Positions 1 to 64,000 of a DNA stretch of 64,000 bases are shown here, in pieces (within the stretch, counting starts at the first letter, position 1; each line of letters begins with the position of its first letter). The notes under the pieces are model-generated. The model searched no databases. It was not told where the DNA came from and saw only the letters and a program-made list of their open reading frames with translations. Position numbers and translations under genes: made by a program. The stretch is from Cryomorphaceae bacterium. Lineage in GTDB: Bacteria; Bacteroidota; Bacteroidia; Flavobacteriales; ECT2AJA-044. The DNA is taken from assembly GCA_017798125.1 (NCBI GenBank), contig CP059070.1:186001-250000 (forward strand), given 5' to 3'.

Positions 1-432
1 AACTACTATGCGCAGAGAATCGACTTCCCAACATCTGTTCGCAACGATCTATTGGCCATAGCCTATTCTGGTGGAATTGCCGAATACGGCCCCAATGTAC
101 TGAGCGCCTGGGTCATGCTCGGTATGGATGGAAACTCCGATATAGAAAATAAGTCTGTTGGATTCCGGAACTACGATTTCGAGAAAGTAAACGTGTACCC
201 AAACCCTACTTCTGGAAGACTCGTGATTGAAAGTAAAGACTTATTCCAAGCCGAAGATCAAGAAGTCAACATAGAAATCATGGACATTTTTGGTAGAAAA
301 GTTTATAGAAACGACGTGGTATTCACGGGAAAAGCATACGGGTTCTACCTGAATGATATGCCCGCAGGGGTTTATCAATTAAACCTCCAATACAACAACA
401 CGAGTGAGGTGCATTCAATCGTGATCAAGTGA
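1..432 (+). CDS. T9SS type A sorting-domain protein, C-terminal part (5' end outside window)
   Basis: The frame is open from base 1, so this is the tail of a longer secreted protein whose main domain lies outside the window. The last ~80 residues form a T9SS type A sorting domain: the VYPNPTSGRLVIES block, a DIFGRKVY strand, a MPAGVYQLNL strand and a short basic end (SIVIK). Such domains direct export through the type IX system to the cell surface. The stop codon overlaps the start of the next gene by four bases (GTGA), which suggests co-transcription and translational coupling. The function of the missing part cannot be inferred. Confidence 0.85.
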   Translation, partial: NYYAQRIDFPTSVRNDLLAIAYSGGIAEYGPNVLSAWVMLGMDGNSDIENKSVGFRNYDFEKVNVYPNPTSGRLVIESKDLFQAEDQEVNIEIMDIFGRKVYRNDVVFTGKAYGFYLNDMPAGVYQLNLQYNNTSEVHSIVIK

Positions 433-1643
433 TCGCTAAAAGAGCAATATCGAGCATCGTTATAGGTGTCGTCGTAATGACGGCACCTATTTGTGCTCAA
501 AACTTGATTGTTAACCCTTCTTTTGAAGAGTACAGTGTTCCTTGCGAGGATATAATTGGTCAAGGGCGAATCTATGACTCGTACGGGTGGGAGCGAGCAA
601 CTAGAAACTATAACGGAGCCAGCGATTTAATAAGCCCATGTTCTATTACTGGCTATATTCCCCCGGACGTTGTGCATGGCTTTCAACAACCTCTATACGG
701 ATTCAATTATGCTTTCATTGGTTTTGACCTAAACTGGTTTAGTCAAAGTAATCATGATTTTCTTATTGAATCCATTCAACCAACCTTAAAGGAGCCATTG
801 GTTCTAGGAAAGTGCTATCAAATAGACCTTTCCATTAGCTTGGCAGACTATTCTAGCACAGACTGGAGTTTTGGATTAGACTGTTATTTCAGTGCCGAAG
901 AGTTTACCATGGAGGTGTATTCTCCCCCTGGAATTACACCTCAAATTTCTTTCTCTAGCCTAGATACCCTTTCCAAAACAGAATGGAGAAGATTAAAAAG
1001 TTCTTTTACACCTTCAGATACGCTTAAGCACTTAACTATTGGGTGGCTTTCAAGTAATTGGGTGTTCACAGATCATTCATTTTTTGAATCTGGCTTTTTC
1101 ATCGACAACGTCGCTTTGTATCCCTGTGATGCCCCGGTGTATGTTGCAGATGCCGGTGCAGATGTAAGCGTATGTAAAGGTGATTCCGTGGAATTGTCTA
1201 CTCCGTACCGAAACGATGAATACATGTACTGGTGGGTTAACAGCTTCGGAGACACCATCAGTACAGAAAGAACGATTATGGTAGATGATTCGCCAAGCAC
1301 CTACTTCCTCGCTCAAATGGACTTTAAGTTCGACGTCACCTGGGATACTGTAAGTGTATTCAATGAATCGTGCTTGGAACTGGAACTGCCGAATGTTTTT
1401 ACACCGAATGGTGATGGTGAAAATGATGTTTGGATACCAATCGGCAAGGACATTGAGGAAATCGATTTGCAGGTCTATTCTCGCTGGGGAAAGCTCGTTT
1501 GGAGCTATTCTGGAAGATTCGACGAACTTGAAGGCTGGAACGGCGGCGCTGTCCCCGAAGGAAACTACTACCTTGTGGCCAAAGGCATAGGCAGTGACGG
1601 AAAAACCGTTGAAGAAAAGGGATCGATTACTTTATTGCGCTAG
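429..1643 (+). CDS. Secreted protein with gliding-motility-associated (type B) C-terminal domain
   Basis: A 404-residue protein starting at a GTG that overlaps the previous stop. An N-terminal signal peptide ends near PICAQ (about residue 24). The mature part opens with NLIVNPSFEEYS, typical of secreted Bacteroidota proteins with a jelly-roll-like module. The C-terminus has the gliding-associated CHU_C/type B sorting signature NVFTPNGDGEND, then YSRWGKLVW and EGNYYLV. Type B domains are T9SS signals normally used with PorP/SprF-like partners, and none is encoded here. Surface exposure is well supported; substrate or ligand is unknown. Confidence 0.88.
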   Translation: MIAKRAISSIVIGVVVMTAPICAQNLIVNPSFEEYSVPCEDIIGQGRIYDSYGWERATRNYNGASDLISPCSITGYIPPDVVHGFQQPLYGFNYAFIGFDLNWFSQSNHDFLIESIQPTLKEPLVLGKCYQIDLSISLADYSSTDWSFGLDCYFSAEEFTMEVYSPPGITPQISFSSLDTLSKTEWRRLKSSFTPSDTLKHLTIGWLSSNWVFTDHSFFESGFFIDNVALYPCDAPVYVADAGADVSVCKGDSVELSTPYRNDEYMYWWVNSFGDTISTERTIMVDDSPSTYFLAQMDFKFDVTWDTVSVFNESCLELELPNVFTPNGDGENDVWIPIGKDIEEIDLQVYSRWGKLVWSYSGRFDELEGWNGGAVPEGNYYLVAKGIGSDGKTVEEKGSITLLR

Positions 1644-1936
1644 GGCGAAAGTGTTATCCGTGGCAGAAGTACTATAATTGGTATAAGTGGAGTATTACAC
1701 TGCTCAAACAGAGCCCATTCGCGGCCTTGCCGCGAGTAAATGCCTAAAGGAGTAAATAGCCTTTTAACCAAGCACCGACAGCATTCTAAAGTCTTGGACC
1801 TAGAATCTTGGGCCTAGAGTCGAATCCTGTGCGCTTTCGACCTTGAGCGGTATATTACCAATTCTGAAAAAAGAGGCCTCTTCCTCACAAGAATTTCAGT
1901 CAACTAAGAACTCAAAACTAAGACCTAAGAACCAAG
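1644..1936. other. Intergenic stretch with short imperfect repeats
   Basis: No convincing gene is visible. The stretch holds an imperfect tandem pair (TCTTGGaCCTAGAa / TCTTGGgCCTAGAg, 1792-1819) and a CTAAGA-rich run at about 1902-1935. A GC hairpin at 1709-1727 lacks a following T run, so I do not call it a terminator. Confidence 0.5.
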
Positions 1937-2428
1937 TCAGTGACAATTACAGCTCTTGTTGAACTTGAGTTCGGTATTGGGAAAACGTTTGGTAAGCTCA
2001 TCCTGACGCTCAGGAAAGACGACAATACCTGAGAAGTCCACCTTTTTGAGGTTGGGAATCGTTTCCATGGACTTGGGCAGATTGTCTATGTGATTGCTCC
2101 AAAGGTCAAGGTAGGTGAGCTTTTGCAGACATCCTATTTCCTCGGGCAAGACGTAAATATCGTTTCTGTTTAGAATAAGTTGTTCCAGCGATGTTAAGTT
2201 GCAAATCTGCCCGCTGAGGGCATTCAATTTATTTCGCGACAGGTTGAGGCCCTTCAATTGCGTCATTTGCCACAAGCTATCAGGGATGCCTGTCTTTCCC
2301 ATTTTCATTTTACTGAGGTCCAAATACTCGACCTCACTCCAACGCTCAGCCTTCTTTCCCGATACCCAATTTTGTCCCTGAAGCCCAAGGGTCGCAACAC
2401 AAAAAATAACAACCACAAGCCCCCTCAT
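1937..2428 (-). CDS. Secreted leucine-rich-repeat protein
   Basis: A 163-residue protein with a signal peptide (hydrophobic residues 3-18, cleavage after GLQGQ). It carries about four consecutive LRR units, roughly residues 30-140, with the pattern LxxLxLxxNxIxxLP (for example LTYLDLWSNHIDNLP). It ends with a CNCH tail. LRR folds bind proteins, but no partner is indicated. Its ATG overlaps the stop of ribF by four bases, so the two genes are probably co-transcribed, though no functional link to flavin synthesis is evident. Confidence 0.8.
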   Translation of the reverse strand: MRGLVVVIFCVATLGLQGQNWVSGKKAERWSEVEYLDLSKMKMGKTGIPDSLWQMTQLKGLNLSRNKLNALSGQICNLTSLEQLILNRNDIYVLPEEIGCLQKLTYLDLWSNHIDNLPKSMETIPNLKKVDFSGIVVFPERQDELTKRFPNTELKFNKSCNCH

Positions 2429-3351
2429 GAATTCAGGATATTCAGTGCCGCTTCACGGTCCAAATGAAGCTGCGCTTTGAGCTCTTCCAGAGATCCGAAT
2501 TTTTGCTCCGCCCGGAGGCGCTGATGGAAGCGCATGGTGACCTGCTCTCCATAAATGTCTTCGTCAAAGTCAAAGAGGTTGGCCTCGATTTGGCGGTCTT
2601 GCCCTGATACGGTCGGTCGCTTGCCAATGTTAGCCATTCCCAAATGCCAGATATCTTGGACGCAAACTTCAACGGCATAGACCCCATCGGCCGGAATCAA
2701 TTTATACTTTTCGGATACTTCAATATTGGCCGTAGGGAAATCGAGTGTGCGCCCGAGGGTATCTCCTTTGACCACCTGCCCATTCAGTTCGAAAATAGAG
2801 CCCAAGTAATCATTGGCCGTAGCTACGTCCCCATCTAAAAGAGCCTTGCGCACCTTGGTGGAACTCACACTCACATTATCCAGAACCTGAGCGGGAATTT
2901 CCTCAACGTCAAAGTGATACGTTCGTCCATACTCAATTAAATCGTCGAAGTTTCCTTCGCGATTTCGACCAAAGTGATGATCGTAACCAATGACCAGCTT
3001 CTTGGTTCCGATGCGGTTGACCAAGATCTCTCGTACGTACTCCAGCGCTGTAAGGCGACTAAACTGCTTGGTAAAGGGATGAACAATAAGATGATCGACT
3101 CCGGCCTCAGCCAAAAGCGCTTCCTTCTCTTTTTGTGTATTGATCAGCCGTAGATCTTGATCGTCGAACAAGACCATTCGAGGGTGAGGCCAAAAGGTCA
3201 ACAGTACGGTCTCACCGCCGATGGATTCCGCCAGGTCTTTGAGCTGTTGAATGATGCGTCGATGGCCCAAGTGAACACCGTCAAAGGTCCCGGTGGTGAC
3301 CACTGCATTCTTCAAGGTTGGAAAGTCGTCGATCGAGGAATAGATCTTCAA
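2425..3351 (-). CDS. ribF: Bifunctional riboflavin kinase / FMN adenylyltransferase
   Basis: A 308-residue protein of normal length for prokaryotic RibF, which phosphorylates riboflavin to FMN and adenylylates FMN to FAD in the cytoplasm. The N-terminal nucleotidyltransferase domain shows TGTFDGVHLGH with the HxGH-type motif at residues 27-30. The C-terminal riboflavin kinase domain shows GRTLDFPTANI and a GVYAV strand. It is divergent from atpD and followed by an overlapping LRR gene. No FMN riboswitch is visible in the short upstream region. Confidence 0.96.
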   Translation of the reverse strand: MKIYSSIDDFPTLKNAVVTTGTFDGVHLGHRRIIQQLKDLAESIGGETVLLTFWPHPRMVLFDDQDLRLINTQKEKEALLAEAGVDHLIVHPFTKQFSRLTALEYVREILVNRIGTKKLVIGYDHHFGRNREGNFDDLIEYGRTYHFDVEEIPAQVLDNVSVSSTKVRKALLDGDVATANDYLGSIFELNGQVVKGDTLGRTLDFPTANIEVSEKYKLIPADGVYAVEVCVQDIWHLGMANIGKRPTVSGQDRQIEANLFDFDEDIYGEQVTMRFHQRLRAEQKFGSLEELKAQLHLDREAALNILNS

Positions 3352-3373
3352 GGGCCACGCTGTTTTACACAGG

Positions 3374-3381
3374 CAAAATTA
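3374..3381 (-). promoter_or_regulatory. Candidate -7 promoter element for ribF
   Basis: On the minus strand the bases read TAATTTTG, an exact match to the Bacteroidota -7 consensus TAnnTTTG, 22 bases upstream of the ribF start. No clear TTG -33 element is seen at the usual spacing. Confidence 0.5.
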
Positions 3382-3426
3382 GAAATAAAAAAAGGACCCT
3401 CAGAGCCCCACTCAAAACCAAAATAA

Positions 3427-4992
<1,566 letters not shown>

Positions 4993-5015
4993 GAACTGCG
5001 TAAAGCAAAGCGATT

Positions 5016-5309
5016 ATGCAATTAGAAATCATCACACCGGAAGAAAAAGTCTACAGCGGCGAAGTTGACATGGTCACTTTGCCTGGTGTGGATGGTAGCT
5101 TTCAGATTTTGAACAACCACGCCCCCATTATTTCCACTTTGGCTGCGGGAGATATTCGTATCCTCGAAGCGGCTGGAGTTCGGGATCACATCGAGCCCAT
5201 TTCTGGAAAATTGGAGCGCAGCACAGCGAATGATCGCGAGTTGTTGTTGCCGGTCAATGGTGGTGTTATTGAAATGCAAAACAATAAGGTCATCGTGCTA
5301 GCCGATTAA
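5016..5309 (+). CDS. atpC: F-type ATP synthase subunit epsilon (short form)
   Basis: A 97-residue protein starting MQLEIITPEEKVYSGEV, the typical N-terminal beta-sandwich of the epsilon subunit (DMVTLPGVDGSFQILNNHAP). It couples rotation between F1 and Fo. It is shorter than the ~135-residue E. coli protein because the C-terminal helical hairpin, which can inhibit ATP hydrolysis, is essentially absent; such short forms are common in Bacteroidota. It lies 23 bases after atpD and ends before a strong terminator. Confidence 0.95.
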   Translation: MQLEIITPEEKVYSGEVDMVTLPGVDGSFQILNNHAPIISTLAAGDIRILEAAGVRDHIEPISGKLERSTANDRELLLPVNGGVIEMQNNKVIVLAD

Positions 5310-5332
5310 TCGAACGACCTTTGTTTATAGTT

Positions 5333-5363
5333 AAAGCCCCTTCTACTCGGAGGGGCTTTTTTT
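5333..5363 (+). terminator. Rho-independent terminator of atpDC
   Basis: A 9-bp stem (AAAGCCCCT at 5333-5341 with AGGGGCTTT at 5351-5359) runs into a T tract. It overlaps the stop codon of the convergent cytochrome gene by two bases. Confidence 0.9.
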
Positions 5364-6384
5364 ATGGGCGCCAATCGGATTCGAGAAAGCGCTCATCGGT
5401 CAGCGAACGCAAGAAAGCGACCAAAGCCGCCTTTTCTGAAGTGTTTAAGCCTAACGGCTCGATGCGTTTATCCGCGTACTTATGCGATATCCCGCCAGCG
5501 TTGTAGTGGTCGATCACGTCCTCCAAGGAATGCATCCGTCCATTGTGCATGTACGGTCCCGTGATGGCCACATTGCGCAGTGAAGGAGTCTTGTACTGGT
5601 ATCGATCCTCCGGATTGCTGGTTAAGCGCTCTAAGCCTATGTCTGCAAAGGTGGTGTCTTGACCGTTATTGGTGATTTCGAAATTGCTGAACAACACGCC
5701 TCCGTGACAGCTGGTACAGCCGGTCTTCTCACTAAAAAACAATTGGCGACCAAACTGCTCTTGACCCGATAGGGCCATTTCTGCGCCCCGCTCATAGAGG
5801 TCGTAGCGACTCGTACCACTCAACAGAGATCGTTCAAATACGGAGATGGCTCGCGTGAGTACAAAGGGATCCAAGGTGCGCTCGTAGGCGAGATGACTGA
5901 GGGAATCGAGTTCTGCATCGGCCCGTAGGGCCTCTGCGATCTCCAAAATATTGTGGGCGAACTCGTTGTGTTCCTGAATGGGCACCAAGACCTGCATCTC
6001 CAGGGTGGGGACGCCGCCTTCGCGCATGAAATAGGGATGATAGGCCACATTGGCCAGGGAGGGTGCGTTCTTGGTTCCAGGTCGTCCGAAGGCCCCGGGG
6101 GTTGTGGATTTGTTGTCGGCAAAAGCCAATTCGGGCTTGTGGCAGCTGGCGCAGCTCACGGAGTTGTCCTTGGAAAGGCGTGTGTCGAAAAAGAGCTTTT
6201 GGCCCAAGGTCCATCGAGCCACAGACCACTCATTCCCCTCGGGCTCGGGCACGTCAGGAAAACCGGCCGGAACGGGGTATCCCAGAATCTCTGGCTCGGC
6301 CTGCTCTGATGTGCAGGCCAGGAGGGCAAGACAGCAGATTAGGCTAGCAAAGAGGAGCTTAAAAAGGGCTGGAATACGGTTCAT
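5362..6384 (-). CDS. Di-haem cytochrome c peroxidase/MauG-family lipoprotein
   Basis: A 340-residue protein with a lipoprotein signal (LALLAC, lipidated Cys near residue 24), so it should be anchored in the periplasm or outer membrane. Two c-type haem sites are visible: CASCH at residues 78-82 and CTSCH at 223-227, the spacing expected for the bacterial CCP/MauG family. It is the last gene of a three-gene run behind an MbnP-like gene and a second peroxidase homologue, overlapping the latter by 26 bases. That context suggests an MbnH-type role, oxidising a partner protein, as an alternative to simple peroxide removal. Which applies cannot be told from sequence alone. Confidence 0.9.
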   Translation of the reverse strand: MNRIPALFKLLFASLICCLALLACTSEQAEPEILGYPVPAGFPDVPEPEGNEWSVARWTLGQKLFFDTRLSKDNSVSCASCHKPELAFADNKSTTPGAFGRPGTKNAPSLANVAYHPYFMREGGVPTLEMQVLVPIQEHNEFAHNILEIAEALRADAELDSLSHLAYERTLDPFVLTRAISVFERSLLSGTSRYDLYERGAEMALSGQEQFGRQLFFSEKTGCTSCHGGVLFSNFEITNNGQDTTFADIGLERLTSNPEDRYQYKTPSLRNVAITGPYMHNGRMHSLEDVIDHYNAGGISHKYADKRIEPLGLNTSEKAALVAFLRSLTDERFLESDWRP

Positions 6385-7438
6385 AGGTCGTCAAGACTTC
6401 GTCCGTAAAGGTCTTCAGGAAGGCTACCAGGTCCGCCTTGTCCTGTGCATCGAGCATTAGACCTGTCTGTTGGGTATTGGCCAAGGTGATGTCCAAGGTC
6501 GATGAAGACTGGATGCCCGAATTGTAATGCTCCACCACCTCTTCCAAGGTCTGAAAGCGACCGTCGTGCATGTAAGGCGGCGTCAACTCAATATTGCGCA
6601 AGGAGGTCACCTTCATCTTCCCTCGATCACTAACCTGGCCGGTCACCAGCTCAAGGCCGAAGTCGTCGATGTCTGCTTCGGCATCCAAGCCGTTGTTCAT
6701 GTACTGGTCGTTTTCAAAATTTCGAGGAGAATGGCAGTGGGCACAATCCGCACCGGATTCGTCCGGGAAAAAAGGGTTGTACTCAGCGAAATAGAGTTCT
6801 CTTCCACGTTCTTCGCTGTCGGTCAAGTTCACTTCCCCGCGCAGGAACCGATCGTATTTACTTTCTACAGACACGATGCTGAACATGAACTGCTCGAGGG
6901 CTAGAGCGATGGTCGATGCCGAAATTGGTTCGTCGCCAAAGGCCCGAACCCACTGATCCTGATATCTGCGGTCCGCAGCCAACTTTGTCACAACGTTGTC
7001 CAGAGTTTCCGCCATTTCAAGCGAGTCTTCGATGGGCATTAAGGCTTGATTTCTCAGGAGCGGAGCTCGGCCATCCCAGAAGTACCCATTGTTGTTCCAA
7101 GCCATATTGAATACGGCCATCGCTTGGCGTCCGCCGGGGAGTCCGTGAACTCCTAGAGAAAACCGGTTCGTATCTGAAAAGCCATTGGCTTGATTGTGAC
7201 AGGATGCACAGGACATGGAGTTGTCCAAGCTTAGTTTGGGCTCGTAAAAGAGCATTCGTCCGAGCTGCACGCCTTGTACCGTCAGTGGATTGTCCGGCGG
7301 CAAATCCGGCGCAGGAAAATCCCCGAAACTAAAGGCATATGGGGTGTCGTCGAACTGAACCTCTTGTCCAGGATCATTATCCTTGGAACAGGCAAAGACC
7401 GTAAAAACGAGGCCTAGAATGAAGAGTGATCGCTTCAT
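6359..7438 (-). CDS. Di-haem cytochrome c peroxidase/MauG-family lipoprotein (MbnH candidate)
   Basis: A 359-residue protein with lipobox VFAC (Cys near residue 17). Haem-binding motifs are CASCH at 77-81 and CAHCH at 232-236. It overlaps the upstream MbnP-like gene by four bases (ATGA), implying translational coupling. MbnH, a di-haem MauG relative, oxidises a tryptophan of MbnP to kynurenine to create a copper site, and this gene is placed as expected for such a partner. The downstream peroxidase is a clear paralogue, so the locus has two candidate oxidases for one MbnP-like substrate. Confidence 0.9.
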   Translation of the reverse strand: MKRSLFILGLVFTVFACSKDNDPGQEVQFDDTPYAFSFGDFPAPDLPPDNPLTVQGVQLGRMLFYEPKLSLDNSMSCASCHNQANGFSDTNRFSLGVHGLPGGRQAMAVFNMAWNNNGYFWDGRAPLLRNQALMPIEDSLEMAETLDNVVTKLAADRRYQDQWVRAFGDEPISASTIALALEQFMFSIVSVESKYDRFLRGEVNLTDSEERGRELYFAEYNPFFPDESGADCAHCHSPRNFENDQYMNNGLDAEADIDDFGLELVTGQVSDRGKMKVTSLRNIELTPPYMHDGRFQTLEEVVEHYNSGIQSSSTLDITLANTQQTGLMLDAQDKADLVAFLKTFTDEVLTTYEPYSSPF

Positions 7439-8391
7439 CGCTGAATCACAACGCGTTGAGATCCATAGAATTCTTGCCCGTTGTACATCTCGAGTAGAAT
7501 ACTCCGCCTCCCTTGAGGTGTAGCAATGGCTCCTCCGTTGTACATTCCGCGCTCAACCACACGCCCGTCAATCGTTCGCCAGAGGTACCCATCAACAGTG
7601 GCGTTGTGGGACAATTGCAGCTCCACATAATCGGCTGCAGGGTTCGGATACACTTGGTAAAGCAATCGGTTCTGTTCTGCAACGCTGGCCGTTGGCCCAT
7701 TGCCGTCTGAACTCTTGAATACGCGCAATTCAAAGTTTCCGAGGAATTCGGCTGCTTCATCGTCTTGACCGTGTTGGATCATCCCCTGATCCAGAGGAAT
7801 GTTGTGAACGGCTTCCGCGTAGTCGGCGATCAAGCGAATCACGATGTCGCCATTGTCCATCTCCCCAGCCGTTTGAATCTCTTGTGGATTGTAGTTCTTG
7901 TTACCCAAGGCATGAAACTCGTAGAACTGATTGAAGCCTGCTCCCGAGGTTCCTTCCATTACGGAAAAGCGGTATCCTGCGGTCCAGCCCCAGTGCATGG
8001 AAGGATTCTTCGGCGCCAAAGGATGGGTCATGGGCCAGGAATTGGGATCCAAGTGGTTTCGGGCCGTGTCCACTCCAATGGCAAAGGTTATGGCCTCAAT
8101 CTGGGTTATGTTCAAGGATCCTAAGGATTCATCCAGGACCTGATCGCCTTGAACCAAGAAATATGCATCGGGAAGATCGATGACTTGACCGCCATCATGG
8201 GTCAATTGAATCCCCGAAACGTAGTACTCCAATCGGTTGACATCAAAGGAGTGTCCGAGGTTGTTTTGACCGACCATCCCCATAGTGAAAGGCTGGCCGT
8301 TGAGCTCATGCTCAATCACAAGACGCACGTTGCTTTGACCGGCGGCCCAAAAGCCCACCATCAGAAGACAGAGGAGTAGTTGCTTTTTCAT
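7435..8391 (-). CDS. MbnP-like copper-binding protein with T9SS sorting domain
   Basis: I place the start at 8391 (MKKQLLLCLLMVGFW), giving 318 residues with a signal peptide ending at AAGQ. The mature region resembles the MbnP family: LNGQPF near residue 30, RLEYYVSGIQL near 53, FAIGVDTARN near 103, then a HPLAP block and MHWGW at 132-136 with a GYRF strand. The tryptophans of MHWGW are candidates for the kynurenine made by MbnH in characterised MbnP. Unlike classic MbnP, a type A T9SS sorting domain (VYPNPAADYVEL) is fused at the C-terminus, so the copper protein is probably displayed on the surface. It heads the peroxidase operon. Confidence 0.8.
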   Translation of the reverse strand: MKKQLLLCLLMVGFWAAGQSNVRLVIEHELNGQPFTMGMVGQNNLGHSFDVNRLEYYVSGIQLTHDGGQVIDLPDAYFLVQGDQVLDESLGSLNITQIEAITFAIGVDTARNHLDPNSWPMTHPLAPKNPSMHWGWTAGYRFSVMEGTSGAGFNQFYEFHALGNKNYNPQEIQTAGEMDNGDIVIRLIADYAEAVHNIPLDQGMIQHGQDDEAAEFLGNFELRVFKSSDGNGPTASVAEQNRLLYQVYPNPAADYVELQLSHNATVDGYLWRTIDGRVVERGMYNGGAIATPQGRRSILLEMYNGQEFYGSQRVVIQR

Positions 8392-8460
8392 CTGTGTAAC
8401 TTTCAAATAGCCTTGAAAATTAGCGATTTATCCCTGATCGCGGAAGCTTTTTGCCTCTAT

Positions 8461-8491
8461 TTTGTCAGTTTAGTCAGGCTTACTATGTTTG
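8461..8491 (+). promoter_or_regulatory. Promoter of the TonB-dependent receptor gene
   Basis: TTTG at 8461-8464, a 19-base spacer, then TATGTTTG at 8484-8491: an exact match to the Bacteroidota TTTG-N19-TAnnTTTG architecture, 19 bases before the chosen start codon. The leader is only about 13 nt, too short to hold a cobalamin riboswitch. Confidence 0.8.
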
Positions 8492-8510
8492 CCCGCTGAT
8501 TCAAATCGCT

Positions 8511-10424
8511 ATGAAAAAGACCCTCCTCTCCTTAGCTTTGGCCTCCACCCTAGCCATCCAAGCACAAGAAGCCGATACCAGCCGATACGACTTACCTGAA
8601 GTCGTCTTGACGGCCTCCAAAATAGACCTTGATGAAAAGGAAGTCGCACGCCACCTCATCCGTGTAAGTGGTGAGGAACTGCGGAGTAATTCCATTAGCT
8701 TCAACGAAGGACTCGAGCACTTGGGGAGTATTGATGTGCGTCAACGAAGCCCCTTCGACGTCCAAGCAGACCTAGGCATCCGAGGCGGAACTTTTGATCA
8801 AAGCCTCATCTTAATCGACGGAATTCCCTTGATGGATCCCCAAACCGGCCACCACAACCTCAACCTCCCACTTCCGCTCGATCAAGTGGAGCGCGTGGAA
8901 ATCTTGACTGGAGGAAGTCGATTCTTTGGTCCTCAGGCCTTTTCGGGCGCCGTGAACCTCATCACCAACAGCAAGCGAGGCAATTACACCAACCTGCGCT
9001 TCACAGGAGGGCAGTACGCTTTGGTTTCCGGAGGATTCGATCAAGGCGTCGCCTTTGGAGACAATCAACTCATCTTGAGCTACACCGGCACGCGGTCCGA
9101 TGGCTTTACCGACAACACCGACTTCACCAACCAGCAGGTCAGCGCCAAGTTCTTGATGCCGACCAAGAGCGGAGAGCTCGCCGTTCAAGGGGGTTGGAAC
9201 GGAAAAGCCTTTGGGGCCAGCACCTTTTACAGCGTCAATTTCCCGAACCAATTCGAACAGACCCAAAGCCTCTTTGGAGCCGTGCGCTACCGCACTCAAG
9301 TGGGGAATTGGAACATGCGCGGATACGCGATGGTGCGTCGTCACTTCGACCGTTTCGAGCTTTTCCGTGAGAGCTTTGAAGACATCGACGTGCCGTCCTG
9401 GTACACCAAACACAATTACCACAGAACGGACGTGATTGGCGGCGAATGGGCCGCAACCTATGACTACGGCAACGGTCAAAAGACCAATATTGCCTTGAAT
9501 GGACGGACGGAGAACATCGTCTCCAACAACCTTGGGGATTCACTAGCCGATCCTATCGAAGTCCCTGAAGGCGACGAGTTCTACTACCTCGGACGCCAGC
9601 GTCAAAACTACAGCCTCAACCTGGAGCACCACATTACGACAGGAAACTGGAGCATCACTGGAGGGGCGCTTTTCAATCAGCACAGCGACTTTGGCTTCGA
9701 CCTCCTTCCAGGAATTGACATTGCCTATTCCTTGAACGACAAGCACCGCCTATTCACCGGAGCCAATCGCTCCTTCCGAACACCCACCTACACAGATCTA
9801 TACTACCGATTAGGAGGGGCTCAAGGAAGCGCGGACCTCCGTCCGGAATACGCTTGGAACTACGAACTGGGGTGGGCCGGACGCATTGGAAAGGATCGAC
9901 CCATTGACCTAAAGGCCGTGGTTTTCTACCGCCAAGGGACGGATCTGATCGATTGGATCTTCTACAGCGCAGACAGCATTGTGGCGGCCAACCTCACGGA
10001 AATCGACCTCTACGGACTCGAAATCGAAGGTCTTTGGCGCGGCGCTGCGGATGCCTTCCTTCGCGAGGTACGCTTGAGCTACACCTTCATGGACGGAGAC
10101 AAAGCTGACGGCATCAACTCTCTGTACGTACTGGATAACCTGCGTCACAAAATCGGTTTGGGCATCGAGCACAAGCTGGTTTGGCGCCTCACGGCGCGAT
10201 GGGATGCCAGCCTCCAAGACCGCGCTTGGTCGCAAGACTTAACCGGTTCGGAAATTGAGAATCCAGTGACCCTGCTGAATCTACGGATCAACGCAGATCT
10301 GGGCGCACTCAATGCCTACGTTGCCGCAAGCAATCTGCTCGATCAGACCTACGAAGACCGTTTGGGCGTACCACAACCGGGCATTTGGATTTACGGGGGA
10401 GCAACCTTCTCGATCGATTACTGA
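8511..10424 (+). CDS. TonB-dependent outer-membrane receptor
   Basis: The start at 8511 (MKKTLLSLALASTLAIQAQ) gives a signal peptide and 637 residues; an upstream in-frame ATG at 8451 precedes the promoter and is rejected. A plug domain follows (EVVLTASKI near residue 29, then LILIDGIPLMDPQTG and VERVEILTGG), then a 22-strand-type barrel ending in an aromatic residue (FSIDY). No carboxypeptidase-like domain precedes the plug, unlike SusC proteins, so it looks like a metal, metallophore or cofactor receptor. It is divergent from the MbnP/peroxidase operon, so a copper-related substrate is plausible but unproven. Confidence 0.92.
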   Translation: MKKTLLSLALASTLAIQAQEADTSRYDLPEVVLTASKIDLDEKEVARHLIRVSGEELRSNSISFNEGLEHLGSIDVRQRSPFDVQADLGIRGGTFDQSLILIDGIPLMDPQTGHHNLNLPLPLDQVERVEILTGGSRFFGPQAFSGAVNLITNSKRGNYTNLRFTGGQYALVSGGFDQGVAFGDNQLILSYTGTRSDGFTDNTDFTNQQVSAKFLMPTKSGELAVQGGWNGKAFGASTFYSVNFPNQFEQTQSLFGAVRYRTQVGNWNMRGYAMVRRHFDRFELFRESFEDIDVPSWYTKHNYHRTDVIGGEWAATYDYGNGQKTNIALNGRTENIVSNNLGDSLADPIEVPEGDEFYYLGRQRQNYSLNLEHHITTGNWSITGGALFNQHSDFGFDLLPGIDIAYSLNDKHRLFTGANRSFRTPTYTDLYYRLGGAQGSADLRPEYAWNYELGWAGRIGKDRPIDLKAVVFYRQGTDLIDWIFYSADSIVAANLTEIDLYGLEIEGLWRGAADAFLREVRLSYTFMDGDKADGINSLYVLDNLRHKIGLGIEHKLVWRLTARWDASLQDRAWSQDLTGSEIENPVTLLNLRINADLGALNAYVAASNLLDQTYEDRLGVPQPGIWIYGGATFSIDY

Positions 10425-10717
10425 TCTCCGCGTGTCAAACGCTTATAGCGGCGTTCAGACATGGACCAGTTGAACATGCCGTAGGACAAACCTGCGGCTA
10501 GGTAAATCAGGATGGTGATTCCCACCTTAGTGGTGTCTCCTGAAGCCAGGTTTTCAAAGAAGGGGTCTGGAAAGGAAAGGAATCGCGTCAACACGGCCAT
10601 CAAGATGATGTAGAACAAAAGGAAGGTACCGCCCTGAATGAAGATACCTCTCCAACGCCCCTTCGCGCGGAACTGACTCCACCGCTCCATCCACTGACGT
10701 TCTTTCTCGCTGATCAT
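10418..10717 (-). CDS. Small two-helix membrane protein, function unknown
   Basis: A 99-residue protein with two predicted transmembrane helices (about residues 26-45 and 69-86) separated by a periplasmic-looking loop. I do not recognise a family. It overlaps the end of the convergent receptor gene by seven bases and the next upstream gene by four bases (ATGA), so it is probably the last gene of the rsgA-dtd-mazG-like operon. Confidence 0.7.
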   Translation of the reverse strand: MISEKERQWMERWSQFRAKGRWRGIFIQGGTFLLFYIILMAVLTRFLSFPDPFFENLASGDTTKVGITILIYLAAGLSYGMFNWSMSERRYKRLTRGDQ

Positions 10718-11043
10718 TTCAGTTTCTCATTGTTGTGGTGGCGATCGTGGTCGCGCTTCGTCTTCTTATCCATTCGGCGATCAAAGGCCGCTTGGAGGTC
10801 TACCCCAGTCTGGTTGGCCAAACAAACAGTCACAAAAAGAACGTCGGCGAGTTCCTCTCCCAAGTCCTTGGATTTATCGCTTTCCTTCTCGCTTTGTTCC
10901 CCATAACGGCGGGCGATGATGCGGGCCACTTCCCCTACTTCTTCGCTCAACTGGGCCATGTTGGTAAGCTCATTGAAGTAGCGCACTCCGTGATCCTTGA
11001 TCCACGCGTCTACCTCTTCCTGAATTTCTGTGATTCCTGCCAT
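10714..11043 (-). CDS. MazG-like nucleotide pyrophosphohydrolase
   Basis: A 109-residue single-domain MazG-type NTP pyrophosphohydrolase. The metal-binding helices show LSEEVGEVAR (about residues 32-41) and LGEELADVLF (about 82-91), the paired acidic motifs of the family. These enzymes hydrolyse (d)NTPs to the monophosphate and can act in house-cleaning of non-canonical nucleotides; the exact substrate is unknown. Its start touches the stop of dtd and its end overlaps the following membrane gene, which fits one transcript. Confidence 0.9.
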   Translation of the reverse strand: MAGITEIQEEVDAWIKDHGVRYFNELTNMAQLSEEVGEVARIIARRYGEQSEKESDKSKDLGEELADVLFVTVCLANQTGVDLQAAFDRRMDKKTKRDHDRHHNNEKLK

Positions 11044-11489
11044 TATTCTTTGTTCTTGGTATCCAAAACGAGGGTTACCGGACCATCGTTCACCAGTTCT
11101 ACTTGCATGTTTGCGCCAAAGGTGCCGGTTTCAACCGGAACGTACTTCCCGAGTTCCGCAACAAAGGCTTCGTACAGCGGGATGGCCTGTTCGGTTCGCG
11201 CAGCTTTGATGAAACTCGGTCGCTTACCCTTTTTATACTTGGCGTGCAGGGTGAATTGACTGACCACGAGGGCTGCACCATCCACGTCTACAACACTCAA
11301 ATTCATCAGTCCTTCGGCGTCCGAAAAAATACGCAGCTCGCTCGTCTTACGAGCCAACCATTCCACGTCCTCTTGACCATCTTCCTGCTCAATACCGAGT
11401 AGAATCATTAGGCCATGATCAATAGATCCATCGACCCGATCATCGATTCGGACTTCGGCCCTTGAAACACGTTGAAGGATTGCGCGCAT
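11043..11489 (-). CDS. dtd: D-aminoacyl-tRNA deacylase
   Basis: A 148-residue protein of normal DTD length. It hydrolyses D-aminoacyl-tRNAs (and glycyl-tRNA-Ala), keeping D-residues out of proteins. It begins [13 protein letters not shown] and shows the active-site SQFTL motif (near residue 87) and the cross-subunit NDGPVT motif near the C-terminus (the usual form is NxGPxT). It sits directly after rsgA with no gap and abuts a MazG-like gene, making a small translation and nucleotide quality-control cluster. Confidence 0.97.
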
Positions 11490-12434
11490 TTACTTGTATT
11501 CATCCTCCCGATAAGGAGAAGACTCTTCGTCACCATTGACCAAGCTAAGGTAGCTTCGATAGCGGGAATAAGCAATTTCACCGGCTTCCACCGCGTCCTT
11601 GATGGCGCACTTGGGTTCGTCCATATGCAAGCAATTATTGAACTTGCACTCGTGCTTGATGGCGAACATCTCCGGGAAGTAATCCGTGATCTCGTATTTA
11701 TCCATATCGACCACGCCGAAGCCTTTGATTCCGGGCGTATCAATAATGTATCCACCTCCAGCCAAAGGAAACATCTCCGCGAAGGTGGTCGTGTGCTGCC
11801 CCACTTCAAAGGCCCCAGAAATTTCGGTCGTCCTCAAATCCAGGGCCGGGTCCACCTGATTGATGAGCGTGCTTTTGCCCACTCCGCTGTTCCCCGAAAC
11901 TAAGGTAACCTGTCCTTCGAGAACAGTTCTTAGCTCATCGATTCCGCGACCTTTCGTGGCCACCGTCCCGAGAACCGTGTACCCAATATCCTCATAGAGG
12001 GCCATCAGATGAGCCAGCTCTTGGACCTCTTCATCATCCAGCAGATCGATTTTATTGAAGACCAGTACAGCCGGAATATCATAAGCCTCGGCCGTCACCA
12101 AAAACCGGTCGATAAAAGCCGTATACGTTTTGGGGTAATTCAAGGTGACCACCAGAAGCGCCTGATCAATATTGGCGGCCAGAACATGGGTACGCTTAGA
12201 CAGATTCACACTCTTGCGCACGATGTAATTGTGCCGGTCGTGTATGGCGCTGATCACACCCGTTTCTAAGCCCTCCTCACGATCGATCGTGACCCAGTCA
12301 CCTACTGCTACCGGATTGGTGCTTTTAATGCCTTGAGTGCGGAATTTTCCTTTAATGCGCGCCTCGATCGAAGACCCATCTTCGAGGTCAACCGAGTACC
12401 AACTCCCCGTACTTTTGGTCACGCGCCCTTTCAT
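11490..12434 (-). CDS. rsgA: Ribosome small-subunit-dependent GTPase A
   Basis: A 314-residue circularly permuted GTPase acting in late 30S maturation. An N-terminal OB domain (to about residue 70) is followed by NKID at 127-130 (G4), GNSGVGKST at 181-189 (G1) and DTPG at 232-235 (G3); this order is the hallmark of the permuted family. The C-terminal zinc site is visible as C263, C268, H270 and C276. It is divergent from gldA, with only 27 bases between the two start codons. Confidence 0.97.
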   Translation of the reverse strand: MKGRVTKSTGSWYSVDLEDGSSIEARIKGKFRTQGIKSTNPVAVGDWVTIDREEGLETGVISAIHDRHNYIVRKSVNLSKRTHVLAANIDQALLVVTLNYPKTYTAFIDRFLVTAEAYDIPAVLVFNKIDLLDDEEVQELAHLMALYEDIGYTVLGTVATKGRGIDELRTVLEGQVTLVSGNSGVGKSTLINQVDPALDLRTTEISGAFEVGQHTTTFAEMFPLAGGGYIIDTPGIKGFGVVDMDKYEITDYFPEMFAIKHECKFNNCLHMDEPKCAIKDAVEAGEIAYSRYRSYLSLVNGDEESSPYREDEYK

Positions 12435-12461
12435 GGCGGCAAGTTAGCTATATTTACGGCC

Positions 12462-13361
12462 ATGAGCATTGAGGTTAAAGAAGTCAGCAAGGTGTACGGC
12501 GAGCAAAAAGCGCTCGACCAAGTGTCTTTTTCCATCGGTACCGGCGAGATTGTCGGATTCCTCGGGCCCAACGGTGCCGGGAAATCTACCATGATGAAGA
12601 TCATCACTTGCTACCTACCTCAAAGTGGAGGGCAAGTCACGGTCAACGGTTTTGACGTGGCCACAGAGTCCATAAAGGTGCGCGAGCAAGTCGGTTACTT
12701 GCCCGAGCACAACCCCTTGTACCTGGATATGTACGTGCGTGAGTTTTTGACTTTTGCGGCCGGTATTTCGGGCGCTGAGACCCTACGGGTCGATGAAATG
12801 ATCGAACGCACGGGCCTCACTCCGGAAAAGCACAAGAAAATCTCCGCGCTCTCCAAAGGGTACCGTCAACGCGTGGGCTTAGCTCAGGCTTTAATTCACG
12901 ACCCCAAGGTGCTCATTCTGGATGAGCCCACCACTGGACTCGATCCCAACCAGATCGTCGAGATTCGGAACCTCATCAAAGAAATTGCTCAAGACAAGAC
13001 GATCATGCTCTCGACCCACATCATGCAGGAAGTCGAGGCCATCTGCGACCGTGTGATCATCATCAATAAGGGTAAAATTGTCGCCGACAAGCCCACGTCA
13101 GAATTGGCCGGCCTCACCTCCAAACGCCAGCTCGTTCGCGTGGAGTTTGAAGGGAAGGTCGACACAGCGGCGCTCAAGCGCCTCAGCGGTATAGAAAGCA
13201 TGCGCGAACTGAAAAAAAATACCTTCGAGGTAGAGTCCGGAAGCGGTCAAGACCTCCGAAAATCCCTGTTCCAGTTCGCCGTAGAACAGGACACCACCAT
13301 TCTGGAAATCACCCAGGAAAGCAAGTCCCTGGAACAGGTGTTCCAGGAACTCACCAAGTAA
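12462..13361 (+). CDS. gldA: ABC transporter ATP-binding protein, GldA-like
   Basis: The start at 12462 (MSIEVKEVSKVYGEQKAL) gives 299 residues; the frame extends upstream but only as antisense of rsgA. Walker A is GPNGAGKST at 35-43, the signature is in the LSKGYRQRVGLAQAL segment, and Walker B is VLILDEPTTGLDP. Length and N-terminus fit the gliding-motility ATPase GldA, which works with GldF and GldG; those genes are not in this window. A related non-gliding ABC-2 ATPase remains possible. TATATTTA at 12449-12456, one base off the -7 consensus, lies just six bases before the ATG, so the transcript may be nearly leaderless. Confidence 0.87.
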   Translation: MSIEVKEVSKVYGEQKALDQVSFSIGTGEIVGFLGPNGAGKSTMMKIITCYLPQSGGQVTVNGFDVATESIKVREQVGYLPEHNPLYLDMYVREFLTFAAGISGAETLRVDEMIERTGLTPEKHKKISALSKGYRQRVGLAQALIHDPKVLILDEPTTGLDPNQIVEIRNLIKEIAQDKTIMLSTHIMQEVEAICDRVIIINKGKIVADKPTSELAGLTSKRQLVRVEFEGKVDTAALKRLSGIESMRELKKNTFEVESGSGQDLRKSLFQFAVEQDTTILEITQESKSLEQVFQELTK

Positions 13362-13365
13362 GAAC

Positions 13366-14994
13366 TTACTGCTTTACCAAGGGCTTCGTAGCGTAGAGTC
13401 CCTGTCCACTGACCTCGAACAGGTAACTTCCTGCAGCCAAATTTTCTAAATCCAAGGTAAAGACCGGTACATCGGATCGGCCTTCACGGATGAGCTGTCC
13501 ACTCAGGTCGTAGAGCTTCCACTCCACTTCCACCGGAGCCTGAATCTGAACGTGTAGTTCATTGTGCACCGGATTCGGGAACAGACTAAACTCAACTTCC
13601 GCCTCGTCAGCAAGGCCGATGGTGCTGCTGCACGAAAAGGACTGAACGTCAAACCAATCCCTCACTGAATCGGCCACCTGAACCAGACGAGAGGTTCCGA
13701 TGCCTTCGTCGGTAGCAAAAACATAGGCCAAGTCAATTCCGAAATGGTCACCGATGTCTAGGTCCATAGGACCGATATTCATCAGGGCACGGCGCTCACC
13801 TGCCGTATTCCCAGCCGTAGACTCGGACCAGGTTCCGCCTGGCCAAGCAGGATCTGTGTTTCCAGGATAAAGAAAGTTCGTTGTGGGCCCAGTACCCCCG
13901 GTAGGCGCATGGCCATTACCCCCATTCCGGGTCAAAGGCGTGCCGTCGGCCCAGTGCGCCGTGAGGCAGTTGTAGTATTCAAATAAGCTACTTGGAATAC
14001 CAAGAGCACCATTACTTCCATCAAAGGCCATGGCTGAAGAGAAACCCAATTGCTCACCTGGCTCGTCGATGATGCCGTCGTGGTCGTTGTCTACACCGTC
14101 TTGCAATGGGGCTTCTGGAGCTCCCAAAAGCAGCACTCCTTGAGCAGGAGGCTGGGTTCCGTAACCGCCTTGATCATTTCCATCGCCATTTTGACCGTAA
14201 ACTAAATTACGGGCAACATCGCATGCGAAGAAATCATCGTCCCAAATGCCAATATCAAAGTCCACGTAATGCCCCATGTAGACGCCGGAAAACCCATTGG
14301 TTCCTCTAGAGTATACTTCGGTATGACTGAAAACAATGGAGTCTAAGAATTCCGCACCCGGTACAGGGGCGAATTGATAGAGCATCGTGTGGACTTCCAC
14401 ATCCATGTCCAAACCGTTTCCAATTTGAACCTCTCTCTGGTCACTGTAAATGGCATAGACCGCTTGATCGCCGCGAATGCAGGGAAAATCGCCTTGGAGT
14501 GGTTCGTAGATTCCGTTTCCGTTGACATCAAAATAAGGAGCCAGTTGGGCCGCTTCTCCATTGCTCACATCGCCATTTCCTGGCCAGGTGAGGATGTCTT
14601 GAGGAATGACGTAGTTCGGATCTTGAAATTGAGCCTGATGTGTCAAGACATCTTGCTGTGAGATCCTCCAGACTTTGCTGTAGCTAGCATCGAGCTGACC
14701 GGTAGAATTAACCGGGCCTTGGCGAAAATCCCATCCTGTTTGTCGGTAGGTTTGCGCTGCCAAGTGCAATGAACCTCCTTGGTCAAAACCGCCAATCCAC
14801 CATTCTCCGGCAAATAGGGTCGATAAGCCCGATCCTTTCGGTACCTCGTGTTGGCTGAAGGCTCCATTCCAAAAATGGCTGCCATCCGCGTTGATTCCCA
14901 TTCGGACGCTGTTGGTATCCACGGACTGAAACGACTGTCCGGATACCTGGAGCGCAAGTCCGATGACCGCTCCTGTGAGTAAGGTTAATTTCAT
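13366..14994 (-). CDS. T9SS type A cargo protein, paralogue 1 of 3
   Basis: The start at 14994 (MKLTLLTGAVIGLALQVSG) gives 542 residues with a clear signal peptide. Mature features shared with the two genes upstream are a GSGLSTLFAGEWWIGG block, FDVNGNGIYEPLQGDFPC, RGDQAVYAIYSD, and DNDHDGIIDE, an aspartate-rich calcium-site-like loop. The C-terminus is a type A T9SS domain (SLFPNPVHNELHV ... LVKQ). The family is frequent in Bacteroidota but has no known activity. It lies 97 bases after paralogue 2 in the same orientation and ends four bases from gldA, convergently. Confidence 0.85.
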   Translation of the reverse strand: MKLTLLTGAVIGLALQVSGQSFQSVDTNSVRMGINADGSHFWNGAFSQHEVPKGSGLSTLFAGEWWIGGFDQGGSLHLAAQTYRQTGWDFRQGPVNSTGQLDASYSKVWRISQQDVLTHQAQFQDPNYVIPQDILTWPGNGDVSNGEAAQLAPYFDVNGNGIYEPLQGDFPCIRGDQAVYAIYSDQREVQIGNGLDMDVEVHTMLYQFAPVPGAEFLDSIVFSHTEVYSRGTNGFSGVYMGHYVDFDIGIWDDDFFACDVARNLVYGQNGDGNDQGGYGTQPPAQGVLLLGAPEAPLQDGVDNDHDGIIDEPGEQLGFSSAMAFDGSNGALGIPSSLFEYYNCLTAHWADGTPLTRNGGNGHAPTGGTGPTTNFLYPGNTDPAWPGGTWSESTAGNTAGERRALMNIGPMDLDIGDHFGIDLAYVFATDEGIGTSRLVQVADSVRDWFDVQSFSCSSTIGLADEAEVEFSLFPNPVHNELHVQIQAPVEVEWKLYDLSGQLIREGRSDVPVFTLDLENLAAGSYLFEVSGQGLYATKPLVKQ

Positions 14995-15091
14995 GGTACT
15001 GATCTTTCCATTCAAATTAGAAAGACCCTAGCGCCAGTGAAAATTCAATTCTTAGATTAAATCACAAATCTGGAAGCCTCTGATTATCAGA

Positions 15092-16672
15092 CTACTGTTT
15101 GATAATTCGCTCAGTAGCACTCCAACTATCGCTTTGGAGACGCAAGAAATAAAGCCCAGAGGAAACGGCCTGAAGATCGACCTGAAGCTGAACCTCATCC
15201 AAAAGGCCCTCTTGAAGGATTCGTCCATCGGTGGTGATGAGCTGCCATCTTCCTTGAACTTGTCGGTCAAACTGAAGGTGGACCTGATTGGAGGTCGGAT
15301 TCGGGAAGACGCGATAATCGGGCTGTAGATCGTCGATTCCAATGGTCTGACTGGAGCAGGTGTAGTTTTGTTGCGCCCACCAGGAGTCCACTTGATCGGA
15401 CAAAAATTGAATGCGCTGAACACCCCCGGCAGGGCCAAAGAACTGCTTTCGACCGAAGAGGTAGACGTAGTCAAATTCCAATCGATCACCGGCGTTTAAG
15501 TCGAATGGACCAATAGAGCCCATGGCTCGGCGTTGCCCTGGATTTTGGGCGGCGCTCCATTCTTCCCAAGAGGGAGTCGGATGATTCGGGTCCGTTCCAG
15601 CCGAATACATGAAGTTGCAGTCGGGTCCGGGTCCGCCACCGACATGACCATTGTTGTTGTTGAAGACCAAGTGCGTCGAATCCTTCCATCGAGCCGTGAG
15701 GCTCTGATAATAATGCTCATCAAAAAGAGGGAGTCCGGTCGCCGTGGTCAAGTCCGTGTAGAACATGGTGGCGTGCAGGCCTTGGCCGGTGGGGTCATTG
15801 AGCACGTGGACACCTTGTGCGGGAGGATCGACGCCGTAGTCGGCATCTACCCCATTGCCGTTAAAGGCATAGAAGAGGTCTCGAGGGACATCGGTTCCGA
15901 GGTAATCATCGTAGAACTGGCCAATGTCAAAGTCGATGTAGTGGCCGAGGTAGACGTCGGTGAAATCCTGAAATCCTCGGGCGTGAACCACCGTATGGTT
16001 GAAAATGGTGGAGTCCAAATAATCATGCCCGGGTACGGCTGTGTAGGCATAGAGCATGGTGTGAAACTCCACAATGAGATCGGTTCCGATTCCCGGACCG
16101 GCGGCTTCGTCCAGCTGATCGGAATAAATGGCATAGACGGCTTCATCGCCGCGAATGCATGGGGTCTCACCGAAATTGGGCTCGTAGACCCCATTGGCAT
16201 TGAGGTCATCATAAGGCGCAAGTTGCCAGGCCTCGCCTTTTAGGGTGTCGCCGTTACCGGGCCAGTCGAGAATATCTGGTGGAGCTATGTAGCCAGGTTG
16301 GTTGTAGTTGGCTTGGTGGCTGAGAATTTCGCCTCGAGAAACGCGCCAAACTCGGTTGTATTGGGGTTCGGTAATGGCGTCGTTGTTGACCGGTCCTGGG
16401 CGAAAGTCGCCAGTGACTGCCGGGCTAATTTCAGCGGCGACGTGAAGGTCGTTGTTCGCGTTCCAGCCACCAATCCAGAATTGACCAAAGCGAATGGTGG
16501 AGTTTCCCGAGCCCTTGGGAATCCAATAAGAGCTGTTGAATTGACCGTCCATGAAGTGGATACCACTGGCTTCAAGGCCAACGGAGACTTGGTTGGTGTC
16601 GATGGATTTAAAGACCTGGGCATTTGAGCCGAAGGGCAGTAGAAGAATCGAAAGGAGGAGTAGGCGGCACAT
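15092..16672 (-). CDS. T9SS type A cargo protein, paralogue 2 of 3
   Basis: 526 residues with signal peptide MCRLLLLSILLLPFGSNAQ. It shares the architecture of its neighbour: GSGNSTIRFGQFWIGG, DLNANGVYEPNFGETPCIRG, DEAVYAIYSD, and a C-terminal type A sorting domain (RVFPNPTSNQVHLQF ... RIIKQ). It lacks the DNDHDG loop seen in the other two copies; that position is a shorter ADYGVDPPAQG segment. Probably surface-exposed or released; function unknown. It may be co-transcribed with the gene that follows. Confidence 0.85.
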   Translation of the reverse strand: MCRLLLLSILLLPFGSNAQVFKSIDTNQVSVGLEASGIHFMDGQFNSSYWIPKGSGNSTIRFGQFWIGGWNANNDLHVAAEISPAVTGDFRPGPVNNDAITEPQYNRVWRVSRGEILSHQANYNQPGYIAPPDILDWPGNGDTLKGEAWQLAPYDDLNANGVYEPNFGETPCIRGDEAVYAIYSDQLDEAAGPGIGTDLIVEFHTMLYAYTAVPGHDYLDSTIFNHTVVHARGFQDFTDVYLGHYIDFDIGQFYDDYLGTDVPRDLFYAFNGNGVDADYGVDPPAQGVHVLNDPTGQGLHATMFYTDLTTATGLPLFDEHYYQSLTARWKDSTHLVFNNNNGHVGGGPGPDCNFMYSAGTDPNHPTPSWEEWSAAQNPGQRRAMGSIGPFDLNAGDRLEFDYVYLFGRKQFFGPAGGVQRIQFLSDQVDSWWAQQNYTCSSQTIGIDDLQPDYRVFPNPTSNQVHLQFDRQVQGRWQLITTDGRILQEGLLDEVQLQVDLQAVSSGLYFLRLQSDSWSATERIIKQ

Positions 16673-16733
16673 GGGAGTTAAGGTAGGGGTTCTCTAAGAT
16701 ATACGAGAAAGTGGGCGGTGTGGTTGGAAGGAG

Positions 16734-16752
16734 GGCATCGCGCCGTAGGCGC
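16734..16752 (+). repeat. REP-like short hairpin
   Basis: GGCATCG followed by GCGCC-GTA-GGCGC. The same head plus a variable GC stem recurs elsewhere in the window (19789, 26403, and inverted at 27760 and 30669). Confidence 0.6.
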
Positions 16753-16786
16753 ATAATTCTTCAAAAAGAATTCTTAATTTCAAATA

Positions 16787-18028
16787 ATGAAACAACTCAG
16801 CCTCCTTTGTTTCCTGATTGTGTCATTCACCACCTTTGCACAAATCTGGACGCCAATCTCTACCGGTTCGAATTACGATCTTAATTCGCGGTTCAAATCT
16901 CCCGTAGGTGAGCTCATTTATGTGCACCCAGTGGGGAATATCTCTTCAATCCGTGGAACCGTAAGGTCTTGGTATCCTTATTCATCATTTATTGTTCATC
17001 CTAACACGAACCATCCTGGCATCGCCGAACACAGTTTTGGCACCGAATGGTTTGGAGTAGAATACGGGGATGGGAAGTTGCTGCTGTCCACGGATAATTT
17101 CATTTCCTGGAATCCCATTGCCTACTTTGATCGAATCCGAGATGTGGCCTCACCGGATAGTGGGATTGTGGTTGTTCTTCAGAATAATGATCTATATCGA
17201 TCTGAGGACTATGGAGGAACTTGGGACACCATTTCATTACCCGGAGGATTCAGTTACCAAGTTCACTTTGTCAACGATCAAGTAGGTTATGCCCTAATCG
17301 AAGATTCCGGGTGGACCATTTACAGAAGTTCAGATGCCGGAATAACGTGGAATCGCAGGTATAATCATACAGATGGGATAACGAATTTTGGTCAGTTGCT
17401 GCAGTACAATTTGGTTGTCGAGTCGCAGGATGAGGTCATTTTTGTGATAGATAGAAGTAAAGTCTTTAAATCCACGAATCAGGGTGTTTCCTTTCAAGAA
17501 TTATCAGTCTCAGAAGATCTTAGCTTCCATGAGGACTTGGCTGTTTGGAACGTGGATACTTTCGCTGTTGCGGGAAGGTATGGTCTAGATTTATCCCTGG
17601 ACGGAGGCCAATCTTTTACAACTCTTTTGGTACCTCAACATATTGGGTTTCGAATAAAGACAGCCCATTTTATGGGCCCGCGAAAAATCCTATTAACCGG
17701 GGAGATTTTCGGTTCTAGTGGTGGAAGTCCTTCGACAAATATGATGCTACTGGATCTAAACAATTTGATTGGCATATCCGAGTGGAAAAGTGCTGAGGGT
17801 CAACTGTATCCAAATCCAAGTCAGGGTGAGGTTCATCTGAAGCTCGACGAGCCAATGCGTCAATGCGAGTTCGTTGTGTACGATCTACAAGGACGAGTGA
17901 TTCTTGAAGATCGCTTTGATGAGGTGGAGTCCTTGGATCTCCATCTAAATATACCCTCAGGTGTATATGTGATGACCATCTACGGTGATCACCAATACCT
18001 TTCTAGATCCTTCGAAATCATTCGATAA
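16787..18028 (+). CDS. T9SS cargo protein with BNR/YCF48-like propeller repeats
   Basis: 413 residues with signal peptide MKQLSLLCFLIVSFTTFAQ. The body contains Asp-box-like blades, for example SEDYGGTWDTI, SSDAGITWNR and STNQGVSFQEL, as in BNR/sialidase-type or YCF48-like propellers; no catalytic set of a sialidase is apparent. A type A sorting domain ends the protein (LYPNPSQGEVHLKLDE ... SFEIIR). It lies between two minus-strand cargo paralogues and overlaps the end of the next by 11 bases. Confidence 0.83.
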   Translation: MKQLSLLCFLIVSFTTFAQIWTPISTGSNYDLNSRFKSPVGELIYVHPVGNISSIRGTVRSWYPYSSFIVHPNTNHPGIAEHSFGTEWFGVEYGDGKLLLSTDNFISWNPIAYFDRIRDVASPDSGIVVVLQNNDLYRSEDYGGTWDTISLPGGFSYQVHFVNDQVGYALIEDSGWTIYRSSDAGITWNRRYNHTDGITNFGQLLQYNLVVESQDEVIFVIDRSKVFKSTNQGVSFQELSVSEDLSFHEDLAVWNVDTFAVAGRYGLDLSLDGGQSFTTLLVPQHIGFRIKTAHFMGPRKILLTGEIFGSSGGSPSTNMMLLDLNNLIGISEWKSAEGQLYPNPSQGEVHLKLDEPMRQCEFVVYDLQGRVILEDRFDEVESLDLHLNIPSGVYVMTIYGDHQYLSRSFEIIR

Positions 18029-19751
18029 GGACCTTATGGGCCCCTTGGAAGTCTTCATTGTAAATAGAGAGCACGTATAGCCCAGGTGAGAAATCTTCCA
18101 CATTCAAGGAGAATTTCGCATGCTCACTGATTCCCTGTCTCAAAACACGTCCTTGGAAGTCATGAATCGTCCAACTATACGCTACATCAGGTCCATCAAG
18201 CTCTATGTTTAGGCGGCCTTTGGTCGGATTGGGGTAAACTCTTGATGTTCTATGCTGGGAATTCAATGAAAGAGATGCGTAACAACTGGGGGTAGAGTGA
18301 TTGTTCTCCCACCATTGACTCAAGGCGTCTGCCCGTGTTTTGAGTTTAGGAATACCGGTAAACTGATCTCCTGCCTCTGGCCAAGAGAAGTGAAAAGCGA
18401 AATAGAGGGTCTTTTTTTCTCCCGGAGCTAGATCTAAGGGCCCAACATTCATGAATCCACGTTTTCTAATTGGTACAAATCCGGCTGATTCCTCTGACCA
18501 TTCATCCGTAAAATCAGGATGTGATACTCGCGGGAAATAATATTTCGTAGTTGGATCAAAAGAAGAACCATCGATCCCATTACCAGCATGGATCATGCGC
18601 CGACCATCCCTCCATCGTGCTTTTGAGAAATGATGCCAATGACTAAGCGTATTGGGTTCCCCTCCAACACCTACGCCATAGTAGAGAATGACAGATTCAA
18701 CACCATAGCGTTCACCCACTTCATCCACGATCCCATCTTGATCATCATCTACCTGATTATTTACAGGAGCAGGAGGACCCTCCATTAGTTGAATGGCCGA
18801 TACTTGAGGCGCTCTTCCCTGTAGCGCTAGCGTATCGTCAGAGCAACCGCCATTTGTATATCCATTACAGTCGTAGAATATTGCCAGTTTTCGAGGCACA
18901 TCATATTCAAATCGGTCCGCTCCATTGACAAACCCCAACTCTGCATGAAACCATAGCATTGCTCTTAAGTCAAGGATTGAATCTGATCGCTTGTTTTGGA
19001 TTGTTTGGCGCAAGAAAATCACGGAATCCATAAGTCCCCCATAGCTCCCTTCCTCATAGGCGAAAAGCAGGTTATGAATTTCCAAACCCACCTTTGCCCC
19101 CTCATCAGATCCAGGGCCTTGGCCTATGAAACTGGATGGAAGACCATCATTGTATATGGCCAATACAGCCATATCGCCTTCAACACAAGGAGCTTCTCCT
19201 AAACTTGGCTCGTATGCTCCATTTCCGTTCGAATCGGTAAACGGCGCCACTAAATACGATTGGCCAAATTGAGGCTGACCGTGGGCTGGCCACTCTTGGA
19301 TGCTATTTGGAATCTGATATCCAGGACTACCCGCGTTCTGGACGTGAAAGTCAATCTCCTGTGAAGTGGTTTTATAGGTTTTATTCCACAGAGAGATATT
19401 TCCAATCCCGCTAGACGTATAAGGCCCCGGACTAAAGTCTGTATCTGTATCGTAATTGCGCGCTGAAAGCAAAGAATCACCCTGCTGGGAAATACCTGTG
19501 TAATTAAATGCAGCTCCATAAAACGAGCTGAAACCGGATGGCCCAGCGAAAATGGAAGTATCGATAACACTCGCGTAGTCGCGCGGAATGATGGAGATTC
19601 CACCGAGAAATTCTGAAAAGAGATTTCCTTCGGAGTCGATGGTGCCGACATATTGGTTAATGTCGACCGTATCTTGATCGTAGCCTGGCGTTTGGCCAGA
19701 AGCGACGGAGATTCCCATCAGGGAAAAAGTGAATATGAGAAGTCGTTTCAT
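18018..19751 (-). CDS. T9SS type A cargo protein, paralogue 3 of 3
   Basis: The start at 19751 (MKRLLIFTFSLMGISVASG) gives 577 residues. The paralogue-family blocks recur: DSNGNGAYEPSLGEAPCVEG, DMAVLAIYND and DDDQDGIVDEVGERYG, the last again a calcium-site-like Asp loop. The C-terminal sorting domain is RVYPNPTKGRLNIEL ... KVLIE. It is more diverged from the other two than they are from each other. The separation from paralogues 1 and 2 by an opposite-strand gene suggests duplication followed by insertion or inversion. Confidence 0.84.
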   Translation of the reverse strand: MKRLLIFTFSLMGISVASGQTPGYDQDTVDINQYVGTIDSEGNLFSEFLGGISIIPRDYASVIDTSIFAGPSGFSSFYGAAFNYTGISQQGDSLLSARNYDTDTDFSPGPYTSSGIGNISLWNKTYKTTSQEIDFHVQNAGSPGYQIPNSIQEWPAHGQPQFGQSYLVAPFTDSNGNGAYEPSLGEAPCVEGDMAVLAIYNDGLPSSFIGQGPGSDEGAKVGLEIHNLLFAYEEGSYGGLMDSVIFLRQTIQNKRSDSILDLRAMLWFHAELGFVNGADRFEYDVPRKLAIFYDCNGYTNGGCSDDTLALQGRAPQVSAIQLMEGPPAPVNNQVDDDQDGIVDEVGERYGVESVILYYGVGVGGEPNTLSHWHHFSKARWRDGRRMIHAGNGIDGSSFDPTTKYYFPRVSHPDFTDEWSEESAGFVPIRKRGFMNVGPLDLAPGEKKTLYFAFHFSWPEAGDQFTGIPKLKTRADALSQWWENNHSTPSCYASLSLNSQHRTSRVYPNPTKGRLNIELDGPDVAYSWTIHDFQGRVLRQGISEHAKFSLNVEDFSPGLYVLSIYNEDFQGAHKVLIE

Positions 19752-19788
19752 GGAGACATAGGTGTAGGCGAAAAATAGGAAAAATGCA

Positions 19789-19809
19789 GGCATCGCGCCA
19801 TAGGCGCAT
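19789..19809 (+). repeat. REP-like short hairpin
   Basis: GGCATCG then GCGCC-ATA-GGCGC followed by an A-rich run. Same family as the element at 16734; it abuts the next terminator. Confidence 0.6.
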
Positions 19810-19810
19810 A

Positions 19811-19834
19811 AAAAAACCCCGAGCATTCGGGGTT
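19811..19834. terminator. Bidirectional-type terminator hairpin
   Basis: AACCCCGA / TCGGGGTT stem with a GCAT loop; on the minus strand it is followed by a long T run (complement of the A run at 19808-19816). It ends the metH-metF-direction transcript and lies just downstream of a possible 39-codon gene. Confidence 0.85.
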
Positions 19835-19856
19835 TCCATGTTGAGCTGCAAAAGAT

Positions 19857-19976
19857 TTAGAGGGTAGTTAACCGCTGATCTTTGGTTCTGTTGTTGGAGA
19901 AGGTCGCTGCAAACGCGAAGAATCCAGGATAGGGAATGCGCACGAGCGCCCGAAAAATAATGGCTTCTAAGTTCAT
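19857..19976 (-). CDS. Possible 39-residue peptide downstream of metF
   Basis: A small frame with ATG (MNLEAIIFRALVRIPYPGF...) whose stop is followed 22 bases later by a strong terminator in the same direction. The bases before the ATG (ATCAGTAC) are the same as those before the T9SS gene that starts at 14994. No family is recognised, and the codon content alone is not decisive. It could be the last cistron of the methionine operon, an independent small gene, or chance. The rest of this 333-base gap shows no other gene. Confidence 0.35.
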   Translation of the reverse strand: MNLEAIIFRALVRIPYPGFFAFAATFSNNRTKDQRLTTL

Positions 19977-20084
19977 AGTACTGATTTTTAAGTTATTAAC
20001 CCAGACTCAATTTATCAGAACTAAAAATCAATCGCAAACAGACTTGTAGCGATAAATCACAAATTCGGCGTGCGTTGGGTCCGT

Positions 20085-21038
20085 TTAGAAGACCTGCTTG
20101 GCGATTTGTGCAATGTTATCGGGCTTGCCCATGGTGTAGAAATGGAGGACAGGAGCTCCTCGCTCAATCAATTCCTTACACTGTTCCACGGCCCACTCAA
20201 TCCCCACCTGACGAACCTCCGCATTATTCTTGGCCTTGAGGGCCGCATCCGCGAGGTCTTCGGGAATATCAATGTGAAAACGCTGGGGAAGCAGGCTCAA
20301 TTGACGGGCGGTCGCCAGTGGCTTTAAACCTGGAATAATGGGAATATCAATGCCCTCGCTGCGACAAAGGTCCACGAAGTCGAAGTACTTCTGGTTGTCG
20401 AAGAACATCTGTGTAACGATAAATTCAGCGCCCAGTTCCACTTTCTTTTTCAACCACTTCAAATCGTTTTTCATGTTGGGGGCCTCGAAGTGCTTTTCGG
20501 GGTAACCGGCCACTCCCGCGCAAAACGAAGTCGGCTGCGCATTGCGCAATTCGTCCTCCAAATAGCGGCCCTGATTCATGTCCATGACCTGAGCCAGGAG
20601 CTCAGAGGCATACTGGTGCCCGTCTTGTTCTGCCTTAAAATAGGTTTCGGTTTTGATGGGGTCTCCCCGAAGAACCAAGACATTGTCGATGCCCAAAAAG
20701 TGCAAGTCAATCAATGCGTTTTCGGTTTCCTCTTGGTTGAAGCCACCGCAAATGAGGTGCGGTACGGCATCCACCTGATACTTGTTCTGGATGGCTGCAC
20801 AAATGGCCACTGTACCGGGACGTTTGCGGGTCACTCGGCGTTCCAACAACCCGTTCCCCCGATCGCGAAAGACAAATTCCTCGCGGTGGTAGGTCACATC
20901 GATAAAGGGCGGATTAAACTCCATCAAGGGGTCTATGGCCCCGAAAATACCATCGATGGTTTCCCCCTTCAATGGAGGAAGAATTTCAAAGGAAAAAAGG
21001 GTGCCCTTATTCTGGGCGATATGTTCGGTAATCTTCAT
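20085..21038 (-). CDS. metF: 5,10-methylenetetrahydrofolate reductase
   Basis: A 317-residue TIM-barrel flavoenzyme that reduces methylene-THF to 5-methyl-THF, the methyl donor for MetH. Typical segments are FSFEILPPLKG near the N-terminus, DVTYHREE, HLICGGFNQEE, VLRGDP and FIVTQMFFDN. It starts one base after the metH stop, in the same orientation, so methyl donor and methyl transfer are made from one transcript under the SAM-I riboswitch upstream of the operon. Confidence 0.97.
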   Translation of the reverse strand: MKITEHIAQNKGTLFSFEILPPLKGETIDGIFGAIDPLMEFNPPFIDVTYHREEFVFRDRGNGLLERRVTRKRPGTVAICAAIQNKYQVDAVPHLICGGFNQEETENALIDLHFLGIDNVLVLRGDPIKTETYFKAEQDGHQYASELLAQVMDMNQGRYLEDELRNAQPTSFCAGVAGYPEKHFEAPNMKNDLKWLKKKVELGAEFIVTQMFFDNQKYFDFVDLCRSEGIDIPIIPGLKPLATARQLSLLPQRFHIDIPEDLADAALKAKNNAEVRQVGIEWAVEQCKELIERGAPVLHFYTMGKPDNIAQIAKQVF

Positions 21039-21039
21039 T

Positions 21040-23712
21040 TCAGTATCCCAAATTTGAACTCAAATAACGCTCGGCTTCGTCTTGTGAAACCCCGCGCCGT
21101 GTGGCATAATCCGCCACTTGATCTTCCTTAATACGTCCCAGTCCAAAGTACTTGGCCTTCGGATGGGCAAAATAGTACCCACTCACACTCGCGGCGGGGT
21201 ACATAGCTAGGTTTTCCGTCAGCGACACGCCTGTATTGGCCTCGGCATCCAACAAACGGAAAAGTGTTTTTTTCTCCTGGTGATCGGGGCAAGCCGGATA
21301 TCCGGGTGCGGGACGAATCCCCTGATAGCGCTCCTTGATCAATTCCTCGTTGTTGAGGGTTTCCTCGTTCGCATAACCCCAGAAATCTCGTCGAACTTTC
21401 TGGTGCATCAGCTCCGCAAAAGCTTCGGCCAAACGGTCCGCCAAGGCCTTGACCATGATGGAATGGTAATCGTCGTGATCGGCTTCGTAGGCCTCCAAAA
21501 GCGGTTCAATGCCATGCCCCGCCGTGACCACAAATCCTCCGACATAGTCCTCTAAGCCGGTGTCCTTAGGGGCTACAAAATCCGCGAGGGCATAGTTGGG
21601 TTGCCCCTTCGCCTTCTGCGTTTGCTGACGCAAGGTGAGCAACACCTCCTGCGCCTCACGGCGCGATGCATCACCGTACACCTCTATATCATCACCCACC
21701 GCGTTCGCTGGCCAAAGACCAACTGCAGCCTTAGCGGTCAATCGCTTGTTCACGATCAAGTCCTCTAATAGGTTACGCGCTTCTTCATAGAGCTTTGTGG
21801 CTTCCACGCCAACCACCTCATCGTCCAGAATGGCCGGGAACTTTCCATACAACTCCCAGGTCTGGAAGAAGGGCGTCCAATCAATGTACTGAGCAATCTC
21901 CCTCAGATCATAGTCCTCAAAAACCTGCACCCCAGTTTTGCGCGGGGTGTAGACGTCTTCCGCCTTCCAATCGATGGCCGTTCTATTGGCCCGTGCAGCT
22001 TCCAAGGTGGCGTATCGCTTTTCGCGATTGCGTTCCCAGTAGCCCTCTCTTAGACGCGTGTACTCATCGGTCAGGTCGGCCCAGTAGTCGTCCTTGGCGT
22101 TCTTGTTCAAGAGCTTTCCCGCGACGTTGACGGCTCTTGAGGCATCCAGAACGTGTACCACGGGCTCTTCCCGCTCCGGTACAATCTTCACCGCTGTATG
22201 CGCTCTACTCGTGGTCGCTCCACCAATGAGCAAGGGTTGGTTCAAGCCTTGACGCTTCATCTCTTTGGCCACATAAACCATCTCGTCCAAAGACGGGGTA
22301 ATGAGTCCACTGAGGCCCACAATATCCACCTCGTGCTCAACGGCCGCTTCCAATATTTTCTCCGGGGCCACCATAACCCCTAAATCCACGACTTCATAGT
22401 TGTTGCAGGCCAGGACCACACTGACAATGTTTTTTCCGATGTCGTGCACGTCCCCTTTGACCGTGGCCAACAAAATCTTCCCTGCTTTGCGCCCGGCCGT
22501 TTCTTTTTCCTCCTCTAGGTAAGGCAGCAAATAAGCCACAGCCTTCTTCATCACCCGAGCGCTCTTCACGACCTGAGGTAAGAACATCTTTCCCGAGCCA
22601 AACAAGTCTCCCACAACATTCATCCCCGCCATCAAAGGTCCCTCGATGACTTCCAAGGGCTTGTCCAATGCTTGACGGGCCTCTTCGACGTCTTCATCGA
22701 TGAATTCAACAATTCCCTTGATTAAGGCGTGCTCCAATCGCTCGGCATAGGAGCCTTCTCTCCAGCGCAGGTCCTTTTCCGCCTTGGCATTCTCGGTACC
22801 TCGGTACTTCTCGGCGAGCTCGAGCAGGCGTTCGGTCGCATCGTCCCGACGGTCGAGCAATACATCTTCCACATGATCCAGTAGCTCCTTATCGATCTCA
22901 TCATAGACCTGCAGCATGGTGGGGTTCACAATCCCCATATTCATCCCATGCTGAATGCCGTGGTACAAGAAAGCACTGTGCATGGCTTCACGGACTGCGG
23001 TGTTCCCGCGGAAACTAAAGCTCACATTACTCACCCCTCCACTAACCTGCGCACCCGGCAGGTTCTCACGAATCCACTTGGCCGCTCTGAAGAAGTCAAC
23101 CGCGTTCTTTCGATGTTCGTCCATTCCCGTGGCCACCGGAAAGATGTTCGGGTCAAAAATGATGTCTTGTGGAGTAAACTTGACCTTGTCCACCAGCACT
23201 CGATACGCCCGCTCACAAATGCTGATTCTGCGCTCGTAGGTATCCGCCTGGCCTTGCTCGTCAAAAGCCATGACCACAACCGCGGCACCGTAGCGTTTAA
23301 TCTTTCTCGCCTGTTCTATGAACTCCTCTTCTCCACCCTTTAGGGAAATGGAATTCACCACTGATTTACCCTGTACGCAACGAAGTCCTGCTTCGATCAC
23401 ATCCCACTTGGAGCTATCGATCATGATAGGTATGCGCGCAATATCCGGTTCGGCAGCCAGAAGGTTCAAGAATTTGGTCATGGCCGCGGCTCCATCAATG
23501 AGCCCTTCGTCCATGTTCACATCCAAAATCTGTGCACCACCTTCGACTTGGTCGCGCGCCACCTCAAGCGCTTCATCATACTTGTCCTCCTTAATCAGGC
23601 GCAAAAATCGACGAGATCCGGTCACGTTGGTCCGCTCCCCGATGTTGACGAAGTTGCTGTCTGGCCGCACAATGAGCGGCTCCAGTCCGCTTAATTGAAG
23701 GTACTGACTCAT
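21040..23712 (-). CDS. metH: Cobalamin-dependent methionine synthase, pterin/B12/activation half
   Basis: An 890-residue protein carrying three of the four MetH modules: the folate-binding barrel (about 15-290), the cobalamin-binding module with DVHDIG at 421-426 (His423 is the lower cobalt ligand), and the C-terminal AdoMet reactivation domain ([12 protein letters not shown] region near 800). The homocysteine module is a separate upstream gene overlapping by four bases (ATGA). The two polypeptides together equal one full-length MetH. This split is known in other Bacteroidota and is not a frameshift: each part has its own start and stop. Confidence 0.96.
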
Positions 23713-24710
23713 ACGGCAGTGTGTTCGGGGTGATGGGCTCTGGGGCTATACTTCGCCGCAGTTTCGGCAATGACCCGAATATGATCCGGAGTGGTTCCAC
23801 AGCAACCACCAATCACGTTCACCAAGTTTAACTTTAAGTACTCTTCCACCAATCGCCCCATGGCTTCGGGGCTTTGATCATAATCACCAAAGGCGTTCGG
23901 TAAACCCGCATTGGGGTACACACTCACACGGAAGGGAGAGATTCGGCCTAAGGTCTGCACATAGGGGAAAAGCTGTTCCGCGCCAAGGGCACAGTTGAAC
24001 CCTATTGAAAACAAATCCATGTGGCTCATGCTGACCAAGAAAGCTTCCGGCGTTTGACCACTCAAGGTCCGGCCCGAAGCATCCGTGATGGTTCCCGAAA
24101 CCATAACAGGTACTCGATTACCTCGGCGCTCAAATTCCTCTTCAATGGCAAACAGGGCCGCTTTGGCATTAAGCGTGTCAAAAATGGTCTCCACCAAAAG
24201 AATGTCCGAACCACCATCGAGCAATCCTTTGGCCTGTTCTTGATACTGTTCCCGCAAATCGTCAAAGGTCATCGCTCGATACCCCGGATCATTGACGTCC
24301 GGTGAAAGACTGAGCGTCTTGTTGGTCGGACCCATGGCTCCGGCCACAAATCGAGGTCGATCGGTGAATTTGGCACAGGCCTCTTTCGCAAGGGCAGCAG
24401 AGGCCCGATTGATCTCGTAGGTGTACTCTTCAGTTCCGTAGTCGCCTTGTGCCACTCGGGTTCCCGAAAAGGTGTTCGTTTCGACCAAGTCCGCCCCTGC
24501 TTCGAGGTATTCCTCGTGTATACCCCGAATAATATCGGGCTGGGTAAGGGAAAGTAGGTCGTTGTTTCCTTTTAAATCGCTTGGCCAATCGGCAAACTGT
24601 GCTCCCCGGTAATCTGTTTCTTCCAGCTTATGTCGCTGGATCATGGTTCCCATGGCGCCGTCCAATACCAGGATGCGCTCACGGGCTATATCTTCTATCA
24701 AATGACTCAT
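23709..24710 (-). CDS. Methionine synthase homocysteine-binding subunit (MetH N-terminal module)
   Basis: The ATG at 24710 gives 333 residues ([21 protein letters not shown]); longer upstream reading runs into the riboswitch and is rejected. It is the zinc-dependent homocysteine S-methyltransferase barrel: [10 protein letters not shown] near 16, VETNTFSGT near 77, and zinc ligands C240 (GFNC) and C303/C304 ([10 protein letters not shown]). It must act with the folate/B12 polypeptide encoded immediately downstream. It is the first gene of the operon, under the SAM-I riboswitch. Confidence 0.95.
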
Positions 24711-24738
24711 GCCTCTGTATTTGAGGCTTATCGAGAAA
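24711..24738 (-). promoter_or_regulatory. Likely expression platform of the SAM-I riboswitch
   Basis: On the minus strand a 5-bp hairpin (GCCTC...GAGGC, 24727-24711) abuts the start codon. Just upstream, TTTCTCGATAAG (24738-24727) can pair at 11 of 12 positions with the aptamer's 5' strand CTTATCAAGAAA (24868-24857), in competition with P1. This implies translation-level switching; the mechanism is inferred. Confidence 0.55.
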
Positions 24739-24773
24739 GTAGTAAGGGATGGGGTGAAGTGTGCTGGACTTCG

Positions 24774-24868
24774 CTCATCTCTCTCCTTCTTCGGAGTGGG
24801 ATTTAGCACCCGGCTCTTCCGGGTTGCCAAGACGTCAAAGGGCCCTTCCCTCAGTCTTTCTTGATAAG
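24774..24868 (-). promoter_or_regulatory. SAM-I (S-box) riboswitch
   Basis: Read on the minus strand, all S-box elements are present. P1 is CTTATC with GATGAG; P2 is AAGAC with GTCTT. The GAGGGA kink-turn and GGCCC pseudoknot strand follow, then TTGGCAACC, a P3 hairpin (CCCGG/CCGGG), the conserved GTGCTAAATCCC joint, a P4 hairpin (CTCC/GGAG) and AGAGATGAG. It should repress the downstream metH-metF operon when S-adenosylmethionine is abundant. A near-consensus promoter element (TATTTTG, 24881-24875) sits just upstream, so the transcript would begin at the aptamer. Confidence 0.94.
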
Positions 24869-24990
24869 CAGCCACAAAATACGGGACCAAAGCTTGAATT
24901 TCCAAGAAAAATTGAAAATAACTCTGAGCATGGCATTGGGAAGCACTCGAGAATGGATAAAAAGGGTCAAGGTTTTCTCATGAAAGTCTT

Positions 24991-24998
24991 TATATTTG
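24991..24998 (+). promoter_or_regulatory. Candidate -7 promoter element for metK
   Basis: TATATTTG matches TAnnTTTG exactly. Transcription would start about 7 bases later, right at the 5' edge of the SAM-II aptamer. Confidence 0.6.
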
Positions 24999-25011
24999 CC
25001 GCCACTATACG

Positions 25012-25061
25012 GGTGGAAGGATTTGTCTGATTGCAACCACGCTAAAAAATGCTAAAGCAGG
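25012..25061 (+). promoter_or_regulatory. Probable SAM-II riboswitch
   Basis: The segment has the SAM-II pattern: P1 GTGG (25013-25016) with CCAC (25037-25040), an AGGATTTG loop, the conserved TTGCAA, an A-rich linker, GCTAAA, and a 3' CAGG (25058-25061) that can pair with TCTG in the loop to form the pseudoknot. An alternative 8-bp hairpin (AAATGCTA 25047-25054 with TAGCATTT 25069-25076) would compete with it. Position at the transcript start before metK fits feedback by SAM. It is called from memory of the consensus, not from a covariance search. Confidence 0.75.
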
Positions 25062-25123
25062 TTTTCCCTAGCATTTATCGGACATCCAAGCCACTGCATG
25101 AACGCAAAAAGAGCAGTAGGAAT

Positions 25124-26386
25124 ATGTCTTATTACTTCACTTCAGAATCTGTGTCCGAAGGGCACCCCGATAAAGTCGCTGACCAAATTAGCGATGCCAT
25201 TCTCGACCACTTTTTGGCCTTTGACAGTCAGAGCAAAGTAGCCTGTGAAACCTTAGTGACGACTGGTCAAGTAGTCTTGGCTGGAGAGATTAAATCCAAC
25301 ACATATTTGGATGTCCAAAACATCACTCGCGACGTGATCAACCGCATTGGATATACCAAGAGCGAGTATATGTTCGAAGGAAACAGCTGTGGTATTTTCA
25401 GCGCACTGCACGAGCAGAGTGCGGACATCAACCAAGGAGTTGATCGCGGTTCTTTGGAAGAGCAAGGAGCAGGCGATCAGGGGATGATGTTCGGTTTCGC
25501 AACGAATGAGACTCAGAACTACATGCCTCTGGCACTGGCTTTAAGCCACCTCATCCTAGAGGAGCACGCTGCTTTGCGTCGTGAAGGAGATCAAATCCCC
25601 TATTTGCGTCCTGATGCCAAGTCCCAGGTGACCATTGAATACAATGACGACCACCAACCTATTCGCATCAAAGACATTGTGGTCAGTACCCAGCACGACG
25701 ACTTTGACGAAGAGTCCGCGATGCTTGCGAAAATCAAGGAAGACATCGTCAACATCTTGATCCCTCGCGTTATTGCCAAGTGTGATGCGCGCACCCAAGC
25801 TCTATTCAACGACGATATCATCTACCACATCAACCCAACAGGGAAGTTTGTGATTGGAGGACCTCATGGAGATACCGGATTGACGGGCCGTAAGATCATC
25901 GTAGACACCTACGGTGGAAAAGGAGCCCACGGTGGTGGAGCCTTTAGCGGTAAAGATCCAAGTAAGGTGGACCGCAGTGCAGCTTACGCAACTCGCCACA
26001 TCGCCAAAAACTTGGTGGCGGCAGGTGTTGCAGACCAAATCTTGGTTCAGGTGAGCTACGCGATTGGAGTGGTTGAGCCGATGGGCGTCTTTGTCGACAC
26101 CTATGGAACGGCGAACGTCGACTTGAGCGATGGAGAGATCGCCGCGAAAGTAACTGAGCTCTTCGACCTCCGTCCGGGATTCATCGAAAAGAACTTGAAG
26201 TTGCGTCAGCCGATGTACGGTGAGAGTGCGGCGTACGGTCACATGGGACGCACCAATGAGGTGGTCACCAAGACCTTTACTCGCCCCAGTGGGAATGGTC
26301 TAGAAACCATTGAACGCGAAGTGGAACTCTTCACTTGGGAGAAGCTGGATCGCGTCGACGACATCAAGGCAGCGTTTGGGCTGTAA
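25124..26386 (+). CDS. metK: S-adenosylmethionine synthetase
   Basis: 420 residues from the ATG at 25124 (MSYYFTSESVSEGHPDKVADQ), the conserved family N-terminus; it makes SAM from methionine and ATP. Other landmarks are GAGDQGMMFGFATNE, GGPHGDTGLTGRKII and GGAFSGKDPSKVDRSAAY. An in-frame ATG at 25049 would add 25 residues but lies inside the riboswitch, so the downstream start is preferred. It is divergent from the metH-metF operon, and each side has its own SAM-sensing RNA. Confidence 0.98.
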   Translation: MSYYFTSESVSEGHPDKVADQISDAILDHFLAFDSQSKVACETLVTTGQVVLAGEIKSNTYLDVQNITRDVINRIGYTKSEYMFEGNSCGIFSALHEQSADINQGVDRGSLEEQGAGDQGMMFGFATNETQNYMPLALALSHLILEEHAALRREGDQIPYLRPDAKSQVTIEYNDDHQPIRIKDIVVSTQHDDFDEESAMLAKIKEDIVNILIPRVIAKCDARTQALFNDDIIYHINPTGKFVIGGPHGDTGLTGRKIIVDTYGGKGAHGGGAFSGKDPSKVDRSAAYATRHIAKNLVAAGVADQILVQVSYAIGVVEPMGVFVDTYGTANVDLSDGEIAAKVTELFDLRPGFIEKNLKLRQPMYGESAAYGHMGRTNEVVTKTFTRPSGNGLETIEREVELFTWEKLDRVDDIKAAFGL

Positions 26387-26402
26387 GAAACAGCGAACAT
26401 GA

Positions 26403-26422
26403 GGCATCGCGCCGTAGGCGCC
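26403..26422 (+). repeat. REP-like short hairpin
   Basis: GGCATCG followed by GCGCC-GTA-GGCGCC, just upstream of the der promoter and downstream of metK. Confidence 0.6.
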
Positions 26423-26429
26423 AAAACCC

Positions 26430-26437
26430 TACCTTTG
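26430..26437 (+). promoter_or_regulatory. -7 promoter element placing a near-leaderless start for der
   Basis: TACCTTTG, an exact TAnnTTTG match, ends only four bases before the der ATG (26442). If used, the mRNA would begin at or next to the start codon. Confidence 0.5.
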
Positions 26438-26441
26438 CGGC

Positions 26442-27755
26442 ATGGCAGAGAAACTCGTAGCGGTCATCGGACGCCCCAATGTGGGTAAATCGACCTTTTT
26501 TAATCGAATGACGCAGCAGCGTCAGGCTATTGTGGATTCGGTTTCCGGGGTGACGCGCGATCGTCATTACGGGAAGTCGGATTGGAATGGACGTACGTTC
26601 TCACTGGTCGATACCGGCGGGTACATTACGGGTTCGGACGATGTCTTCGAAGACGAGATTCGCCGTCAAGTTCTGATCGCCATTGATGAGGCGGATATCA
26701 TCTTGTTCATGGTGGACGTGCAATCGGGTATGACCGATATGGACCAAGATGTGGCTGCGATTCTGCGTCGCACCGACAAGCCCGTTTTCTTGGTCATCAA
26801 CAAAGTGGATACGCCCATTCACGCGGCAGACGCCACCGAATTCTACGCCTTAGGCCTTGGGGAGTACTACACCTTGAGCTCGATCAACGGATCGGGAACG
26901 GGGGAACTGCTCGACGCTATGGTAGAACACATTCCGCTTCCTGAAGAAGACGAGGAGGAAGAAGATGCCTTGCCGCGCTTTTCCATTGTCGGGCGACCTA
27001 ACGTAGGAAAAAGTTCGCTTTTGAATGCCCTAATGGGTGAAGAGCGGAACATCGTAACCAATATTGCCGGTACCACTCGAGACAGCTTGAACACCCACTA
27101 CAATCAGTTTGGATTGGAGTTTGAGCTGGTGGATACCGCTGGTATTCGCAAGAAAGGCAAGGTGCATGAGGACCTCGAGTTTTACTCGGTGATGCGGGCC
27201 ATTCGCGCCATCGAGCACAGCGATGTGATTCTTCTCGTGATCGATGCCACTCAGGGTTTCGAAACGCAAGACCTCAACATCTTCCACCTCGCCGAACGCA
27301 ACAAGAAAGGTGTTGTCATCTTGGTGAACAAGTGGGACATCGTCGAAAAGGATACCCACACCACTAAGCATTTCGAGGAAGCCATTCGCGAGCGCATTGC
27401 CCCCTTCGTGGACGTGCCTATTGTCTTTATTTCAGCCCATACCAAGCAGCGGATTTTCAAGGCCATTGAAACGGCCATGGAGGTGTACGGTCGCCGGAAG
27501 CAACGCATTTCAACGAGCAAATTGAACGATCTTTTCTTGCCCATCATCAAGGACAATCCGCCGCCAGCAACCAAAGGGAAGTACATCAAGATCAAGTACA
27601 TCACTCAGCTGCCGACCAATACCCCGCAGTTTGCCTTCTTCGCGAACTTGCCGCAATACATCAAAGATCCCTACCGCCGGTTCTTGGAAAACCGGTTCCG
27701 TGAGATCTTCGATTTCAACGGCGTGCCTCTGACGATCTATTTCCGGAAAAAATAA
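26442..27755 (+). CDS. der: Ribosome biogenesis GTPase Der (EngA)
   Basis: 437 residues with two GTPase domains in tandem, the hallmark of Der, which acts in 50S assembly. The first P-loop is GRPNVGKST at residues 8-16 with DTGG and NKVD. The second, GRPNVGKSS near 184, follows an acidic linker (EEDEEEEDA) and has DTAG and NKWD. The C-terminal KH-like domain follows ([13 protein letters not shown]). It is convergent with era, another ribosome GTPase, with a REP-like hairpin between the two. Confidence 0.98.
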
Positions 27756-27759
27756 TTTT

Positions 27760-27778
27760 GGCCCTGCGGGCCGATGCC
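27760..27778 (-). repeat. REP-like short hairpin between der and era
   Basis: Minus-strand GGCATCG then GCCC-GCA-GGGCC. The head is the same as the other copies but the stem sequence differs with pairing kept. It may also help terminate the convergent genes. Confidence 0.55.
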
Positions 27779-27799
27779 TGGCCTTGAGGGTCACACAAC

Positions 27800-28690
27800 C
27801 TAGCTCTTATATCCAAAGCGCTTTAGGTCCCGATCGCTATCGCGCCAGTCCTTCACTACCTTGACGTAGAGTTCCAAGTGGATCTTCTTTTGAAAGAAAT
27901 CCTCCAGCTCTTTGCGGGCATTGGTGCCCACCTTCTTGATCATCTTGCCCTGATGGCCAATGATGATCCCCTTTTGGGTCTCTCTGGCGACCATGATGAT
28001 GGCTCTAATGCGGATGATGCGCTCCTCCTCTTTGAACTCCTCCACTTCCACCTCAACCGAGTAGGGAATTTCCTTTTTGTAGTTCAAAAGAATCTGCTTG
28101 CGAATGGCCTCTTCCACAAAGAAACGCTCCGATTTGTCGGTCAATGCATCCTTGGCGAAAAAGGGCGGGGATTCAGGCAAGAGCTCAACAATGCGGTTCT
28201 TCAAAGGCTCCACACCAAAGCTCTCCAAGGCCGAAATAGGAATCACCTCAGCGCGAGGAAACTGCTCTTTCCAGTAGCTCGCATATTCCTCGAGCTTGAC
28301 CGGCTCTGTGGTATCGATCTTATTGATGACCAGCAGCAAAGGAATTTCGTTGCGCTTCAAACGCTCAAACAGCGCTTCGTCTTTCAAACGCTTTTCTCCC
28401 GGCTCCACCATGTAGACCAGCACATCTGCATCTTGAAAGGCAGACTTCACAAAATCCATCATGCTTTCCTGGAGCTTATAGGCCGGTTGGATCACTCCTG
28501 GCGTATCGCTAAACACAATTTGAAATCCAGGGTCATTGACAATACCCAAGATTCGATGACGCGTTGTTTGCGCCTTGTTCGTGATGATGGACAATCGCTC
28601 CCCCACCAGGGCATTCATCAAGGTGGATTTCCCTACGTTGGGGTTTCCTATAATGTTGACAAACCCGGCTTTGTGTTTTCCTTCGCTCAT
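27800..28690 (-). CDS. era: GTPase Era
   Basis: 296 residues from the ATG at 28690 (MSEGKHKAGFVNIIG), which overlaps the upstream stop by four bases. Era binds 16S rRNA and monitors 30S assembly. Motifs are GNPNVGKST (G1, near residue 15), DTPG and NKID, with a C-terminal type 2 KH domain (GKMIKKVGTNARKELEDFF). A longer start at 28741 would lie inside the upstream gene and is less likely. Confidence 0.97.
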   Translation of the reverse strand: MSEGKHKAGFVNIIGNPNVGKSTLMNALVGERLSIITNKAQTTRHRILGIVNDPGFQIVFSDTPGVIQPAYKLQESMMDFVKSAFQDADVLVYMVEPGEKRLKDEALFERLKRNEIPLLLVINKIDTTEPVKLEEYASYWKEQFPRAEVIPISALESFGVEPLKNRIVELLPESPPFFAKDALTDKSERFFVEEAIRKQILLNYKKEIPYSVEVEVEEFKEEERIIRIRAIIMVARETQKGIIIGHQGKMIKKVGTNARKELEDFFQKKIHLELYVKVVKDWRDSDRDLKRFGYKS

Positions 28691-30633
28691 TGTGCGGCCA
28701 TTCGAAACGGAACATCCAATACGCGGACGATCTCGCGCCACAAGTTACGCATTTGCATGGCCTCTTCAGGAGAATAAACATCCTTCAAATACGCGCAGAT
28801 GAAATGAAGGCGATAGGTCTGATTGTCCACGCGTTCCACCGAAAATCGGGCTTCCATGAGTCCGGGCAGGCGCCAATTATACCCCGGGAAAGTCAGGGGC
28901 ACCATATCCCTTCCGAACTGAAGATAGACGTCGCTTTGATCCACTCCTGCATAAGGCAAAAACAGTGGATACTGCCTTTTTACAGGACCGTTATAAACCT
29001 GTTCTGTTTGAAGAAGTGCCTGCGGCACGATGGTCACTGTATCTCCCTGCCAATCGACCTTCGCCCCTGTTCTGCGATACTGCCACTCGGTCGCAAATGC
29101 CGGATCATCGCCATCAAAAGCAATCAGCACGGGTCGATCTTCCAGATCCCGCCACTTATCCTTCCAATTCACATACCTCTTCAAGGGCGGGCGTTCCGGA
29201 TTTCGCTCCTTGAACTTCAACTCTGACCAATAGGCCGATGCCGCACCTGACCACTGCTCCCGAACCGGATAACTGACTTCTTCTTCGTAACCGTTCAAGT
29301 TGACAATGGCACTTCGATGCACCTTGCTGCGCTCTAGTGGAAAGCTGGGTAACGTCTCCACAGTAACCTGTTCGTCGGGAGCGCCTACAAAGACGGCTTC
29401 AGTCCCCAACAAATCCCCAGGCAGTTCATCTAAGGCGTATTTACCTTCCCACTGCATGGGGATCAAAAAGTGCGTTTGCCCACTTGTGGTGTCCGTAAAT
29501 TCAAAAAAGGCATGGCTGATTTCATCCAAGCTGATCAGCGTAGAATCCAAGTCACCCCGCGAACGCTCTTTGGCCAGCACCAGTCGGTAGGGAATGTCAA
29601 AACGCCGCAACAGATCGTCATAAAAAAGGTAGAGGGCATCAGGGTGAATGCGACCGTAGTTGAGGTCATTCCCAATATTAATGCCACGCGAGTACTTCGT
29701 CAGGGTCAAATGCTTGTTGAAGTAATCGTGAACGGCCTTGATACGCGCCGTTATTTCATAAGGCGGAATTGGACGCCATTGATCTTGAAGAAAAGCCTCT
29801 AGGGATTTATCGTACCTCGAATTCACCCCTTCTTGCATGCGGTCCAATTGACGCAAAAAGATCCACCACTCCAGAGGCCAACCGTAATCGTCCTGAAAAG
29901 TAGGTGAAAATGCCTGCTCAATATGCGGTAGGGCCAAGGCGGGAATAAAGTGTTCTTCTTTTCGCCGCGCTTCCAACTCCGTCATTCGCCACTTGTATTC
30001 CTGACGGAAAAACTCCTCCTTCTGAGCCGCATCCGGCGCTCCCAAAAACGACGAATATCCATAAGGGTCATACTCAGGATGCGTCAGAATATAAGTGCTG
30101 CGAACCACGGGCAAATAATCGTCGAAGTACATGTGTTGTGGAAGCGGATGGCCTTGATAGCGCCAAAACAGCTCCAACTGGTCGCCGGACTCTACCGTAG
30201 GTACTTCAAAAATTATAAATCGCTCCGCCGAAAACCCCGAGACATCTTCCATCACCCGCTTGTTCTTAAAGAACTTCGCATCGATGTCCGCTACTCTGCC
30301 ATCGGGCTTTGTCAATCGGGCATCAAGGCGATCCAGGGTTGTATTAGGAACGTAGGGAATAAAGAAATATCGGTACTGCTCTGCCCCTTCATTGTTCTGA
30401 AACTTAATCTTGTAGTAGACCTCGTACTCTTTGCCACTAAACTGATTTCGGGCTTCGTATCGCTGATATCGAACGACGCGATCCAAAATGACCGCTGGTT
30501 CATCGGCCCACTTTTCCGGAACAAAAATGTTGTGAGAGTCCAAGGGCCAGACAATGTCCTTGTATTTGATTCGGTCTTGGGCTTGAACACTAAGTCCGAT
30601 CAGCACCACCAAAAGGAGCAAGCATTGCTTCAT
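28687..30633 (-). CDS. Secreted DUF3857/transglutaminase-like protein
   Basis: 648 residues with signal peptide MKQCLLLLVVLIGLSVQAQ. The N-terminal half resembles the DUF3857 beta-rich domain (YEVYYKIKFQNNEG, then a KPDGRVADIDAKFF block). The middle (about 300-400) resembles a transglutaminase-like fold with GNDLNYGRIHPDALYLFYDDLLR; a clear catalytic Cys-His-Asp triad is not evident, so it may be inactive. It is probably co-transcribed with era by the ATGA overlap, a pairing that looks positional rather than functional. Confidence 0.7.
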   Translation of the reverse strand: MKQCLLLLVVLIGLSVQAQDRIKYKDIVWPLDSHNIFVPEKWADEPAVILDRVVRYQRYEARNQFSGKEYEVYYKIKFQNNEGAEQYRYFFIPYVPNTTLDRLDARLTKPDGRVADIDAKFFKNKRVMEDVSGFSAERFIIFEVPTVESGDQLELFWRYQGHPLPQHMYFDDYLPVVRSTYILTHPEYDPYGYSSFLGAPDAAQKEEFFRQEYKWRMTELEARRKEEHFIPALALPHIEQAFSPTFQDDYGWPLEWWIFLRQLDRMQEGVNSRYDKSLEAFLQDQWRPIPPYEITARIKAVHDYFNKHLTLTKYSRGINIGNDLNYGRIHPDALYLFYDDLLRRFDIPYRLVLAKERSRGDLDSTLISLDEISHAFFEFTDTTSGQTHFLIPMQWEGKYALDELPGDLLGTEAVFVGAPDEQVTVETLPSFPLERSKVHRSAIVNLNGYEEEVSYPVREQWSGAASAYWSELKFKERNPERPPLKRYVNWKDKWRDLEDRPVLIAFDGDDPAFATEWQYRRTGAKVDWQGDTVTIVPQALLQTEQVYNGPVKRQYPLFLPYAGVDQSDVYLQFGRDMVPLTFPGYNWRLPGLMEARFSVERVDNQTYRLHFICAYLKDVYSPEEAMQMRNLWREIVRVLDVPFRMAAQ

Positions 30634-30668
30634 GTAGTGAAAATAGAAAAACGGGCAGAAAGGTTTCG

Positions 30669-30687
30669 GTGCCTACGGCACGATGCG
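30669..30687 (-). repeat. REP-like short hairpin
   Basis: Minus-strand GCATCG then GTGCC-GTA-GGCACC. Compared with the GCGCC/GGCGC copies this is a compensatory change keeping the stem. Confidence 0.6.
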
Positions 30688-30738
30688 ATTTTCAATCCGC
30701 GAATCACCCCAAATACGTGGAATCGAACTCACAGAAAC

Positions 30739-30769
30739 GAAAAAAGCCTTCCGAAATTCGGAAGGCTCT
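30739..30769 (-). terminator. Terminator of the initiator tRNA gene
   Basis: Minus-strand stem GCCTTCCGAA / TTCGGAAGGC with a two-base loop, followed by six or more T residues. It lies about ten bases after the tRNA 3' end. Confidence 0.88.
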
Positions 30770-30779
30770 TATCTTCTTG

Positions 30780-30852
<73 letters not shown>

Positions 30853-30864
30853 ATAATTGGACAG

Positions 30865-30895
30865 CAAAGATATAACCTTTCTAGAAATCTCCAAA
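30865..30895 (-). promoter_or_regulatory. Promoter of the initiator tRNA
   Basis: Minus strand TTTG, a 19-base spacer, then TATCTTTG: a perfect TTTG-N19-TAnnTTTG promoter ending 12 bases before the tRNA 5' end. Apart from this, the terminator and the REP-like hairpin, the 30634-31054 gap shows no gene. Confidence 0.8.
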
Positions 30896-31054
30896 GAAAT
30901 GAGCTTATGTTCCGGAATGTCCAAAACGCTAGAGAATCGGGATTTCCAAGCGCAATTCTTGAGCTACTTTCGGTACAGTTCATTGATAATCAAGGGCTCT
31001 GCTTCCCGACGAACTCTGCAGTTCATTTTTCTAATCACTTAAACTTCAAAAATT

Positions 31055-31675
31055 ATGAAGAAAGTACTGCTGTTGATCGGAATATCGGCTTTGAGCCTGG
31101 TGTTCTGGTCCTGTGAAAACGAGGAGGAGGCAAACGCCCCTCAAGTGGAGTCAAAGACTGAATTGTCCCAAGCGGAATGGGGTGTTCTACAAAGTCAACT
31201 TATTGCGGTTCGCAACGCCATTGGCCAACGTGTACTGGCACACCCAGAGCGTTGGAACGATCTCGAACAAGCCTTTCAGGAAAGAGATGAATCAGCCATT
31301 CAATCCTTATTGGAAATCTCGGATGAGGAGGAGGCTGCTTATCGACTTATTCTGGAGGAAATCAGAACGAGAATATCGTCTGGTGGAATCGAGTTGAGCT
31401 CCGTACCTCAGGACTGTGACTCGGATTGCCTGCCAAATATGTTCGCTGCCCTAAAGGAAGACCCCGCCCCTTTTGCTCTTCTATTCGGGGCCCGTGGCAA
31501 CCGAGCGCCGGATGGATGCGATTACGAACAATACGTATTAGCGCTGGCCGGTTGCGCAGGACTTGGGCCGTACCTGTATTGGCCCTGCGCTTATGTGGCC
31601 TATTGTGAATTTTGCTACGGCCCCACACATGATGAAGTCTGCGAACCCCTTGAGCAACTACCTGATTGGCATTAA
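31055..31675 (+). CDS. Lipoprotein with cysteine-rich C-terminal region, function unknown
   Basis: 206 residues with a lipobox at LVFWSC (Cys near residue 20), followed by an acidic Glu-rich stretch that could act as a surface-export signal. Residues ~25-120 look helical. The last ~80 residues hold eight cysteines (CDSDC, GCDYE, AGCAG, WPCAYVAYCEFC, EVC) around a hydrophobic GLGPYLYW core. No family is recognised. A small two-helix membrane protein gene follows after two bases, so the two are likely one transcript. Confidence 0.7.
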   Translation: MKKVLLLIGISALSLVFWSCENEEEANAPQVESKTELSQAEWGVLQSQLIAVRNAIGQRVLAHPERWNDLEQAFQERDESAIQSLLEISDEEEAAYRLILEEIRTRISSGGIELSSVPQDCDSDCLPNMFAALKEDPAPFALLFGARGNRAPDGCDYEQYVLALAGCAGLGPYLYWPCAYVAYCEFCYGPTHDEVCEPLEQLPDWH

Positions 31676-31677
31676 TT

Positions 31678-31911
31678 ATGGAAAAGTATTTACCCTTTTT
31701 AACCGCGCTTCTTTTAGCTCCATTAGCCCTATACCTAGAGAATAAATCCAAGCGGTTTAAAGCGTATTGGTTGATAAGTGCCGGAGGCCTTCTACTGGTC
31801 CTGGCATATTGGAACTACGCTTCTGATTGGATGAAGCATGCCTCCTTACCACTATTCTTTCTACTATGGGGTCTAGGACAGCTCTATGAGAGTGCAAAAA
31901 GGCCAGGGTAA
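31678..31911 (+). CDS. Small two-helix membrane protein
   Basis: 77 residues from the ATG at 31678, two bases after the previous stop. Two to three hydrophobic segments (PFLTALLLAPLAL; LISAGGLLLVLAYW; LPLFFLLWGLGQL) indicate an integral inner-membrane protein. No family is recognised. Tight spacing suggests it works with, or is at least co-expressed with, the cysteine-rich lipoprotein. Confidence 0.6.
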   Translation: MEKYLPFLTALLLAPLALYLENKSKRFKAYWLISAGGLLLVLAYWNYASDWMKHASLPLFFLLWGLGQLYESAKRPG

Positions 31912-32020
31912 ATCACATTGTTTGGGTTGACTTGAGCATCGTCACGAAGGGTACCATTCGAGACGGTGCTCACTTCAATTTTGATTACTTCTCAAGGAAA
32001 AAGTGCATTTTTAAGGCTCG

Positions 32021-33094
32021 ATGAGACGTCTTAACCCAGCGCTACTTATAGCCTTTTTCTTTCTCCCCGCTTTCACTTGGGCCCAGTCCTATTCAATGGA
32101 CGAGGCCGTCAAGGACGCTCGTAAACAAGGATTTGCGCACCTTCGTATTTATGCCAAAATGAATGCGGAAGCCGAGGAAATGCAGGGAAATAGAAGCTTG
32201 GATCCATTGGAGTTCGAATACCTTCGAGGTGAGTTCAACGGTCCCTATCCGCGAGACTTCCAGGGTCTGATTAAGCAAAATTTGGGCAATGGGTTTGATC
32301 AGATTTACCTCTCCAAATGGAACAAGAGTCGTAGGGAACAACTTCAAGTTCAACTAGATCTGGAAGCCACTAGAGCAGACGTCGCCGTAAAGCAAGCTTG
32401 GCTGGATTGGCAATCAGCAGTTTTTTTGGTCAAAAGACTGGAGGAACTCATGCCTCAAGAAGAGCAGATGGATTTCGACATGCTTTGGGTTTGGAACAAG
32501 CGACATTTAGAGACATCCCAATGGATGGCGAATACTGAAAATAGACTGGCATCGCTCACCGGGAGGAACGACCTTGGTGAATTCAGAGAAATGACCGATG
32601 CTCCTCGTCCTTTTCTCCGCGCCTCGATAGAGGGTCAAGTGGCCGAAGACTTCAGCTTGCTGGAGGCGGAGCGTGCCGCTCAGTCAGCAGTTGATAAATG
32701 GGAAAGTCGTTATGCCCTCAGCCAGAAAATCCCGACGGTTTGGTTGGGCTATTATCAGCTCACTATAGAAGAGGATTTCGGGTACGACGGCACCTTGATT
32801 CAACTCGACATCCCTTGGGCATCTTGGTTTGAACGGCGAGTGAAACCGATTTACGAATTGCCCGATGATCTTAAGGACGAAGACAATTTCGAGCGAGACC
32901 AAAGGAAAATGAAAATTCAAACGACTCTAGAGCAGTTCGAAGACCAATACCTGCGCTTTGCTCCGGAGCTGTATAGCCGTGCACTGACGACTGAAGACAA
33001 AGAGAAATGTTGGGACTACTACGCGGACTACATTTGGCTCGTCAGCGAGTATAACAAGGCATTAGTGGAGTGGCAATTGATCTTGCAGCTGTAG
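32021..33094 (+). CDS. TolC-like (outer membrane efflux family) protein, diverged
   Basis: 357 residues with signal peptide MRRLNPALLIAFFFLPAFTWAQ. An N-terminal YSMDEAVKDARKQ segment and long helices (about 95-140, LQVQLDLEATRADVAVKQAWLDW, here split as LQVQLDLEATRADV and AVKQAWLDW) resemble the coiled hairpins of TolC/CzcC proteins. The LIQLDIPWASW strand resembles the family's second half. It is shorter than the usual ~420 residues and has no adjacent RND pump or membrane-fusion gene, so it may be an orphan or degenerate member. I am only moderately sure of the family. Confidence 0.5.
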   Translation: MRRLNPALLIAFFFLPAFTWAQSYSMDEAVKDARKQGFAHLRIYAKMNAEAEEMQGNRSLDPLEFEYLRGEFNGPYPRDFQGLIKQNLGNGFDQIYLSKWNKSRREQLQVQLDLEATRADVAVKQAWLDWQSAVFLVKRLEELMPQEEQMDFDMLWVWNKRHLETSQWMANTENRLASLTGRNDLGEFREMTDAPRPFLRASIEGQVAEDFSLLEAERAAQSAVDKWESRYALSQKIPTVWLGYYQLTIEEDFGYDGTLIQLDIPWASWFERRVKPIYELPDDLKDEDNFERDQRKMKIQTTLEQFEDQYLRFAPELYSRALTTEDKEKCWDYYADYIWLVSEYNKALVEWQLILQL

Positions 33095-33117
33095 GCTAAT
33101 TGAACTTCAATTAGCGA

Positions 33118-33786
33118 TCAAGACTCCTTTTGGTATTCCTTTTTGAGGATATATATGTCTCGAATGAGGCGTTGAACGTCCGCTTGATCCGTGCCGTCAT
33201 AAAATCCTCGAAGTCGAAATTCCTTATCCACCAAGACAAAATTCTCGGTGTGGATAAAATCAGTCTTACCCCCGTTCCCTTCCGTGGTGACCGCGAAGTA
33301 CGACTTTCGAGCGAGGTCGTAAATGGTGGGTTTATCTCCGGTCAGTAGAGTCCATCGATTTGATTGAATTCCGTACTGCTCCGCGTAAGCGGCCAATACA
33401 GGAACTGAATCCTGTTCGGGGAAGACAGAATGCGATACCAAGTGCACTTCTTCGTCTTCCAGAAACTCTTCTTGGACCAAATACATGTGCTTTACCATTT
33501 GCTTGCAAATCGTGGGGCAGGTGGTGAAAAAGAAATCCGCGACGTAGATCTGGCCCTCTAGATCTGCTTTGGTGTAAGGATCTCCCAATTGATTCACTAG
33601 ACGGAAGTCTGAAATGGTGTGATTCTCACGAACAGACTGAAGGGTCGTATCCACTAATTTCGGGTTGATGTCCGAAGGTTGATAAATGGGAAGCTGTTTT
33701 TCTGGGGTAAGTATGGGCATGGCAATGAGGATACCGACCACCGCTACAGCCAAAACAATTCCAACGCGTATCCAAAGACTTTTCAT
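33118..33786 (-). CDS. SCO1/SenC family copper chaperone
   Basis: 222 residues from the ATG at 33786 (MKSLWIRVGIVLAVA), with an N-terminal membrane anchor (7-26) and a thioredoxin-like domain outside the membrane. The copper-binding set is complete: C90 and C94 in CPTIC, and H179 in FIHTENF. SCO proteins deliver copper or reductant to the CuA site of cytochrome oxidase. No oxidase genes are nearby. A TACCTTTG element lies upstream. Together with the MbnP locus this is a second copper-handling gene in the window. Confidence 0.94.
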   Translation of the reverse strand: MKSLWIRVGIVLAVAVVGILIAMPILTPEKQLPIYQPSDINPKLVDTTLQSVRENHTISDFRLVNQLGDPYTKADLEGQIYVADFFFTTCPTICKQMVKHMYLVQEEFLEDEEVHLVSHSVFPEQDSVPVLAAYAEQYGIQSNRWTLLTGDKPTIYDLARKSYFAVTTEGNGGKTDFIHTENFVLVDKEFRLRGFYDGTDQADVQRLIRDIYILKKEYQKES

Positions 33787-33803
33787 AGGTAATTTCCTTG
33801 GTG

Positions 33804-33811
33804 CAAAGGTA
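33804..33811 (-). promoter_or_regulatory. Candidate -7 promoter element for the SCO1 gene
   Basis: Minus-strand TACCTTTG, exact TAnnTTTG match, 17 bases before the chosen start. No clear -33 TTG. Confidence 0.5.
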
Positions 33812-33902
33812 CAATCCGTACGGCGCTCTTTTGTTAATATTGACAAAAACGAGCGCTGTTTTCGCGGAGCTTTTTATCTTGGAAAAAATTTTATCCTTCA
33901 TT

Positions 33903-34310
33903 ATGAGACGCTTATCTCTCTTTCTTTTCGTTGCCCTCCTATTCGCGGCCTGCGGCAATGACAAAGCACAAATTGAATCACTAGAACAGGAAGTCCTAGA
34001 GCTGCATGACGAGGTCATGGCCAAGATGTCCGACCTGGCTAAATACGAAGAGGCGCTAGCCAAAAGTGTGGCCGATACAACCGCTGCGTTGGACAGTGCT
34101 GCTAAAATCGAAATGGACAGTACACGAGCTCGAGTACTTCGCGCTCACCAAGGCATGTTGGATTGGATGCGACAGTATGACCCTCCCAGTGTAGATGAGT
34201 CTGCAGAAGTGGCAAAAGCCTACTTGGAGGAGCAGCGCGACAAAATGCAACGCCTTAAAGAATTGACCAATCAAAGCATTGAAGAAGCCTCTGCGATCCT
34301 CAATGAATAG
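33903..34310 (+). CDS. Small coiled-coil lipoprotein
   Basis: 135 residues from the ATG at 33903 (MRRLSLFLFVALLFAACGND), with lipobox LFAAC (Cys17). The mature part is almost wholly helical with heptad-like spacing (IESLEQEVLELHDEVMAKM, KYEEALAKS, ...) and resembles the small 'viral A-type inclusion'-like lipoproteins annotated in many Bacteroidota. Role unknown; a periplasmic structural or scaffold role is only a guess. A strong terminator follows. Confidence 0.75.
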   Translation: MRRLSLFLFVALLFAACGNDKAQIESLEQEVLELHDEVMAKMSDLAKYEEALAKSVADTTAALDSAAKIEMDSTRARVLRAHQGMLDWMRQYDPPSVDESAEVAKAYLEEQRDKMQRLKELTNQSIEEASAILNE

Positions 34311-34351
34311 TAGGCCTTACAGTTCTTAACAACTTGGTTAACAACTAATTG

Positions 34352-34386
34352 AACAGCGGCTTTTGGCAAAGTCGCTGTTTTTTTTA
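34352..34386 (+). terminator. Rho-independent terminator
   Basis: AACAGCG (34352-34358) pairs with CGCTGTT (34373-34379) and is followed by a run of eight or more T. It closes the coiled-coil lipoprotein transcript and separates it from the 33-codon gene that follows. Confidence 0.88.
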
Positions 34387-34412
34387 TATTATATCGAAAC
34401 TAAAACCAAGTT

Positions 34413-34514
34413 ATGGGAACCGAATCGAAAAGCAAGAACACGACTTTTGAGATCTCCTTGATTGTGGGATTCGTCTTGTTGGTTGCAGCAGTTATCTACG
34501 TGAATATTGCTTGA
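34413..34514 (+). CDS. 33-residue single-pass membrane peptide
   Basis: A short frame between a terminator and a convergent gene: polar N-terminus MGTESKSKNTTFEIS, then a continuous hydrophobic helix (about residues 15-32, IVGFVLLVAAVIYVNIA) and an immediate stop. The charge and hydrophobicity layout is that of a real small membrane protein, and an A-rich stretch (ACTAAAACCAAG) precedes the ATG, as is usual for Bacteroidota translation starts. Function unknown; too short for most gene callers. Confidence 0.55.
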   Translation: MGTESKSKNTTFEISLIVGFVLLVAAVIYVNIA

Positions 34515-34594
34515 TTGAACGGCAATTTGCACCGCCTTTTGATATCGCCTTACCGGGCGAAAAGGCTTTCCCACCCCTAATTCAACGCTCATAT

Positions 34595-36598
34595 TTACTG
34601 TTGAGGAACTCTCCTCTGATACTCTTGCGCCTTTCGCGTGTCACCTACCCTATTATAGGTAATCGCAAGATTGGTCAGGACTTCTGGATCATTCGGAGCT
34701 ATGCGCTCTGCCGTGAGCAGGGCTTCTATGGCCTCTTGGTAACGTTCTTGAATTCCGTATACCGTGCCGAGGTTCTTCCAGCCTCGAACGTCATTCGGAT
34801 TGGCTTGGGTCGCGGCCTCAAAAGCCCGCTCAGACGCATTCATATCTTTTAATGCTCGGCCATAGAGCTCTCCTTTGCGAATAAGCATTTCATACTGGGT
34901 CGGATTTACAGCTAAGTAGCGGTCAATGACCCCTATTTGATACTTGGCGCTTTTGTGCCCATTTATCACAATCAGGATGTTCTTGGGCACATTGACGTTA
35001 TTCGGGGCTAGCTCAAGAATCTTGAAGTAATACTCCAAGGCCTCTTCCATATCCTGGTCGATCTTAAAAGCCACATTTCCACGAAGAAGAAGCGCATCAA
35101 CGTAATCTGGATGTATTTCAAGAGAGCGGTCAAGGTATCCCTGGGCCTCCAGGTACATCTGTTTTTGACGCTGCGGTTCTTGAATGACATCAGCAGCTTC
35201 TATGAGGCTTCCACCAGCTGTAACATTACTCTTTGCGCTGTTCTTGGAGATTTTTACATCGTGCTGAAAGAGCGTGAAATCATTCTTCCAATTCGGATTT
35301 CGGGTAATGGTCTTAACACTAAAGGCCAGGAGAAGGATGGCCAAGGTATACTGAGCTATGGCATCGGCCCGTTGGGCCATAGCGCGCGGTAAGCGCTGCA
35401 CCAAAAGAACGCCAATAACCAAGGTCCAGGCAAAGGACCCGAAATACGCGAATCGCTCGTTCATAAAGGCCCCAATGGGGAAGAATAAGTTCGATACGAT
35501 GCTCATGGTGGCGAAGAAATACAGGATGGAAAAACTCATTACATCCCGCTTTGGAAGTCGAATCAATGCGAATACTCCCATACCCAAATAGGCTGCTGCA
35601 CTCAGAATGAAGCGGAGATCCGTGAAGTTTGTTATCGGAATGTGATAGGGATAGTAATCGTAGGTCAAGGGGTGCGGCACAAACAAGAGCTTCAAATAAA
35701 CCCCGAGGGTGTAGATGATGGTCGCGTATTTCTGACCCACATTCATTTCAAGGAAAGGGTTATTCATGAGCTCCACAACCGTCTCCGATTTAGGAAAACC
35801 AATAATGGCAAAACGAATGGCCAGAAAAGCCGCAGCTCCCACGAGTAAGGGAACAAAATTTACTGCGATTTTGGGGATAGGCTTATCGGTAAAGAAATAA
35901 TGCGCCAGAGGAATCACCGCCAAGAACGTGATTGCGTTCTCCTTGCTTAAAAGCCCCATGAAAAGGGCCAAAGAGGAGTATACGGCATATTTTATTCCTT
36001 TTCCATCTAGATAGTCCCAGGAGTACTTCCAAGCCAATAGAGCGCCTAATAAGGCCATCATATCATCACGCCCCTTAATGTTGGCGACCACCTCGGTATG
36101 GAGAGGATGCGCGATGAAGAGCAGAGTCACCACCAAGGGCAGGGATAAATACCATTTATTGGACGCTTCTTGACCCGATCCCAATCGGCCCGAAATCATG
36201 CGACTGACCAATTGCCAAATCACAATACCCGTCAAGGCATAGAAGAGAATATTGAAAAAATGACTCACGCCAGGGTTCTCCCCGAAGAGCTGATATTCAA
36301 TGGCAAAGGTAACCAGCGACAGTGGCCGATACCGTCCTCCAGCAACGAGTTCCTTAGTGGTTCCGAAAAACCCGGTAAAGGTGTCGTACTTGAACAGATC
36401 TGGAATGCCCGCAAAGCCCTGCTTGGTAAACTGATTGGAAGTAATGGCGATGGCGTCGTCCAGCGCGTATTCATTGCCCAAGGTGTTTGCATAAAGCACC
36501 AAACTCACCGCCGCAATGAGCGCGTATACGGTTCGCGTCTGTTGCCACCAAGGTCCATTCTTCACCTGTGCTTTTGCCTTCTTACTCTTCTTCGCCAT
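34595..36598 (-). CDS. TMTC-like membrane glycosyltransferase with TPRs, copy 1
   Basis: 667 residues: a Lys-rich cytoplasmic N-terminus, about ten transmembrane helices (25 to ~430) and a C-terminal TPR domain (~460-660). Signature segments match the TMTC/DUF1736 family: an acidic first-loop motif LDD at 46-48, RYRPLS at 89-94 followed by EYQLFGENPGVSHFFN, and HPLHTEVVANIKGRDD at 164-179. Animal TMTC1-4 are GT-C O-mannosyltransferases using dolichyl-P-mannose on cadherin domains; a bacterial homologue would use a polyprenyl-P-sugar at the periplasmic face. It is the last of three tandem paralogues. Confidence 0.85.
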   Translation of the reverse strand: MAKKSKKAKAQVKNGPWWQQTRTVYALIAAVSLVLYANTLGNEYALDDAIAITSNQFTKQGFAGIPDLFKYDTFTGFFGTTKELVAGGRYRPLSLVTFAIEYQLFGENPGVSHFFNILFYALTGIVIWQLVSRMISGRLGSGQEASNKWYLSLPLVVTLLFIAHPLHTEVVANIKGRDDMMALLGALLAWKYSWDYLDGKGIKYAVYSSLALFMGLLSKENAITFLAVIPLAHYFFTDKPIPKIAVNFVPLLVGAAAFLAIRFAIIGFPKSETVVELMNNPFLEMNVGQKYATIIYTLGVYLKLLFVPHPLTYDYYPYHIPITNFTDLRFILSAAAYLGMGVFALIRLPKRDVMSFSILYFFATMSIVSNLFFPIGAFMNERFAYFGSFAWTLVIGVLLVQRLPRAMAQRADAIAQYTLAILLLAFSVKTITRNPNWKNDFTLFQHDVKISKNSAKSNVTAGGSLIEAADVIQEPQRQKQMYLEAQGYLDRSLEIHPDYVDALLLRGNVAFKIDQDMEEALEYYFKILELAPNNVNVPKNILIVINGHKSAKYQIGVIDRYLAVNPTQYEMLIRKGELYGRALKDMNASERAFEAATQANPNDVRGWKNLGTVYGIQERYQEAIEALLTAERIAPNDPEVLTNLAITYNRVGDTRKAQEYQRRVPQQ

Positions 36599-36604
36599 GA
36601 TGAT

Positions 36605-38533
36605 CTAATTCAGTCCCTTTTGGAGTGTTTGAACCCTTTGGGTCTGGCCCTCACGGGCCGATAATTCCTTAACCGCCTCATCGAGCAAGGCCAAATTTCT
36701 ATTGTTGTAGGCAATGACCCCTAAGCTGTACCAAGGATCAGGGTTCTCCGGTTCTCGAGCCGCAGCAGCCCGAAAAGCCTGTGCGGCTTTTTCATGTCTG
36801 CTAAACTCGTTCTCCAGGATACGTCCCTTGGTAATCAAAGGAGCAGCATTCACTGTATCGTATTCCAAGAATCGATTGATGGCATCGAGATGACCTTGAG
36901 GGTCTTTGACACGCTCAAAGACAAAATTAATGTTCGAGTGCATGATGGCCCTGTTGTCCTGATTGTTGCGAACTTCCATGCACATCATATAGTAATCGAT
37001 TGCTTCGTCTATACGGCCTTGATTGAAGCGAATGGTCCCCATTTCTGAAAGGGCCTCTATGTACTGAGGATAAATTTCCAGCGCGCGCTCCACATGCCCA
37101 ATACCTTCATTGAGCATTTGATCTCGCTTTTGACCGGCCGGAAGTTTTACGGCATTCTTTACGGTTTGTACGCCATACGCCAGGTTCGCTTTACAGGAAT
37201 TCACACTGGTCAAAACGTCAGCAGCATATATGGTCTCGTTGTTCTTCCAATCTCGATTTCTGGAAATACTCATCACCGCGAAAACGAGTGCAATACCCAA
37301 GACCGAGTAGCGCAGCGCACTGGGCGCCTTACCTCCTTCCTTGTTTCCCGCAAAATGTATGAGCCCATAAGCAACTGCCAAAGCCCAGCCCACAGAAGAC
37401 ATGAAGACAAAGCGCTCGTTCATAAAGGCTCCAATAGTGAAGAAGACGTTCGATACGATACTTAGGGTAATGAAGTAGTACAAGACTCCAAAACTCACGA
37501 TGCTTCGACTCGGTAGCTTGATCAGCGCCCAAATTAAAAGCGCCCCATTCGACACAATTCCCAACCAGACCCGCCAATCCGAAAAATCCAATAGAGGAAT
37601 GTGATACGGGTAGTAGTCTGCAGTAAGTCCTACCGGTAAGAAAAGGAGGCGTAAATAGCGCCAAAGTGTGTAAAACGTGGTTCCATAGCGTTCCCCTATC
37701 GTTGCTTCCATAAAGGGGTTGTTAATGAGGTTGTCTGCCTGACCACCCGCAAAAACACCTACTACGGAAATTCGAAGAGCCATAAATACTGCCGTTGCCA
37801 AGAGGGCTGGGGCCAAACTGATGACGTATTCTTTGACGGACGGCTTCCGAAAATAATAGAGACTCAGTGGAATCACCGCTAGGAATGTGATGGTATTCTC
37901 CTTGGACATAATTCCAAAGAAGAAGAGAAGACCGGACCAAAGGAGATTCAGCGGCTTTTTCTCGTCGCTGTATCTAAGGGCGAACCATGCTGCGCCTAAA
38001 GCGCCAAGCAGCGCAAAAATATCATCCCGACCCTTGATGTTCGCTACAATTTCCGTGTGAAGAGGATGTACGGCAAAAAGCAGGGCCGCAATGAAGGGCA
38101 AGGACCAAAATTTGTGTTCGCGATGCTGCAGAAGTCTCCAGAGCCAGAAATACAGAAGAATGACTAAAAGACCGTAGTACAGTATGTTCAAGAAGTGTCC
38201 AACGGTTGGGTTTTCGCCAAAGAGTGCGTATTCCACACTAAAGAAGATCAAAGACATGGGACGATAACGCCCACCAGCAACCAGGTCGCGCTCATTGCCA
38301 AAAAAACCCGTAAAGCTGTCCCGAGTCAAATGCTCGTCAATTCCTGCAAAACCCTGCACCGTGTATTCATTACCGGTAATGACAATCGAGTCGTCCAATG
38401 CAAACTCGTGGCCCAAGGTATTGACGTAGACCGCAGCGCTGATCAAGAAGAGTACCAGAGCCATCGTCCGAGCACTTAATCCAGAACTCTTAAGACTGGC
38501 CTTTCTGGCCTGCTTCTTTGCTTTCTTTGCCAT
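36605..38533 (-). CDS. TMTC-like membrane glycosyltransferase with TPRs, copy 2
   Basis: 642 residues with the same plan as its neighbours: MAKKAKK basic start, multiple transmembrane helices, TPR units at about 450-640. The conserved loops are LDD at 46-48, RYRPMS at 89-94, EYALFGENPTVGHFLN, and a HPLHTEIVANIKGRDD segment near 160. It lies 2-6 bases from both neighbouring paralogues, so the three are surely one operon. Divergence among the copies, mainly in the TPR parts, suggests different acceptor proteins or sugars rather than simple redundancy. Confidence 0.85.
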   Translation of the reverse strand: MAKKAKKQARKASLKSSGLSARTMALVLFLISAAVYVNTLGHEFALDDSIVITGNEYTVQGFAGIDEHLTRDSFTGFFGNERDLVAGGRYRPMSLIFFSVEYALFGENPTVGHFLNILYYGLLVILLYFWLWRLLQHREHKFWSLPFIAALLFAVHPLHTEIVANIKGRDDIFALLGALGAAWFALRYSDEKKPLNLLWSGLLFFFGIMSKENTITFLAVIPLSLYYFRKPSVKEYVISLAPALLATAVFMALRISVVGVFAGGQADNLINNPFMEATIGERYGTTFYTLWRYLRLLFLPVGLTADYYPYHIPLLDFSDWRVWLGIVSNGALLIWALIKLPSRSIVSFGVLYYFITLSIVSNVFFTIGAFMNERFVFMSSVGWALAVAYGLIHFAGNKEGGKAPSALRYSVLGIALVFAVMSISRNRDWKNNETIYAADVLTSVNSCKANLAYGVQTVKNAVKLPAGQKRDQMLNEGIGHVERALEIYPQYIEALSEMGTIRFNQGRIDEAIDYYMMCMEVRNNQDNRAIMHSNINFVFERVKDPQGHLDAINRFLEYDTVNAAPLITKGRILENEFSRHEKAAQAFRAAAAREPENPDPWYSLGVIAYNNRNLALLDEAVKELSAREGQTQRVQTLQKGLN

Positions 38534-38535
38534 GC

Positions 38536-40476
38536 TTATTTCGCTAATTGCTTATAGTAGGCCGAGCTATCTGCTTGGCCCATCTTGTTGTAGATTTTGC
38601 CAATGCTCGCTTTCACCTTTTTATCCTGTGGACGGAGTTTCTCTAGTTCCTTAAAAGCCGCCAAACTCTCATCATATTCGCCGATCTCTTGGTAGATTAA
38701 AGCCAAGTCTTTCCAAGCATCCTCACTTTTCGGCTTGATCTCAAGTGCCTTCTGGTAATAGGGAATTGACTTTTGGAAATTCTTGAGCACTCGAGAATAG
38801 GTGGTGGCTAAGATCATATTCAAGTCGTAAGAACCCGACATCACGGGATAAAGACCTTCATAAATCTGAATCTGCTTGCTCGTGGGATCATTTTTAGTCA
38901 AATCTTGAATATTCTTGAGAATGATCTTCTTGTCCACATCTCGATTCAGTTCGAATAGTCTCAAGTAGTTTTGGACAAATACATCCGGATTTCCTGTCAA
39001 ATAATATCCGGTTAAAGCCAAGAGGTTATAGGTATCCGGCAAGGTCGGGTCAATTCTCTCGGACTTGGCCAATGCCCGATTCGATTCTTGCAAGAGCTGC
39101 CTTCTGGTTTGCTGGTTGCCGCTGGCCATAGCATCCAAATACTTCATTTTCCCGTACGTGAAGTTCACCTTGGCCGACTCTGCGCTCGTTTTGATGTCTT
39201 TAGAAACCAAAGTGGCGTCATCTTTCCAATCCCTATTGCGCGCTACTGTCAGAACGCTAAAAACCAACGCTAGGCTCACAAGGACGCCTTTGGCTAAAGA
39301 CGGCGCCTTGGACCAATCTAGGCTATCTTTGAAAAGATACTCCTTCATAAACCATCCTATGGATAGAGCCCACCCCATGGTAGAGATGTAGGCAAATCGT
39401 TCGCTCATGAACACACCAACAGGAAAGAGCACGTTTGAAGTGAGGCCTAGTCCAAGGAAAAATACGGCGATGCCAAAGCCCCACCACTGACGTCGCAGCA
39501 ATCCTATTATTGCTCCAATGGTTCCCAGAACTATGGCTCCAAGAGACAAGAGGGTGCCCGCAGAAGTCCATTGCTGAATGGCAATGTGATAAGGGTAATA
39601 GTCATGTGTGAGTGGATAGGGAACAAAGCTCAGCTTAACGTATTGCCCAAGAGTGTACACAATAGTGGCGTACTTTTCCGAAGTGTTCATCTCTAAGAAC
39701 GGGTTGTTCATAAGCTGATCTGCAACGTCCGATTTGGGAAAACCCACCACTGAAAAGCGCAGAGCTAGAAAGGCCACAGTAGCTATCCCTATTGGAATCA
39801 TTCGCTGCCATGTCCGAGAATCAGCCCGAGCGACCCAAAGTGAAAGAGGATAAATAAGTACAATAGCAATGGCGCTCTCTTTAGCCAACAAGGCTAGGAA
39901 GAAATATACTCCAGTTAAGTATCGTGCCGAAGGCACATCGCGAAGCATATACCAACCCGCGGCCGCGGCCAGAAGAAATGCCAATAGGTCATCCCGGCCT
40001 TTGATATTGGCCACAACTTCGGTGTGCAATGGGTGAACAACAAAAAGTAGCGTAGCCAGAAAGGCCACACTTAGGAGCGCATCTTCTTGTTTAAGCAAGG
40101 CTCGGAGCCAGCGATAAAGGATGAGCGCCGTGAGCGCATAGAATAAAAGGTTGAAGAAGTGGCTTACCCCTGGGCTCTCACCAAAAAATGCGTATTCAAT
40201 GCTGAAAGTAATGAGGCTTAAGGGTCTGTATCGGGCGCCCGCAACCAGCTCTTTCTGCTTTCCGAAGAATCCGACAAACGATTCGTTGGTCAAATGATCC
40301 CAAATTCCGCCTATGCCCTTTTGCGTAAACTGGTTGTTGGACAAGACTATTTTGTCGTCTAGGGCATAATCGTGCGATAGCGTGTTCGCGTACAACAGGC
40401 CCGCAAGGAGCATTAGGATTAGTTCAGGGCGGGAGAATCGGGATGATTTTGTCTTGGTAGTCTTTTGCTTGGCCAT
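38536..40476 (-). CDS. TMTC-like membrane glycosyltransferase with TPRs, copy 3
   Basis: 646 residues; first gene of the tandem triplet. Key segments are LDD at 39-41, RYRPLS at 82-87, EYAFFGESPGVSHFFN, and HPLHTEVVANIKGRDD near 160. The C-terminal third has TPR motifs (for example AWKDLALIYQEIGEYDESLAAF). The gene is divergent from a GT2 polyprenyl-phosphate-sugar synthase, the class of enzyme expected to make the lipid-linked donor for a GT-C transferase. Substrate and sugar are not determinable from sequence. Confidence 0.85.
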   Translation of the reverse strand: MAKQKTTKTKSSRFSRPELILMLLAGLLYANTLSHDYALDDKIVLSNNQFTQKGIGGIWDHLTNESFVGFFGKQKELVAGARYRPLSLITFSIEYAFFGESPGVSHFFNLLFYALTALILYRWLRALLKQEDALLSVAFLATLLFVVHPLHTEVVANIKGRDDLLAFLLAAAAGWYMLRDVPSARYLTGVYFFLALLAKESAIAIVLIYPLSLWVARADSRTWQRMIPIGIATVAFLALRFSVVGFPKSDVADQLMNNPFLEMNTSEKYATIVYTLGQYVKLSFVPYPLTHDYYPYHIAIQQWTSAGTLLSLGAIVLGTIGAIIGLLRRQWWGFGIAVFFLGLGLTSNVLFPVGVFMSERFAYISTMGWALSIGWFMKEYLFKDSLDWSKAPSLAKGVLVSLALVFSVLTVARNRDWKDDATLVSKDIKTSAESAKVNFTYGKMKYLDAMASGNQQTRRQLLQESNRALAKSERIDPTLPDTYNLLALTGYYLTGNPDVFVQNYLRLFELNRDVDKKIILKNIQDLTKNDPTSKQIQIYEGLYPVMSGSYDLNMILATTYSRVLKNFQKSIPYYQKALEIKPKSEDAWKDLALIYQEIGEYDESLAAFKELEKLRPQDKKVKASIGKIYNKMGQADSSAYYKQLAK

Positions 40477-40547
40477 GCAGAATGTGGTGAGCTACGAAAA
40501 TAGTTTTTTTCGCGGGCGTCCCAAAAGAGCCATGCGGGTGGTTTTTT

Positions 40548-40555
40548 TACCTTTG
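40548..40555 (+). promoter_or_regulatory. Candidate -7 promoter element for the GT2 gene
   Basis: TACCTTTG, exact match to TAnnTTTG, 15 bases before the chosen ATG. A one-mismatch element (minus TATTTTCG, 40502-40495) could serve the divergent TMTC-like operon. Confidence 0.5.
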
Positions 40556-40570
40556 CCCAAACTTTTTTCC

Positions 40571-41500
40571 ATGGAGATTTCGGTGGTCATTCCAGTTATG
40601 AATGAAGAGGGCAACGTCGCTGAGTTGCACCGTGAGATTGTCGAGACATGTGTCGCAAACAACTATACCTACGAGGTCATCTTTGTCGATGATGGGTCTT
40701 CAGACCGAACCATTGAGATTATCAAAGGATTATCCCCGGTTAAATTGATTGAATTTCGAAAGAATTTTGGTCAAACAGCCGCCATGGACGCCGGCATTAA
40801 AGCGGCGCAGTACGAGTACGTTGTCACGATGGACGGCGATCGACAGAACGATCCGGCAGATATTCCGGCCATGTTGAACTTTATAGAGTCGGAAGGCTTA
40901 GACGTGGTCAGTGGTTGGCGTAAAAACCGCAAGGACAGTTTCGCCAAACATTTCGTTTCTCGCGGAGCAAACCAGTTGCGTAAGCTCCTCATCAACGACC
41001 GCATTCACGACAGCGGATGCTCCTTGAAAGTATATCGCCGTGCCTGTTTCAAAGGAATCTCCCTATACGGTGAGATGCACCGATTCATCCCGGCCATCCT
41101 CAAAATCAAAGGATTTAAAGTTGGAGAAGTTGTGGTGAACCACCGCGCGCGAACTGCAGGAGTCACGAAATACAACTGGCGCAGAACGTTAAAGGGTCTG
41201 ATCGATATGATTTCCGTTTGGTTCTGGAACAAATACTCCGTGCGCCCTCTCCACCTTCTCGGAGGTTTGGGAATCTCTGCCATGATTCTATCTTTTTTCG
41301 CTGGAGCCTGGACCTTCTACCAATTCCTAATGGGTCAAAGCATGTCTGACAGCGCCTGGCCGTTGGTGACCATGTTCCTCTTTCTAGGAGGGCTTCAACT
41401 CTTTATCTCTGGCCTACTGGCCGACATCATTATCAAGAATTACTTCGAGACCACGAAGGACCACAGCTACAGCATTGCCCGAGTTATCGAAAACGACTAA
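40571..41500 (+). CDS. GT2 glycosyltransferase, polyprenyl-phosphate sugar synthase type
   Basis: 309 residues from the ATG at 40571 (MEISVVIPVMNEEGNV). GT-A fold motifs are DDGS at 40-43 and DGDRQNDP at 88-95. Two C-terminal transmembrane helices (about 235-260 and 270-295) match the GtrB/DPM-synthase-like subgroup that transfers a sugar from a nucleotide to undecaprenyl phosphate. It would supply the donor for the adjacent TMTC-like enzymes. The frame extends upstream but overlaps the divergent gene, so the longer start is rejected. Confidence 0.92.
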   Translation: MEISVVIPVMNEEGNVAELHREIVETCVANNYTYEVIFVDDGSSDRTIEIIKGLSPVKLIEFRKNFGQTAAMDAGIKAAQYEYVVTMDGDRQNDPADIPAMLNFIESEGLDVVSGWRKNRKDSFAKHFVSRGANQLRKLLINDRIHDSGCSLKVYRRACFKGISLYGEMHRFIPAILKIKGFKVGEVVVNHRARTAGVTKYNWRRTLKGLIDMISVWFWNKYSVRPLHLLGGLGISAMILSFFAGAWTFYQFLMGQSMSDSAWPLVTMFLFLGGLQLFISGLLADIIIKNYFETTKDHSYSIARVIEND

Positions 41501-42605
41501 GCCGAGGGTCCTCATCCTCAATTATGAATTCCCCCCTCTTGGGGGAGGCGCGGCCAATGCCACTCATTATTTATTAAAAGAATTGGGCCTACGGCCCGAT
41601 GATGTTTCCGCGACGCTCATCACTTCATCTGTCGATTCTGATCGGCACGAGAAATTCGCCTCAAACATCGACATCCACTTTCTCGACATCGGGAAGAACG
41701 GGAATATCCACTACCAGAGTCAAAAAGACCTACTGACCTATTCCTGGAAAGCCTATTCCCTTGCCCGCCGCCTTCACAAAACGCAACCTTTCGATGTTGT
41801 TCACGCCTTCTTTGGTATACCATGCGGCTTTATCGCATTGCGATTGGGGGTTCCGTATATCGTATCCCTTCGCGGAAGTGACGTGCCTTTTTACAACGAA
41901 CGATTCTATTGGCAAGACAAGCTCGTCTTCAAACGTCTTAGCGGTTTGATCTGGCGAAAAGCCAAACATGTGGTCGCGAATTCAATAGGCCTTCAAGAAT
42001 TGGCTCTCCGTTCCTTTCCAAAACAAGAGGTCGGAATCATACCCAATGGAATTGACCTTGCCGAATTCCCACAAACTGCAACCATTTCTGGACAAAAAGA
42101 TCTACACATCATCAGCACGGGTCGATTAATCCCTCGCAAAGGCTATAATTTGCTTTTAGAGGCCCTAAAAGACTCTTCTGGCGTCAGAGTGTCACTTATA
42201 GGTGATGGGCCCGAAAAAACGACTCTAAAGGCCCAGGCGAAGGAGCTAGGCATTGACCTAACCCTTCATGGAGCTGTAGATCATGATCAAATTCCATCCT
42301 TACTCACCACAGCCGATCTTTTCGTTCTCCCCTCATACAACGAAGGGATGAGCAATGCTGCCCTCGAGGCTATGGCTGCAGGGCTACCCCTACTTCTCAC
42401 TGATGTTGGCGGAAGTGCTGAGCTCATTGACAGCAATGGTTGGATCATTCCTAAAGGTGAGTCCAAACCCATCAAGGAAATCATTCAACAATGTCAAGCT
42501 AATCCGGAAGCTCTGGCAAAAATGGGTATCGCTTCCAGATTGAAGGCAGAATCCATGTCTTGGTCTCATATGACAGCCCGATACCTCGAGTTATACTCTT
42601 CATAA
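41475..42605 (+). CDS. GT4-family glycosyltransferase
   Basis: About 376 residues if the TTG at 41475 is the start, overlapping the GT2 gene by 26 bases; no ATG lies near the N-terminal motif, so the exact start is uncertain. GT-B fold: a glycine-rich N-terminal loop (FPPLGGGAANATHYL), a central STGRLIPRKGYNLLLEA strand and the retaining-GT4 motif NEGMSNAALEAMAAGLP followed by DVGGSAELI. It transfers a sugar from a nucleotide donor in the cytoplasm. It is probably co-expressed with the GT2 enzyme and could extend or build a lipid-linked glycan. Confidence 0.92.
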   Translation: MPELSKTTKPRVLILNYEFPPLGGGAANATHYLLKELGLRPDDVSATLITSSVDSDRHEKFASNIDIHFLDIGKNGNIHYQSQKDLLTYSWKAYSLARRLHKTQPFDVVHAFFGIPCGFIALRLGVPYIVSLRGSDVPFYNERFYWQDKLVFKRLSGLIWRKAKHVVANSIGLQELALRSFPKQEVGIIPNGIDLAEFPQTATISGQKDLHIISTGRLIPRKGYNLLLEALKDSSGVRVSLIGDGPEKTTLKAQAKELGIDLTLHGAVDHDQIPSLLTTADLFVLPSYNEGMSNAALEAMAAGLPLLLTDVGGSAELIDSNGWIIPKGESKPIKEIIQQCQANPEALAKMGIASRLKAESMSWSHMTARYLELYSS

Positions 42606-42666
42606 AAATCACCCATTTAAATCTTTAAGGCTCTTCACGGTACTTCCTTTCCAAAGAGTCTAAAAC

Positions 42667-42696
42667 AAAAAAGCCCCCTCCGCTATGGAGGGGGCT
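42667..42696 (-). terminator. Terminator of giant adhesin gene A
   Basis: Minus-strand AGCCCCCTCC ... GGAGGGGGCT hairpin followed by six T. An identical copy follows gene B. Confidence 0.92.
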
Positions 42697-42726
42697 CTGT
42701 TTATAAGGTTTTCAGCTCTTATCCGC

Positions 42727-45700
42727 TTACTTCTGGATCACCAGGCGGCGGTTGTCTGAGTCTGTTCCGTTGCTGATCACTACGTAGTATACTCCGTTGG
42801 CCAAGTCAGCAACATCCAAGCGAACTTTACCCGTCAAGGCATTCGCTTCAGTTGTGCTCATGACAACTTGTCCAAGTCCGTTCACCACATTGATCTCCAA
42901 GTTTTGCTCACTTGAGAACTCATATCCTACGAACACTACATCTGATGTTGGGTTCGGATACAAGCTGATCATCTCGCTCAACGCTGGCTCTTCGATGCCT
43001 ACTCCTGAGATTGGGCTTTGATCTACTACTACGCTTGATACTTGCGAACATCCGTTTGCGTCGGTCACCACTACAGAGTACGTACCGTTTGGTAGGCTTA
43101 CTGCTGTTTGAGTGAACTGTGCTGGTACACTGTTCCACTGGTAGCTGTAAGGTGGTGTTCCACCGCTCACATTAGCTACTGCCGATGAGGCACTAGTACC
43201 CGCATCATAAACAGCGGTTACGATAAGCTCGGTAGGCTCGCTGATGATTACTGAGTTGTTGGCGGTACATCCGTTCGCATCAGTCACCACTACAGAGTAT
43301 GTTCCTGCAGATAGGTTGTTGATGTTCTGGGTGTTGTCACCAGTGTTCCAAGCAATCGTGTAAGGAGGTGTACCTCCGCTCACGTTCAAGCTAGCTGATC
43401 CGTCTGATCCACCGAAGCAGTTCACGTTGCTCTGTACGATGCTCGTAGCGATCGCGCTGTTCTGAGTGATGGTCGCACTTGCGTTCACCACACATCCATT
43501 CGCGTCAGTGATCACAACGTTGTAGCTACCCGCTACTACGTTCAACAGATCCTCTGTATTCGCTCCGTTGCTCCATGCGTAGCTGTATGGTGCAGTACCA
43601 CCAGTTACCGTCAAGTCAACAGTTCCAGTTGCATCTCCGAAGCAGTTCACATTCGTTACCGTAGTCGAAGCTACCAAAGCAGCTGGCTCGCCTACAGTCA
43701 CACTCGCAGTGAACGTACATCCGTTCGCATCAGTAATCACTCCTGAGTAGATACCCGCTGGTACGTTGCTCAAGTCTTGGCTGATCGCTCCGTTGCTCCA
43801 AGCGTAGCTGTATGGAGGTGTTCCACCCGTCACGGTAATGTCTACCGCTCCGTCTGTTCCACCGTTACAGCTTACGTTCGTTACAACCGCGTTGCTTACT
43901 GTGATTCCTGTTGCTGGCTCAGTGATCACGATCGTTGCGCTAATGCTACATCCGTTCGCATCCGTTACTGTTCCTGTGTATGAACCTGCTGGTACGTTCA
44001 TCAAGTCTTGAGTCACTGCACCGTTGCTCCAGTTGTAGGTGTATGGTGCTGTACCGCCAGTAACCGTAAGGTCAATCATACCGGTGCTTGCTCCGTTACA
44101 CAATACATCTGTTACTACTGCGCTGGCAGCCAAAGCAGAAGCAGGTCCCGCTACAGTTACCGTTGCAGAGAAGGTACATCCAGCCGCATCGGTTACCGTA
44201 CCGGTGTACGATCCTGCTGGAATGTTGCTCAAGTCTTCAGTGTTGTCTCCATTGCTCCACATGAAGCTGTATGGAGGCGTACCACCTGTTACTGTGATAT
44301 CAATCGCTCCTGTTGCATCACCGAAGCACAATACGTCGGTTACAACAGCACTTACGCTGATTGGCGATGCTGGTCCGTTAACAACCGCACTTGCAGTTGT
44401 GCTACATCCGTTCGCATCTGTGATGATTACGGTGTATGTTCCAGGTGCCAAGTTCGTGCGATCCTCGCTGGTGATTCCGCCACCCCAGTTGTAGGTGTAT
44501 GGCATTGTTCCACCTGTTACGGTTACATCAACCGTTCCGTTGTTCGCTCCGAAGCAGTCTACATCTGTAGCTACTGTTGTCGCAGTCAACAAGCTAGGCT
44601 CGGTCAAGGTCGTAGAAGCACTTACTGTAGCTCCACAAGCATCGGTTACGTTGATGATGTAAACACCAGCAGCCAATCCTGTACGATCTTCGATTCCAGT
44701 GACACCGTCACTCCAAGTAATGGTGTATGGCATCGTTCCTCCAGTGATCGTTGACATGATCATACCGTCCATTCCGCTGTTACAGCTTGGGTTGGTCGTC
44801 GCATCAATCGTTACCGCCAACATATCTGGCTCACTAATCACTACTGTATTGGTCGCGGTACATCCGTTCGCATCAGTTACCGTCACGCTGTACGTGCCAG
44901 CTCCCAAGTTAGACAGATCCTCAGTGTTCGCTCCATTGCTCCAGTTGAAGCTGTATGGTGCAGTTCCTCCTGCTGGAGCCAAGTCGATAGAACCTGTAGT
45001 TGCTCCGTTACAGTCAACATCTGTAGCCTTCGCTACTGTCGCCAACAATTGAGATGGCTGATCAACAACCAATCCTTTGATGAAGGTCTGACATCCATTC
45101 GCATCCGTTACCGTCACTTGGTATCCACCAGCAAACAAGTCTTGTGGATTCTGTACGGTAGCTCCGTTGCTCCAGCTGAAGCTGTATGGTGTTGTTCCAC
45201 CTGTTACCGAGATATCGATAAATCCAGTGTTGTCACCGAAGCAAGTAAATACATCCTGTACGGATACTAGTGATGCAGCCAATGGCGAAGTAGGTCCAGT
45301 TATCGTCACAACGTTACTGGTTACCATACATCCGTTCGCATCCGTTACGTCTACAAAGTAGCTACCACCTGAGATCAAGTTGTCAATCGACGCTGTCGTC
45401 GCTCCATTGCTCCACATGTAGCTGTATGGCATTGTTCCACCACTCACTACTACGCTCACCATTCCAGTAGCATCACCGAAGCAGTTCACATTTGTTGCAG
45501 AAGCTACAGCACTCAGACTTGTAGACTGTGTTACTGTGATTCCAGAGATTCCATCAGTACATCCGTTCGCATCGGTAATCGCTACTGCGTATACACCCGC
45601 TGGAATACCACTCAAGTCTTGAGTCGTTGCACTGAACAATGGATCATCGCTCGTCCATGCATACGTGTATGGAGATGTTCCTCCTGATACGCTGATGTCG

Positions 45701-48700
45701 ATCGCTCCAGTTGTCGCTCCGTTACATCCAATATTGGTTACACTCTCTACTCCGCTAGCCAAAGCTGATGCAGGTTCAGAGATGGTTACACTCAAGAATT
45801 CTTGACATCCGTTCGCATCGGTAATGGTTACTGAGTTCACACCCGCCATAAGGTCGGTTGGGTCTTGTACCATTGATCCGTTGCTCCACATGTAGCTGTA
45901 TGGAAGCGTTCCACCTACTACGTAGATATCTGCTGTTCCATCCATTCCTCCGTTACAGCTTACATCCGTAAAGCCGATTACAGAAGCATACAAGCTTGAG
46001 AATGGCTCTGTGATAACAAAGCTCTGTACCGTTGTACATCCGTTAGCATCCTCTACTACTACACTGTAAGATCCTGCAGCCAATCCGCTGATATCTTCTG
46101 TAGTAGCTCCGTTGGTCCAGTCATACATGTATGGTGCTGTTCCTCCAGTTACGCTCAAGTCAATCGCTCCTGTAGCGTCTCCTTTACAAAGAACATCCGT
46201 ATCAACTCCTGTGACAACCAAAGTAGTCGCAGTTCCGATGGTGAATGTGGCAAAGCCTTCACAACCGTACTTATCGTTGATGCGTACTGTATACTCACCC
46301 GCACACAATCCAGCTGGATCCTGTACTGTACTCAATACTGGTCCTGTAGGCACTCCGTTTACTGAAGCTCTCCAGTAGTACGTGTATGGCGCTGTTCCTC
46401 CTGTAGGAGTCAAGTCAATCAATGAAGTTGAGCAGTCTCCAGCACAAGCAACATCCGTTACTACTGCTGTTCCACCTACTGGCATTGGCTCGTATACATC
46501 TACGCTTACTGTAGTGGCACATTGTCCCGTAGCATCGGTAATGGCTACCGTGTATGTTCCGGCAAACAATGGGTTTCCGTCAACATTCACACCAGTGCTC
46601 ATTCCAGTACCACCAGTACTCCACAAGTAGCTGTATGGAGGAATACCTCCTGTTACGCTTACTACAGAAGCCGTTGCGTTAAATCCACCTGGACACAAGA
46701 TGCTGTCCGCTGCAGTCACAACTGTCAAGCCAGCTGGCTCAGTAATCGTGAAGCTCGCTTGTGGCACAGTACATCCGTTCGCGTCTGTTACATCTACGAA
46801 GTACGTTCCAGCTCCCAATCCTGTGAAGGTGTTGCTACCTCCGTCAGTGGCAATTGAACCACTAGCGTTTGTCGCTCCGCTTACTACCCATGCGTATGGA
46901 GCTACACCACCTGAGATGGTCACAGAAGCTGTCGCATCCGTTCCTCCGTTACATGTTACGCTCGCATCGCTAACCAAATCAACTACGATTGGTGCAGGAC
47001 CAGTCTCCTCAAAGACTGCGTAATACGTACATCCTCCTACTAAGTCATCTACTTCGATGGTGTAGAAGCCTACTCCCAAGTTCACAGCATTCGCCATTCC
47101 ATTCACTACCATGCCAGACTGACCAGCAAGTGGAGTGATTGGTCCTGGGTACTGACCAGCATACCACTGGTAAGTGTATACTCCTGAACCTCCTGAGATA
47201 TTCGCTACCGCTGATCCAGTAGTATCACCGAAGCAGTCGATATCGTCTTTTCCTGTAAACGTGATGGTCAAGTCTGAAGGCTGACCAATCACTGCTTGGT
47301 CAAACTCTTTACATCCCTGTGCATCCGTTACTGTAATGTCATAAGTACCAGCGGCCAAACCACCGATCGTTCCTTCCCATGCTGTTCCTGGGAACGTGTT
47401 GTCGCTCAATCCAGTCAACATTCCGCTACCAGCAGTTGTACCATTTGACCATACCATGTCGTATGGTTGAGTACCCTGGTCGATGTTGAAAACAAACGAT
47501 CCATCAGCCAATCCGAAGCAGCTCGCATCCGTAGTAGATACTACGCTGGTGACCAACTTCGTAGGCTCTGTAATGCTCGCTGTAGCTCCAGCTGCAGGAC
47601 ATCCGTTCTGATCAATTACTGCAATTGAGTATGATCCCGGTGCCAAGCTGTTGATCACAATCGGCGCAAATGGTGCAGTCAAGAAGGTACTGTCTACCGT
47701 CGCTCCTGCTCCGTCCGTTGTTACTACAATATATGGTCCGTTTCCAGAGGTTACATCAATTTCGATGCTTCCATCATTCGCTCCATTACACGTTACATTA
47801 CCCAAAGTCAAGGCTACTGTCGCTGGATCCGTTCCATCAGCTACGAAGAATGGGAAGTCAAACTCACATCCGTTCGCATCTGTGATGGTCAAGCTATAGT
47901 TTCCTGATACTAAGTTCAACAGGTCTGTTGTACCCGCTACAGGACCGTTAGGACCTTCCCAAGCGTAGCTCAACGCTCCAGTACCACCGCTAGCAGTGAT
48001 GTGGATCTCTCCCGCTGTACCCTTAGCACAAGCTGTATTGTTTACAATGTCATCAATGACTGTTACTGCTGGAGCCTCTCCTACGTTGTAGCTCTCTGTA
48101 GCGCTACATCCGTTAGCATCCGTTACAACAACTGATACTGTCGCTCCCGCTGCCAATCCAGACAAAGAGTTGCTCGTTGTTGTCATTCCTCCATTCCAAG
48201 AGTATACATATGGTGCCGTTCCACCAGTCACCGATACAGATACGCTTCCGTCTGGTGAGTAAGTGTCCGAACCACTGTTACAGCTCGTCGGTGTAATCGT
48301 CTCCGTAATCGCAATCGATGCAGGAGCAGTTACAGTAAACTGCAATGTATCCGAATTACAACCTCCGGCACCTGCCCAGATGTTGTAGTCTCCAGGCGCC
48401 AAAGAAGAAATAGTAATTGGCGTTGTTCCAATTGCAGAGGTAACAATAGTTCCACTCAAGTCATCAACTTGAACGTAGTACTGATCCATACCAGGACCAA
48501 ATGGTCGTCCTCCAGCAAGGTTTACAGTGATCTCTCCTGATCCACCACTACAGCTTGGGTCCGTTTGACTTGCAATAGCAATTGTTGTCTCATCCGGCTC
48601 AGTAACGGTGTAAGATACGCTCTCAACACATCCGTTCGCATCTGTAACATTCACAGTGTACACTCCTCCTGGTACGCCGCTGATCGATTGACCGTTAACA

Positions 48701-49104
48701 CCGTTACTCCAAGAGTAGCTCAACATTCCTGTTCCACCACTTGCCGTTACAGAGATAAACGCATCTGTGTCTCCGAAGCAATCCAAATCTGTCTTGTTCG
48801 CAGGATCGTTAGTGATAACAATCGCCGCTGGCTCATTGATGATGATGTTCAAGTATACTACCGTACATCCTACCGCATCTGTTACCGTTACAGAGTAGTT
48901 TCCTGCTCCTAGGTTCGAGATGTCTGGTGTCGTTGCAGCGTTGCTCCACAAGTACGTGTATGGAGGTGTTCCTCCTGTTGTTCCACCGTTGTCAATCTCT
49001 CCGTCCATACCTCCGGCACATGTTACGTCCGTACGGTTGAAGTTCGCTACCTCAATGGAGCAGCTGGTTGAGTGATGACATAGTTTCCTGTTGCCGGTCC
49101 ACAT
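42727..49104 (-). CDS. Giant SprB-repeat T9SS adhesin A, C-terminal fragment (frameshifted)
   Basis: The 3' part of gene A. The true frame continues from the fragment at 49047-53555 but is broken near 49053, where one C (plus strand) is missing relative to copy B. The real coding part begins just after that point; the first ~17 residues of this frame are spurious. It holds about 25 SprB-type repeats with the pattern CxGxxDGxxxxxxxGGTxPYxYxWSNG ... TDANGC, each ~75-85 residues, then a type A T9SS domain ([17 protein letters not shown] ... RLVIQK). SprB-like proteins are mobile gliding or attachment adhesins. No sprC, sprD or sprF neighbour is present. Confidence 0.9.
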   Translation of the reverse strand: MWTGNRKLCHHSTSCSIEVANFNRTDVTCAGGMDGEIDNGGTTGGTPPYTYLWSNAATTPDISNLGAGNYSVTVTDAVGCTVVYLNIIINEPAAIVITNDPANKTDLDCFGDTDAFISVTASGGTGMLSYSWSNGVNGQSISGVPGGVYTVNVTDANGCVESVSYTVTEPDETTIAIASQTDPSCSGGSGEITVNLAGGRPFGPGMDQYYVQVDDLSGTIVTSAIGTTPITISSLAPGDYNIWAGAGGCNSDTLQFTVTAPASIAITETITPTSCNSGSDTYSPDGSVSVSVTGGTAPYVYSWNGGMTTTSNSLSGLAAGATVSVVVTDANGCSATESYNVGEAPAVTVIDDIVNNTACAKGTAGEIHITASGGTGALSYAWEGPNGPVAGTTDLLNLVSGNYSLTITDANGCEFDFPFFVADGTDPATVALTLGNVTCNGANDGSIEIDVTSGNGPYIVVTTDGAGATVDSTFLTAPFAPIVINSLAPGSYSIAVIDQNGCPAAGATASITEPTKLVTSVVSTTDASCFGLADGSFVFNIDQGTQPYDMVWSNGTTAGSGMLTGLSDNTFPGTAWEGTIGGLAAGTYDITVTDAQGCKEFDQAVIGQPSDLTITFTGKDDIDCFGDTTGSAVANISGGSGVYTYQWYAGQYPGPITPLAGQSGMVVNGMANAVNLGVGFYTIEVDDLVGGCTYYAVFEETGPAPIVVDLVSDASVTCNGGTDATASVTISGGVAPYAWVVSGATNASGSIATDGGSNTFTGLGAGTYFVDVTDANGCTVPQASFTITEPAGLTVVTAADSILCPGGFNATASVVSVTGGIPPYSYLWSTGGTGMSTGVNVDGNPLFAGTYTVAITDATGQCATTVSVDVYEPMPVGGTAVVTDVACAGDCSTSLIDLTPTGGTAPYTYYWRASVNGVPTGPVLSTVQDPAGLCAGEYTVRINDKYGCEGFATFTIGTATTLVVTGVDTDVLCKGDATGAIDLSVTGGTAPYMYDWTNGATTEDISGLAAGSYSVVVEDANGCTTVQSFVITEPFSSLYASVIGFTDVSCNGGMDGTADIYVVGGTLPYSYMWSNGSMVQDPTDLMAGVNSVTITDANGCQEFLSVTISEPASALASGVESVTNIGCNGATTGAIDISVSGGTSPYTYAWTSDDPLFSATTQDLSGIPAGVYAVAITDANGCTDGISGITVTQSTSLSAVASATNVNCFGDATGMVSVVVSGGTMPYSYMWSNGATTASIDNLISGGSYFVDVTDANGCMVTSNVVTITGPTSPLAASLVSVQDVFTCFGDNTGFIDISVTGGTTPYSFSWSNGATVQNPQDLFAGGYQVTVTDANGCQTFIKGLVVDQPSQLLATVAKATDVDCNGATTGSIDLAPAGGTAPYSFNWSNGANTEDLSNLGAGTYSVTVTDANGCTATNTVVISEPDMLAVTIDATTNPSCNSGMDGMIMSTITGGTMPYTITWSDGVTGIEDRTGLAAGVYIINVTDACGATVSASTTLTEPSLLTATTVATDVDCFGANNGTVDVTVTGGTMPYTYNWGGGITSEDRTNLAPGTYTVIITDANGCSTTASAVVNGPASPISVSAVVTDVLCFGDATGAIDITVTGGTPPYSFMWSNGDNTEDLSNIPAGSYTGTVTDAAGCTFSATVTVAGPASALAASAVVTDVLCNGASTGMIDLTVTGGTAPYTYNWSNGAVTQDLMNVPAGSYTGTVTDANGCSISATIVITEPATGITVSNAVVTNVSCNGGTDGAVDITVTGGTPPYSYAWSNGAISQDLSNVPAGIYSGVITDANGCTFTASVTVGEPAALVASTTVTNVNCFGDATGTVDLTVTGGTAPYSYAWSNGANTEDLLNVVAGSYNVVITDANGCVVNASATITQNSAIATSIVQSNVNCFGGSDGSASLNVSGGTPPYTIAWNTGDNTQNINNLSAGTYSVVVTDANGCTANNSVIISEPTELIVTAVYDAGTSASSAVANVSGGTPPYSYQWNSVPAQFTQTAVSLPNGTYSVVVTDANGCSQVSSVVVDQSPISGVGIEEPALSEMISLYPNPTSDVVFVGYEFSSEQNLEINVVNGLGQVVMSTTEANALTGKVRLDVADLANGVYYVVISNGTDSDNRRLVIQK

Positions 49105-52100
49105 CCGTTTCCGTCGTTAACCGTCACACTGTATGATCCAGCAGCCAATCCTGTCGCTGGGTTTGATGTCTGACCGTCACTCCACAAGTAGGTGTAGTTT
49201 CCGTCTCCTCCTGTTACATTAAGCGTTACCGCTCCGTCTGTTCCAGGGTTACATGAATTCTTAATATCTGCTGATGCAATTGCAACTGGATCTGGATCCA
49301 TCAAGGTTACAGACGATGTCGCCGTACATCCATTAGCATCCGTTACCGTTACATCATATGTTCCACCAGCAAGACCGGCGATGTTTTGCATCGTCATTCC
49401 GTTGCTCCATGCATAGCTGTATGGCATAGTACCTCCAGTCGCAGCAACACTTGCCGTTCCGTCAGCAGCTCCACCACAACTTGGGTTTGTTCCCGTTGCA
49501 GTCGCTTCCAACAATGCTGGCTCACCAACACTTACCGTTGTCATCGCTGTACAACCGTTGCGATCAGTTACCATTACTGTGTAGTTACCTGCTGGTACTC
49601 CATCAGCAATGTGGTCCATGATCGTAGTTGTACCACCTGACCAAGTGTAGATGTATGGATATCCGTTTGGATTAGCAGGCTCTCCTGGCGCACCAGTAAA
49701 CTGAGTTCCTCCGTCTACATCCAATACTACTGTTCCGTTCTCACCAAAACATGGCGCATCCGTTACACTGTTTACTACAACAGTCAATTCTGCAGGCTCA
49801 GTGATCGTAATACTCGCTGTAGCTGAACATCCGTTCGCGTCGCGGGCTGTTACGAAATACACTCCTTCTTCAGCACCAGAAAGGTTAGATCCGGTTGTAA
49901 GAATGCTCCCGTCACCACCAAATCCGAGTACATTTGAAGTTGCAAGTGTTGAACTCAATGTAGAAGAGAGGCCAGCAGTCAACTGCACCTCATAAATGTC
50001 GTTACAAACGTCCTTTGGTAACATCATTAAGGAAGAATTTCCCGTATACCAAATCGCCTTTACTCCATAATTTCCAGGACCACCAGCTGGGCAAGAAGGG
50101 AAAGTAGCAGCAATTGAGGCACTACCAATATTTGTTACTGCATAAGTAGATAAACTAACCTCTTCAACGATGACATCATCTAATATTTGATCGATGTGGG
50201 AAACTAGAAGCCGATCACTATCTGAATCATAGGCCACACCGACACCACTAATAGCACCTAGGTTCGCGACTATTGTCGTCGCAAGGGTACTGATATTCAC
50301 CTCATATACTTCACCTGAAGTATTGACTGTATAGAGCAAACCAGAATTTGCAATTGCGAAACTTGATATTCCCGTTGCGCTTAAGTCGCCTACAAACGTC
50401 AGACCCAATGTGTTTACGTCGAGCTCATATAGTTCTCGAGGGCCAGGAGCGAATCCACCAGTGGCGATAATATATACGGTACCATCTGTAGGATCAACTT
50501 CAATACCCCAAGCATTCGAAATTCCAGGAATAACTTGAGAAGAATTTTCTGTGATAACTCCACCATTCGAAGAAACTTCTACCAAACTAATTGTTCCACC
50601 GGGTGCACCTCCTCCGTTAATAGCATATTGCAATCCACTCCCTGTACTCCAAGTATAAGTATAACCACCTGCACCACCTGAAGCAGAAGCTACAGCTGAT
50701 CCGTCAGCGGCTCCGAAACAAGAGATGTCTGTTGCGTCTACAGATACTGTTACTGGGCTAGGATCAACAATTGTTACTGATCCAACTCCTGTACATCCGT
50801 TTGCATCTGTTACCGTTACTGAGTAAGGTGATCCAGCTGCCAACAATCCAGTTTCTGTAGCTGAGATTGCTCCCGTGCTCCACAAGTAGGTGTATGGCAT
50901 TGTTCCTCCACTCACTGAAGCTGTTGCCGCTCCAAAGTCTCCAGGACAATCCGGAGCTGTTGGCGTTACACTTACTGCAATTGGGGCAGGATCGTTAATG
51001 GTAAAGAAGAAGCTCTGCGGACATCCATTGTTATCCGTTACGCTCAATTCGTAGTTACCTGCTGCCAAAAACGACAGTGAAGCTTGTGAACCCGTACCAG
51101 GATTAAAAGACACTCCGTTTTGTATCCATACATAGTTGTATCCTGGTGTTCCACCGCTGATGGTTACAGCAATGCTACCATCACCAGCTCCTGCACATGA
51201 AATATCTGTTGCTCCACCTGAAATTGTAATTGCATCTGGCTCGCTAATGCTCACTGCCAAAGGAGCAGTACACCCGTTCGCGTCTGTTACAACTACATTA
51301 TACAATCCAGCAGTCAAACCGCTAAGATCTTCAGTCATGTCACCTGTGTTCCACATGTAGCTGTATGGCATTGTACCTCCAGATACATCCAAGTCGATAG
51401 CTCCGTCGCTACCTCCGTTACAGGTTACATCTTGTCCGTTCACGGTAGCCACTACTGTAAGTGCAGTTGGCTCTGTTACTGTAAAGAACAGGTTACCAAA
51501 AGTGACACAGCCATTGGCATCTTCGACAAATACGTCGTAGGTACCGGCGGACAATCCGCTAATATCTTCTGTGGTTGCACCGTTATTCCAGCTAAAGGTA
51601 TAAGGCGGTGTTCCATCTGTTACTGTAAGGTCAATCGAACCATTGTTGTCACCAGCACACAAAATGTTGGTCACTGTTCCTGATCCGCTCAAAGATGTTG
51701 GCTCAATAACATTGTACGTAAAGAATGCCTCGCATCCGTTAGCATCTGTTACGGTCAAGTCATATGATCCTCCTTCAAGGCCTCCAATACTTGCTTGTGA
51801 TCCACCACCACCGAAGATGCTGGTTCCACCTTGAACCCATGTGTAGGTGTATCCACCTGCTCCACCACTCAAAGTCACATCAATGCTTCCGTCTGCGTTT
51901 CCGTTACACGTTACATTGTTAATATCTGTCGCTGTAACTGAAATCGCATCTGGCTCAACAACCGTTACGTTAACCGTAGATGGTCCACAGCCATTTGCAT
52001 CCTGCACTTGGAAAGCGTACTGTCCGGCACTTACCGTTACAGTAAAGCTTGAACCTGTTACTGGGTTAGCACTTCCTGGGGCCAACAATGGCTCACCCCA

Positions 52101-53555
52101 TACATATGGTGCAGTACCTCCAGAAATCGACACAGTCACTTGACCGTCTGAGTCTCCGTTACAGGTTACGTCAATTACGTTCGTCACAGAAGCAGACAAC
52201 AAACCTGGCTCCGTAAACGTGAATCCAAACTCTTGTGGAGGACATGCGCCACCACTGTTGTCGCTAACTGTTACTTCATAGATACCTGGTGCCAATCCTG
52301 AAATACTCGTTACTCCATTTGCACCAGTACTCCACTCGTATGTATATGGCATTGAACCTCCACTTGCAGTCACTGCTGCAGTAGCTGTTCCACCAAAACA
52401 ATCAATCTCTTGTGTATTTGCATTGTCAATTCCTGCAGCAAATGCATTCGCAGGCTCATTAACAGTATACGTCTCTACAACAGTACAGCTTCCGCTTGTT
52501 ACTGTTACGGTATAGTCACCGGCCAACAAGCCAGCAATCGCATCCGTGTTTCCACCATTACTCCAAGCGTAAGTGAAACCTCCAACACCACCACTCGCAG
52601 TAATTGCAACCGCACCAGTCGGCTGACCAGCACATGCTACATCTGTAATATCTACATTAGAAACAACCAAAGCCGGAGCAGCAGCTACTGTCTCTGGCCC
52701 GTAGTTCACACTACATCCATTGGCATCCGTAATAACTACGCTGTAGTCTCCAGGTGCCAATCCAGTCAGATCTTCTGTCGTTGCTCCGTTGTCCCAAGCA
52801 AATGTGAAACCTCCGGCTCCACCACCAACAAGAATGTCAATAGTCCCGTCATTCAAACAAGGCTCTGTTTGATCCGTAACCGTTGTAGTGGATACTGTGA
52901 TCGAAGGCGGCTCGCTCAAGGTTACTGAAGCTGTAGCCGCTGGACATCCATTTACATCTGTTACTGTCAAATCGTACGTTCCAGCTGCCAACCCACTTGG
53001 GTTCGCACCGGCCGCTCCGTTTGTCCAGGTATAGGTGTATGGTGCCGTACCTCCGCTTACTGTAGTCGAGATAGATCCTGAATTGTCTCCATTACAAGCC
53101 AAGTCAGTTCCAGCTGCGATTACCGCAATTGCATCCGGTTGGGTTACCGTTACCGACATCGCTACAGCTGTTCCCGCTGCATTGTCTGTCACTGTAACAC
53201 TGTAAACCCCGGCAGCAACTCCTGTACGTGTCGAACCAAACAAAGAGAAGGTTGACCCGTCCGGCGCTACTGTACCATCAGGTGTGTTTTGATCTGAAGT
53301 CGCACCGTCACTCCATGCATAGGAATAAGGTACTGGACCGCCTGAAGCAGTCAAACGAATGATACCGTCCGTGCCACCGTTACAGGTGACATCCTGGTCC
53401 ACAAACAAAGTAGCAGCTAACTGCGCGTGGGCTACATTTCCCACTAACAGAAAGAATGCCATAGCCAAAAAGCTAATGAAAGTTCGCTTACCCGAGGACA
53501 ACAGGCCGCGATTCGAGACACCTGTATCAGGCGTCGCATTGTAGAGGTTACTCAT
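49047..53555 (-). CDS. Giant SprB-repeat T9SS adhesin A, N-terminal fragment (frameshifted)
   Basis: The 5' part of gene A, 1,502 codons before a stop caused by a 1-base deletion. The N-terminus MSNLYNATPDTG is followed by a signal peptide that begins only at about residue 27 (FISFLAMAFFLLVGNVAHAQ), an unusually long n-region. About 15 SprB-type repeats follow. Between codons ~970 and 1,240 one repeat is interrupted by a propeller-like insertion absent from copy B (49849-50648). Upstream bases 53556-53612 hold only one-mismatch promoter elements. Confidence 0.9.
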   Translation of the reverse strand: MSNLYNATPDTGVSNRGLLSSGKRTFISFLAMAFFLLVGNVAHAQLAATLFVDQDVTCNGGTDGIIRLTASGGPVPYSYAWSDGATSDQNTPDGTVAPDGSTFSLFGSTRTGVAAGVYSVTVTDNAAGTAVAMSVTVTQPDAIAVIAAGTDLACNGDNSGSISTTVSGGTAPYTYTWTNGAAGANPSGLAAGTYDLTVTDVNGCPAATASVTLSEPPSITVSTTTVTDQTEPCLNDGTIDILVGGGAGGFTFAWDNGATTEDLTGLAPGDYSVVITDANGCSVNYGPETVAAAPALVVSNVDITDVACAGQPTGAVAITASGGVGGFTYAWSNGGNTDAIAGLLAGDYTVTVTSGSCTVVETYTVNEPANAFAAGIDNANTQEIDCFGGTATAAVTASGGSMPYTYEWSTGANGVTSISGLAPGIYEVTVSDNSGGACPPQEFGFTFTEPGLLSASVTNVIDVTCNGDSDGQVTVSISGGTAPYVWGEPLLAPGSANPVTGSSFTVTVSAGQYAFQVQDANGCGPSTVNVTVVEPDAISVTATDINNVTCNGNADGSIDVTLSGGAGGYTYTWVQGGTSIFGGGGSQASIGGLEGGSYDLTVTDANGCEAFFTYNVIEPTSLSGSGTVTNILCAGDNNGSIDLTVTDGTPPYTFSWNNGATTEDISGLSAGTYDVFVEDANGCVTFGNLFFTVTEPTALTVVATVNGQDVTCNGGSDGAIDLDVSGGTMPYSYMWNTGDMTEDLSGLTAGLYNVVVTDANGCTAPLAVSISEPDAITISGGATDISCAGAGDGSIAVTISGGTPGYNYVWIQNGVSFNPGTGSQASLSFLAAGNYELSVTDNNGCPQSFFFTINDPAPIAVSVTPTAPDCPGDFGAATASVSGGTMPYTYLWSTGAISATETGLLAAGSPYSVTVTDANGCTGVGSVTIVDPSPVTVSVDATDISCFGAADGSAVASASGGAGGYTYTWSTGSGLQYAINGGGAPGGTISLVEVSSNGGVITENSSQVIPGISNAWGIEVDPTDGTVYIIATGGFAPGPRELYELDVNTLGLTFVGDLSATGISSFAIANSGLLYTVNTSGEVYEVNISTLATTIVANLGAISGVGVAYDSDSDRLLVSHIDQILDDVIVEEVSLSTYAVTNIGSASIAATFPSCPAGGPGNYGVKAIWYTGNSSLMMLPKDVCNDIYEVQLTAGLSSTLSSTLATSNVLGFGGDGSILTTGSNLSGAEEGVYFVTARDANGCSATASITITEPAELTVVVNSVTDAPCFGENGTVVLDVDGGTQFTGAPGEPANPNGYPYIYTWSGGTTTIMDHIADGVPAGNYTVMVTDRNGCTAMTTVSVGEPALLEATATGTNPSCGGAADGTASVAATGGTMPYSYAWSNGMTMQNIAGLAGGTYDVTVTDANGCTATSSVTLMDPDPVAIASADIKNSCNPGTDGAVTLNVTGGDGNYTYLWSDGQTSNPATGLAAGSYSVTVNDGNGCGPATGNYVITQPAAPLR
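49849..50648 (-). other. Propeller-like domain insertion specific to adhesin A
   Basis: This stretch replaces the core of a repeat that is intact in copy B (about 60775-60835) and makes A longer by 741 bases (247 codons, in frame). The encoded segment has blade-like repeats such as WGIEVDPTDGTVYIIATGG, GLLYTVNTSGEVYEVNIS and GVAYDSDSDRLLVSH, unlike the SprB pattern. Its base use looks more AT-rich than the flanking repeats, consistent with acquisition by recombination. Confidence 0.8.
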
Positions 53556-53633
53556 TTTGACGAAAATTAATGTCGGTTTTCAACGCGCTAATATACTTCA
53601 AATATTTTAATGCCTTTCCAAAGAGTCTAAAAC

Positions 53634-53663
53634 AAAAAAGCCCCCTCCGCTATGGAGGGGGCT
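53634..53663 (-). terminator. Terminator of giant adhesin gene B
   Basis: Same hairpin and T run as at 42667-42696; it lies between B and the start of A, so A must have its own promoter or rely on read-through. Confidence 0.92.
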
Positions 53664-53693
53664 CTGTTTATAAGGTTTTCAGCTCTTATCCGC

Positions 53694-56456
53694 TTACTTC
53701 TGGATCACCAGGCGGCGGTTGTCTGAGTCTGTTCCGTTGCTGATCACTACGTAGTATACTCCGTTGGCCAAGTCAGCAACATCCAAGCGAACTTTACCCG
53801 TCAAGGCATTCGCTTCAGTTGTGCTCATGACAACTTGTCCAAGTCCGTTCACCACATTGATCTCCAAGTTTTGCTCACTTGAGAACTCATATCCTACGAA
53901 CACTACATCTGATGTTGGGTTCGGATACAAGCTGATCATCTCGCTCAACGCTGGCTCTTCGATGCCGATTGATGGAAGTGGGCTTCCGTCAACTACTACA
54001 GAGGCTACAGAAGAACATCCGTTTGCGTCGGTCACCACTACAGAGTACGTACCGTTTGAAAGTCCTACTGCTGTTTGAGTGAACTGTGCTGGTACACTGT
54101 TCCACTGATAGCTGTAAGGTGCGGTTCCTCCGGTTACGTTCGCTACAGCTGAAGTAGCTGAAATCGTTGAGTCATAAACAGCGGTTACGATAAGCTCGGT
54201 AGGCTCGCTGATGATTACTGAGTTGTTGGCGGTACATCCGTTCGCATCAGTCACCACTACAGAGTATGTTCCTGCAGATAGGTTGTTGATGTTCTGGGTG
54301 TTGTCACCAGTGTTCCAAGCAATCGTGTAAGGAGGTGTACCTCCGCTCACGTTCAAGCTAGCTGATCCGTCTGATCCACCGAAGCAGTTCACGTTGCTCT
54401 GTACGATGCTCGTAGCGATCGCGCTGTTCTGAGTGATGGTCGCACTTGCGTTCACCACACATCCATTCGCGTCAGTGATCACAACGTTGTAGCTACCCGC
54501 TACTACGTTCAACAGATCCTCTGTATTCGCTCCGTTGCTCCATGCGTAGCTGTATGGTGCAGTACCACCAGTTACCGTCAAGTCAACAGTTCCAGTTGCA
54601 TCTCCGAAGCAGTTCACATTCGTTACCGTAGTCGAAGCTACCAAAGCAGCTGGCTCGCCTACAGTCACACTCGCAGTGAACGTACATCCGTTCGCATCAG
54701 TAATCACTCCTGAGTAGATACCCGCTGGTACGTTGCTCAAGTCTTGGCTGATCGCTCCGTTGCTCCAAGCGTAGCTGTATGGAGGTGTTCCACCCGTCAC
54801 GGTAATGTCTACCGCTCCGTCTGTTCCACCGTTACAGCTTACGTTCGTTACAACCGCGTTGCTTACTGTGATTCCTGTTGCTGGCTCAGTGATCACGATC
54901 GTTGCGCTAATGCTACATCCGTTCGCATCCGTTACTGTTCCTGTGTATGAACCTGCTGGTACGTTCATCAAGTCTTGAGTCACTGCACCGTTGCTCCAGT
55001 TGTAGGTGTATGGTGCTGTACCGCCAGTAACCGTAAGGTCAATCATACCGGTGCTTGCTCCGTTACACAATACATCTGTTACTACTGCGCTGGCAGCCAA
55101 AGCAGAAGCAGGTCCCGCTACAGTTACCGTTGCAGAGAAGGTACATCCAGCCGCATCGGTTACCGTACCGGTGTACGATCCTGCTGGAATGTTGCTCAAG
55201 TCTTCAGTGTTGTCTCCATTGCTCCACATGAAGCTGTATGGAGGCGTACCACCTGTTACTGTGATATCAATCGCTCCTGTTGCATCACCGAAGCACAATA
55301 CGTCGGTTACAACAGCACTTACGCTGATTGGCGATGCTGGTCCGTTAACAACCGCACTTGCAGTTGTGCTACATCCGTTCGCATCTGTGATGATTACGGT
55401 GTATGTTCCAGGTGCCAAGTTCGTGCGATCCTCGCTGGTGATTCCGCCACCCCAGTTGTAGGTGTATGGCATTGTTCCACCTGTTACGGTTACATCAACC
55501 GTTCCGTTGTTCGCTCCGAAGCAGTCTACATCTGTAGCTACTGTTGTCGCAGTCAACAAGCTAGGCTCGGTCAAGGTCGTAGAAGCACTTACTGTAGCTC
55601 CACAAGCATCGGTTACGTTGATGATGTAAACACCAGCAGCCAATCCTGTACGATCTTCGATTCCAGTGACACCGTCACTCCAAGTAATGGTGTATGGCAT
55701 CGTTCCTCCAGTGATCGTTGACATGATCATACCGTCCATTCCGCTGTTACAGCTTGGGTTGGTCGTCGCATCAATCGTTACCGCCAACATATCTGGCTCA
55801 CTAATCACTACTGTATTGGTCGCGGTACATCCGTTCGCATCAGTTACCGTCACGCTGTACGTGCCAGCTCCCAAGTTAGACAGATCCTCAGTGTTCGCTC
55901 CATTGCTCCAGTTGAAGCTGTATGGTGCAGTTCCTCCTGCTGGAGCCAAGTCGATAGAACCTGTAGTTGCTCCGTTACAGTCAACATCTGTAGCCTTCGC
56001 TACTGTCGCCAACAATTGAGATGGCTGATCAACAACCAATCCTTTGATGAAGGTCTGACATCCATTCGCATCCGTTACCGTCACTTGGTATCCACCAGCA
56101 AACAAGTCTTGTGGATTCTGTACGGTAGCTCCGTTGCTCCAGCTGAAGCTGTATGGTGTTGTTCCACCTGTTACCGAGATATCGATAAATCCAGTGTTGT
56201 CACCGAAGCAAGTAAATACATCCTGTACGGATACTAGTGATGCAGCCAATGGCGAAGTAGGTCCAGTTATCGTCACAACGTTACTGGTTACCATACATCC
56301 GTTCGCATCCGTTACGTCTACAAAGTAGCTACCACCTGAGATCAAGTTGTCAATCGACGCTGTCGTCGCTCCATTGCTCCACATGTAGCTGTATGGCATT
56401 GTTCCACCACTCACTACTACGCTCACCATTCCAGTAGCATCACCGAAGCAGTTCAC
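53694..56456 (-). CDS. Giant SprB-repeat T9SS adhesin B, C-terminal fragment
   Basis: 920 codons; the visible start is only where the frame re-opens after three indels at about 56481-56694 (one extra C, two missing C, plus-strand reading, relative to copy A). It carries about eleven SprB-type repeats and ends in the same T9SS type A domain as gene A. The last repeat differs from A in a block of equal length (A 42998-43206 versus B 53965-54173), while the sorting domain itself appears unchanged. Confidence 0.88.
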
Positions 56457-56611
56457 ATTTGTTGCAGAAGCTACAGCACTCCAGACTTGTAGACTGTGTT
56501 ACTGTGATTCCAGAGATTCCATCAGTACATCCGTTCGCATCGGTAATCGCTACTGCGTATACACCCGCTGGAATACCACTCAAGTCTTGAGTCGTTGCAC
56601 TGAACAATGGA

Positions 56612-59600
56612 TCATCGCTCGTCCATGCATACGTGTATGGAGATGTTCCTCCTGATACGCTGATGTCGATCGCTCAGTTGTCGCTCCGTTACATCAATAT
56701 TGGTTACACTCTCTACTCCGCTAGCCAAAGCTGATGCAGGTTCAGAGATGGTTACACTCAAGAATTCTTGACATCCGTTCGCATCGGTAATGGTTACTGA
56801 GTTCACACCCGCCATAAGGTCGGTTGGGTCTTGTACCATTGATCCGTTGCTCCACATGTAGCTGTATGGAAGCGTTCCACCTACTACGTAGATATCTGCT
56901 GTTCCATCCATTCCTCCGTTACAGCTTACATCCGTAAAGCCGATTACAGAAGCATACAAGCTTGAGAATGGCTCTGTGATAACAAAGCTCTGTACCGTTG
57001 TACATCCGTTAGCATCCTCTACTACTACACTGTAAGATCCTGCAGCCAATCCGCTGATATCTTCTGTAGTAGCTCCGTTGGTCCAGTCATACATGTATGG
57101 TGCTGTTCCTCCAGTTACGCTCAAGTCAATCGCTCCTGTAGCGTCTCCTTTACAAAGAACATCCGTATCAACTCCTGTGACAACCAAAGTAGTCGCAGTT
57201 CCGATGGTGAATGTGGCAAAGCCTTCACAACCGTACTTATCGTTGATGCGTACTGTATACTCACCCGCACACAATCCAGCTGGATCCTGTACTGTACTCA
57301 ATACTGGTCCTGTAGGCACTCCGTTTACTGAAGCTCTCCAGTAGTACGTGTATGGCGCTGTTCCTCCTGTAGGAGTCAAGTCAATCAATGAAGTTGAGCA
57401 GTCTCCAGCACAAGCAACATCCGTTACTACTGCTGTTCCACCTACTGGCATTGGCTCGTATACATCTACGCTTACTGTAGTGGCACATTGTCCCGTAGCA
57501 TCGGTAATGGCTACCGTGTATGTTCCGGCAAACAATGGGTTTCCGTCAACATTCACACCAGTGCTCATTCCAGTACCACCAGTACTCCACAAGTAGCTGT
57601 ATGGAGGAATACCTCCTGTTACGCTTACTACAGAAGCCGTTGCGTTAAATCCACCTGGACACAAGATGCTGTCCGCTGCAGTCACAACTGTCAAGCCAGC
57701 TGGCTCAGTAATCGTGAAGCTCGCTTGTGGCACAGTACATCCGTTCGCGTCTGTTACATCTACGAAGTACGTTCCAGCTCCCAATCCTGTGAAGGTGTTG
57801 CTACCTCCGTCAGTGGCAATTGAACCACTAGCGTTTGTCGCTCCGCTTACTACCCATGCGTATGGAGCTACACCACCTGAGATGGTCACAGAAGCTGTCG
57901 CATCCGTTCCTCCGTTACATGTTACGCTCGCATCGCTAACCAAATCAACTACGATTGGTGCAGGACCAGTCTCCTCAAAGACTGCGTAATACGTACATCC
58001 TCCTACTAAGTCATCTACTTCGATGGTGTAGAAGCCTACTCCCAAGTTCACAGCATTCGCCATTCCATTCACTACCATGCCAGACTGACCAGCAAGTGGA
58101 GTGATTGGTCCTGGGTACTGACCAGCATACCACTGGTAAGTGTATACTCCTGAACCTCCTGAGATATTCGCTACCGCTGATCCAGTAGTATCACCGAAGC
58201 AGTCGATATCGTCTTTTCCTGTAAACGTGATGGTCAAGTCTGAAGGCTGACCAATCACTGCTTGGTCAAACTCTTTACATCCCTGTGCATCCGTTACTGT
58301 AATGTCATAAGTACCAGCGGCCAAACCACCGATCGTTCCTTCCCATGCTGTTCCTGGGAACGTGTTGTCGCTCAATCCAGTCAACATTCCGCTACCAGCA
58401 GTTGTACCATTTGACCATACCATGTCGTATGGTTGAGTACCCTGGTCGATGTTGAAAACAAACGATCCATCAGCCAATCCGAAGCAGCTCGCATCCGTAG
58501 TAGATACTACGCTGGTGACCAACTTCGTAGGCTCTGTAATGCTCGCTGTAGCTCCAGCTGCAGGACATCCGTTCTGATCAATTACTGCAATTGAGTATGA
58601 TCCCGGTGCCAAGCTGTTGATCACAATCGGCGCAAATGGTGCAGTCAAGAAGGTACTGTCTACCGTCGCTCCTGCTCCGTCCGTTGTTACTACAATATAT
58701 GGTCCGTTTCCAGAGGTTACATCAATTTCGATGCTTCCATCATTCGCTCCATTACACGTTACATTACCCAAAGTCAAGGCTACTGTCGCTGGATCCGTTC
58801 CATCAGCTACGAAGAATGGGAAGTCAAACTCACATCCGTTCGCATCTGTGATGGTCAAGCTATAGTTTCCTGATACTAAGTTCAACAGGTCTGTTGTACC
58901 CGCTACAGGACCGTTAGGACCTTCCCAAGCGTAGCTCAACGCTCCAGTACCACCGCTAGCAGTGATGTGGATCTCTCCCGCTGTACCCTTAGCACAAGCT
59001 GTATTGTTTACAATGTCATCAATGACTGTTACTGCTGGAGCCTCTCCTACGTTGTAGCTCTCTGTAGCGCTACATCCGTTAGCATCCGTTACAACAACTG
59101 ATACTGTCGCTCCCGCTGCCAATCCAGACAAAGAGTTGCTCGTTGTTGTCATTCCTCCATTCCAAGAGTATACATATGGTGCCGTTCCACCAGTCACCGA
59201 TACAGATACGCTTCCGTCTGGTGAGTAAGTGTCCGAACCACTGTTACAGCTCGTCGGTGTAATCGTCTCCGTAATCGCAATCGATGCAGGAGCAGTCAAT
59301 GTGTATGAGTTCGTGTACTCACATCCGTTGGCATCAGTTACAGTCAATCCGTATGTACCGTTTCCAGCTACCAACGTGATTGGGCCTGCAGTTGAACCAG
59401 CATCACCGTTACTCCATACATAAGAGTAGTTTGGTGTACCACCTGAAACAACCAAATCAACTGAACCACTTCCAGCAGCACAGCTAGGATCTGTAGTTGT
59501 TCCTGTAACCGTGATTGCAGCTGGCTCGGTAACTGTGTAAGATACGCTCTCAACACATCCGTTCGCATCTGTAACATTCACAGTGTACACTCCTCCTGGT

Positions 59601-62600
59601 ACGCCGCTGATCGATTGACCGTTAACACCGTTACTCCAAGAGTAGCTCAACATTCCTGTTCCACCACTTGCCGTTACAGAGATAAACGCATCTGTGTCTC
59701 CGAAGCAATCCAAATCTGTCTTGTTCGCAGGATCGTTAGTGATAACAATCGCCGCTGGCTCATTGATGATGATGTTCAAGTATACTACCGTACATCCTAC
59801 CGCATCTGTTACCGTTACAGAGTAGTTTCCTGCTCCTAGGTTCGAGATGTCTGGTGTCGTTGCAGCGTTGCTCCACAAGTACGTGTATGGAGGTGTTCCT
59901 CCTGTTGTTCCACCGTTGTCAATCTCTCCGTCCATACCTCCGGCACATGTTACGTCCGTACGGTTGAAGTTCGCTACCTCCAATGGAGCAGCTGGTTGAG
60001 TGATGACATAGTTTCCTGTTGCCGGTCCACATCCGTTTCCGTCGTTAACCGTCACACTGTATGATCCAGCAGCCAATCCTGTCGCTGGGTTTGATGTCTG
60101 ACCGTCACTCCACAAGTAGGTGTAGTTTCCGTCTCCTCCTGTTACATTAAGCGTTACCGCTCCGTCTGTTCCAGGGTTACATGAATTCTTAATATCTGCT
60201 GATGCAATTGCAACTGGATCTGGATCCATCAAGGTTACAGACGATGTCGCCGTACATCCATTAGCATCCGTTACCGTTACATCATATGTTCCACCAGCAA
60301 GACCGGCGATGTTTTGCATCGTCATTCCGTTGCTCCATGCATAGCTGTATGGCATAGTACCTCCAGTCGCAGCAACACTTGCCGTTCCGTCAGCAGCTCC
60401 ACCACAACTTGGGTTTGTTCCCGTTGCAGTCGCTTCCAACAATGCTGGCTCACCAACACTTACCGTTGTCATCGCTGTACAACCGTTGCGATCAGTTACC
60501 ATTACTGTGTAGTTACCTGCTGGTACTCCATCAGCAATGTGGTCCATGATCGTAGTTGTACCACCTGACCAAGTGTAGATGTATGGATATCCGTTTGGAT
60601 TAGCAGGCTCTCCTGGCGCACCAGTAAACTGAGTTCCTCCGTCTACATCCAATACTACTGTTCCGTTCTCACCAAAACATGGCGCATCCGTTACACTGTT
60701 TACTACAACAGTCAATTCTGCAGGCTCAGTGATCGTAATACTCGCTGTAGCTGAACATCCGTTCGCGTCCATTGCAGTTACAGAGTACGCTCCAGCAGTC
60801 AAGCCACTGATGTTCGCACCTGATTGAGTGTTACTCCAAGTATAAGTATAACCACCAGCACCACCTGAAGCAGAAGCTACAGCTGATCCGTCAGCGGCTC
60901 CGAAACAAGAGATGTCTGTTGCGTCTACAGATACTGTTACTGGGCTAGGATCAACAATTGTTACTGATCCAACTCCTGTACATCCGTTTGCATCTGTTAC
61001 CGTTACTGAGTAAGGTGATCCAGCTGCCAACAATCCAGTTTCTGTAGCTGAGATTGCTCCCGTGCTCCACAAGTAGGTGTATGGCATTGTTCCTCCACTC
61101 ACTGAAGCTGTTGCCGCTCCAAAGTCTCCAGGACAATCTGGAGCTGTTGGCGTTACACTTACTGCAATTGGGGCAGGATCGTTAATGGTAAAGAAGAAGC
61201 TCTCCTGACATCCATTGTTATCCGTTACGCTCAATTCGTAAGATCCAGCATCCAATCCTGTTTGTGAAGTGATTGGGAAGTTTCCTCCGTCAAATGCAGT
61301 TCCAGACTCCAACCATACATAATTGTATCCTGGTGTTCCACCGCTGATGGTTACAGCAATGCTACCATCACCAGCTCCTGCACATGAAATATCTGTTGCT
61401 CCACCTGAAATTGTAATTGCATCTGGCTCGCTAATGCTCACTGCCAAAGGAGCAGTACACCCGTTCGCGTCTGTTACAACTACATTATACAATCCAGCAG
61501 TCAAACCGCTAAGATCTTCAGTCATGTCACCTGTGTTCCACATGTAGCTGTATGGCATTGTACCTCCAGATACATCCAAGTCGATAGCTCCGTCGCTACC
61601 TCCGTTACAGGTTACATCTTGTCCGTTCACGGTAGCCACTACTGTAAGTGCAGTTGGCTCTGTTACTGTAAAGAACAGGTTACCAAAAGTGACACAGCCA
61701 TTGGCATCTTCGACAAATACGTCGTAGGTACCGGCGGACAATCCGCTAATATCTTCTGTGGTTGCACCGTTATTCCAGCTAAAGGTATAAGGCGGTGTTC
61801 CATCTGTTACTGTAAGGTCAATCGAACCATTGTTGTCACCAGCACACAAAATGTTGGTCACTGTTCCTGATCCGCTCAAAGATGTTGGCTCAATAACATT
61901 GTACGTAAAGAATGCCTCGCATCCGTTAGCATCTGTTACGGTCAAGTCATATGATCCTCCTTCAAGGCCTCCAATACTTGCTTGTGATCCACCACCACCG
62001 AAGATGCTGGTTCCACCTTGAACCCATGTGTAGGTGTATCCACCTGCTCCACCACTCAAAGTCACATCAATGCTTCCGTCTGCGTTTCCGTTACACGTTA
62101 CATTGTTAATATCTGTCGCTGTAACTGAAATCGCATCTGGCTCAACAACCGTTACGTTAACCGTAGATGGTCCACAGCCATTTGCATCCTGCACTTGGAA
62201 AGCGTACTGTCCGGCACTTACCGTTACAGTAAAGCTTGAACCTGTTACTGGGTTAGCACTTCCTGGGGCCAACAATGGCTCACCCCATACATATGGTGCA
62301 GTACCTCCAGAAATCGACACAGTCACTTGACCGTCTGAGTCTCCGTTACAGGTTACGTCAATTACGTTCGTCACAGAAGCAGACAACAAACCTGGCTCCG
62401 TAAACGTGAATCCAAACTCTTGTGGAGGACATGCGCCACCACTGTTGTCGCTAACTGTTACTTCATAGATACCTGGTGCCAATCCTGAAATACTCGTTAC
62501 TCCATTTGCACCAGTACTCCACTCGTATGTATATGGCATTGAACCTCCACTTGCAGTCACTGCTGCAGTAGCTGTTCCACCAAAACAATCAATCTCTTGT

Positions 62601-62857
62601 GTATTTGCATTGTCAATTCCTGCAGCAAATGCATTCGCAGGCTCATTAACAGTATACGTCTCTACAACAGTACAGCTTCCGCTTGTTACTGTTACGGTAT
62701 AGTCACCGGCCAACAAGCCAGCAATCGCATCCGTGTTTCCACCATTACTCCAAGCGTAAGTGAAACCTCCAACACCACCACTCGCAGTAATTGCAACCGC
62801 ACCAGTCGGCTGACCAGCACATGCTACATCTGTAATATCTACATTAGAAACAACCAA
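56612..62857 (-). CDS. Giant SprB-repeat T9SS adhesin B, central fragment
   Basis: 2,081 codons, the largest open piece of gene B, spanning the junction that is broken in copy A (here [10 protein letters not shown] reads through). It begins after a 2-base deletion near 62867 and ends in nonsense after a deletion near 56694. Its repeats are the same as in A except for the missing propeller insertion, one exchanged whole repeat (B about 59290-59530, A 48318-48600, net 39 bases) and one exchanged half-repeat (B about 61200-61325, A 51015-51135, equal length). Confidence 0.88.
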
Positions 62858-63176
62858 AGCCGGAGCAGGCTACTGTCTCTGGCCCGTAGTTCACACTACA
62901 TCCATTGGCATCCGTAATAACTACGCTGTAGTCTCCAGGTGCCAATCCAGTCAGATCTTCTGTCGTTGCTCCGTTGTCCCAAGCAAATGTGAAACCTCCG
63001 GCTCCACCACCAACAAGAATGTCAATAGTCCCGTCATTCAAACAAGGCTCTGTTTGATCCGTAACCGTTGTAGTGGATACTGTGATCGAAGGCGGCTCGC
63101 TCAAGGTTACTGAAGCTGTAGCCGCTGGACATCCATTTACATCTGTTACTGTCAAATCGTACGTTCCAGCTGCCAA
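62844..63176 (-). CDS. Giant SprB-repeat T9SS adhesin B, small fragment
   Basis: 110 codons between two indels (near 63242 and 62867). The translation (GTYDLTVTDVNGCPAATASV ...) continues the second and third repeats exactly as in gene A, which shows this is one gene cut by sequence breaks rather than a separate small protein. Confidence 0.8.
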   Translation of the reverse strand: MAAGTYDLTVTDVNGCPAATASVTLSEPPSITVSTTTVTDQTEPCLNDGTIDILVGGGAGGFTFAWDNGATTEDLTGLAPGDYSVVITDANGCSVNYGPETVACSGFGCF

Positions 63177-63763
63177 CCCACTTGGGTTCGCACCGGCCGC
63201 TCCGTTTGTCCAGGTATAGGTGTATGGTGCCGTACCTCCGCTACTGTAGTCGAGATAGATCCTGAATTGTCTCCATTACAAGCCAAGTCAGTTCCAGCTG
63301 CGATTACCGCAATTGCATCCGGTTGGGTTACCGTTACCGACATCGCTACAGCTGTTCCCGCTGCATTGTCTGTCACTGTAACACTGTAAACCCCGGCAGC
63401 AACTCCTGTACGTGTCGAACCAAACAAAGAGAAGGTTGACCCGTCCGGCGCTACTGTACCATCAGGTGTGTTTTGATCTGAAGTCGCACCGTCACTCCAT
63501 GCATAGGAATAAGGTACTGGACCGCCTGAAGCAGTCAAACGAATGATACCGTCCGTGCCACCGTTACAGGTGACATCCTGGTCCACAAACAAAGTAGCAG
63601 CTAACTGCGCGTGGGCTACATTTCCCACTAACAGAAAGAATGCCATAGCCAAAAAGCTAGTAAAGCCTTTTGACAATACAGATCCTCTGTTTTTCGACGA
63701 AACGGTTCCTGGATCGCCCGTTGGACTTGATCCGCTTGAAACCTGATAGTAGAGGTTACTCAT
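63152..63763 (-). CDS. Giant SprB-repeat T9SS adhesin B, N-terminal fragment
   Basis: 203 codons. The N-terminus MSNLYYQVSSGSSPTG differs from A after the shared first five residues and is eight residues longer. The signal peptide core FTSFLAMAFFLLVGNVAHAQ is the same as in A. The frame runs through the first repeat and breaks after NSGSISTTV because one T (plus strand, near 63242) is missing relative to copy A; the final ~30 residues are out of frame. Confidence 0.85.
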   Translation of the reverse strand: MSNLYYQVSSGSSPTGDPGTVSSKNRGSVLSKGFTSFLAMAFFLLVGNVAHAQLAATLFVDQDVTCNGGTDGIIRLTASGGPVPYSYAWSDGATSDQNTPDGTVAPDGSTFSLFGSTRTGVAAGVYSVTVTDNAAGTAVAMSVTVTQPDAIAVIAAGTDLACNGDNSGSISTTVAEVRHHTPIPGQTERPVRTQVGWQLERTI

Positions 63764-63810
63764 GATGATTTAGATATTAATTAAATGGTGTTTCCTACTA
63801 TACCAATACA

Positions 63811-63836
63811 TCTCGGCAAGGCGTACCTCCCCGAGA
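63811..63836 (-). promoter_or_regulatory. 5'-leader hairpin of adhesin gene B
   Basis: Minus-strand TCTCGG ... CCGAGA with an inner AGG/CCT pair forms a hairpin at the very start of the predicted mRNA, about 50 bases before the ATG. It may protect the transcript or control translation; no known riboswitch is recognised. Confidence 0.5.
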
Positions 63837-63844
63837 ATTTGGGA

Positions 63845-63874
63845 CAAAGATAATCTTATTTAGTAAACTACAAA
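63845..63874 (-). promoter_or_regulatory. Promoter of giant adhesin gene B
   Basis: Minus strand TTTG (63874-63871), an 18-base spacer, then TATCTTTG (63852-63845), an almost ideal Bacteroidota promoter, about 80 bases before the start codon. The remaining bases to 64000 show no gene. Confidence 0.75.
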
Positions 63875-64000
63875 AACTCTCATCCAGCAAAATAATCGCA
63901 CGAATCCCTTGATATACAAAGGAATCCTGCAATCTTAACTTTTGATTAACCATGATATAACGATTATTATCCGTCATAAAAATGCTAGAAGGGAGAATAA

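Follow-up and report, generated by a model that had tools for sequence, protein, structure and literature searches.

A 64,000-nucleotide stretch of the genome of a Cryomorphaceae bacterium (phylum Bacteroidota, as its genes also indicate; contig CP059070.1, positions 186,001 to 250,000; hereafter the window) carries three tandem genes for TMTC-like proteins beside genes for two other glycosyltransferases and two giant SprB-repeat adhesins. We read this locus as a system in which GT2-fed, TMTC-type enzymes O-glycosylate exported proteins, the neighbouring adhesins likely included, and put the probability of the whole scheme at about 45%. In this scheme, a GT2 enzyme of ArnC/PgfS type would act in the cytoplasm, loading a single sugar onto polyprenyl phosphate, and the three proteins, as bacterial TMTC-type glycosyltransferases of the inner membrane, would use the lipid-linked sugar on the periplasmic side to O-glycosylate exported proteins. 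Their TPR tail, expected in the periplasm, would recognise the exported acceptors, among which the Ig-like, Thr-rich SprB-repeat adhesins would be likely, perhaps not the only, substrates before T9SS export, and the GT4 enzyme may extend or prepare the glycan. That the enzymes are lipid-linked-sugar-dependent transferases is well supported. O-glycosylation of the adhesins is plausible, and we infer the sugar, the Ser/Thr acceptor, the periplasmic position of the TPR tail, and the adhesin as substrate.

Animal TMTC enzymes put mannose on cadherins, and to our knowledge animals are the only organisms in which the function of TMTC-type enzymes has been established. Among the titles listed by a literature search, with subscription journals mostly outside its reach, none concerned bacterial TMTC-like enzymes acting on adhesins; full-length prokaryotic TMTC homologues have already been noted in print (PMC7801869). 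If the scheme is true, the link of the TMTC family to beta-sandwich adhesion proteins would span domains of life, and a defined glycosylation system, tractable through a three-gene operon, would be available for the giant adhesins of Bacteroidota.

Layout of the locus and its adhesins

The triplet lies on the reverse strand, where the genes for P0003 (38536–40476, 646 aa), P0002 (36605–38533, 642 aa), and P0001 (34595–36598, 667 aa) stand first, second, and third, separated by 2 bp and 6 bp. The three tandem GT-C/TPR proteins described in the earlier note are present as ORFs of these lengths, each with Pfam TPR matches. Identity to P0001 is 41% for P0002 and 38% for P0003, and two further relatives in the genome also have TPR. 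Divergent from the triplet, on the forward strand, are the genes for the GT2 enzyme (40571–41500; 309 aa from the likely start ATG at 40571, matching the start of the orthologue in G001, a second species of the genus) and for the GT4 glycosyltransferase (listed as 41475–42605), which starts at about the point where GT2 stops, its exact start being uncertain. The second species has kept the triplet, GT2, and GT4, the last at the same place, and its orthologues of P0002 and P0001 are at tree distances of 0.27 and 0.24. GT4 and adhesin A are convergent, with a terminator-like hairpin (42672–42698) between them that is conserved in both species; the G001 contig stops beside it, just past the expected adhesin stop position.

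Adhesin copy A (42727–53555) and copy B (53694–63763), both on the reverse strand, share the same C-terminal end, a T9SS type A sorting domain (PF18962/TIGR04183). The two giant SprB-repeat T9SS proteins noted earlier are there, but not as intact genes, each being broken into several frames in the assembly: copy A into 42727–49104 and 49047–53555, and copy B into four listed ORFs (53694–56456, 56612–62857, 62844–63176, and 63152–63763). The copies are 98–99% identical across three blocks and differ by one replaced segment and by a segment of about 0.7 kb present only in A, whose two ORFs contain 24 and 14 SprB stretches (PF13573). Threonine makes up 13.4% of the neighbouring adhesin. The predicted model of a two-repeat segment is Ig-like, as expected from the beta-sandwich-like repeats proposed earlier, and its best solved-structure match is GhpA of Aureispira (Z 9.4). 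Threonine in this segment lies mostly on strands, at 16 of 79 strand residues vs 7 of 73 other residues. No cadherin is among the 50 structure matches listed for it, an absence that is uninformative.

Fold and motifs of the glycosyltransferases

The window proteins are very probably GT-C transferases. The AlphaFold model of P0003 displays a pLDDT of 89.1 and a pTM of 0.84. Because TPR and further helical-repeat proteins dominated the Foldseek rows listed, the comparison was made with VIA-align, in which residues ~7–445 match GT-C enzymes and residues ~450–646 match TPR proteins. The GT-C matches include AglB (Z 20.6, rmsd 5.2, 328 residues), Pmt4 (Z 17.4, rmsd 4.2, 328 residues), ArnT (Z 17.3, rmsd 5.2, 340 residues), chain B of the Pmt1-Pmt2 complex (Z 17.0, rmsd 4.6, 342 residues), and STT3, with a Z score within the same 17.0–20.6 range. 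The structural comparison with POMT-type enzymes suggested in the earlier note returned, for P0003, a GT-C fold with a TPR tail, with Pmt4 and Pmt1-Pmt2 among the matches. Neither a single catalytic domain nor a profile built from 40 sequences gave a match when searched against PDB sequences, and the 50 VIA-align matches listed for P0003 contain no TMTC structure, which is likewise uninformative.

Family-specific domain matches are borderline. TMTC_DUF1736 (PF08409, cut-off 27 bits) scores 24.8 bits in P0001 in the protein scan and 27.2 in the genome search, 21.1 bits in P0002 in the genome search, and has no match in P0003 in the Pfam or genome searches; matches at E<=0.01 occur in 30 of 40 aligned family members. 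PMT_2 is above its cut-off in P0002 and P0003 (28.7 bits in the latter). We aligned 86 proteins, the three of the window and 83 from 80 loci, and followed the human TMTC ligand motifs in Table 4 of PMC7801869. Core residues are kept for six of the seven, M1–M5 and M7. The acidic catalytic residues of the first loop are intact, with DD in all 84 rows that have letters there. RP of (S)YRP and the KE pair are present in 86/86, with the T of KE(T/Q)xxT in 71/86. In RxD, R is found in 82/86, and the third residue is acidic in 86/86, being E in 81. The D of DW is invariant (86/86), its W being replaced by Y in 86/86. R of ERxxY is present in 86/86 and E in 82/86, the last position being Y in 44, F in 41, and H in 1. 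Motif M6 (PxxP, 17 and 14 residues before the E of ERxxY) is absent: the three window proteins have P at neither position, and across the 86 rows P occurs there in 4 and 3.

The GT2 enzyme is of the polyprenyl-phosphate-sugar synthase type, as the earlier note had it, but its description there as DPM-synthase-like needs correcting: against PDB sequences, ArnC (E 3e-34) and Sll0501 (4e-27) score better than DPM synthase (1e-16), which places it nearer ArnC/GtrB/PgfS. Its best NCBIfam match is PgfS, at 148.8 bits far under the cut-off of 500, so it was not accepted as a PgfS equivalog; the ArnC model gives 138.3 bits, also far under its cut-off. A polyprenyl-phosphate sugar is probably the donor for the TMTC-like enzymes.

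The same evidence bears on a second reading, in which GT2, GT4, and the TMTC-like enzymes would act on a glycolipid or on a polysaccharide of the cell surface, be it the LPS core, exopolysaccharide, or the anionic LPS to which T9SS type A cargo is anchored, and the adhesins are neighbours only through a T9SS/gliding region. Beyond the window, at a distance of about 4–10 kb, are genes for GldL, GldM, GldN, a GldK-like protein, and PorP/SprF, which may be why the adhesins sit here. The ArnC-ArnT lipid A aminoarabinose pathway likewise pairs a lipid-carrier GT2 with a GT-C enzyme of similar sequence and fold, and five surveyed loci with GT2 and TMTC-like genes (L007, L166, L167, L216, and L252) also have a methyltransferase-like gene. 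ArnT, however, acts on lipid A and is not known to have TPR, a protein-binding module that each protein of the triplet shares with the two other relatives in the genome. The characterised GT-C/TPR enzymes act on proteins (PMC11292533). We consider a protein somewhat the better candidate for the acceptor, and modification of a glycolipid or polysaccharide a substantial but less probable alternative.

GT2 and SprB neighbours across the class

TMTC-like genes are found in 168 of the 395 genomes of the class. The neighbourhood survey covered 99 loci, comprising 19 (every match of one search except those in this genome itself) and a further 80 from the class survey, picked among the matches listed by having flanking bases. 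A separate set of the 80 best contig-search loci brings the number to 179, with L032 and L136 being one locus counted in two sets. No more than 100 bp separates a GT2 gene from a TMTC-like gene at 8/179 loci (6/99 and 2/80), vs 0/551 for other ORFs of 450–900 aa, a comparison of loci with single ORFs in which 13 of the 179 loci carry more than one TMTC-like gene. The GT2 is on the same strand as the adjoining gene in seven of the eight. The window gene and that of L121, a locus inspected beforehand, served as seeds for the GT2 profiles; with the seeding locus left out, the count is 7/178. The placement of GT2 directly beside TMTC-like genes is non-random. The two of these GT2s that were scanned, from L121 and L166, score best with polyprenyl-phosphate-sugar transferase models, all under cut-off.

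Triads of GT2, TMTC-like, and SprB genes occur in the window (family f1) and in three more families, at L121 (f3), L166 (f94), and L167 (f85). The gene order is GT2-TMTC-TMTC-SprB in L166 and L167 and GT2-TMTC-SprB in L121; the window GT2 differs in type from theirs and is longer. These three would be cleaner test loci than the window. The neighbourhood of TMTC-like and SprB genes raised in the earlier note does recur, but not as a rule: SprB lies within 4 kb at 12/99 loci vs 2/81 control ORFs (p 0.014) and is missing from that distance at 87/99, contig ends in the survey loci hiding repeat-rich neighbours. The counts are 9/99 within 2.5 kb (p 0.06) and 3/99 within 1.2 kb (p 0.39), and against 38 control centres, from stretches on the contigs of part of the loci, 12/99 vs 3/38 (p 0.36). 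Proximity of SprB is weak evidence, because 8 of the 12 loci come from one family, f84, without which 4/90 are left (p 0.39). SprB is within 4 kb at 3/6 GT2-flanked loci vs 9/93 others (p 0.02), and at 2/5 (p 0.10) when the locus prompting this comparison is left out. Either partner (SprB within 4 kb or GT2 within 200 bp) is close by at 15/99 loci, and neither at 84/99.

In the 80 best contig-search loci, a first BLAST look gave SprB at seven (L009, L025, L032, L036, L064, L071, and L072). L009, L036, and L071 were dropped since they fail the rule of at least two repeat matches, under which four loci have SprB within 10 kb and three within 4 kb. GT2, GT4, and SprB were ruled out as general conserved neighbours across these 80; in other lineages, the conserved neighbours seen by eye are GH3-, DUF1343-, ExbB/ExbD-, and LolE-like. 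The co-occurrence raised in that note fared in a similar way. Among the genomes compared, all 8 with TMTC within the class have SprB, but so do 46/65 without TMTC (p 0.08), in a class split that assumes list order to reflect kinship. Among 60 genomes drawn as relatives, 33 have SprB and no TMTC-like match at 1e-20, and none of the 5 TMTC genomes outside the class has an SprB match at 1e-6. Co-occurrence was thus rejected as proof of a link, as descent explains most of it.

The widespread family with its varied neighbours, together with the loss of the SprB excess without f84, would fit a broad modification of periplasmic or surface proteins, in which nothing sets the SprB adhesins apart as substrates and they lie nearby by chance. 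The triads in four families argue against this reading, as does SprB at half of the GT2-flanked loci, more weakly once the prompting locus is removed, and we regard it as unlikely.

Candidate acceptors and related systems

The proposed GT2-fed glycosylation of exported proteins can be set beside three known systems in addition to the ArnC-ArnT pathway. Like animal TMTC1–4 (CAZy GT105), the window proteins combine a GT-C domain with C-terminal TPR, keep the core residues of all ligand motifs except M6, and have at their locus a presumed acceptor built of Ig-like, Thr-rich repeats. Unlike them, they have only borderline DUF1736 matches, lack PxxP, and lie in tandem as a set of three, linked to a GT2 gene. 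The window adhesins may be among the acceptors, at somewhat less than even odds. We are more doubtful of a full counterpart of cadherin O-mannosylation, in which a dedicated polyprenyl-phosphate-sugar synthase would feed the TMTC-type enzymes, strand threonines of the SprB repeats would be modified in the periplasm, ahead of T9SS export, by a non-sequon rule, and the three copies would serve different repeat faces or sugars.

The characterised Pgf system of Streptococcus mutans (PgfS, PgfM1, PgfE, PgfM2, and the adhesin Cnm; PMC5856776) glycosylates an adhesin by a similar logic, with a PgfS/ArnC-type GT2, at least two PMT-like membrane enzymes, and a Thr-rich adhesin next door, as in the window. 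It differs in the low PgfS score of the window GT2, in the TPR of the window enzymes (the available text of PMC5856776 mentions none for PgfM), and in the adhesin, which is T9SS cargo here and a sortase substrate there. No epimerase was found among the genes scanned, which within the window were those from 31 kb onwards.

The general O-glycosylation of Bacteroidota also modifies non-cytoplasmic proteins in the same phylum, at a D-S/T-x sequon enriched in nearly all its families (PMC12871550). In that source its glycans often start with mannose and the transferase is undiscovered, so the TMTC-like enzymes might be the missing initiating (mannosyl) transferases. This is very improbable: the genes are patchy and their distribution does not match, with no TMTC-like match at 1e-20 in 55/60 genomes drawn as relatives, and the sequon is depleted in the window adhesins. 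As the earlier note had observed, it is sparse in their repeats, with 4 seen in adhesin A vs 23.8 ± 4.3 in shuffles, the repeats not being independent; the adhesin ORFs have 4, 0, 1, and 3 vs 14.6, 9.2, 6.3, and 13.6 expected.

Adhesins of the other triads are sequon-poor or neutral (seen and expected: L121, 2 and 5.5; L166, 0 and 2.7; L167, 12 and 11.6). The sequon is also scarce in two control adhesins (L181, 1 and 10.7; L190, 7 and 14.9); a sequon rule was dropped for this reason, and we claim none. Sequon-rich adhesins are found at some TMTC loci, namely L032/L136 (54 seen, 16.3 expected), L214 (35, 11.5), L217 (29, 11.2), L242 (29, 10.3), and L140 (18, 6.5).

The TMTC-like triplet and its architecture

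Re-reading of the window bore out the gene list of the earlier note and its observation of a TMTC-like triplet, a GT2 gene, a GT4 gene and giant SprB-repeat adhesins. The window spans C1:186001-250000 of a genome assembled as one contig (2.84 Mb, 96% complete), in which the three tandem TMTC-like genes (34595-40476, - strand; 667, 642 and 646 aa) are separated by gaps of 6 and 2 bp and look like a single operon transcribed from 40476 downwards. Relative to the triplet protein P0001, identity is 41% for the second and 38% for the third triplet gene. The GT2 gene (40571-41500, + strand, 309 aa) diverges from the triplet 94 bp away, with the same start in the sister-species orthologue. The GT4 gene (+ strand) starts at or near its end and stops at 42605; a hairpin (42672-42698) lies between GT4 and the convergent adhesin copies A (42727-53555) and B (53694-63763), both on the - strand. 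Of the genomes drawn, a single other one, G001, is of the same genus; it has triplet, GT2 and GT4 arranged as in the window, and its triplet genes pair one to one with those of the window at tree distances of 0.24-0.32; on these sequences, the triplication is therefore probably older than the split of the two species. The G001 contig starts just past the expected adhesin stop, followed by the same hairpin, and from this edge and hairpin its adhesin was probably present but lost to assembly.

Seven motifs surround the lipid-sugar in human TMTC1-4, and full-length TMTC-like proteins have already been published in prokaryotes (PMC7801869). The core residues of these motifs are common to the human and window proteins, save M6 (PxxP), which is missing in the three window proteins and in nearly all of the 86 rows of an alignment with 83 relatives. 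The first-loop DD, an acidic pair on which the earlier note had made its proposal depend, is kept in all 84 rows with letters at that place. The RP of (S)YRP, the KE, the R of ERxxY and the acidic residue of the DW motif (W replaced by Y) are present in 86/86 rows, and RxD has its R in 82/86 and an acidic third residue in 86/86. When 40 members were compared with Pfam at E<=0.01, TMTC_DUF1736 was matched by 30 and PMT_2 by 24. Structure prediction, as the earlier note had proposed, gave a model of the triplet protein P0003 from 31 sequences (pLDDT 89.1, pTM 0.84) with a GT-C fold and a TPR tail. Residues ~7-445 match AglB (Z 20.6, rmsd 5.2, 328 residues), yeast STT3 (Z 19.5, rmsd 4.7, 328 residues), Pmt4 (Z 17.4, rmsd 4.2, 328 residues), ArnT (Z 17.3, rmsd 5.2, 340 residues) and chain B of the Pmt1-Pmt2 complex (Z 17.0, rmsd 4.6, 342 residues), while residues ~450-646 match TPR proteins. 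In architecture and motifs, the triplet proteins are thus TMTC-type GT-C enzymes. The genome also encodes two further GT-C/TPR proteins, more distant ones, at C1:702666-704156 (L134) and C1:1886997-1888568 (L135); the 9 kb surrounding either gene showed no SprB gene.

The GT2 neighbour and the presumed sugar donor

The window GT2 matches ArnC (E 3e-34) and Sll0501 (4e-27), a protein of GtrB type, more closely than DPM synthase (1e-16), and so is not, strictly speaking, a DPM synthase. ArnC and DPM synthase load sugar onto polyprenyl phosphate, and because these are its relatives the GT2 likely does so too; the role proposed for a DPM-synthase-like enzyme thus stands as likely, with closer kin than DPM synthase. 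The main rival explanation follows the ArnC-ArnT pair and holds that the acceptor would be a glycolipid or LPS. A protein acceptor has its own parallel: the best NCBIfam model for the GT2 is PgfS, at 148.8 bits far under the cut-off of 500, and the S. mutans Pgf gene set is similar to the GT2 and GT-C genes of the window. There, PgfS is the GT2 of an adhesin-modifying system, and modification of the adhesin Cnm requires PgfS and the PMT-like PgfM1/M2 (PMC5856776).

Neighbourhoods were surveyed at 99 loci (19 from the phylum draw and 80 among the matches listed in the class draw; ~10 kb per side where the contig allowed), with 38 control stretches from such contigs and a second set, the best 80 of 445 TMTC-like loci in genome_contigs. 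A TMTC-like gene has an ArnC/DPM-type GT2 no more than 100 bp away at 6/99 loci and at 2 of the best 80 of 445, against none of the 551 further ORFs (450-900 aa) that the three sets together contain (p 1e-5); once L121 is left out, its GT2 having served as a profile seed, the count is 7/178 (p 5e-5). These loci comprise five families (f3, f76, f85, f94, f124) plus L001 and L007, and the strands agree in 7/8 adjacent pairs. The top models for two such GT2s that were scanned are polyprenyl-P-sugar transferases, all under cut-off. The adjacency is therefore real and supports a lipid-linked-sugar donor. A methyltransferase-like gene lies near the GT2/TMTC pair at L007, L166 (Methyltransf_23), L167, L216 and L252, and also at L223 and L239 (6/99 TMTC regions and 1 of the best 80 of 445; 0/38 controls); going by gene content, the transferred sugar may be methylated.

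The SprB adhesins as presumed acceptors

Frame breaks divide copy A into two ORFs and copy B into four, at differing positions, reflecting either assembly error or decay. The copies are 98-99% identical over three blocks, with one segment replaced and ~0.7 kb present in A only; these differences suggest that the gene was duplicated in tandem, not that the assembly gave a single region twice. From the breaks and segment differences, the copies look as if recombining. About 4-10 kb beyond the window (L132:4206-9775; C1:254206-259775) lie GldN, GldM, GldL and PorP/SprF, with an FGE-sulfatase-domain (GldK-like) protein in the place of GldK; three more PorP/SprF genes occur elsewhere in the genome. 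T9SS export of the adhesins is thus natural, and their position is explicable without any tie to the sugar enzymes.

A survey as called for in the earlier note, of whether TMTC-like and SprB genes neighbour each other and co-occur across Bacteroidota, gave no general link. With SprB genes called on two or more repeat matches, one lies within 4 kb of a TMTC-like gene at 12/99 loci versus 2/81 control ORFs (p 0.014; 6/143 and 1/40 for other size ranges) and 3/38 control centres (p 0.36). The excess fades at shorter range (9/99 within 2.5 kb, p 0.06; 3/99 within 1.2 kb, p 0.39) and without family f84, which supplies 8 of the 12 (4/90, p 0.39); among the best 80 of 445 loci it is 3/80. The link is therefore suggestive for single lineages. 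GT2, TMTC-like and SprB genes stand together in the window, at L121 (G047, f3), L166 (G541, f94) and L167 (G363, f85; a PorP/SprF gene in between), and SprB lies within 4 kb at 3/6 GT2-flanked versus 9/93 other loci (p 0.02; 2/5 without L121, p 0.10).

Among 60 genomes drawn as relatives, this one included, 5 have a TMTC-like match at 1e-20 and 38 an SprB match at 1e-5; an even draw of the class gives TMTC-like matches at 1e-60 in 168/395 genomes, often 2-4 each, and the phylum draw TMTC-like genes in 13/296 and SprB in 57/296. SprB occurs in 8/13 TMTC-positive versus 49/283 TMTC-negative genomes of the phylum draw (p 7e-4) and, within the class, in 8/8 versus 46/65 (p 0.08), so descent explains most of the co-occurrence. 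The triplet might instead be the missing transferase of the general Bacteroidota O-glycosylation system, described as undiscovered in PMC12871550, but this is a poor fit because the gene distribution does not suit it.

The earlier caveat that the Bacteroidota D-S/T-x sequon is sparse in these repeats was borne out: adhesin A has 4 versus 23.8 +- 4.3 in shuffles, the repeats being non-independent samples. The sequon is likewise depleted in the SprB adhesins of L121 and L166, and enriched in those near TMTC genes at L136, L214, L217 and L242 (f84). A two-repeat SprB segment is modelled as all-beta (pLDDT 94.1, pTM 0.71), and its top solved match is the Aureispira grappling-hook protein GhpA (Z 9.4, rmsd 3.6, 144 residues). 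Next in rank come Ig domains, that of NCAM for example (Z 8.3, rmsd 6.3). Thr makes up 16/79 strand versus 7/73 other residues, some in T-x-T runs. Animal TMTC enzymes place mannose on the B and G strands of cadherins, within the cadherin domains, and their TPRs are thought to recruit substrate (PMC11292533); the strand Thr here is a parallel, not a test.

Candidate pathway and other neighbours

The GT2 would load polyprenyl phosphate with sugar in the cytoplasm, the sugar-lipid would flip across the membrane, and in the periplasm the GT-C enzymes would pass on the sugar, their TPR tails picking the acceptor; adhesin repeats en route to the T9SS would be the obvious candidates. Of the glycosylation proposal, the TMTC-type GT-C enzymes and the GT2 adjacency hold and a general SprB link does not, and the locus is a candidate, not yet demonstrated glycosylation system.

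In other lineages, genes named by eye accompany the TMTC-like gene: GH3/NagZ-like directly downstream in 12 loci, DUF1343/NamZ-like directly upstream in 7, ExbB/ExbD-like in 7-9 and LolE-like nearby in 14. Loci with other conserved neighbours include L016, L030, L035, L038, L056, L063, L067, L069, L070, L076, L114, L115 and others, and a tie to cell-wall recycling is possible there. Elsewhere in the window, a SAM-I riboswitch (24772-24870, -) and a SAM-II riboswitch (25007-25065, +) stand back to back on opposite strands with ~140 bp between them. The ORFs that begin there diverge, and the one on the + strand looks metK-like by eye.

Follow-up and report, generated by a model that had tools for sequence, protein, structure and literature searches.

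Adjacent giant SprB-repeat adhesin genes in a Cryomorphaceae bacterium as probable old paralogs under partial concerted evolution

Two giant adhesin genes that lie in tandem in the genome of a Cryomorphaceae bacterium, here called copy A and copy B, are identical over most of their length and differ strongly at their 5' ends and in four internal patches (p1 to p4). We consider it probable that they are old tandem paralogs under partial concerted evolution, in which gene conversion has left a few unconverted islands. This model explains the different leaders, the position-matched patches, the absence of donor sequences and the recurrence of the pattern in relatives.

The gene pair and its differences

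The window, that is, the whole stretch of 64,000 nucleotides that was analyzed, covers positions 186001-250000 of one 2.84-Mb contig, and the pair lies in its last third. The features are given below in window coordinates.

42727-53555, minus strand: copy A, giant SprB-repeat T9SS adhesin gene (PF13573, E 5.8e-241 and 2e-140; C-terminal Por_Secre_tail/TIGR04183)
53694-63763, minus strand: copy B, tandem paralog of copy A (alignment to A, repeat content)
42641-42726, minus strand: 3' flank of A, identical to the B 3' flank at 53608-53693 (86 bp), with a strong terminator hairpin
53476-53607, minus strand: leader, start and upstream region of A, shared with B only in the five initial codons, MSNLY (15 identical bases), and otherwise different
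A 43000-43204 / B 53967-54171, minus strand: p1, last repeat before the tail, a mosaic of equal length with 47 substitutions
A 48331-48607 / B 59297-59534, minus strand: p2, a complete repeat, linker to linker; the A version has 39 bp more
A 49842-50670 / B 60770-60857, minus strand: p3, in A a propeller-like domain nested in an SprB repeat (829 versus 88 bp, a difference of 741 bp)
A 51054-51135 / B 61241-61322, minus strand: p4, half repeat, main divergence (43 substitutions, equal length)
A 50952-51135 / B 61139-61322, minus strand: p4 together with isolated substitutions at 50952 and 51017-51019 (alignment)

SprB repeats (PF13573) were found in 24 and 14 stretches, with a spacing of mostly about 225-240 bp in A and B alike. 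At its C-terminus, copy A has a type A sorting domain of the T9SS (TIGR04183, 64.4 bits against a cut-off of 23; PF18962 also matched), and the sorting tail of B is base-for-base that of A. The sequence-only reading had taken the genes for surface adhesins, and the SprB repeats and Por_Secre_tail found in the pair bear this out and mark them as T9SS-type. The export machinery is next door, as genes matching the GldL, GldM and GldN models above cut-off (gldN, gldM, gldL) are located upstream of B, at a distance of a few genes. Two more T9SS-tailed proteins, one with BNR/sortilin-type repeats, are encoded in the window at 16787-18028 and 18018-19826. The 2.84-Mb genome as a whole spends heavily on giant surface adhesins, with at least eight other SprB-repeat loci on the same contig (at about 3 kb, 409 kb, 915-918 kb, 995-1000 kb, 1158-1163 kb, 1563 kb, 1714 kb and 2399-2432 kb).

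A and B have the appearance of independent units: each has its own leader and upstream sequence, and each is closed by the same terminator flank. The hairpin of the B 3' flank lies at 53665-53637, and the leader and upstream region of A abut this terminator directly. The leader of B is eight codons (24 bp) longer than that of A, upstream of A53476. Because the leaders differ despite their common MSNLY, and because the A upstream region adjoins the B terminator, the 5' ends of the two genes appear to have been separate for a long time. A simple recent duplication does not give distinct 5' ends, so conversion of old paralogs is favored.

In the bodies of the genes, the alignment contains 244 substitutions in 9964 columns, all of them within the four internal patches; the other 9249 columns contain no substitution. 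Substitution-free 100-bp windows number 88 of 99, where random placement gives a mean of 8.1 and a maximum of 18 (2000 draws). The body tract has a dS of 0 versus 0.61 in p1, and the leaders are different, meaning that the paralogs are far closer in the tract than in its flanks, synonymous sites included. The G+C content of the patches is 43-50%, versus 49% for the A and B genes. The distribution of the substitutions agrees with the earlier claim that differences cluster in patches, the leader among them. The coordinates first proposed were off by no more than about 15 bp, apart from those of p4, which consists of 51054-51135 and a few scattered sites. Patch p1 proved to be a mosaic in its own right, as it contains two stretches of 40-46 bp that are nearly identical.

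Both p1 and p4 can be matched, site for site, to the same repeat of the other copy. The divergence of p1 (dS 0.61, dN 0.18) indicates that one repeat exists here in two functional versions that separated long ago, and that neither was moved in from elsewhere. In p2, which has 127 substitutions in the alignment used, the B version is a canonical SprB repeat and the A version is divergent. Patches p3 and p4 each take up the variable half of a single SprB repeat, which is bounded by the conserved motifs YxYxW and DANGC. The alignable patches are old variants of one and the same repeat, homologous by position, and they carry a signature of purifying selection.

At p3, copy A carries ~247 aa where the B counterpart is a plain SprB half-repeat. 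The insert had been read as a propeller, and its sequence is propeller-like: it has a weak match to DUF4394 (22.7 bits, below the cut-off of 29.6) and a blade-like motif that recurs four times. The fold itself was not confirmed by a single-sequence model without alignment, which had a pLDDT of 35. A search of 119 genomes (118 besides its own) found no relative of the insert but itself, and a PDB sequence search returned nothing above chance level. A propeller-type domain is plausible from the sequence.

Homogenization of old paralogs or import of modules

In the process that we favor, A and B would be tandem paralogs of long standing that encode giant SprB-repeat adhesins, secreted by the type IX system and placed on the cell surface. 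The two would have recombined recently by homology, through either gene conversion or unequal crossing-over in the array, and this would have equalized the repeat stalk, the sorting tail and the terminator. The leaders, the promoters and four stalk islands, including the propeller-like one present in A only, would have escaped overwriting and retained their old divergence. We infer that conversion, in whichever direction, and not duplication came last; the islands may have been kept for their binding specificity.

The comparison set comprised 12 other genomes, with 45 stretches containing SprB genes. In two of these genomes, G024 and G012, we observed the same architecture: SprB genes in tandem whose N-terminal heads differ and whose stalks are identical, with the shared stalk, tail and 3' flank amounting to about 3-3.4 kb.

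G024, L037 3825-9203 and 9204-14855: adjacent adhesin genes
G012, L038 8037-12947 and L039 1510-5922 and 6066-10649: three nearby SprB genes

The N-termini of the G024 genes are unrelated, and one of them has an L-type (legume-type) lectin domain. The N-terminal parts are followed by a homologous patch in the GEVED region (dS 1.12, dN 0.22) and then by 3.4 kb of full identity that ends 17 bp past the stop codon. In the G012 trio the N-termini are likewise different, 2.9-3.2 kb of stalk and tail is near-identical, and the ends of the tract vary by pair; between the adjacent two genes the identity reaches 71 bp past the stop, across a terminator-like hairpin. The combination of different heads and identical stalks in two relatives is more in line with homogenization of old paralogs than with new modules having been inserted. 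An array of about 228-bp SprB units that are 80-94% alike was observed in a further genome (G019, L043 4345-9100), and possibly represents an earlier or decaying stage of such expansion. In the one same-genus genome (G001) both flanks of the locus were found, at about 71-77% DNA identity, with contigs ending at the adhesin; its SprB genes at other loci are about 40% identical. Among the named genomes scanned, one Saprospiraceae MAG gave a match, which at 29% identity is uninformative.

Three points count against the old-paralog model. The patches, at up to 277 bp and with a 741-bp length difference, exceed typical recipient interspersions. A single conversion would need to spare four islands, or else several events, all very recent, would be required. 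Finally, part of the identity between A and B could stem from collapse of repeats in the assembly.

The sequence-only reading had instead proposed module swapping by recombination and had suggested a search for donor cassettes in the rest of the genome and in sister strains. No donor was found for any patch. A whole-genome search with the eight internal patch sequences returned only the patches themselves and a short 87% match in a neighboring repeat; twelve stretches of the same genome contained no donor for any of them, and a search of the genome with the A leader gave the B leader and one match at chance level. Recombination did shape the pair, and to that extent the proposal holds, but cassette exchange from donors is not supported, given the lack of donors in the genome and the nature of the alignable patches as old variants of the same repeat. 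Nor are in-frame changes a clue to mechanism, as any surviving coding variation shows length changes that keep the frame.

A recent tandem duplication, after which single repeats and the leader were replaced from other strains or from a lost paralog, would account for the zero point differences in the body. It would also suit the patch boundaries, since p3 and p4 end at the YxYxW and DANGC motifs and p2 at repeat linkers, where recombination between repeats is expected. However, such a history requires no fewer than four imports plus replacement of the leader (at least five independent events) before the first point mutation, with no donor in the bacterium's own genome. In addition, the leader and upstream regions of A and of B are both distinct, and the alignable patches occupy the same position as their counterparts. 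We therefore regard this alternative as unlikely.

Small indels and the reliability of the assembly

Beyond the patches, A and B differ at six further places by 1-2 bp (five differences of 1 bp and one of 2 bp), most of them of CC/C type and one of T/TT type.

45513, 45707 and 45728: three 1-bp length differences of CC/C type (A/B alignment)
49052: 1-bp length difference of C/CC type that splits copy A (ORFs and A/B alignment)
52682-52683 and 53057: the other two of the six

As assembled, copy A consists of two overlapping ORFs (49047-53555 and 42727-49104) with the break near 49052, and copy B of three (63152-63763, 56612-62857 and 53694-56456). These indels break the frame in both copies, so that for the sequence as it stands the statement that all net changes are multiples of three is incorrect, and that of unchanged flanks was not confirmed.

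A control for such indels is provided by another giant SprB gene of the same genome (G000:C1:2405604-2429578; L034, L046, L035), in which 101 units of 240 bp (80 aa) are arranged head to tail. The units have 62 indel positions versus 8 substitutions in 24 kb, and 40 of the indels are at one CCC run. If the array belongs to a single gene, that gene would be >33 kb long. It would break dozens of times, so the best reading of the indels is as homopolymer errors that persist where repetition prevented polishing. The indels between A and B have the same signature and are thus probably uncorrected long-read errors as well. The patches themselves are not sequencing errors, with roughly 23-55% substitutions inside them in coding frame. 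The phase of the patches between A and B is uncertain, because the identical tracts are up to 5.1 kb long. These data are a warning that, in long-read genomes, frameshifts and patch phasing at such loci are not reliable at face value.

The same observations raise the question of whether the pattern is partly an effect of assembly, in which scattered substitutions were collapsed to one consensus, or strain variants were mixed, and only strongly divergent stretches were kept apart. The uncorrected indels in the contig's repeats and in A and B are in keeping with this, as are the long identical tracts that blur phasing and the giant SprB ORFs of unique sequence in the same genome (2304 to 4645 aa), which, unlike the repeats, are unbroken. 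Yet the unique leader and upstream region of A are joined directly to the 3' end of B, so a tandem array must exist, and the patch sequences are coding and in frame. Moreover, the ORFs in G012 and G024 are intact, so the pattern is not peculiar to the present assembly. An assembly effect of this kind is improbable, a little more so than duplication followed by swapping.

It is highly improbable that the locus serves active variation of antigens or ligands by means of silent cassettes or a dedicated recombinase: a surface adhesin with variable modules has the outline of such systems, but silent cassettes are absent from the genome, a search for long inverted repeats (as in inversion-type switching) found none, and the neighbors examined encode no recombinase but glycosyltransferases, TPR/mannosyltransferase-like proteins, ABC-F and gldLMN. 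Nothing points to a dedicated switching system, and active cassette switching is not supported.

Comparison with known systems

Returning to homogenization of old paralogs, it is conceivable, and we propose it only tentatively, that across this order the SprB adhesins encoded in tandem make up a general system of changeable heads on a shared stalk. Stalk, tail and terminator would be continually homogenized, and the heads (lectin, propeller or other) and chosen stalk repeats would be diversified under selection for new ligands. If this is true, giant adhesins of the SprB type, which serve surface binding and gliding in Bacteroidota, would be tandem families whose stalks evolve in concert as their ligand-facing parts diverge. 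This would explain how new binding specificity is gained without loss of secretion and anchoring.

The adhesin genes mgpB and mgpC of Mycoplasma genitalium, which have MgPar donor sequences, resemble A and B in having variable stretches (PMC2169797). The genome studied here has no donor or archive copies, and on this ground the pair does not belong with cassette-based antigenic variation. SprB of Flavobacterium johnsoniae, a gliding adhesin, shares with A and B the SprB repeats (PF13573), the giant size and secretion by the T9SS, with gldLMN near B. The pair differs from it in having a type A tail (TIGR04183) and two near-identical tandem copies.

The gingipains and HagA of Porphyromonas gingivalis are, like A and B, T9SS-secreted surface adhesins of Bacteroidota built of repeats. 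In a comparison of 21 strains, adhesin domains common to the paralogs kgp, rgpA and hagA were found to be rearranged and exchanged between alleles (PMC5266723). Their repeats, however, are cleaved adhesin domains and DUF2436, and the variation there comes from 21 strains, whereas here it comes from one genome. A likeness in tract structure exists to Helicobacter pylori, in which long imports acquired by experimental transformation are interrupted by short islands of recipient sequence with a mean of 82 bp (PMC2582958). In that species the exchange is between strains, whereas in the pair it would be between paralogs, as we infer, and the islands are of 82-277 bp, with one patch of 829/88 bp. 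Overall, the pair exemplifies a process whose kind is known, and does so with an unusually clear footprint; it does not amount to a new system.
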